This document shows, piece by piece, positions 1 to 25,322 of a DNA stretch of 25,322 bases (within the stretch, counting starts at the first letter, position 1; each line of letters starts with the position of its first letter). The DNA lies in IMG/VR virus record IMGVR_UViG_3300010885_040835, positions 1 through 25,322 of that record; one strand, given 5' to 3'. Both the position numbers and the translations under genes were made by a program. The DNA comes from a virus. A model generated the notes under the pieces. That model had not been told where the DNA came from, made no database searches, and saw nothing but the letters and a program-made list of their open reading frames with translations.

Positions 1-290
1 AATGGATCAATAATTTGATTATTAATCTGTTGCCTGACTAATTTTAAATCTGCTAAAGCAGGAGGAGCTGGTAATGGTTTTGGTTTTACTTGAGTTATAG
101 GCGCTTCAGGCAAAACATTAGTAATATTATTAGGTTTAGAACTATTAGTAGGTGCTATAGATTTGGGCAAAGCATTATTTAATGGATCAATAATTTGATT
201 ATTAATCTGTTGCCTGACTAATTTTAAATCTGCTAAAGCAGGAGGAGCTGGTAATGGTTTTGGTTTTACTTGAGTTATGGGTGCTGCAGG
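1..290. repeat. 180-bp in-frame tandem repeat
   Basis: Bases 1-98 are identical to 181-278. After that the copies diverge, although similarity continues for another dozen bases. The period of 180 bp equals 60 codons and keeps the reading frame of the minus-strand gene. A long perfect match within otherwise diverged copies points to recent duplication or conversion. The array runs off the left edge, so the true copy number is unknown. Confidence 0.9.
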
Positions 291-668
291 TAATGTATTC
301 GTACTTACATTTCGTGGTGTTAATATGACAGGTGGAGCTGGCAAATTTTGTGATTCAGGTAAATTAGAATTTTTAACTAATCTATTTTGATTATATAATT
401 GAGCTATATCTGGCAAAGAACCAGTCTTTTGATTTTGATTAGCTGCAGCAATTGCTTGGCGATTATTATCAAAAGATGGATTATTAGAAGGCCTTTTTTG
501 AGGTCGTACACCTTGAGTATCTCCTGTAAATTTTAAAGCATCATAAAATACACCGGTTATATTCTCAGGTGTAGCCTTTGTTTGTAGGCGAGCATCTGCC
601 TTGCGGGCTTTAGATGCATCCCGCGCAAAATTACGTATAGTCTCAGATTTTGATGGTAATTGCGCCAT
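1..668 (-). CDS. Partial Pro/Asn/Gln-rich repeat protein, likely virion-associated
   Basis: The ATG is at 668-666 and the frame stays open to the window edge, so the C-terminus is missing (222 codons seen). I do not recognise the family. The first 60 residues are basic and probably helical (start MAQLPSKSETIRNFARDASK), followed by an Asn/Gln-rich stretch. From about residue 115 there is a Pro-rich region with a 60-residue tandem repeat containing ITQVKPKPLPAPPALADLK and LVRQQINNQIIDP. A degenerate earlier copy of the LPAPP element lies near residues 109-113. The composition suggests an extended linker or a scaffold-like protein. Expression probably uses the TAAATA element 6 nt upstream. It is divergent from the gene at 731. 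Neighbouring tail genes suggest a structural role, but nothing in the sequence shows a biochemical function. Confidence 0.75.
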   Translation of the reverse strand, partial: MAQLPSKSETIRNFARDASKARKADARLQTKATPENITGVFYDALKFTGDTQGVRPQKRPSNNPSFDNNRQAIAAANQNQKTGSLPDIAQLYNQNRLVKNSNLPESQNLPAPPVILTPRNVSTNTLPAAPITQVKPKPLPAPPALADLKLVRQQINNQIIDPLNNALPKSIAPTNSSKPNNITNVLPEAPITQVKPKPLPAPPALADLKLVRQQINNQIIDP

Positions 669-674
669 TATTAA

Positions 675-681
675 TATTTAG
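675..681 (-). promoter_or_regulatory. Late-promoter-like element CTAAATA
   Basis: On the minus strand CTAAATA ends 6 nt before the ATG at 668. It matches the core of T4-family late promoters (TATAAATA; CTAAATA has been reported in cyanophages). No Shine-Dalgarno sequence is present. Confidence 0.5.
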
Positions 682-717
682 ATAATATATATGACATTGC
701 CAACTAATTGGTGTGCC

Positions 718-724
718 TTAAATA
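718..724 (+). promoter_or_regulatory. Late-promoter-like element TTAAATA
   Basis: TTAAATA ends 6 nt before the ATG at 731 on the plus strand. It faces away from the CTAAATA at 675-681, so this 62-bp intergenic region looks like a divergent late promoter pair. Confidence 0.5.
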
Positions 725-730
725 CTTTAT

Positions 731-1396
731 ATGTCAGATCCTATAAGCCAAGATATAGCCTATACAGATGCTTTAGTAGCTAATTCTCAATCATCATTTC
801 AGGTGTTATCAGCTAATGCACAGCGAGGTTTAGATTTAAAAACCGCATTATTAACCAATCCTGAATTTATCCGTAGTAAAAATTGGGTGGATACCTTTAT
901 ATGTGCTTATAGAGATTACAAACAAAGTCTAACTTCAAATACAGTATCTTTTACAGCTAATAGTAATTATAAGTTTTATGGAGATAATACTAAATACCAT
1001 GGCAATTTAAATAATTTTTGGATAGCTACTTCAGCAACTCAGTACGTTATCACAACCAATAGTTTTGCAGCTGGACAAAATATAACCTTGAGTGCTGGTA
1101 GCGCTTATTATAATTTGCCAAATCGAATAACATTTACACCACCGGTCACAACGGTTAGTACAGATACCTTATTTTTTCATGCTAATAGATTTGCATTTAT
1201 TTGTCAATATATTTGGTCTAACCCAAATGATGTAACTCAAACTAAACAAATATCGGCGATACCTTATACAAATATTTTCCCTATAAAAAATGGAATTGAT
1301 TTTAATGCTACTAGCTTATTAGCAGCTGCTACAGCTATGAAAACTGATTCTTCCTTTTATCTACAGAAGCAACAGTATCTTTCAACGCTTATATAA
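731..1396 (+). CDS. Hypothetical beta-rich protein, probable virion component
   Basis: This 221-residue protein is not recognised. It has no signal peptide or membrane segment. The N-terminal 70 residues look helical. The remainder is rich in Ser, Thr, Asn and aromatic residues in alternating patterns typical of beta-structured fibre or baseplate proteins. It contains ITLSAGSAYYNLPN, which resembles LSA-x-x-x-Y segments in the tail proteins at 3515-4426 and 4428-7379, so I infer it is also structural. It is one of three plus-strand genes among minus-strand tail genes. It has its own TAAATA element, and its last 15 bases overlap the end of the converging zinc-ribbon gene. Confidence 0.7.
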   Translation: MSDPISQDIAYTDALVANSQSSFQVLSANAQRGLDLKTALLTNPEFIRSKNWVDTFICAYRDYKQSLTSNTVSFTANSNYKFYGDNTKYHGNLNNFWIATSATQYVITTNSFAAGQNITLSAGSAYYNLPNRITFTPPVTTVSTDTLFFHANRFAFICQYIWSNPNDVTQTKQISAIPYTNIFPIKNGIDFNATSLLAAATAMKTDSSFYLQKQQYLSTLI

Positions 1397-1648
1397 ACCC
1401 TGTATGAATGTAGAATAACATTCATACTCTAAATGCTGCATTTTTTTGGCTACAATCTTTACAGCCCTACTGCTAGGATTAAAATTATAGGAGTGGCAGT
1501 ATGGACAAATGGTTATAGAATTAAAAGGTAGTATTTCATCACAACCATCACACACGCAGAAAAAATCATGGCAAATTTCTGCGAATTCTCCACGTTCTTT
1601 TTGAGAGACTGGAATTTCTTGACTCAATAGAGATTTTAAAAGATTCAC
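1382..1648 (-). CDS. Small zinc-ribbon protein
   Basis: This 88-residue protein carries a predicted zinc-binding knuckle pair, C33-x2-C36 (CDGC) and C48-x2-C51 (CPYC) separated by 11 residues, with further cysteines at 26 and 31. Such ribbons bind one zinc ion and serve in protein or nucleic-acid contacts; the partner here is unknown. The GTG start at 1648 overlaps the TGA stop of the preceding gene (GTGA), which implies translational coupling and supports this start. The 3' end overlaps the converging plus-strand gene by 15 bases. Its place at the end of the fibre gene run suggests late expression, perhaps as a tail assembly factor, but this is inference. Confidence 0.7.
   Translation of the reverse strand: MNLLKSLLSQEIPVSQKERGEFAEICHDFFCVCDGCDEILPFNSITICPYCHSYNFNPSSRAVKIVAKKMQHLEYECYSTFIQGLYKR
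1402..1447 (+). terminator. Possible terminator hairpin after the 731-1396 gene
   Basis: A perfect 10-bp stem (GTATGAATGT at 1402-1411 pairing with 1418-1427, loop AGAATA) starts 5 nt after the plus-strand stop codon. A second small hairpin (AAATG-CTG-CATTT) runs into a T-tract at 1441-1447. Both lie inside the C-terminal codons of the converging minus-strand gene. The T-tract does not follow the main stem directly, so Rho-independent function is uncertain. Confidence 0.4.
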
Positions 1649-1851
1649 TTAATAGGACGTTTTTTAAATTTTACCCTACGTTTTTTAAATCTCAATATTA
1701 AATTTTCTTGTTCTCCTGGAAAAGAAATGCCATTACTTCCCTTAAATCCTGCTGGTGTGGCTCCTCTAAAATTTATATCTTTTCCTGAATCAGCATATCT
1801 TGCTCTAGGAAAAACATTAAAGTCTTCTAAAAATGTTTTAAAGGATTTCAT
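1645..1851 (-). CDS. Small basic protein with capsid-targeting-like N-terminus
   Basis: This 68-residue protein is not recognised by family. It begins MKSFKTFLEDF, resembling the capsid-targeting leaders of T4 internal head proteins (of the type MKTYQEFIAEA), which direct proteins into the prohead and are cleaved by the gp21 protease. The middle is Gly/Pro-rich and the C-terminus strongly basic (LRFKKRRVKFKKRPIK), consistent with DNA contact. The ATG overlaps the upstream stop (ATATGA) and its own TGA overlaps the next start (GTGA), so three genes are translationally linked. An internal head protein and a small tail accessory protein are both possible. Confidence 0.65.
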   Translation of the reverse strand: MKSFKTFLEDFNVFPRARYADSGKDINFRGATPAGFKGSNGISFPGEQENLILRFKKRRVKFKKRPIK

Positions 1852-3506
1852 ATAGCTAATCCATGAGCGGTTAATGATGTAATGATTAAATTAAGTTGAG
1901 TTATCAACTGCGCAGATGTGGATACCCCAGCAGTTAATAATGCAAATCCAGGTGTCTGTCTATTTGTCAAAATGCGATTACTATTGACATCATAATAATT
2001 TGTAGAAAAACTAGACAAGGCACTCATACCACCATATATGGTTACTTGTTGATTTGGTGTAGAGGTATTAAATCCTACATAGCCTGCATTAGAAGTAGCT
2101 GTAGAATTTAATATGCGCATTCTCTCATTACCACTATTAATCGATGTGCCACTTAATGCACCTCCAGTGAAAAATACTAAGTCGCCTGTAGAGGCATTAG
2201 TAGTACCAATAACCATGTTACTACTGGTCGAATATAAATAGGAATCCCCGGCTTTAACCACGTTAAATTTTGGACCATATATGTTGCCATTATATGCTGT
2301 GCTGGCAATACCCAAATCTACATAATTAACCAAATCATTATTATATAATGCAATATCTGTACTTGCACTTGCACCCGCAAAGGTGTTTACAATTGTATTA
2401 TAAACTGATCCTGTTGTTGAAGCGACTATAGATAACGGAGATGTATTGATGCCTACAACCGGTATTGGATTAGAAGAACCTATAACTACCTTATTTGTAG
2501 ATAATGCAGATGTAAAAGATGACGCACCAACTACGGTTGTTTCTATAATGGTAACACTTGATAATGTGCTAGTTTGAAGATATTGAAAATATCCACTCAA
2601 AGCAGTTATAGTTCCATGAATTGTTACACCTCGATTATAACCACCCGTTGGTGCTCCATATGCACTAACAGGATCTACTATAAAGAAAGCGCCATTATTA
2701 GGCAAGGTTGAAGCGAAAAGGCTTCCCATGCCAACTTCAAATCGGGTATTATGAACCCTTACAGGGGCATCATATGTGTATATGTTTGGAGATAAAAAGG
2801 CAGAAAATGTTGTTAATACATTAAACCCCGTATCACCAGTACCAGATGGTATAGTTGGTCCTAATGTTAAGATATTATAAGCAGAACCACTCGGAAGAGT
2901 ACCCACAATATATCTTAGATTATTATAAATGTTGAGATTTCCATTGGCATAAAGATCCCCAATCGCTGATAAATTACCTGCAAAATGGGCTGGGGAATTA
3001 ACACTAAACTTGGCTGGCGCCACTGTTGGATCTCCGTAAAAAAATGATACACCACCTGAATTACTAATTGTTAATAAGGTGCCTGTAGTATCTGAAAACT
3101 TTGCAACATTGTATCCATATTGACTACCTCCTTGAGATACTGTTAAATTGGTAGCATAATTTGTGTTAGCTATATTTAAAGATGATACAGATTGTCCTAA
3201 TGATGTTTGTGCTGAAAGAGCAGTTATAGCAGAATTTAAGGTGCTTGAAATTTGACTTAATAAAGTTGTTGAGGGAATTCTAATAGCGGTTGACGGCCAA
3301 GACGTTGTGTTTCCAATCTTTGGTCCATAGAGATCATAATAAACCGGCGGATATGTCGTAAAGGTATTAAAATAAAAATCACCTGATAAGCCAACAGCGC
3401 TAGTAGGAGCAACTGTGCCATTAAGAATAGACTTGCCCGGATCTCCTTTACATAGTTGTTGTATGGCTGTTAAATTTAAATATAATGTTGCTGTTGCACT
3501 AGGCAT
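1848..3506 (-). CDS. Tail fibre protein
   Basis: This 552-residue protein is very rich in Ser, Thr, Gly, Ala and Asn with low-complexity beta repeats, as in trimeric phage fibres. A short collagen-like GDPGKS lies near residues 20-26. Around residues 460-493 is the pattern NERMRI followed by YVGFNTSTPNQQVTIYGG, which recurs in many phage tail fibres (usually ERMRI...VGIGTTSP). The C-terminus (residues about 530-552, QLNLIITSLTAHGLAI) is a short hydrophobic helix of the kind that ends many fibre proteins. No S74 autochaperone peptidase domain is present. It should contact the host surface, but the receptor is unknown. A TAAATA element lies 5 nt before the ATG. Confidence 0.75.
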   Translation of the reverse strand: MPSATATLYLNLTAIQQLCKGDPGKSILNGTVAPTSAVGLSGDFYFNTFTTYPPVYYDLYGPKIGNTTSWPSTAIRIPSTTLLSQISSTLNSAITALSAQTSLGQSVSSLNIANTNYATNLTVSQGGSQYGYNVAKFSDTTGTLLTISNSGGVSFFYGDPTVAPAKFSVNSPAHFAGNLSAIGDLYANGNLNIYNNLRYIVGTLPSGSAYNILTLGPTIPSGTGDTGFNVLTTFSAFLSPNIYTYDAPVRVHNTRFEVGMGSLFASTLPNNGAFFIVDPVSAYGAPTGGYNRGVTIHGTITALSGYFQYLQTSTLSSVTIIETTVVGASSFTSALSTNKVVIGSSNPIPVVGINTSPLSIVASTTGSVYNTIVNTFAGASASTDIALYNNDLVNYVDLGIASTAYNGNIYGPKFNVVKAGDSYLYSTSSNMVIGTTNASTGDLVFFTGGALSGTSINSGNERMRILNSTATSNAGYVGFNTSTPNQQVTIYGGMSALSSFSTNYYDVNSNRILTNRQTPGFALLTAGVSTSAQLITQLNLIITSLTAHGLAI

Positions 3507-3511
3507 AAAAT

Positions 3512-3517
3512 TATTTA
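3512..3517 (-). promoter_or_regulatory. TAAATA element before the tail fibre gene
   Basis: On the minus strand TAAATA ends 5 nt before the ATG at 3506. Its TAA is also the stop codon of the preceding gene (3515-3517), so one hexamer may serve both functions. Confidence 0.4.
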
Positions 3518-4426
3518 CTGATATGTTACAAAAATAAAGCTATCTGACGCACTGGGTGTATAATACATACTATAGCGTTGTGATGTACTAATATTGTCCG
3601 CTACATAGGGCGCCCCACTATTAGCATTATTTATAAGGATTAACGGCCCAATGCCACTAAAAGATCTATTTAAAGAATTAGGATACACATTGACTACCGA
3701 TAAAAGCTGGGTTTCTGTGAGAGTGGCTGGATTAGCTGACAACCCCAAATAATAGGCTCCAGAATATGTATATGATAGAGTTGTATCATATCCATTGATA
3801 TTCAAATTTTGTATGCTTATATGTGTAGCACTATTAGAAGCACAAAAAGCCCAATATAAGCGAACATAACTGGTAGTTTGATAATTACTATCAAGATGAT
3901 CTATTCTATTTATAAAATCTACATCATTAGATGATTTAGTAGATACTAAAATTCTAGATCCAAAGTCTGACAGACGAACCCGGACGCGCTTTGATTCCAC
4001 TGCTGTGATAGAGCTATATAGTAAAAACGGGTCTGCTATAGAGGTTAAATTTGGTGTTGTTACTAACAGAGGGTATTGATTAACTGCTGGGCCTCTAATC
4101 GAAATAGTATTGGGAGCTATAGCACTAAAGCCTACAGTACCCGTACCAGATGTAGAAAAATATCCACTAAAATCTAAGGCAACACCAAACTGAGCATCGA
4201 ATATACCAGAGGCTGAAAGTGTAATATCATCAGAATATCCCAAACCAGCACCAGCACTAGTACCATCCGGTGCAACGCGATAATACGGGAGAAAGCCAAA
4301 AACAATACCGCCATCTGGAGTTGTGTTTAAATCCCCGTATGCTGTATAGTCTAATGTCATTACAACATCTTTGCTTGTGTCAAAAATGTTATTATAAAAA
4401 ACTGCTAAATCTTTGTAACTTGACAT
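3515..4426 (-). CDS. Predicted L-type-lectin-fold tail protein
   Basis: This 303-residue protein has segments in the order expected of an L-type (legume/ConA-like) lectin sandwich: DGGIVFGF (38-45), a GAGLGY loop (59-64), the core strand FGVALDFSGYF (80-90, where lectins have VEFDT), RVRVRLSDFGSRILVST (about 147-163), and YVRLYWAFCASNSATHISI, matching the yvGFSASTG...HxI segment. The family binds glycans, often through a metal site; Asp85 could be the metal-ligand equivalent. Lying between two structural genes and the fibre, it is plausibly a carbohydrate-binding baseplate or fibre component. Lectin activity is inference, since metal and sugar residues are not clearly conserved. The gene abuts its neighbours within a few bases. 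Confidence 0.6.
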   Translation of the reverse strand: MSSYKDLAVFYNNIFDTSKDVVMTLDYTAYGDLNTTPDGGIVFGFLPYYRVAPDGTSAGAGLGYSDDITLSASGIFDAQFGVALDFSGYFSTSGTGTVGFSAIAPNTISIRGPAVNQYPLLVTTPNLTSIADPFLLYSSITAVESKRVRVRLSDFGSRILVSTKSSNDVDFINRIDHLDSNYQTTSYVRLYWAFCASNSATHISIQNLNINGYDTTLSYTYSGAYYLGLSANPATLTETQLLSVVNVYPNSLNRSFSGIGPLILINNANSGAPYVADNISTSQRYSMYYTPSASDSFIFVTYQ

Positions 4427-4427
4427 A

Positions 4428-7379
4428 TTAATTTATTACCAAACTATTACCACTTAATCCAGTATAGGAATTGGTTCCTATCAAAGGCTTAATACCAATA
4501 TAACTTGAAAATGTTTGAGAACCGAAATTCTCAGAAAATATAAACATATCTGAGTAATTGGTATATAAATTTACATTATAGGGTATGTATTCTTTATCCA
4601 ATTTAAAGAATGTAGTGACATCATAAAATAAATCAGATGGATCCTTAGCTAAAAATTTAATTACATAATTACCCGTATCACTATTATAATTAAGAAATGG
4701 CTTTTCTATGCTTACTAAATTTACATTATTTACAGGTGATGAGGACAATGTAAAGGTGCATAGATGATTAGTACCTAATTGCTTTAAACTTTCAAAATCA
4801 TACACATATAAATCTACGGCCACACTTCGAGCATTTGAATAAGCAGAAGCTGACAGTAATGTTGTAGTACTCACCAAGATAGTTGAATCTGTTTCATTAT
4901 ACCATGTATTAGAGAATTGATTGTATTCTAGAATATTATCAAACCAGTAAGTAACCACACTATTGGTTATAGCTGTTGTGGGTTTGTATATGTAAAATTT
5001 ATTGCTAGCTTGTGGAAGATAGTTTTCAACATCATAACTATAGGATAGTCGTTCAAAAACCAAGTAGTTGTCTGTTTCAAATATAGCCGTATCCAATACT
5101 AGATCAAATGATTTTAAATTATTAAAGAGTTGATTCTGTATACTAGTATCATACTTTGTAAATAATCCACTTAAAGCTGCGGAAGCTGCCGTTATGATTG
5201 TGTCGTTATAATTTCGGAAATATAAATCACCATAGATGCTTTGTTGATTATAAATTGTTACATCTTTAGTTAAATTACCTGAGATACTATATAATGTTGT
5301 ATCAGATGCGGATAGGGTTTGACCGAGTACTAAATTATTTTCAATAAGGCTGCGATCATATTCTATCAATGAAGCATCATTATTATTAAATTGAAATATT
5401 CCAGAATCTAAGGTTGAAGCAGAATGTATATAACTGTAAGAGCTTAAGGGTGTTAATCCCTCGTAATTAAACGTACTTCCAGACAATGTATCTACAACAG
5501 AATCTGTAGGATAATTTCCCAAATTAAGACCATCTAAAAGATTTATATTATATACTACTTTAGTTTTATAAAAATCCATTTCAGGGTATAATAAAATACA
5601 CTGCAACATATAATCATATGCTGATAATGAGGTTAGTCCATTAGTATATGTAGTTACACCAGATTGGTTATTAGCAGGATCTACTACGTTGTAGTTAAAA
5701 TTATACCCAGATATTGAATCATAAAAAGAATACCCACCCAGTGTCAAGCAGGTTAATAGGTTACCCTTTTCTATATTTTTTATACTAGTTGGATTTGGAG
5801 CTATGTAAATTTCTTTATAAAAAGCAAATTCATTATTAAAAATATCTACCTTATGTTGCACTAATGTTTTTGTAGGTATATCATTAAGTAACGTGCGTTT
5901 ACGTTCTTCTATAGGTAGAAAATTATCGGGAGTAGAAGGAAATACATCCGCATTAGCCCACTGTGTTTTATTAGAACCTTTAAAAAATTCTACAGAATCC
6001 TGTATTCTAGAAACACCAACTGCATCATAATTTAACGACTCTGATCTAGATTGATATCCTCTAAATTTTGTTAAAAAATTACTTAGAGCATGACCAAAAG
6101 CATAAGACGTTGTATTATTATTTTTTAATATGCTGGAGTCTTCTGAAAATGTAAATGGTGTAGCTAATTTAGTGCGACTTAATCCAGATATATTTCCATA
6201 GATACTAGGATCAGGAAATACATAAATACTATTAGCTGATAAACCGGTAATACTACCATTTAAATCAAAACTTAAATAATTTAATATACCGAGTTTATCG
6301 GGTTTAAAAAACCCACCTATATCAGTAATTGATGCTAATTTATTACTTTCAACTGAAGCTACTGTAGGAAACCGACGATTTAAATAATTAGAAAAGGCAT
6401 CCGCTTCAAAAAGTTTCCCATACTGAAATTGAGCAGTTGGATTAGTAGATAAATAATAAAAGGTTGTACCGCTAAAATGCTGGAGAGCATCTTTTAGTGT
6501 TTGTAAACGTAGATTATTAACATCTAAATCATTTACAAGGGTTGTGTAATCTTCATCCTTTAGGTATTGTAGATCCTGACCAGTAAAATCCAAATTAACA
6601 CTAAAATTGCTTCCTAGTTCTTGTAAAATTACAGGGTATTGTTGTATTGCCTTTATTATGCTATTATCAAAATCTATAAATAAATCAGGATCTAAATCAT
6701 ATGAATTGGCGCTAAAATATGTAGCTCTATCACCAGTCGCATCATATGCTGAAGCTGGTAACACTGGATTGATATCAAAATAATTTGTTTCTAAATCATA
6801 TAGAGGCTCTAACTCTATTGTTAGATTATTTTTAATATCATCTACTCCAACCCCAGCATCAGCAAACATTTTATTGATATTCGGGTTTAAAAAACTTTGA
6901 ATTAAAACATCTGATACTATTTTATCTATGCTGAAAATAGAACCTTTTAAGTTATAATTATATGTTGATTGCTTTATGGTCTCTCTTTGAGAGGCAAAAT
7001 ATAAGCAGATATCTTTTATCTTTCTAACCAACAAAGGCATTATGGCAGTAATTTCTGACACCTTTGTCAAATCAGCATTCTGCACAAATCGCTTTTCTTC
7101 TTGTGTTAGATAGTTAACAGCTATATTTCTAAAGAGAGAAACATAAAGCTCTCTTATAATATCTTCTTTGCCATCTATTTCAGCTCTGTGCAAAGCAAAC
7201 CACGCATTAACATAATTTTTATATTGCTTTAAAAGAAATGTTGGATCTGAAGATACATTAGCAAAATATTTCACCCAATCTAAGAATGGTAATGGTGCCG
7301 TCTTATCTATAGCATTGGGGTTAGCAGCATCATAGGTAACAGAGCTCTGCAATTCTAAAGTGGCAAATTTTGAGTCCAT
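4428..7379 (-). CDS. Large baseplate/tail structural protein, family unknown
   Basis: At 983 residues it is one of the two largest proteins here. The first 165 residues look alpha-helical, including YLTQEEKRFVQNADL (90-104) and MPLLVRKIKDICLYF (114-128). The remainder is beta-rich with many LSA/LSG-type segments such as GLSANSIYVF and LSASAYSNA. There is no signal peptide, membrane segment or catalytic motif. It sits just downstream of the gp6 and gp7-like genes, where T4 has gp8-gp11, and upstream of fibre genes. A peripheral baseplate or fibre-attachment role is therefore likely, but I recognise no T4 homologue. TAAATA lies 7 nt before the ATG. Confidence 0.7.
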   Translation of the reverse strand: MDSKFATLELQSSVTYDAANPNAIDKTAPLPFLDWVKYFANVSSDPTFLLKQYKNYVNAWFALHRAEIDGKEDIIRELYVSLFRNIAVNYLTQEEKRFVQNADLTKVSEITAIMPLLVRKIKDICLYFASQRETIKQSTYNYNLKGSIFSIDKIVSDVLIQSFLNPNINKMFADAGVGVDDIKNNLTIELEPLYDLETNYFDINPVLPASAYDATGDRATYFSANSYDLDPDLFIDFDNSIIKAIQQYPVILQELGSNFSVNLDFTGQDLQYLKDEDYTTLVNDLDVNNLRLQTLKDALQHFSGTTFYYLSTNPTAQFQYGKLFEADAFSNYLNRRFPTVASVESNKLASITDIGGFFKPDKLGILNYLSFDLNGSITGLSANSIYVFPDPSIYGNISGLSRTKLATPFTFSEDSSILKNNNTTSYAFGHALSNFLTKFRGYQSRSESLNYDAVGVSRIQDSVEFFKGSNKTQWANADVFPSTPDNFLPIEERKRTLLNDIPTKTLVQHKVDIFNNEFAFYKEIYIAPNPTSIKNIEKGNLLTCLTLGGYSFYDSISGYNFNYNVVDPANNQSGVTTYTNGLTSLSAYDYMLQCILLYPEMDFYKTKVVYNINLLDGLNLGNYPTDSVVDTLSGSTFNYEGLTPLSSYSYIHSASTLDSGIFQFNNNDASLIEYDRSLIENNLVLGQTLSASDTTLYSISGNLTKDVTIYNQQSIYGDLYFRNYNDTIITAASAALSGLFTKYDTSIQNQLFNNLKSFDLVLDTAIFETDNYLVFERLSYSYDVENYLPQASNKFYIYKPTTAITNSVVTYWFDNILEYNQFSNTWYNETDSTILVSTTTLLSASAYSNARSVAVDLYVYDFESLKQLGTNHLCTFTLSSSPVNNVNLVSIEKPFLNYNSDTGNYVIKFLAKDPSDLFYDVTTFFKLDKEYIPYNVNLYTNYSDMFIFSENFGSQTFSSYIGIKPLIGTNSYTGLSGNSLVIN

Positions 7380-7386
7380 TTTCTAA

Positions 7387-7392
7387 TATTTA
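7387..7392 (-). promoter_or_regulatory. Late-promoter-like element CTAAATA
   Basis: On the minus strand TAAATA (CTAAATA including base 7393) ends 7 nt before the ATG at 7379. Its TAA is the stop codon of the upstream gene. Confidence 0.4.
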
Positions 7393-10300
7393 GTTGTTGT
7401 AAACAATATCAACAGCACTAGTGAACAATCTTAATCCTTTACTCATTTCATAATTTAAGGCATTATCCATTATACCGTCTTGAGCTGCCCAGTCAGAATA
7501 TGAACTATTTGTTTGAAATAATGTACCAAGAGGGTCATCCCAATTAATAACAGAATCTATTGGATTACCTGCTATTGTTGAATTATATCTATAAAAATTG
7601 TAATAAAATCCTACATCTGTTCCTGTAATAGAAGGTAAAAGAACTAAAGGTAATCCCCAAGCTGACGTGTATAAAGCTAGGCTAAATTGTTGATTAGCAG
7701 AATAGGTAGATAATGCCGGCATTTTTACCTTCTTATATTGATTTGAAAATTTCTCATACACCACCAAGGTTTCACTTAAACTAAATACACCTGTATTGAT
7801 ATTGATAGGTGATCCTAAATTAGAAGGCGTCAAGCCGACTTCTGATGAAAATTCTGAATTATATTGATTGACACTACCATATAGTTTACTGTGCTTAATT
7901 GATAAAATGTCAATTATACGTCGTAGTTGTGGAGGGTATTCATAAATGACATTACTTAAACCGGTTCCTGTTTGTTCACTTAATGATATCAATGCCTCTA
8001 CGGTTGCGGTATCTACGTTAGAAGTATTATCTCCAAAGTTACCAATTCTTTCATATAAGGTTTTGCCTAATTCATATGGCTCTGAAGAAACTGAACCAAA
8101 AATAGAACCTAGAAAATCTTTAAATAATACATTTTGATTCACTAGATACTCGGGGAGTTTTAAAGTAGCTAGATATGCCGCCATGTCAAAATTTTCATTT
8201 TGTTTAGTTATGTTATAAACCCCTGTATCTGGATATATAGAAAAGGCATTGCTGATACCTGAAATAGATCGAACAGTAGCTGATACAGAAGCATATTTTG
8301 ATATCCATCGATAACCATTAAAATCATCCCCCGTATCAGTTATATAATTAGCTCCAAATAAACATTGAGATGATAATACTGGTTGTGCAGCATCTATTAT
8401 ATACAAGGAATTATCTGCTAAATTATATACTGTTAACTTATTATACGTATTACAATTTAACGCAAAAAGAGATTGGGTTAAATTATCAGGAAAGGCACTA
8501 CCAACTATATAGTTGGTTTTATTATAGGTATTAGCATCAATTCGTGTAAGTGTATTAATATTATGGGAGACCCAAATATTGCTATTTATATCATAGATTA
8601 TAGAAGTGGGATTAGTAAATCCACTAATCGTCTGTAATACTGTCCCTGTAGTAGATAATTTACATACCACATCTGCAGCTGAGGGAGCTATACCATCTGT
8701 AGATGATAAAGAATATAATTGATTACCAGCAAACATAACCATGCTATCACCTGCAAAAGTAACAAAGGGTTCTAGAAAAACATTAGAATAGTTAACATTA
8801 ATTCCTATGACCCAAGGATTATTGTTTCTATCTACTATAATTTTATCTGGTATAATATAGGAAGCTAATTGAGTGCTACAAGAATATGTTCCTGTTGAAT
8901 TATATTTTACTATATAATTGTATTGAGGATTCACATAAGATACCCACACATTATTTTGGTGGTCTGTTTCTACATATAAGGGAGCTATCAGATTAAGACT
9001 GGCAACTAAAGCCGATGTTTCTGCATTAACTGGATAATTTGTATTAGTCGGTAAATTGGGTGCGTACGCTTGAGATAATAATGTACCATCTGAATTTATT
9101 TTTATAGCAGATGAGGCTGTAAACAATGATATCCATGCATTATTAACCCCATCTAATGCTATAGAAGCGGGTCCAACAGACGTAACTATATTATTAACAG
9201 TGCTAAATATACTGAATTGATTAATAGTGTTGCCAGTATAATCTAATGTAAATACATTATCAGAGCTTAAAGCCCATATAAGATTTTGCTTATATCCAAT
9301 TGGAGAACTAGGAGCAACAGCAAATGTATTGCCTATTAAAGGACTTATTGTTTTTGGTGTTAATTGAAAAATGCGACTGGATGTATTGCCTTCAGAACTT
9401 ATAATATCTTGATCTGCAAACAACACTGTGCCTGAGACGTTAGAATATATTGAATTTACAGTATTTAATTTATAAAACTCAGGATCTTGAACAATAACAG
9501 CAGCCGATAAAAATGCTGTATTTAAAGCTGATGGGCTGATAAAATATCCTTTAAAATAACCTCCCACATTTGAAGGCAATGCATTTAAAAATTCCGTGTA
9601 AAAGGGCACATTTATGTTAGGACCAGAGGGAGACCCAGATAATAATGATATGGTTATATTATAAGCTGATGCTGTTGTACTTTGATTAGTTACGTTGGAA
9701 CTTAATAGTGGATAAAAAAGTGTTGAAAATCCCAAACCATCTTCCAATTTAATTACAAATGGTATAACTGTATTTTGCCAGCTAATTTGAGGTATTTGGA
9801 ATGTAGATAAAACTGCATCCCCTTGAGTATCTATACCATTAGTTGAAAAACTAATAGTAGTGGCAGGGTTATATCTACTATAGGCATATAGTACAGCTGG
9901 TTTTGTATTTAAATACCCTATAGATTGGGTGTTGTAGTCAAAGTAATTTATTTTATCTGTGTATGAATCATCTAGTCCAGCAGTATCCAGGCTGGCAAAT
10001 ATAATAAGAGGTGCTTCAATAGAGCTATAATTTTTAGGCTTATTACTTGTAAAGTAAGCATCAACCGTTCCTGTTGTACCTACAAAAAAGGAACCAGGTT
10101 GTGTAGATGGACATATATTAATTTGGTTATTTTCATCTATACTAGCATAGATTTTGTCCGTGCTGGTTAAAATGTTAGAAACCGGAACATATTCAAAAGT
10201 ATTACCCGCAATTTGTTTTTTATAAAAATAACATTGCTGTAATAGGTGAGACCATCCAAATGTGTTATATTTGGCTATATCCACTAAAGGATCTAAACTA

Positions 10301-10755
10301 CCAGAAACATACAAATTTGCTGTATATCCGGATCCACTTAAATTTGCGAATGTTTGCCAACTGTTGCTTCTATTTATTTGAAATGGTGTTATTTGTCCTG
10401 CGGGTATATCTAATGCTATCGTTGATTTCGTATCAATAGATAATTGATTGGATAAAAAATCTATAACAGACACCGATGGGCTGAAGGAACTTATATATGC
10501 ATCTCCATTAACATTATAAATAACTAAAGAAATATTGTAAACACCAGGCCAACTATAATAATGAACTGGCATAATATCCGTAGAGGTTGTACCATCACCA
10601 AAATTCCATAATACCTTTTTTGTGGAAATTTTGGTTTCATTACTAGATAATATTGGTGTAAATGTAAAAGGGCATTGCGGCAAAGCATAGCTAGACAAGG
10701 CAAATACACCCTGGAAATTCTCAGTAGTAAAATTTACAAATATGGTTTGGCTCAT
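7390..10755 (-). CDS. PKD/beta-propeller baseplate protein in the gp7 position
   Basis: This 1121-residue protein has three visible parts. Residues about 48-81 form a PKD core (LWNFGDGTTSTDIMPVHYYS followed by GVYNISLVIYN). Residues about 480-800 contain repeated propeller-like blades with an Asp...Asn-x-Trp signature: DGVNNAWISL, DHQNNVWVSY, DRNNNPWVIG and DINSNIWVSH, like NHL/Vgb-type propellers. The C-terminal quarter holds a helical segment with ERIGNFGDNTSNVDTATVEA (902-921) and a conserved-looking LRRIIDILSIKHSKLYGS. The start overlaps the gp6 stop (TAATG). In T4 gene 7 (1032 residues) directly follows gene 6, and gp7 joins gp6 in the wedge, so the C-terminal part may be the gp7 equivalent. 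PKD domain and propeller may bind surface polymers. Enzymatic activity is not indicated. Confidence 0.7.
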   Translation of the reverse strand: MSQTIFVNFTTENFQGVFALSSYALPQCPFTFTPILSSNETKISTKKVLWNFGDGTTSTDIMPVHYYSWPGVYNISLVIYNVNGDAYISSFSPSVSVIDFLSNQLSIDTKSTIALDIPAGQITPFQINRSNSWQTFANLSGSGYTANLYVSGSLDPLVDIAKYNTFGWSHLLQQCYFYKKQIAGNTFEYVPVSNILTSTDKIYASIDENNQINICPSTQPGSFFVGTTGTVDAYFTSNKPKNYSSIEAPLIIFASLDTAGLDDSYTDKINYFDYNTQSIGYLNTKPAVLYAYSRYNPATTISFSTNGIDTQGDAVLSTFQIPQISWQNTVIPFVIKLEDGLGFSTLFYPLLSSNVTNQSTTASAYNITISLLSGSPSGPNINVPFYTEFLNALPSNVGGYFKGYFISPSALNTAFLSAAVIVQDPEFYKLNTVNSIYSNVSGTVLFADQDIISSEGNTSSRIFQLTPKTISPLIGNTFAVAPSSPIGYKQNLIWALSSDNVFTLDYTGNTINQFSIFSTVNNIVTSVGPASIALDGVNNAWISLFTASSAIKINSDGTLLSQAYAPNLPTNTNYPVNAETSALVASLNLIAPLYVETDHQNNVWVSYVNPQYNYIVKYNSTGTYSCSTQLASYIIPDKIIVDRNNNPWVIGINVNYSNVFLEPFVTFAGDSMVMFAGNQLYSLSSTDGIAPSAADVVCKLSTTGTVLQTISGFTNPTSIIYDINSNIWVSHNINTLTRIDANTYNKTNYIVGSAFPDNLTQSLFALNCNTYNKLTVYNLADNSLYIIDAAQPVLSSQCLFGANYITDTGDDFNGYRWISKYASVSATVRSISGISNAFSIYPDTGVYNITKQNENFDMAAYLATLKLPEYLVNQNVLFKDFLGSIFGSVSSEPYELGKTLYERIGNFGDNTSNVDTATVEALISLSEQTGTGLSNVIYEYPPQLRRIIDILSIKHSKLYGSVNQYNSEFSSEVGLTPSNLGSPININTGVFSLSETLVVYEKFSNQYKKVKMPALSTYSANQQFSLALYTSAWGLPLVLLPSITGTDVGFYYNFYRYNSTIAGNPIDSVINWDDPLGTLFQTNSSYSDWAAQDGIMDNALNYEMSKGLRLFTSAVDIVYNN

Positions 10756-12587
10756 TATGTGGTAACAATACGAATTTTATTAACTATATCGGCAGAATTA
10801 TTTAAAATCGGAAATTTAAAATAAGGCAATTGTAAATTTTGTTGAAGAGTATTAATATCTGTTGTAGGATAGACAGGATTGTATATTAAAAAGCTAATGC
10901 CCGGCAATGTCTGTGTTACATTACTATTAGTTCTTGTGGTTCTAAAATCTATCACTCCTTGAATCTGTAATAGTTGTGTATTTAAAATACCCAAATCTAT
11001 TAATTTACCTAAATTATCCAATTGCACATCAAAATATGCCTGAAATATAGATGCAGCAGATTGCCGTATAGTATCAAAATTGCGACGTTGGTTGGTGTCG
11101 ACTATAATTTCAAAATAACTTTCATCAGCTATTGTGGGGGATAATTGTTCACCAGGAATCTTTACACCAAAATCAACAATTACATATACTGGATCATTAT
11201 ATACTATTTCACTAGTAACTACCTTAAATGGGTTTGCTTCATTTGATATTAATTGTTTTTGTGCTGAACTTAAATAGTTTAGCCGAGCGTTTAAACTAGT
11301 AGTCTTAGCTAATCGTGGAGCACAATAAACATATAAGTTATTAAAATTACAACTAGAACTAAATTTTACCTGATTTAACAAAATGCGAGATTCAATATTC
11401 GGTTTTTCTACACCTAAATCAAAAAAGTATTTTAAATGGCCTGATATATAATCCGCATTACTAATACACTTTACAGAGGCAAGTAAATTGCCAAATCTTT
11501 TTAAAATAAAAATTCTAAAATCTTCAGCTGTTACTAACCTGTATTGGGTTTTAAATGTATTAACAGCATTTGTTTTAATACTATCTACACTTTCTATATC
11601 TTGGAATTTAGTAGATGGGTTTGGATTATAAAAATATAAATTACTTGCGGTTGTAGCATCTAGTAGAATTAATCCAGTTGAAATAGTGTCACTGGTTATT
11701 TGTTTATATTGGGCTGAATTATAAAATAATAGAGACTTACCATCTAAAGCAGCTTCACTTACTTCCCCAGCTGTACTATCTGTCTGCAAATAATAAACCG
11801 CTACTGAATCATTAGCATGAAGTTGCTTGCCATGAATATCATCACCAAATTTTATTTCATATCGACCCATTTCATTAAGGCGTATTTCATATGCCTTGGT
11901 TGCACCATCACCTAAAAATAAAGAGTCAGTAGGACTGTAAAGTTCATACTTAGCATTGAGGACTGTGTTATCCTTTACATATACATCTATATTAAAATGA
12001 TCTATAGGTATATTATTTCCTTGTGAATCTGATAAAGATATAGAAAATTGTTCAAAGGGTTCTCCTGTAGCATTATATATCGGATATTCCCCATAAAGAC
12101 CTTGATAGAGCAAATTGCGATCGTATATTTCACTTAATAACTCTGCTCCACTAGTAGTCTTAGTAAACGTTATGTCTTGATTAAAAGAGTAATTTATACC
12201 ATCTAATATAAAATAAGAATAACGCGGAATTGTATACGTACCAGGTGTCATGGCATCAGAAGCCTGCGCTAAGAAAGAAAGTGTAGCAGTCTGATAACCA
12301 ATAGGATTATAATTTAGTATCTTTACAATTTTGTTTATATTCTCGTAAAGAGAAGCTTGACTATATAAACTTTCCGCACCTGTTTGGTTCAAATAAAATA
12401 ATAATACATGGTAAGAGTAAGCAACAATATCTATCACCGAATTTATATTACTTCCTGTATAATTTTGATCTGTAAATACACCCGATTGATTCAGTCGCTG
12501 TATAATGAGATTCTTTAAGCTGGTAGCATCAAATGCCGCATAGCTATTCGGAGGCAGTGTAAAATCATTGAATTGTGTATTTGCCAT
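10755..12587 (-). CDS. 6: Baseplate wedge protein gp6-like (baseplate J family)
   Basis: At 610 residues it is close to T4 gp6 (660). The N-terminal region has the family pattern: DATSLKNLIIQRLNQSGVF, then NYTGSNINSVIDIVAYSYH, then a segment with NQTGAESLYSQASLYENI (about residues 20-85). Later come GRYEIKFGDDIHGKQL (about 243-258) and YRLVTAEDFRIFILKRFGN, the segment seen in gpJ/gp6 proteins. In T4, gp6 dimers form the inner ring that holds the wedges around the hub and transmits sheath contraction. It directly follows gp25 (2-nt gap) and overlaps the next gene by TAATG. There is no Shine-Dalgarno sequence, so translation is probably coupled to gp25. Confidence 0.88.
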   Translation of the reverse strand: MANTQFNDFTLPPNSYAAFDATSLKNLIIQRLNQSGVFTDQNYTGSNINSVIDIVAYSYHVLLFYLNQTGAESLYSQASLYENINKIVKILNYNPIGYQTATLSFLAQASDAMTPGTYTIPRYSYFILDGINYSFNQDITFTKTTSGAELLSEIYDRNLLYQGLYGEYPIYNATGEPFEQFSISLSDSQGNNIPIDHFNIDVYVKDNTVLNAKYELYSPTDSLFLGDGATKAYEIRLNEMGRYEIKFGDDIHGKQLHANDSVAVYYLQTDSTAGEVSEAALDGKSLLFYNSAQYKQITSDTISTGLILLDATTASNLYFYNPNPSTKFQDIESVDSIKTNAVNTFKTQYRLVTAEDFRIFILKRFGNLLASVKCISNADYISGHLKYFFDLGVEKPNIESRILLNQVKFSSSCNFNNLYVYCAPRLAKTTSLNARLNYLSSAQKQLISNEANPFKVVTSEIVYNDPVYVIVDFGVKIPGEQLSPTIADESYFEIIVDTNQRRNFDTIRQSAASIFQAYFDVQLDNLGKLIDLGILNTQLLQIQGVIDFRTTRTNSNVTQTLPGISFLIYNPVYPTTDINTLQQNLQLPYFKFPILNNSADIVNKIRIVTT

Positions 12588-12589
12588 AA

Positions 12590-13069
12590 TTATTGTATAT
12601 AACGAAATCCAGAATTACTTAATAGGCCAGGGAGGGTTATTACACGATTTTGCAAAGCCTTGGCTGTAACTATCAAAGTAATTTCATATGTATTATTATC
12701 TTCATCGACCACGACAGTGATGCGATCCACTGAAATGCGAGGTTCATATTTCATAATACCTGATTTAATAGTGTCACCTATCATTATACCCCCTTCTTTG
12801 GAAACGGCTTCAAAAAGATAATTCTTAAGATTTAATCCAAAATCAGGGTTTAAAAGGCGTTCACCTTGATTAGTATTAAACAGATTAAATATGGAATTAC
12901 GTATAGCTGCATGGTCTACATCTGCTTTAAGATCTAAGATTTCATTGTTTTTATAGAATTCATTGCTATTACTATAGCCCATTTCGAGATCCAAGGCCAA
13001 ATCTTTAAAGATAAACTCATTATCTGTAAAAACTACATTGTTTAGGGAGGTAATTTTATAATTAGCCAT
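12590..13069 (-). CDS. 25: Baseplate wedge protein gp25-like
   Basis: This 159-residue protein of the gp25/gpW family (T4 gp25 has 132 residues) contains the core signature IRNSIFNLFNTNQGERLLNP (56-75), the segment DFGLNLKNYLFE, and the diagnostic EPR triplet at 109-111 (MKYEPRISVDRITV). The family links the sheath to the baseplate wedges and resembles a sheath protein domain; homologues also occur in type VI secretion (TssE). It starts the gp25-gp6-gp7-like operon. A TAAATA element lies 6 nt before the ATG, in a 48-bp region shared with the divergent gene at 13118. Confidence 0.92.
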   Translation of the reverse strand: MANYKITSLNNVVFTDNEFIFKDLALDLEMGYSNSNEFYKNNEILDLKADVDHAAIRNSIFNLFNTNQGERLLNPDFGLNLKNYLFEAVSKEGGIMIGDTIKSGIMKYEPRISVDRITVVVDEDNNTYEITLIVTAKALQNRVITLPGLLSNSGFRYIQ

Positions 13070-13075
13070 TTCAAA

Positions 13076-13082
13076 TATTTAT
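13076..13082 (-). promoter_or_regulatory. Late-promoter-like element ATAAATA for the gp25 operon
   Basis: On the minus strand ATAAATA ends 6 nt before the gp25 ATG. No same-strand gene lies just upstream, so the motif cannot be a by-product of a stop codon. Confidence 0.6.
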
Positions 13083-13105
13083 TCACCAAATTTGTTATAT
13101 AAACC

Positions 13106-13112
13106 ATAAATA
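13106..13112 (+). promoter_or_regulatory. Late-promoter-like element ATAAATA for the 13118 gene
   Basis: ATAAATA ends 5 nt before the GTG at 13118. It lies 23 bp from the opposing ATAAATA of gp25, a compact divergent pair. Confidence 0.55.
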
Positions 13113-13117
13113 ATTCT

Positions 13118-13768
13118 GTGAACAGACGCTTTGTTAAATTATTTGAATCTGCCTATGGTAGATATACTAATGGGGGCATATTGGTTGGGGATGTCGTTGC
13201 ATTCAAACCTAAAGCCATAAACCACCCTGATTTTGAGAGCAACGACGAATTAAAGATAAAAATTAAGTCCTTAATAGATAGCGGGTATAATCTACGGGTT
13301 GTCAATATTAAAAACAATTTTCCTGTTGGCATGGGTGGCAACAATGACAATAACATAAATCGGCGCATGGCTTTGGCTGATATTGCGCAAGAAATAGCCC
13401 CGGGTCGCTATTATAATTATGTAACAGTACCACTGGATGTCCTGGTAGTAGTTTCTGGTATCCGTCCTTTAAAGGATCAAAATCCTGATCATTTTAATGA
13501 AGTACAGCCGGATATCAATCTTCCAGAAGTGAGGGATAAAATTAAAAGAGACTCACGCATTAACATTAAACCTGTATCTCCAGAGAAGGTCAGTGAAGAT
13601 GAAGAGTTCTCAACCGGTAGACAGACCCGAACCTCTGATATGGGTAACAAGAAAGATAGCTCGGGTGATAGGTCTCTGAATAATTCTAACACTGTTATTC
13701 CAAGTTCCCCTAACGTAACACACAAAGATCCAGCTAACTATACAGCAGACTATCTTCCTAAGAAGTAA
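13118..13768 (+). CDS. Hypothetical protein with ordered N-terminal half and polar tail
   Basis: This 216-residue protein starts with GTG. I recognise no domain of known function. The start (MNRRFVKLFESAYGRYTNGG followed by ILVGDVVAFK) resembles N-termini of several T4-like phage hypothetical proteins that combine a short FxxLFE helix with a G-x-GD-V-V-F strand. Residues 1-125 look folded. Residues about 130-216 are polar and probably disordered, rich in Ser, Asn, Asp and Lys. By eye its G+C is somewhat higher than its neighbours'. It runs opposite to the tail genes, and its last 11 bases overlap the end of the converging clamp-loader gene. A virion or assembly role is a guess from context. 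Confidence 0.7.
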   Translation: MNRRFVKLFESAYGRYTNGGILVGDVVAFKPKAINHPDFESNDELKIKIKSLIDSGYNLRVVNIKNNFPVGMGGNNDNNINRRMALADIAQEIAPGRYYNYVTVPLDVLVVVSGIRPLKDQNPDHFNEVQPDINLPEVRDKIKRDSRINIKPVSPEKVSEDEEFSTGRQTRTSDMGNKKDSSGDRSLNNSNTVIPSSPNVTHKDPANYTADYLPKK

Positions 13769-14675
13769 GCTGTATACAACAAGCATAAGCATTAATTTCT
13801 TGGTCTGCTACAAATGCTGCTCTATAGATATGCTCAGCTATAACTAATAGAGACATCTTCTTTACTTGTTCATTCTTTTCATTTTTATCAATATAATTGA
13901 AAAGCATTCTTAATAGATTGACAAAATCTGAATTAATCTGACTTTCATTAGATATGATATACTTTCGAGCTTCGGTTACTTTTTTAGCAACAATTAATTC
14001 ATACAAGCCGGCAATGAATTGATTATTATTATTATCTACAGCAATATTCATGGTTCCACTAATACTATATCTTTGTATGTTATTAATACATTTACGAATA
14101 TCTGGATAATTTGATTTAATTAGGTGAGCAAATGCAACTTTTTGATCATCCGGCAATATAATTTTTTCCGTCTTTATAACATGTAAACACCGACGCAACA
14201 CCAAGTCCAAAGGAGGATTTAAATCAAATGATTGACACCTACTACGCAGTGCATCAATTAACTTGTATTGATAATTACCTGTAAGAATAAACCGTGTAAC
14301 ACCACTATATTCCTCCATAGTATTGCGTAATGCTCGTTGAGCTTCACCCGATAATGCATCTGCTTCATCTAGAATGATTACTTTAATTTTACCATCTATA
14401 CTCTTGGTTTGAGCAAAACTAACTACTTTGTTGCGGATTGTATCAATACCGTTCTCATCACTAGCATTAATGTAAAGGTACTGACATTGTAGGATGTCTT
14501 TAACTAAGATCTTCGCTAGACTCGTCTTGCCAATGCCAGGGTTGCCTAAAAAGATTAAACTCGGAATTTCCTGTTTATCCTTAAAAGATAATAAGGTCTT
14601 TCTAACATCCTCAGATAATACAATATCATCCAATGTGTGGGGTCTATATTTTTCAATTAAAAGGTTATTAAACAT
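13758..14675 (-). CDS. 44: Clamp-loader AAA+ ATPase subunit (T4 gp44-like)
   Basis: This 305-residue protein (T4 gp44 has 319) opens with LIEKYRPHTLDDIVL, typical of RFC/gp44 subunits. It then has Walker A GNPGIGKT (44-51), Walker B VIILDEAD (99-106), a sensor-1 segment TGNYQ (132-136) and the SRC arginine-finger motif RSRC (144-147). This class uses ATP to load the sliding clamp onto primed DNA for the phage polymerase. I chose the ATG at 14675 over an in-frame TTG at 14681 because it overlaps the preceding stop. The small loader subunit (gp62) and clamp (gp45), next to gp44 in T4, are not in the window. The stop is TAG, overlapping the converging gene. Confidence 0.93.
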   Translation of the reverse strand: MFNNLLIEKYRPHTLDDIVLSEDVRKTLLSFKDKQEIPSLIFLGNPGIGKTSLAKILVKDILQCQYLYINASDENGIDTIRNKVVSFAQTKSIDGKIKVIILDEADALSGEAQRALRNTMEEYSGVTRFILTGNYQYKLIDALRSRCQSFDLNPPLDLVLRRCLHVIKTEKIILPDDQKVAFAHLIKSNYPDIRKCINNIQRYSISGTMNIAVDNNNNQFIAGLYELIVAKKVTEARKYIISNESQINSDFVNLLRMLFNYIDKNEKNEQVKKMSLLVIAEHIYRAAFVADQEINAYACCIQLTS

Positions 14676-14865
14676 TATCAATTATGTTGTTAGAATTTTT
14701 CCGTCGAGAATTAAATGGTACAAGTAATTTGACTTTCTTAACATTCTTAATCCTATCCATTTTATAGGAATCATAAAGAACTTCCACATTTATAAAATTA
14801 ATAGGCTTACTGCATGTAATAAGACATTGAGTGCCATCTTTACTTTGTTTAATATTCCATCGCAT
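14668..14865 (-). CDS. Hypothetical 65-residue protein between dut and clamp loader
   Basis: I recognise no family. The ATG at 14865 immediately follows the dUTPase stop (TAATATG), and the stop lies inside the start of the clamp-loader gene, so the three are translationally linked. An in-frame GTG at 14898 would extend it into dut, which seems less likely. It appears to form a short beta-rich unit (MRWNIKQSKDGTQCLITC) with a basic, Asn-rich tail. It is too short for, and not visibly like, gp62. An accessory role in replication or nucleotide metabolism is inference from position only. Confidence 0.6.
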   Translation of the reverse strand: MRWNIKQSKDGTQCLITCSKPINFINVEVLYDSYKMDRIKNVKKVKLLVPFNSRRKNSNNIIDNV

Positions 14866-14866
14866 A

Positions 14867-15295
14867 TTATTTTCCAGATGAACCAAAACCCTTATCACCC
14901 CTATTAGAGGCTTGTGGTGTATTACCCCATTCCAATTCTAGAGATAGATTGAGATAGAAAACAAATTGAGCACAACGATCACCCTTTTTAAAATTATAAT
15001 CTACATCTGAAAAATTATAAATCTTAACACCACAATCTCCACGGTATTCATTATCAATAATGCCTGGATGAGGCAGTAGGCTGTGTTTAAAACCTAAACC
15101 AGAACGACCTTCTACCTTAAACCAATACCCTTCAGGGATAAACCCCACTTTAATACCGACAGGAACTACACCACTACCTTTAGCTGGGATAGTAATATCT
15201 TCTACAGCATACACATCAAAACCTGTATCTGAAGCATGATTTTTAGATGGTAAAATAGCATCGGGGTGACTTTTAATGAATTGAACTTTTGGCAT
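14867..15295 (-). CDS. dut: dUTP diphosphatase (trimeric dUTPase)
   Basis: The enzyme hydrolyses dUTP to dUMP and diphosphate, keeping uracil out of DNA and supplying the dTMP precursor. All five trimeric-dUTPase motifs are present: I SDTGFDVYA (22-30), II GRSGLG (63-68), III GIIDNEYRGD (78-87, with catalytic Asp81 and Tyr84), IV GDRCAQFVF (105-113) and V NRGDKGFGSSG (131-141), the last being the mobile arm that closes over the substrate. The ATG at 15295 gives 142 residues, the normal family length. Upstream alternatives are ATG 15313 and TTG 15349. It leads a three-gene replication block, and a sigma70-like promoter rather than a TAAATA element lies in front of it. Confidence 0.95.
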   Translation of the reverse strand: MPKVQFIKSHPDAILPSKNHASDTGFDVYAVEDITIPAKGSGVVPVGIKVGFIPEGYWFKVEGRSGLGFKHSLLPHPGIIDNEYRGDCGVKIYNFSDVDYNFKKGDRCAQFVFYLNLSLELEWGNTPQASNRGDKGFGSSGK

Positions 15296-15321
15296 GTAAT
15301 TTATATCTTCCATATAAATAC

Positions 15322-15349
15322 AATATAACTCATATTGGCTTTTAATCAA
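15322..15349 (-). promoter_or_regulatory. Sigma70-like promoter candidate for dut block
   Basis: On the minus strand there is TTGATT (15349-15344), a 16-nt spacer and TATATT (15327-15322). Transcription would start near 15315, giving a leader of about 20 nt to the ATG at 15295. It is a good but not perfect match in AT-rich DNA, so chance is possible. Confidence 0.4.
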
Positions 15350-15356
15350 TATTTTT

Positions 15357-15363
15357 TTAAATA
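15357..15363 (+). promoter_or_regulatory. Late-promoter-like element TTAAATA
   Basis: TTAAATA ends 5 nt before the ATG at 15369 on the plus strand and is divergent from the dut promoter candidate. Confidence 0.5.
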
Positions 15364-15368
15364 ATTTT

Positions 15369-15839
15369 ATGGATAATACCTCAAATACAGAAGATAAAGA
15401 AATTGGTACACTAATAGATCAATTGCAAAACAATACATTTTCAGCTAAAAAAGCAGCAATAGAACCAGACCCTCTTAAAAAGGAAGAAATAGAAACCTTT
15501 GTCATACAACGAGCTGGAGAATTAGTAAGAGAAAGTTTAGAGTTTATGAAGTCTATGAAAGAATATGTATCTTCAGCTCCTAATGGTGAAGATATGTCTG
15601 CTGTAGCAAATTTAATAACAGCTACCTCCAGTGCATTAGAGACTTTGAATAAATTAGTAATTACTGATAAAAAAGCTGAAACCGTTGTTAAAATAAAGGA
15701 AATGGATATACAGAGTAAAAAAGAAATTGCTAATGAAGATAATACTAATAGATATCAATTAACCCGTGAAGAGATATTTAAACGATTGATATCAACCTCT
15801 ATACCAGTGTCTGCAGATGTTATAGATATAACACCTTAA
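15369..15839 (+). CDS. Possible terminase small subunit (T4 gp16-like)
   Basis: This 156-residue, highly charged, helical protein has a polar N-terminus (1-40), two long helices around residues 41-68 and 76-99 joined by a SSAPNGED turn, and then a Lys-rich coiled segment (101-145). The helix pair, with RAGELVRESLEFM (48-60) and VANLITATSSALETLNKL (79-96), resembles the core of T4-type small terminase subunits, whose central helices form the ring that recognises DNA for packaging. The match is by pattern, not by a diagnostic motif. The large subunit (gp17) is not nearby in the window. A scaffold or DNA-binding accessory protein is an alternative. Its stop shares the palindrome TTAA with the stop of the converging gene. 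Confidence 0.4.
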   Translation: MDNTSNTEDKEIGTLIDQLQNNTFSAKKAAIEPDPLKKEEIETFVIQRAGELVRESLEFMKSMKEYVSSAPNGEDMSAVANLITATSSALETLNKLVITDKKAETVVKIKEMDIQSKKEIANEDNTNRYQLTREEIFKRLISTSIPVSADVIDITP

Positions 15840-17368
15840 TTCTTATTATCAGGGTTACAATTAAATAACTTATTCAATTCAGCTTTTAATTTATCCTTGA
15901 TCTTTTTGATCAATTCCCTCATAAGCTTTTCATTTATCTTAGGCCAATTAGGTATCATAGCTAGTAGTTTCTTTTTGATATCTATTTCAGCCTTTACAAT
16001 TAGTCCCATAATCTTATTCTTAAACATAGCAAAATTACCTTTCTTGAAAAGATCAGGAATTGGAGGTACTTTGAAGTTTTGAATATTTAAATTTTTAAGA
16101 GCACAAATAGCACTCTTAGCAGCACTGAATATGCCAAACGGTGATGTAACAGCAAAAGCAAAGGGCATACGCGGAAATTCTGGCATTACTGTTGGTATTT
16201 TGATTGCTGAAATATTTGGAGATTTACCTACTTGAATATCTGGTTTTGCTTTAACTATAGCGCTAGCTTTAGTTAACGGTGCAGTCATCTGTTTACGATC
16301 ATCTTTTGTAAATCCTACTGCAGGGGGTACTGCATTATTGGCTGGAATAATAGCTGTCGTTGTTGTGTTGGGTTTTAATACATTATTAACTACGACAGCA
16401 CTACCCGGAGCTGTGCTATTGAGAGGCATTGCTTTTGTAGATCCAGTGTTAGTTTTTGTATTTATAGGCTGCTGAACTGGTTTTGTTTGTGCCTGAGATT
16501 GAACTGATAAAATCCGTTTTATTGTTATATCTTTGCGGGAAGCTTCTATCTGTTTACCTAAAAGATCCAATTCTAAAATTGCCCCCTCTACATTTAAAGT
16601 ATATGTAACGTCAGCTATAGTTTGTAAATTCATTTGCAGATCACCTGGATTGTAACCTGAGTAATCATTTAGATTACCATAATAGGAAACTAATTTAAAT
16701 AGATTGCCAAATTGGCTACTTAATTGTTTTGTTATATCTAAAGCATATTCTCTTGTTCTAAGATAGGAGTTAAAATCAGTTACCAAATTAGATCCGTGTG
16801 GTTCTGTAGAATTAGCTGCCTTAAATTGAACATTAACTATATTATTGCGAAACATTATAGTTGTTTGTTTACTTAGATCTATTGATATGGCCTTAGCTGT
16901 AGGCCTTATCTTATTTTTTAGGTTTGACGGATAAGCTAAAGGGGCTGGATAAAGGGTAACATTAACATCTGATACAGGTTCTACATAGTCTGTCAACATT
17001 GTTTCTGTGTTTGTCAGCATACCTATGCTGTCACTTATTGGGCTTAAAAAATTTTGTTTGCCTATAGACGGTAAAATCGCCTTTTTTACTTCATCAGCTA
17101 ATATATTATACTTTTTAACATAATATATTAAAAATTCATTATCAAAACTTGCATACTTACCATTAAGGTCTCCATAAAAGGATTTGCTGCTAGATATAAA
17201 ATCTGAATTATAAAATGATTTGTCGTATGCAAAATATGCATTTAATTGAGTTTTAAAATCAGATACTAAATCCAAATAGGTAGAGTATTTTTGCAAATAC
17301 CCTATATTATTAGCAAAGGAAACCTCCACTAATTGAGGATTTATAGTTTTAGATAAAGTACTAGACAT
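15836..17368 (-). CDS. Unidentified baseplate-region protein with Pro/Thr linker
   Basis: This 510-residue protein is not recognised. Residues 1-285 look like a mixed alpha/beta domain with many Tyr and Asn. Residues about 290-405 form a low-complexity Pro/Thr/Asn/Ala linker (for example NVLKPNTTTTAIIPANNAVP). The last 100 residues are basic amphipathic helices with many Lys. Residues 412-434 (GIFSAAKSAICALKNLNIQN and following) resemble residues 101-120 of the gp48-like protein at 19292-20611. The ATG overlaps the hub stop (TAATG). Following the hub, it stands where a spike or hub partner might be expected, but no OB-fold or lysozyme is visible. A hub or tube-tip accessory is inference. Confidence 0.6.
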   Translation of the reverse strand: MSSTLSKTINPQLVEVSFANNIGYLQKYSTYLDLVSDFKTQLNAYFAYDKSFYNSDFISSSKSFYGDLNGKYASFDNEFLIYYVKKYNILADEVKKAILPSIGKQNFLSPISDSIGMLTNTETMLTDYVEPVSDVNVTLYPAPLAYPSNLKNKIRPTAKAISIDLSKQTTIMFRNNIVNVQFKAANSTEPHGSNLVTDFNSYLRTREYALDITKQLSSQFGNLFKLVSYYGNLNDYSGYNPGDLQMNLQTIADVTYTLNVEGAILELDLLGKQIEASRKDITIKRILSVQSQAQTKPVQQPINTKTNTGSTKAMPLNSTAPGSAVVVNNVLKPNTTTTAIIPANNAVPPAVGFTKDDRKQMTAPLTKASAIVKAKPDIQVGKSPNISAIKIPTVMPEFPRMPFAFAVTSPFGIFSAAKSAICALKNLNIQNFKVPPIPDLFKKGNFAMFKNKIMGLIVKAEIDIKKKLLAMIPNWPKINEKLMRELIKKIKDKLKAELNKLFNCNPDNKN

Positions 17369-18930
17369 TACAAATAATTACCTGTTTGATCACCATCATC
17401 TTTATAGTTGTAGGTTTTAACACATATTAGATCATTATAGTATGTGTTACCCATAAATGTATGTCTCACTTCTACAATGAGATATATACCAAGCAACTTA
17501 TCATCAAACGGGCAGTCAGTTAAACTGCCATTGCGATCTAAGCTAATAAAATACCCGGCTTGACGATAGGTAGCACCTGTTACGCGAATTGATAATGTTT
17601 TATTAAGAAAGACAGCGTCTTTTAATGTATCACTTCTACCTACACCTAAACGTTGCTCCGGGGATGTATCAGATGTGGAAAATACATTATCAACATTCTG
17701 TCTTGAACTGCGCAATTTATTACTTACTATATTAGATATTGGTTTATCGTTTGCCCCCTTCATGTTTTTTACATAGCAATCATGATATGTCTTTAACATG
17801 TTATCAAAATCATTATTCTCAGAATCTACATAAAAAGCCTTTTCACTATTACGATGTGTATGTATTATTTTTGATACGATATTTTGTTGGGTGTGTATTC
17901 CAGCAGGTGGTAAAAATGTAAAATTTTCTACTGTGTTATTGTCTCCAAAATAAAGGGATATTTTAGGAGAACGAGTAACCGTTACTTGTAAACTAGAAGG
18001 CGTTTCTGCATCTCCGGATCCACCCAATAAAAACCGTTCTAAATAATACGGCCCGCCAGCATCATTATTTTTGTCTTTTATATAAGCCCTGTCAAACATT
18101 TGCTTTAAGCTCAACAAAGACCATAGTTTAGGGTATCGTTCTATTTTTAAAAAACATTTATCATAATTATTAGAAGAAATACTAACATGCCGTTCTAATA
18201 GATACCTCAAACTATCTTCAGCTTTATAATCTGCAGGTGCTGTAAAAAATATATCTGTAGCACCCGCATCAAAATCTGAAAATTTAGTAGTAAATCCCTC
18301 TTGTGTGGGTAGTGTCTTTTTAATTAATTCTTGAATAGCTACACCTGTTTTAACAGCTCTTTCTGCATTAGAGGAATTCTGTTTAGAATTTTTAGCTATA
18401 TTGGCTGTAGAAAACTCTACATTTCTTTCAGATAATATTTGTTGATATAAATCTCTAAAATACAGCTTTCTTAATTTAGTATTAGACTCTTCCAGCATGG
18501 TATCCTCTATATCATAAATTACGTATTCATAATTAAGAGTAAACATATATTTGATCTTATCATCAGTTACACTCGATGCATTGTTTGGGTTTAATTGTGG
18601 TGTAATTTCTATTCTTAATATATCTCTAGCGTCTCCTCTGAAACTATATGCTTTATTTGCGTTTAATGCTTGATTCGGATCTGCAGAATTAGGTGTAACA
18701 GCGGGTCTTTCTAAAACGTCATAACTGTTATCATATACCATATAACCATCAGAAGCATATTGATTGATAGCATCATAAATGGTTAAGTCTTTTATGGCTT
18801 CATGGCGAAATACAAAAAATTTACCTTCAGGGTTTATCAATATGACATTAAAATCATATTGGGTTTGATTTATGATTACATTTGATAGAGCACCAGATTG
18901 TCCATCTGCAATTGTTAATGGTGTATTCAT
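17368..18930 (-). CDS. Baseplate hub protein (gp27/gpD-like)
   Basis: At 520 residues it is longer than T4 gp27 (391). The last 75 residues (446-520) show the hub-domain pattern: LSIRVTGATYRQAGYFISL, then LLGIYLIVEVRHTF, then YYNDLICVKTYNY. In gp27 and late-control D proteins these strands form the tube-like ring at the centre of the baseplate that holds the spike. The N-terminal half is mixed and contains FFVFRHEAIKDLTIYDA near residue 38. The ATG overlaps the stop of the gp53-like gene (ATGA) and the stop overlaps the next start (TAATG), so translation is coupled. The N-terminal assignment is weak. Confidence 0.6.
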   Translation of the reverse strand: MNTPLTIADGQSGALSNVIINQTQYDFNVILINPEGKFFVFRHEAIKDLTIYDAINQYASDGYMVYDNSYDVLERPAVTPNSADPNQALNANKAYSFRGDARDILRIEITPQLNPNNASSVTDDKIKYMFTLNYEYVIYDIEDTMLEESNTKLRKLYFRDLYQQILSERNVEFSTANIAKNSKQNSSNAERAVKTGVAIQELIKKTLPTQEGFTTKFSDFDAGATDIFFTAPADYKAEDSLRYLLERHVSISSNNYDKCFLKIERYPKLWSLLSLKQMFDRAYIKDKNNDAGGPYYLERFLLGGSGDAETPSSLQVTVTRSPKISLYFGDNNTVENFTFLPPAGIHTQQNIVSKIIHTHRNSEKAFYVDSENNDFDNMLKTYHDCYVKNMKGANDKPISNIVSNKLRSSRQNVDNVFSTSDTSPEQRLGVGRSDTLKDAVFLNKTLSIRVTGATYRQAGYFISLDRNGSLTDCPFDDKLLGIYLIVEVRHTFMGNTYYNDLICVKTYNYKDDGDQTGNYL

Positions 18931-19289
18931 TGCACAATTTGGGTTAATTGGCTTATCACCGACCGCACATATTGGGGTTTAAGTATTTTTATGGATCCAC
19001 TACTAGGTAACTGTAAAGGATTTTTTATACCGTTTACTATAGCTATTAACCACCACAGGTCTATAGAACCATAAGCCCCATAACTAATAACCGTCCAAGG
19101 CGTTTTTTCATTTAATACTACATTATAAAAAATATTACTATCTAGATTATTTGATACAGATACGGTAGATAGTATGTTATAAAAATATTGATTGCCGCCG
19201 GTTTTATAAAGCTTAAAAATATTTTCATACCTAAACTCATTTAGCGTTGGCAAATCTACTATATCTTTTTGAAATGTTCCTAAATCCAT
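18927..19289 (-). CDS. 53: Baseplate wedge protein gp53-like
   Basis: This 120-residue protein is shorter than T4 gp53 (196). Its C-terminal half has the family pattern TPWTVISYGAYGSIDLWWLI (63-82) followed by AIVNGIKNPLQLPSSGSIKI, a LysM-like arrangement in which Tyr-Gly and Trp-Trp precede an Asn and a Pro-containing turn. In T4, gp53 clamps neighbouring wedges together. It is the only gene here with a clear Shine-Dalgarno sequence, GGAGG at 19296-19300 with 6-nt spacing, but that sequence also encodes the terminal Gly-Gly of the preceding protein. Its end overlaps the hub start. Confidence 0.75.
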   Translation of the reverse strand: MDLGTFQKDIVDLPTLNEFRYENIFKLYKTGGNQYFYNILSTVSVSNNLDSNIFYNVVLNEKTPWTVISYGAYGSIDLWWLIAIVNGIKNPLQLPSSGSIKILKPQYVRSVISQLTQIVQ

Positions 19290-19291
19290 AC

Positions 19292-20611
19292 TTAACCTCC
19301 AAATAAATTTTTCTGGGCTTGACCAATAGTATTACTAATATTGGTTTGCAGATTAGAAAAGGCAGCAATACCACCAACCATAGCATCCCTCTCTGCAGCA
19401 GTCATTACTACAATATTGTTATTTTTAAAAACCGTAGAATACATGAAGTTTTTAGAATCTCCTACTAAAGATGTAATATCTAAACTAATTTGATATGCTT
19501 CCGGCACTATGGTTTCTAGCCCTTGTGTTCCATTTTGTCCAGTAGCAGATGGTATAGGCAGTGTCATTGTACGCCGTGAGCCTTTAAATTCCACCCTTAT
19601 GTTAGATATATAACTTAACGGCATATATTTCAATCCAGGTATCTCTACTTCATAAATTGGTGGTGGGTTGACAATATTACGATCTACGCGTTGAGCCCGA
19701 TTCTGGTAAAGCAATAGAAAAACGAATTGCCAATTGCGTATAACATCATCAAATGTGGCATTACCTGTATTAATTAAAGGGAATGAAATAGATAAGGTTT
19801 CTCCACCTTTAGAAAATTCATAAAATTTAGATTTTTCCTGATAACTACCTACAGATAACATAGTAACAGCTTTCCGTGCAAATTCCGAAAACCCTTCTAT
19901 CAATTTGGAGGCTCCTTCTACCAGAAAAGACCCGCCCGAATCACCGTCACCAGTACCCCAACCATTAGTTGTGGTTTGATATGAGTTAGACATAAAGGGT
20001 AAAAAGTATACCCACCCAGTTGGTTGAGTAATATACAATCCTTTATAATAGCTCAACCACGGATCTGTCAAAAAGGAAGTATCATCTGTAGCGGATGCAG
20101 CCACTTCATTTATTTTTTTAGTAACCGTATCCATCAATGAAGGGTTATTATTAGGAACATCTGTAGATTTTAAATTGTTTTTATCATTATTTGATCCTAA
20201 CAATTCGGATAATGATGTCCCCACTGCTGGAGATATTTGAGTCGCTGAACTAACATTAAAATTACCAATTTTTAAAGCATTCAGAACTGATTTAGCACTA
20301 TCAAAAATACCACCAGTAGAATACAAAGCTTGGGCAACAAAGGAACTTGTTTTTACCTTACGTTCTTTTAGTATTATATAAGGAACCTCTTCTCGACCCG
20401 TTCCGTCTCTACCCCTCACCTTAGAATTTGTCCAATAAAAATCTTTAACTATGTTTACAGGTGTAAATACAGAACCGCCGCCGCCCTTATTATAGGCTAA
20501 GGTGTTTGTACTAGCCATGGAATTTAATACAGATGTGGTTGTACCTACAGGTACTAAACTAGGTACCGGGTTACCTACTTCTGTTAGAAATTGCCATATA
20601 TAATTAGCCAT
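19292..20611 (-). CDS. Baseplate tail-tube protein, gp48/gp54-like
   Basis: This 439-residue protein has a low-complexity N-terminus with a GGGGS stretch near 43-47 and a middle linker. The C-terminal region includes YMPLSYISNIRVEFKGSRRT and then IVPEAYQISLDITSLVGDS, the pattern of the strands seen in T4 gp48/gp54 tube-cap proteins (tail-tube fold). These proteins cap the hub and nucleate tube polymerisation. Residues 100-120 share a GIFxxAKSxxxALK motif with the protein at 15836-17368. It directly follows the tape measure gene, matching the T4 order 29-48-54. TAAATA lies 5 nt before the ATG. Which of gp48 or gp54 it represents is uncertain. Confidence 0.6.
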   Translation of the reverse strand: MANYIWQFLTEVGNPVPSLVPVGTTTSVLNSMASTNTLAYNKGGGGSVFTPVNIVKDFYWTNSKVRGRDGTGREEVPYIILKERKVKTSSFVAQALYSTGGIFDSAKSVLNALKIGNFNVSSATQISPAVGTSLSELLGSNNDKNNLKSTDVPNNNPSLMDTVTKKINEVAASATDDTSFLTDPWLSYYKGLYITQPTGWVYFLPFMSNSYQTTTNGWGTGDGDSGGSFLVEGASKLIEGFSEFARKAVTMLSVGSYQEKSKFYEFSKGGETLSISFPLINTGNATFDDVIRNWQFVFLLLYQNRAQRVDRNIVNPPPIYEVEIPGLKYMPLSYISNIRVEFKGSRRTMTLPIPSATGQNGTQGLETIVPEAYQISLDITSLVGDSKNFMYSTVFKNNNIVVMTAAERDAMVGGIAAFSNLQTNISNTIGQAQKNLFGG

Positions 20612-20616
20612 AAAAA

Positions 20617-20622
20617 TATTTA
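20617..20622 (-). promoter_or_regulatory. TAAATA element before the gp48-like gene
   Basis: On the minus strand TAAATA ends 5 nt before the ATG at 20611; its TAA is the stop codon of the tape measure gene. Confidence 0.4.
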
Positions 20623-22671
20623 CGTAGTAGCTACTGTGGTCCTGAACGCAGATGCCCTAGATCCTTCTCCTGGAGTAAAAGTGGTATTACGTGGTTGGTT
20701 TAGTACGATATTGTTATTATCTCTTGTATCAGCTTCACTTATTAATTTGGCAATAGATGATAATAAAGTATTAGCACTTACAGCGGCATTTACCTGGTTA
20801 TCTATACTACCCTTGATAGATTTTAATACAGCTACTACATCTTCTTTAGGTGTATTTGTAGGTGCTCCGCCAACTGCTGGTGCGGTTTTACTGGTTTGTG
20901 TTACGGATGTTGCTACCTTTATAGTCTCTACGGGTAATTGATTTATTGCATTTGCAACCTCTTTAAGATTAGTGCCTATAGCTTTTCCTAAACCATCAGC
21001 ACCTAAGGCTTTTAAAGATTCGGCTAATAATTTGATAGCGTTGGCAGTTTCTGTCAATCCATCTTTTAATTCTACAAATCGTTGTAATTGCTTTACAGGA
21101 TCTGCAGAAAATAGACTTAAAAAACCTTTTACTAGACCACCACCACCCAAAGCAGCTAAAGCTAAAGCTACAGCAGTAATACCACCTGCAACAAGTCCTA
21201 AATCCGTTGCAGATACACTAGCTAGATCTTTAACTGACTGAACTACCGATTGAATAAAGGTAGAAATCTTACCGGGCATGGTTTCAAAGAAATTAGTAAT
21301 ATCCTTTAAAACTGTCTGTATAGTAGATAAAGCATTTTCCATGAGTGTAAATCCTTTATCTATTAATAATTTTATTGTACCTATTACACCAGATATTGCT
21401 CTATCAAACAATTGTATAACAGGCACTACTATATTTTGTATGGTAGTACTTAAAGAAATTATAACATCCGCAACACTTTGTATTATTTTTTGTAACCCGT
21501 GAAAGGCTTGTGTTAAAATATTTTCTATATTATTACCCAATGCTATAATCATAGTGGCTAAACTTTCTATTATTTTTTGTAAATTCTCAAATAATGAAAT
21601 TAGTGCATCTCGTAAACCTAAAATTAATGGATTTAATCCTTTATCTATCAGAATGATAAGAGCATCTTTCAATGCAGTAATGCCTATTGTTAAATATTGT
21701 AACCACTTAGAAGCTAGATCCTTAATTAAATCTATGATGGGTGCCAAAAATTCCTTGATAATAGGTAACTTATCTATTAGATATTTTGCAAAATCTATAA
21801 TTTCATGAATTGTTGTTTTAGCAAATTCTATTAATGTATCAAAAAATGGTTTGATGGCCGCTAATATGGGTGGAATCTGAGCTAGTAAGGAGGGTATAGT
21901 TTTAATGAAATCAGAAATAATTTGCTGTATCATTTGCGTGATCGGTTTTAAAATTTCTGATACACCACCTGCAATTGCTTTTACAATTGCAGGAATTTGT
22001 TTCATTATATCTCCGATACCTGCTAACACACTTTGTATAGCTATGCCAACACCCTTAATAATATTAGGTAAAGCATCTAAGACATGCTTTAATACATTAA
22101 TATAAAAGTCTGTAATGGTATGGATAAATTTTAAAAATCCTTCTCCGCCTAAAATATCATTTATGAATTGTGCAAATGCTGGCAATAAATCCTTTATAAA
22201 TTTACTAAATTCTGGTAGAGCATTTTTTATAAATTCATAAATCTGAGGTAAAGCTGGGGCTATAATTTTTATAGCACCTGCTATGCCAAGAGCGGTCAAA
22301 GCAATACCACCACCGATACCAAGGGCTAATAAAGCTGCATAAGGACCACCAGATTTAGCAGCAGTACCAAAAGCAGTACCGACGAAATCTCCAATAGCCC
22401 CACCAGCCTGCTTTAAAAGACCACCAGATTTATCCTCTTCTTTAGATTCCTTTTCTCTTTTTTTACCGCCAGTTCCATTGAGAGCATCAGCTAGTTTTTC
22501 TAAAGCAACATCCTTTATATCATCTATACGGACTTTAACTAAATCCTTAGTTGTTTTTTTCTTGTCCTTCTTATCAGTTTGTTCGCCTAGAAAAATAGCA
22601 TCTAAATTCTCACGCATGAGAGTTAGCTGTTCTAGTATACCCGTTAATTGAGGGTTTATAGGGTCTGCCAC
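20620..22671 (-). CDS. Tail tape measure protein
   Basis: This 683-residue, almost entirely helical protein has a charged N-terminus (30-80, Lys/Glu/Asp-rich), a Gly/Ala-rich hydrophobic segment at about 109-140, long amphipathic heptad-like repeats through about 480, and a second hydrophobic segment at about 489-516 (AGGITAVALALAALGGGG). This architecture is typical of tape measure proteins, which set tail length and are thought to enter the host membrane. At about 0.15 nm per residue of helix the tail would be near 100 nm, close to T4 (gp29, 590 residues). Near-repeats LQKIIESLATMIIALGNNIE and LQKIIQSVADVIISLSTTIQ lie 29 residues apart. The start is GTG, 5 nt after TAAATA. It follows the gp26/51-like genes, as in T4. 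Confidence 0.85.
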   Translation of the reverse strand: MADPINPQLTGILEQLTLMRENLDAIFLGEQTDKKDKKKTTKDLVKVRIDDIKDVALEKLADALNGTGGKKREKESKEEDKSGGLLKQAGGAIGDFVGTAFGTAAKSGGPYAALLALGIGGGIALTALGIAGAIKIIAPALPQIYEFIKNALPEFSKFIKDLLPAFAQFINDILGGEGFLKFIHTITDFYINVLKHVLDALPNIIKGVGIAIQSVLAGIGDIMKQIPAIVKAIAGGVSEILKPITQMIQQIISDFIKTIPSLLAQIPPILAAIKPFFDTLIEFAKTTIHEIIDFAKYLIDKLPIIKEFLAPIIDLIKDLASKWLQYLTIGITALKDALIILIDKGLNPLILGLRDALISLFENLQKIIESLATMIIALGNNIENILTQAFHGLQKIIQSVADVIISLSTTIQNIVVPVIQLFDRAISGVIGTIKLLIDKGFTLMENALSTIQTVLKDITNFFETMPGKISTFIQSVVQSVKDLASVSATDLGLVAGGITAVALALAALGGGGLVKGFLSLFSADPVKQLQRFVELKDGLTETANAIKLLAESLKALGADGLGKAIGTNLKEVANAINQLPVETIKVATSVTQTSKTAPAVGGAPTNTPKEDVVAVLKSIKGSIDNQVNAAVSANTLLSSIAKLISEADTRDNNNIVLNQPRNTTFTPGEGSRASAFRTTVATT

Positions 22672-22676
22672 ATAAT

Positions 22677-22682
22677 TATTTA
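22677..22682 (-). promoter_or_regulatory. TAAATA element before the tape measure gene
   Basis: On the minus strand TAAATA ends 5 nt before the GTG at 22671 and lies downstream of the previous stop codon (22687-22689), so it is not a stop-codon by-product. The exact position supports the GTG start. Confidence 0.5.
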
Positions 22683-22686
22683 ATCA

Positions 22687-23469
22687 TTAATCCGTTTTAT
22701 TAAAGAATACTGGATCAATGACAATAGTCATATCGCCTACGGAAAGGTAGGGCTTTTCTAGATTTCTGATGGCTTTAATGTAATCTATTACTGAATTGTT
22801 AATGGTTAATGGAAGATTTTCAAAAATACTTGCCTTTTCCTTTAAAGGCAAGACAGTTAAATCAATTACCACAGGTTCACCATTAAAAACGTATTTAATA
22901 TTCTTTATGAATTTAAGTATTTCAAATATATAAATTTCACCAACAGCATCTTTTAAATTTTCTTCCTTTTTATCCAGCATAATAGCGGATATTATACCCC
23001 TAGATTCAGCGGCTATAGTAGATTCATATGCTAGTGTAGGTATACTGCATTCAACCGTAATAGGACCCGCAGCAATGGTCTTACTGGCTAAATCCGCTGG
23101 GATAGGGGTTTCTTTGATGCCTTTAAGATGTTCTAAAAGATCAAATTCTATAAAGGTGTCTTCTTTTTTAAGATAACTTTTACCCTTAAAAAAGCATTGT
23201 TTAAAGTATAATGCTATAATAGCCTTATCAATTATGGTAAATGGGATCTTCTCCTTACATGTCTCCGTTATAATACGATTAAACGTCTCTATAAATTGGA
23301 ATATGCTGGTCTTAGTATCAAATGCACTCTTTAGTATGTCCTTTTGCTGCTTAATAGTTAAAGCTGAAAACATTACAGCCTTACCAATACTGGGTACATA
23401 TATAGGCTGACTTTCAGATGTGTTGAATTTATCAAGAGATACTAATAATTGGGCTACTTCCGGTTTCAT
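22687..23469 (-). CDS. Baseplate hub assembly protein, gp26/gp51-like
   Basis: This 260-residue protein has an N-terminus (IYVPSIGKAVMFSALTIKQQ, 23-42, then KDILKSA) and a segment FTIIDKAIIALYFKQCFFKG (77-96) that fit the pattern of T4 baseplate assembly proteins: a short proline-rich strand, a helix with an xxxKxxL core, and a D-x-x-x-x-x-L-x-x-R/K helix. It appears distantly related to the next upstream gene product (23486-24349). T4 gp26 and gp51 are needed for hub assembly. The position just before the tape measure agrees with T4 order (26-51-27-28-29) but would also suit a tail assembly chaperone. A TAAGTA element lies 6 nt before the ATG. Confidence 0.55.
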   Translation of the reverse strand: MKPEVAQLLVSLDKFNTSESQPIYVPSIGKAVMFSALTIKQQKDILKSAFDTKTSIFQFIETFNRIITETCKEKIPFTIIDKAIIALYFKQCFFKGKSYLKKEDTFIEFDLLEHLKGIKETPIPADLASKTIAAGPITVECSIPTLAYESTIAAESRGIISAIMLDKKEENLKDAVGEIYIFEILKFIKNIKYVFNGEPVVIDLTVLPLKEKASIFENLPLTINNSVIDYIKAIRNLEKPYLSVGDMTIVIDPVFFNKTD

Positions 23470-23475
23470 ATAATA

Positions 23476-23481
23476 TACTTA
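23476..23481 (-). promoter_or_regulatory. Variant late-promoter-like element TAAGTA
   Basis: On the minus strand TAAGTA (CTAAGTA with the preceding base) ends 6 nt before the ATG at 23469, after the upstream stop codon. Confidence 0.4.
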
Positions 23482-23485
23482 GAGT

Positions 23486-24349
23486 TTACTTTAAAGAGTC
23501 AACCACGGAACTCATTGGGTTTTTAGGTGTTTTTGTGGCTTCCTGTAATTCCTTATTATCCTGACCCAAGCGGCTATAGAAGATTTGCATTTCCGCTGGG
23601 TTTAATAACATAATATCAGACCAAGAAAAATTAGCCTTAGATATTAGGGTGTAGGCTATGTCATATATTGACTTTAAATCATCTGATAAGAGTATTTTTA
23701 ATAGTTGTATTAGAGATTCATCATTGAGAGACAACCTGACATTATCTTCTGTGGTTTTAAATAAAATTATCTGTTGTGCTTCTTGATCTAATTTTAAGAT
23801 AGCTGATTGCATAGGCTTTAAAATTTCCGATGGTAAATGATCTGCAATGTGTTCTTTTTCTTCCAATGAAAGACTAGCAAAATCTACTCTTCCAGCTTCA
23901 CTGGTTGTTATATGTGTTAAACAATTTAAAAATGGATCTATGCCTTCTATATGAAAATTCTTAGGATATCCAATTTCTATTTCCAATTCATTAGTCTTTA
24001 TAATTTTAGGAGGAGAAAGTTGTACAGATAAAAGAACCGAAACTATATCATCTATAGAAACCTTTATGCGTTTATTACTACTGGTTAATAATAGATAAAT
24101 ATCAGATCCTAAAATTATAGAACGCAGAGTAAGAAGCGCCGTGAATTTATCAATTACATTAAGCTTAGAATAATCATTTAAAATTAATTTTTCTAAGAGA
24201 TAACTAACATAATAATCAATATGCTTAGAATTATTATTCTTTAAAAACTTTAATAATGAAATATACTCACCCACTGTCATCTCTCTAATTGATATCGGAT
24301 TTTTTAACGACAATACAGGACAAGAAAAAAAGAATTCTCCTTTATACAT
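23486..24349 (-). CDS. Baseplate hub assembly protein, gp26/gp51-like
   Basis: This 287-residue cytoplasmic, helical protein contains MTVGEYISLLKFLKNN (24-39) and LNVIDKFTALLTLRSIILGS (63-82), the pattern of T4 gp26/gp51-type baseplate proteins in which a conserved D-x-x-x-x-L-x-x-R-x-x-x-x-G segment follows a helical bundle. The equivalent segment in the next gene (77-96) suggests an old duplication. The C-terminal half (160-287) is helical and charged and may be a separate domain. The ATG at 24349 lies 23 nt after the previous stop, with neither a Shine-Dalgarno nor a TAAATA sequence. Function is inferred from pattern and gene order. Confidence 0.55.
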   Translation of the reverse strand: MYKGEFFFSCPVLSLKNPISIREMTVGEYISLLKFLKNNNSKHIDYYVSYLLEKLILNDYSKLNVIDKFTALLTLRSIILGSDIYLLLTSSNKRIKVSIDDIVSVLLSVQLSPPKIIKTNELEIEIGYPKNFHIEGIDPFLNCLTHITTSEAGRVDFASLSLEEKEHIADHLPSEILKPMQSAILKLDQEAQQIILFKTTEDNVRLSLNDESLIQLLKILLSDDLKSIYDIAYTLISKANFSWSDIMLLNPAEMQIFYSRLGQDNKELQEATKTPKNPMSSVVDSLK

Positions 24350-24372
24350 ACTAATAAAGTATAATGGTAATT

Positions 24373-25278
24373 TTAGAAAAAGCTACCAGGTACAAAGTTC
24401 TTAATGCCTTGTAGAGATGTAGTAACCTGTGGGAAGGATCCGGTAGAAATGCGATTAATAATTGATGTAAGTGGAAAATATAAATTATTTTCTACAGTAT
24501 AATGAGAGTATACCCATTTTGTAGATATGGTAGTTGGAGTAGTTCCTGCAGCATAATCCACAGACCCGCCTTCTATTAAAACGGGCGCACAATTATAAAA
24601 TGTCCATATTTTTCTAGGAATCATAGATATGTTTTGAACCGTGCGAGTATATTGCAAAACAGAAACGGTTGTCTTTACATTTTTTATTGATTCTATTTTA
24701 TCTGTTGGGTTTCTGCTAACAAAACCAAAATGTGAACCAGCTATAATCCAAGGTCTAATAACAAAATCAGGAAAAGATGTGTTTGTTTCTAAAAAGTCAA
24801 TTGACAATTGTGACTGATTTTCTCTTTCCCGAGATATAAGACCGGGTAAAAATCCACGATGATTTTCTATGTTTAGATATTCGGTTGAAAATGATTCTTG
24901 AGGTAATGATACCCCTTGACTAAAAATACAGCCAGTTATTTTTTGTAATGGAAATGATAATAAAATATTTTTAGCTTTATCTACATCAAATCCTTTTCTG
25001 GAAGCATCTGTTCTTTCCAACCCTTGTATTATTTTTGTGCTAATACATGAGGGGTATTGGTTTATAAGAACAATCCATTGACTGTTAATAGGAATAGCCG
25101 TAAACCACGATTCCATTTGTGTTAAGAAATGATCCCTAGCGCTTATGAGAGGAATACCAGGAATATTAAATCCAAATAATTGAGATACTTGCGGAGCAAA
25201 TAAAGAATTTTGCCCTGTTTTGATACCCGCAAAATTTTGCGCTATAGATGAAAAGGCACTAGTAATTGGGTTGTTCAT
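24373..25278 (-). CDS. Tail-tube-fold protein, gp54/gp48-like baseplate tube initiator
   Basis: This 301-residue protein contains GCIFSQGVSLPQESFSTEY (115-133), FLPGLISRERENQSQLSIDF (143-162) and FLETNTSFPDFVIRPWIIAG (162-181). This series of strands with a vIRPW motif is seen in T4-like phage tail-tube-related proteins. At 301 residues it is nearer gp54 (320 in T4) than the main tube protein gp19 (163). gp54 caps the baseplate hub and starts tube growth. It is the first gene of the visible minus-strand tail operon, preceded by a TAAGTA element and two palindromes. It could alternatively be a minor tube paralogue. Confidence 0.55.
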   Translation of the reverse strand: MNNPITSAFSSIAQNFAGIKTGQNSLFAPQVSQLFGFNIPGIPLISARDHFLTQMESWFTAIPINSQWIVLINQYPSCISTKIIQGLERTDASRKGFDVDKAKNILLSFPLQKITGCIFSQGVSLPQESFSTEYLNIENHRGFLPGLISRERENQSQLSIDFLETNTSFPDFVIRPWIIAGSHFGFVSRNPTDKIESIKNVKTTVSVLQYTRTVQNISMIPRKIWTFYNCAPVLIEGGSVDYAAGTTPTTISTKWVYSHYTVENNLYFPLTSIINRISTGSFPQVTTSLQGIKNFVPGSFF

Positions 25279-25280
25279 TA

Positions 25281-25310
25281 ATAATACTTAACCCTTAGGG
25301 TTAATGTCAA
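25281..25310 (-). promoter_or_regulatory. Promoter candidate before the first tail gene
   Basis: Two readings overlap. On the minus strand TAAGTA (25290-25285) ends 6 nt before the ATG, matching the late-element spacing seen elsewhere. TTGACA (25310-25305), an 18-nt spacer and TATTAT (25286-25281) would make a strong sigma70-like match, but its start point would fall inside the coding sequence. The spacer is filled by a palindrome, which suggests regulation by a DNA-binding protein. Confidence 0.4.
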
Positions 25311-25322
25311 CCCTTAGGGTTA
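25288..25322. repeat. Two tandem palindromes, 19-bp period
   Basis: Arms TTAACCCT and AGGGTTAA around a single central base (25288-25304) are followed by a second, nearly identical palindrome (25309-25322), 19 bp apart, running to the window edge. The spacing is about two helical turns, as for adjacent dimeric repressor or activator sites. The one-base centre makes an RNA terminator unlikely. More copies may lie beyond the edge. Confidence 0.8.

Follow-up and report, generated by a model that had tools for sequence, protein, structure and literature searches.

Late transcription of phage T4 is a textbook system, and T4 late mRNAs possess a leader that contains a ribosome-binding site. The late promoters of this gp55/gp33/gp45 system (Straboviridae, Kyanoviridae) have a TAAATA core without a -35 element, precede only late genes and occur on both strands. 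The T4 late box covers positions -13 to -6 relative to the transcription start site, and bases -13 and -12 are variable in several T4-like phages and in Aeh1 (CTAAATA) (PMC1524935). In leaderless genes of bacteria (Actinobacteria, Deinococcus-Thermus) the start is preceded at about 10-12 bp by a TA-like signal (PMC3160421); this is a -10-type element spaced for a +1 at the start codon, no Shine-Dalgarno (SD) sequence is present, and host sigma-70 is used. The textbook leaderless mRNA of a phage is that of lambda cI (named in PMC9031893). Leaderless mRNAs of phages have so far been described for single regulatory genes. Another possible case is the Thermus phage P23-45. Our literature search, with most subscription journals outside its coverage, retrieved no account of T4-like phages with leaderless late mRNAs.

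The locus described here belongs to an uncultured T4-related clade which, judging from sequence comparisons, very probably combines T4-type late promoters with sigma-70 early promoters, both placed for the production of leaderless or near-leaderless mRNAs. The clade shares with T4 the core, the lack of a -35 element, the restriction to late genes and the presence on both strands. Its predicted late mRNAs would start with a 5'-terminal AUG without leader as in lambda cI, but most transcription units of the genome would be affected instead of a single regulatory gene. It resembles the leaderless genes of bacteria in promoter spacing and in the lack of SD sequences, but a phage sigma-factor box is used for the late genes, i.e., for the structural-gene program.

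The window is the whole stretch of 25,322 nt that was analyzed (positions 1 to 25,322 of IMG/VR record IMGVR_UViG_3300010885_040835; 67% A+T). The original prediction listed nine TAAATA and two TAAGTA boxes upstream of start codons, and all of them were present with the gaps given there. On the plus strand TAAATA is found at 719..724 (gap of 6 nt to the start at 731), 13107..13112 (gap 5, GTG start at 13118) and 15358..15363 (gap 5, start at 15369). On the minus strand it is found at 675..680 (gap 6, start at 668), 3512..3517 (gap 5, start at 3506), 7387..7392 (gap 7, start at 7379), 13076..13081 (gap 6, start at 13069), 20617..20622 (gap 5, start at 20611) and 22677..22682 (gap 5, GTG start at 22671). 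The variant TAAGTA precedes the minus-strand starts at 23469 (23476..23481) and 25278 (25285..25290), each with a gap of 6 nt; at 23469 a TTGACT is also present at leaderless -35 spacing. The motif was found in 13 of 19 deduplicated orthologues of the gene starting at 15369, and also in orthologues of the genes at 7379 (14/24), 13118 (9/25), 20611 (5/9) and 25278 (4/5), although for these four counts several candidate starts were allowed per gene and small positive counts may be due to chance.

Nine of the 23 starts in the window thus have TAAATA at a distance of 5-7 nt, while 0.07 were expected (Poisson P about 1e-16), in agreement with the prediction of far less than one chance occurrence. 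An equal frequency of the hexamer elsewhere, the outcome named as speaking against a promoter, was excluded: none of 452 internal ATGs of the window had TAAATA at these gaps (Fisher P 3e-13). A coincidence favored by the high A+T content, or a side effect of TAA stops and reinitiation, could be suspected from the base composition and from the fact that TAA is also the upstream stop codon at three of the nine window boxes, as had been noted before (genes 3515-4426, 7390-10755 and 20620-22671). Clade-wide only 28 of 161 boxes (17%) include such a stop, and therefore the motif cannot be attributed to stop codons. TAAATA was even depleted in the window (53 occurrences versus 83 expected from shuffles), the permuted hexamer AATAAA and TAAATA-N-AGT gave no peak at 5-6 nt, and boxes were present at the divergent pairs 668/731 and 13069/13118, where there is no upstream stop. 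Together with the recurrence of the pattern in 43 deduplicated lineages, these controls refuted an artefact of chance or stop codons, to which we attach a negligible probability.

The identification of the motif as the T4 late promoter core held for TAAATA but not for the full octamer TATAAATA. None of the eight exact copies of TATAAATA in the window was located at a listed start, and the exact octamer was rejected as the motif. The sites are better described as a TATAAATA-like box, in which the core TAAATA is exact at nine window sites and positions -13/-12 are weak. These two bases were not conserved at the window boxes, and A at -12 reached 62% in pooled relatives; the clade thus shows the variability known from other T4-like phages.

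We extended the analysis to 80 uncultured relatives, which are 38-46% identical in gp6. Cultured phages close to the clade were not found (best identities about 28% in gp6, 37% in gp44 and 33% in gp23), and when 84,980 genomes of bacteria and archaea were scanned twice with gp6 to identify a host, no relative was obtained. In the 80 relatives TAAATA peaked at 5-6 nt before ATG and fell off sharply at 4 nt. Among 756 starts it occurred 77 times at gap 5 and 39 times at gap 6, and after deduplication to 43 lineages 32 and 25 times, respectively. In the large records gap 5 accounted for 59 occurrences, but gap 4 for only 5. The peak did not depend on gene calling, since TAAATA-N5-ATG and TAAATA-N6-ATG were counted 86 and 80 times versus about 28 times for other spacings. 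Near clade starts TAAATA was enriched (171 versus 8.6) and so was TAAGTA (68 versus 3.8), which showed the same pattern before starts; TAATTA behaved likewise, but more weakly. The late baseplate wedge gene gp25 (12590..13069, minus strand; PHROG 261/43) had a TAANTA box at gap 4-12 in 40 of 41 deduplicated lineages. No peak at 5-6 nt was seen in S-SM1, HTVC008M, C48C1, BUCT-ZZ01 or RM378, and in T4 the late box lies 26-28 nt upstream of the start with an SD sequence in between.

Since the T4 box extends from -13 to -6, a gap of 5 nt would put +1 on the start codon. At T4 geometry the predicted transcripts of the boxed genes begin either at the start codon itself or at most about 7 nt upstream, and gaps of 7-12 nt would give an mRNA leader of 2-7 nt, which is near-leaderless. 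The bases at the predicted initiation site fit this geometry. In genes with a gap of 10-14 nt the position box+5 was a pyrimidine in 78% and box+6 a purine in 72% of cases; in gap-5 genes box+5 was a pyrimidine in 88%, and box+6 is the A of ATG. Aligned sites did not reveal a conserved -35 element upstream of the late box, and the information content was near zero upstream of -16.

An alternative that accepts the boxes as late promoters assumes that the true 5' ends lie further upstream or downstream or that the mRNAs are processed, so that the genes have an ordinary leader or proteins start internally. Some boxes are indeed 7-12 nt away, and +1 may lie at a variant distance from a -10-type element. 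We nevertheless regard displaced 5' ends as improbable: boxes drop abruptly at gap 4 and closer, the N-termini of the gp25 orthologues align at Met1, which is the box-proximal Met, 190 of 193 boxed genes have no SD sequence between box and start, and T4 geometry leaves no room for a leader.

The original prediction that SD sequences are essentially absent applied to the clade, where SD-like 4-mers, and none longer, were present in 3 of 193 genes with a box at gap 5-12; it did not hold without exception, as one SD sequence (GGAGG) precedes the start at 19289 in the window. T4 served as a control and had an SD sequence in 11 of 12 genes with a box 13-40 nt upstream. Ribosomal protein S21 and IF3, candidate phage factors favoring leaderless mRNA, were absent from 16 records. 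Because of the lack of SD sequences a Bacteroidota-type promoter (TAnnTTTG) was also considered, but it was set aside, as the early promoters resemble TTGACA/TATAAT.

Presence of the box differed between late and early genes. Of the genes without an abutting upstream gene, the box preceded 46 of the 62 that are late and none of the 30 that are early (P 1e-12), and it was found in only 1 of 21 coupled late genes. In the window the box precedes gp25 and the late tape-measure-like tail gene (20620..22671, minus strand; PHROG 1272 and others); the late baseplate wedge gene gp6 (10755..12587, minus strand; PHROG 219), which is coupled to gp25, lacks it. The early genes for the gp44 clamp loader (13758..14681, minus strand; PHROG 168) and for dUTPase (14867..15313, minus strand; PHROG 135) also have no late box. 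Across lineages the box was present in 1 of 27 gp44 and 0 of 12 dUTPase genes. Among the 16 of 62 uncoupled late genes without the motif was the major capsid gene in 4 of 6 records, and 3 of these 4 records had an SD-like sequence there instead.

These data bear on another explanation, already raised in the original prediction, namely that the hexamer acts in translation initiation, e.g., as an A/U-rich contact site for S1 or the 30S subunit in place of the SD sequence. The nearly fixed distance to the start codons and the missing SD sequences would fit such an element, and so would gp6, where the motif appears if tight coupling to gp25 is missing (10/10 genes without an abutting upstream gene, and several with a gap of 11-16 nt). 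As motifs are also found at gaps of 11-16 nt inside the operon, the gp6 comparison alone cannot separate the two functions; they are separated by the early/late split. The uncoupled early genes of these genomes lack the hexamer and have TTGAC/TATAAT at promoter spacing instead. The sequence of the hexamer and its placement at -11 to -6 fit the known T4 late box (PMC1524935), and the initiator-like bases at box+5/+6 persist with the start codon 10-14 nt away. We consider a function in translation as unlikely as displaced 5' ends.

The early promoters of the clade are host-type (TTGACA-N16-17-TATAAT) and likewise have leaderless spacing, with peaks of TTGAC at 29-30 nt before ATG (35 matches versus about 1 per position) and of TTGACA at 28-29 nt. 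The 13 uncoupled starts of the window comprise 11 with late boxes and 2 with sigma-70-like promoters. The latter are dut and the start at 24349, which had been listed in the original prediction as exceptions among the genes without the motif, nearly all of which overlap or abut the preceding stop. Upstream of dut a -10-like TATATT (15322..15327, minus strand) lies 8 nt from the likely start ATG at 15313, and a -35-like TTGATT (15344..15349, minus strand) lies 16 nt before it. Most likely dut starts at ATG 15313, and the TTG at 15349 that was listed as its start belongs to the -35-like element. The start at 24349, which belongs to a late gene of the T4 baseplate hub family (23486..24349, minus strand; PF12322, PHROG 150), is preceded at a gap of 8 nt by a possible -10 element, TATACT (24358..24363, minus strand), and a good -35 element was not seen.

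The late transcription proteins suggested for a search were recovered in part. Of 30 relatives, 7 had a gp55 homologue (phrog_234; E values of 1e-16 to 1e-32), and most of the largest records were among them; gp55 was absent from the 25-kb window fragment. The gp45 sliding clamp was found by an iterated profile in all six gp55-bearing records examined. For gp33 (phrog_254), a small and divergent protein that may be missed, no match was obtained in 11 records. The hydrophobic clamp-binding tail (LDFLYE/LEYFM) at the C-terminus of gp55 in T4 and HTVC008M is missing from the gp55 of the clade. With a tail-less gp55 and undetected gp33, activation may proceed differently from that in T4.

The sharp limit at gap 4, the restriction to late genes, conservation, the initiator, gp55 and gp45, the lack of SD sequences and the T4 control support the predicted leaderless or nearly leaderless late mRNAs by computation. 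Confined to late mRNAs this prediction was incomplete, as the early promoters share the placement. TAAATA and its variants TAAGTA and TAATTA would be the promoter core read by host RNA polymerase with gp55, and every late unit would have its first gene translated from a leaderless or nearly leaderless mRNA, probably by 70S initiation on the 5'-terminal AUG. The downstream genes, which overlap or abut the preceding stop, would be translated by coupling. In early units the predicted +1 of the sigma-70-type promoter would coincide with the start codon.

More tentatively, both kinds of promoter, the gp55 late and the sigma-70 early ones, may have been shifted onto start codons throughout the clade, so that nearly all units are leaderless and only the major capsid gene has kept a leader with an SD sequence in some members; the C-terminal clamp tether of gp55 and gp33 may have been lost, and the arrangement may reflect a host with ribosomes that favor leaderless messages. 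For annotation of clade genomes, a gene finder could recognize the true start by a TAANTA 5-12 nt upstream or a TTGACA about 29 nt upstream. Whether gp55 without its C-terminal tail needs the clamp becomes a directly testable question. If true, our interpretation predicts efficient translation of leaderless mRNA in the host, and it would mean that the promoter/start-codon layout of one sigma-factor system can be rewired in a large, environmentally common relative of T4.

The 25,322 bases from IMG/VR carried a partial tail/baseplate module of a T4-related phage, with genes for gp25, gp6, a tape-measure-like protein, a T4-type baseplate hub protein, the clamp loader protein gp44, and dUTPase. 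A 1121-aa baseplate-region protein (7390-10755, minus strand) contained a PKD domain, and the first gene harbored a 123-nt direct repeat (1-123 and 181-303, 93% identical, spacing 180), i.e., a repeated protein segment. No cultured phage close to the window was found. The comparison set comprised 80 uncultured relatives (gp6 identity 38-46%); eight large relative records (61-226 kb) were read at full length, and open frames were simple longest-ATG calls.

TAAATA, the core of the T4-type late promoter, was present 5-7 nt before 9 of the 23 window starts (0.07 expected) and at this distance before none of the 452 internal ATGs. The over-representation claimed in the original prediction was thus borne out, and its coordinates and gaps were all right on rechecking. 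Two further starts had TAAGTA, two had sigma-70-like elements, and 10 overlapped or abutted the preceding stop, as had been proposed for most genes without the box. None of these 10 showed TAAATA or TAAGTA at 5-7 nt; TAATTA was present at one of them (17368). Gene 25278 has, immediately upstream of its TAAGTA box, two copies of the palindrome AACCCTAAGGGTT with TTGACA between them (25285-25322, minus strand), which might serve as an operator or as a promoter active both early and late.

When TAAATA was positioned against the first ATG per open frame of the relatives, 77 boxes were found at a gap of 5 nt and 39 at 6 nt, with a cliff at 4 nt, a shoulder to about 12 nt, and an otherwise almost flat histogram. 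The peak survived collapse to 43 lineages (32 at gap 5, 25 at gap 6), although such deduplication only partly corrects for the common ancestry of the relatives. Counting without gene calling gave the same peak, and control words gave none in this test. TAAGTA had the same profile and TAATTA a weaker one; for TAACTA it was not seen. At the sequence level, this confirmed that the start-adjoining pattern is real and clade-wide.

An alternative raised in the original prediction was that the motif acts in translation. Homology to T4 and HTVC008M proteins served to class genes as early or late, and starts were divided by whether an upstream gene ended beside them (coupled) or not. The box preceded 46 of 62 uncoupled late genes versus none of 30 uncoupled early genes, which argues against a translation signal; for coupled starts the counts were 1/21 (late) and 0/27 (early). 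By lineage, orthologues with a box numbered 40/41 for gp25, 1/27 for gp44, and 0/12 for dUTPase. The gp25 proteins aligned at Met1, and their upstream DNA had diverged save for the box. These data indicate a promoter rather than a translation signal, and the most fitting interpretation of the boxes is that of T4-type late promoters joined directly to the start codons.

The T4 late box occupies -13 to -6 (PMC1524935), so that a gap of 5 sets +1 on the A of the ATG. Intolerance of a start site within the codon would produce such a cliff at gap 4. In genes with gaps of 10-14 nt, the fifth and sixth bases past the box are free of start-codon constraint; they were a pyrimidine in 78% and a purine in 72%, respectively. 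Pyrimidine/purine is the usual -1/+1 initiator pair. In gap-5 genes, the base before the ATG was a pyrimidine in 88%. Of the 193 box-bearing starts with gaps of 5-12 nt, 3 had SD-like 4-mers, in agreement with the near absence of Shine-Dalgarno sequences noted originally. From box spacing, initiator bases, and scarce SD we infer that the leader measures between 0 and about 7 nt in most late first genes of the clade. Leaderless late mRNAs are strongly indicated, and the spacing and initiator signature agree with the proposed T4-family late promoter with +1 at the start codon. In contrast to most other late genes, the major capsid genes of three large records (G005, G016, G015) had SD-like AGGAG/AAGGA upstream and lacked a late box both at leaderless spacing and elsewhere within 160 nt upstream. 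Leadered translation is therefore also available in the clade.

In genomes of the same clade, TTGAC peaked 29-30 nt and TATAAT 6-8 nt before start codons, as for uvsX, primase, gp46, and gp32, so that the sigma-70 +1 would fall on the start codon. Such spacing accounts for the boxless dUTPase gene of the window (likely start 15313, putative promoter TTGATT-N16-TATATT-N8-ATG); another exception named originally, 24349, had a weak -10 only. At early-type starts of G005 (L092-L103), five near-identical copies of TTGACA-cctcctcctaaagcatatagaataagatt-ATG probably form a repeated leaderless promoter/gene family.

The suggested search for late transcription genes revealed gp55 and, by iterated profile, gp45 in larger relatives; gp55 was absent from the window fragment, and gp33 was not detected in the clade records searched, although gp45 was present. 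The clade gp55 kept a sigma-region-2-like core and lacked the hydrophobic clamp-binding C-terminal tail (G005, G014, G015, G004, G016, and G017, all with gp45; e.g., L118:4669-5271). The gp55 gene of the closest relative by gp6, IMGVR_UViG_3300013131_000036 (L107:6026-7567, minus strand), carried an in-frame intein-like insert; this stretch of ~340 aa contains a LAGLIDADG domain and separates NFINY from SYRDEM of the conserved core. In T4, the box lies 26-28 nt from the start, whereas the clade peaks at 5-6 nt, a peak missing from five other T4-like phages; 11 of 12 T4 genes with a box 13-40 nt upstream had SD-like 4-mers, far more than in the clade. Judged from these genomes, the arrangement would be a new variation on the known T4-type late-promoter system.
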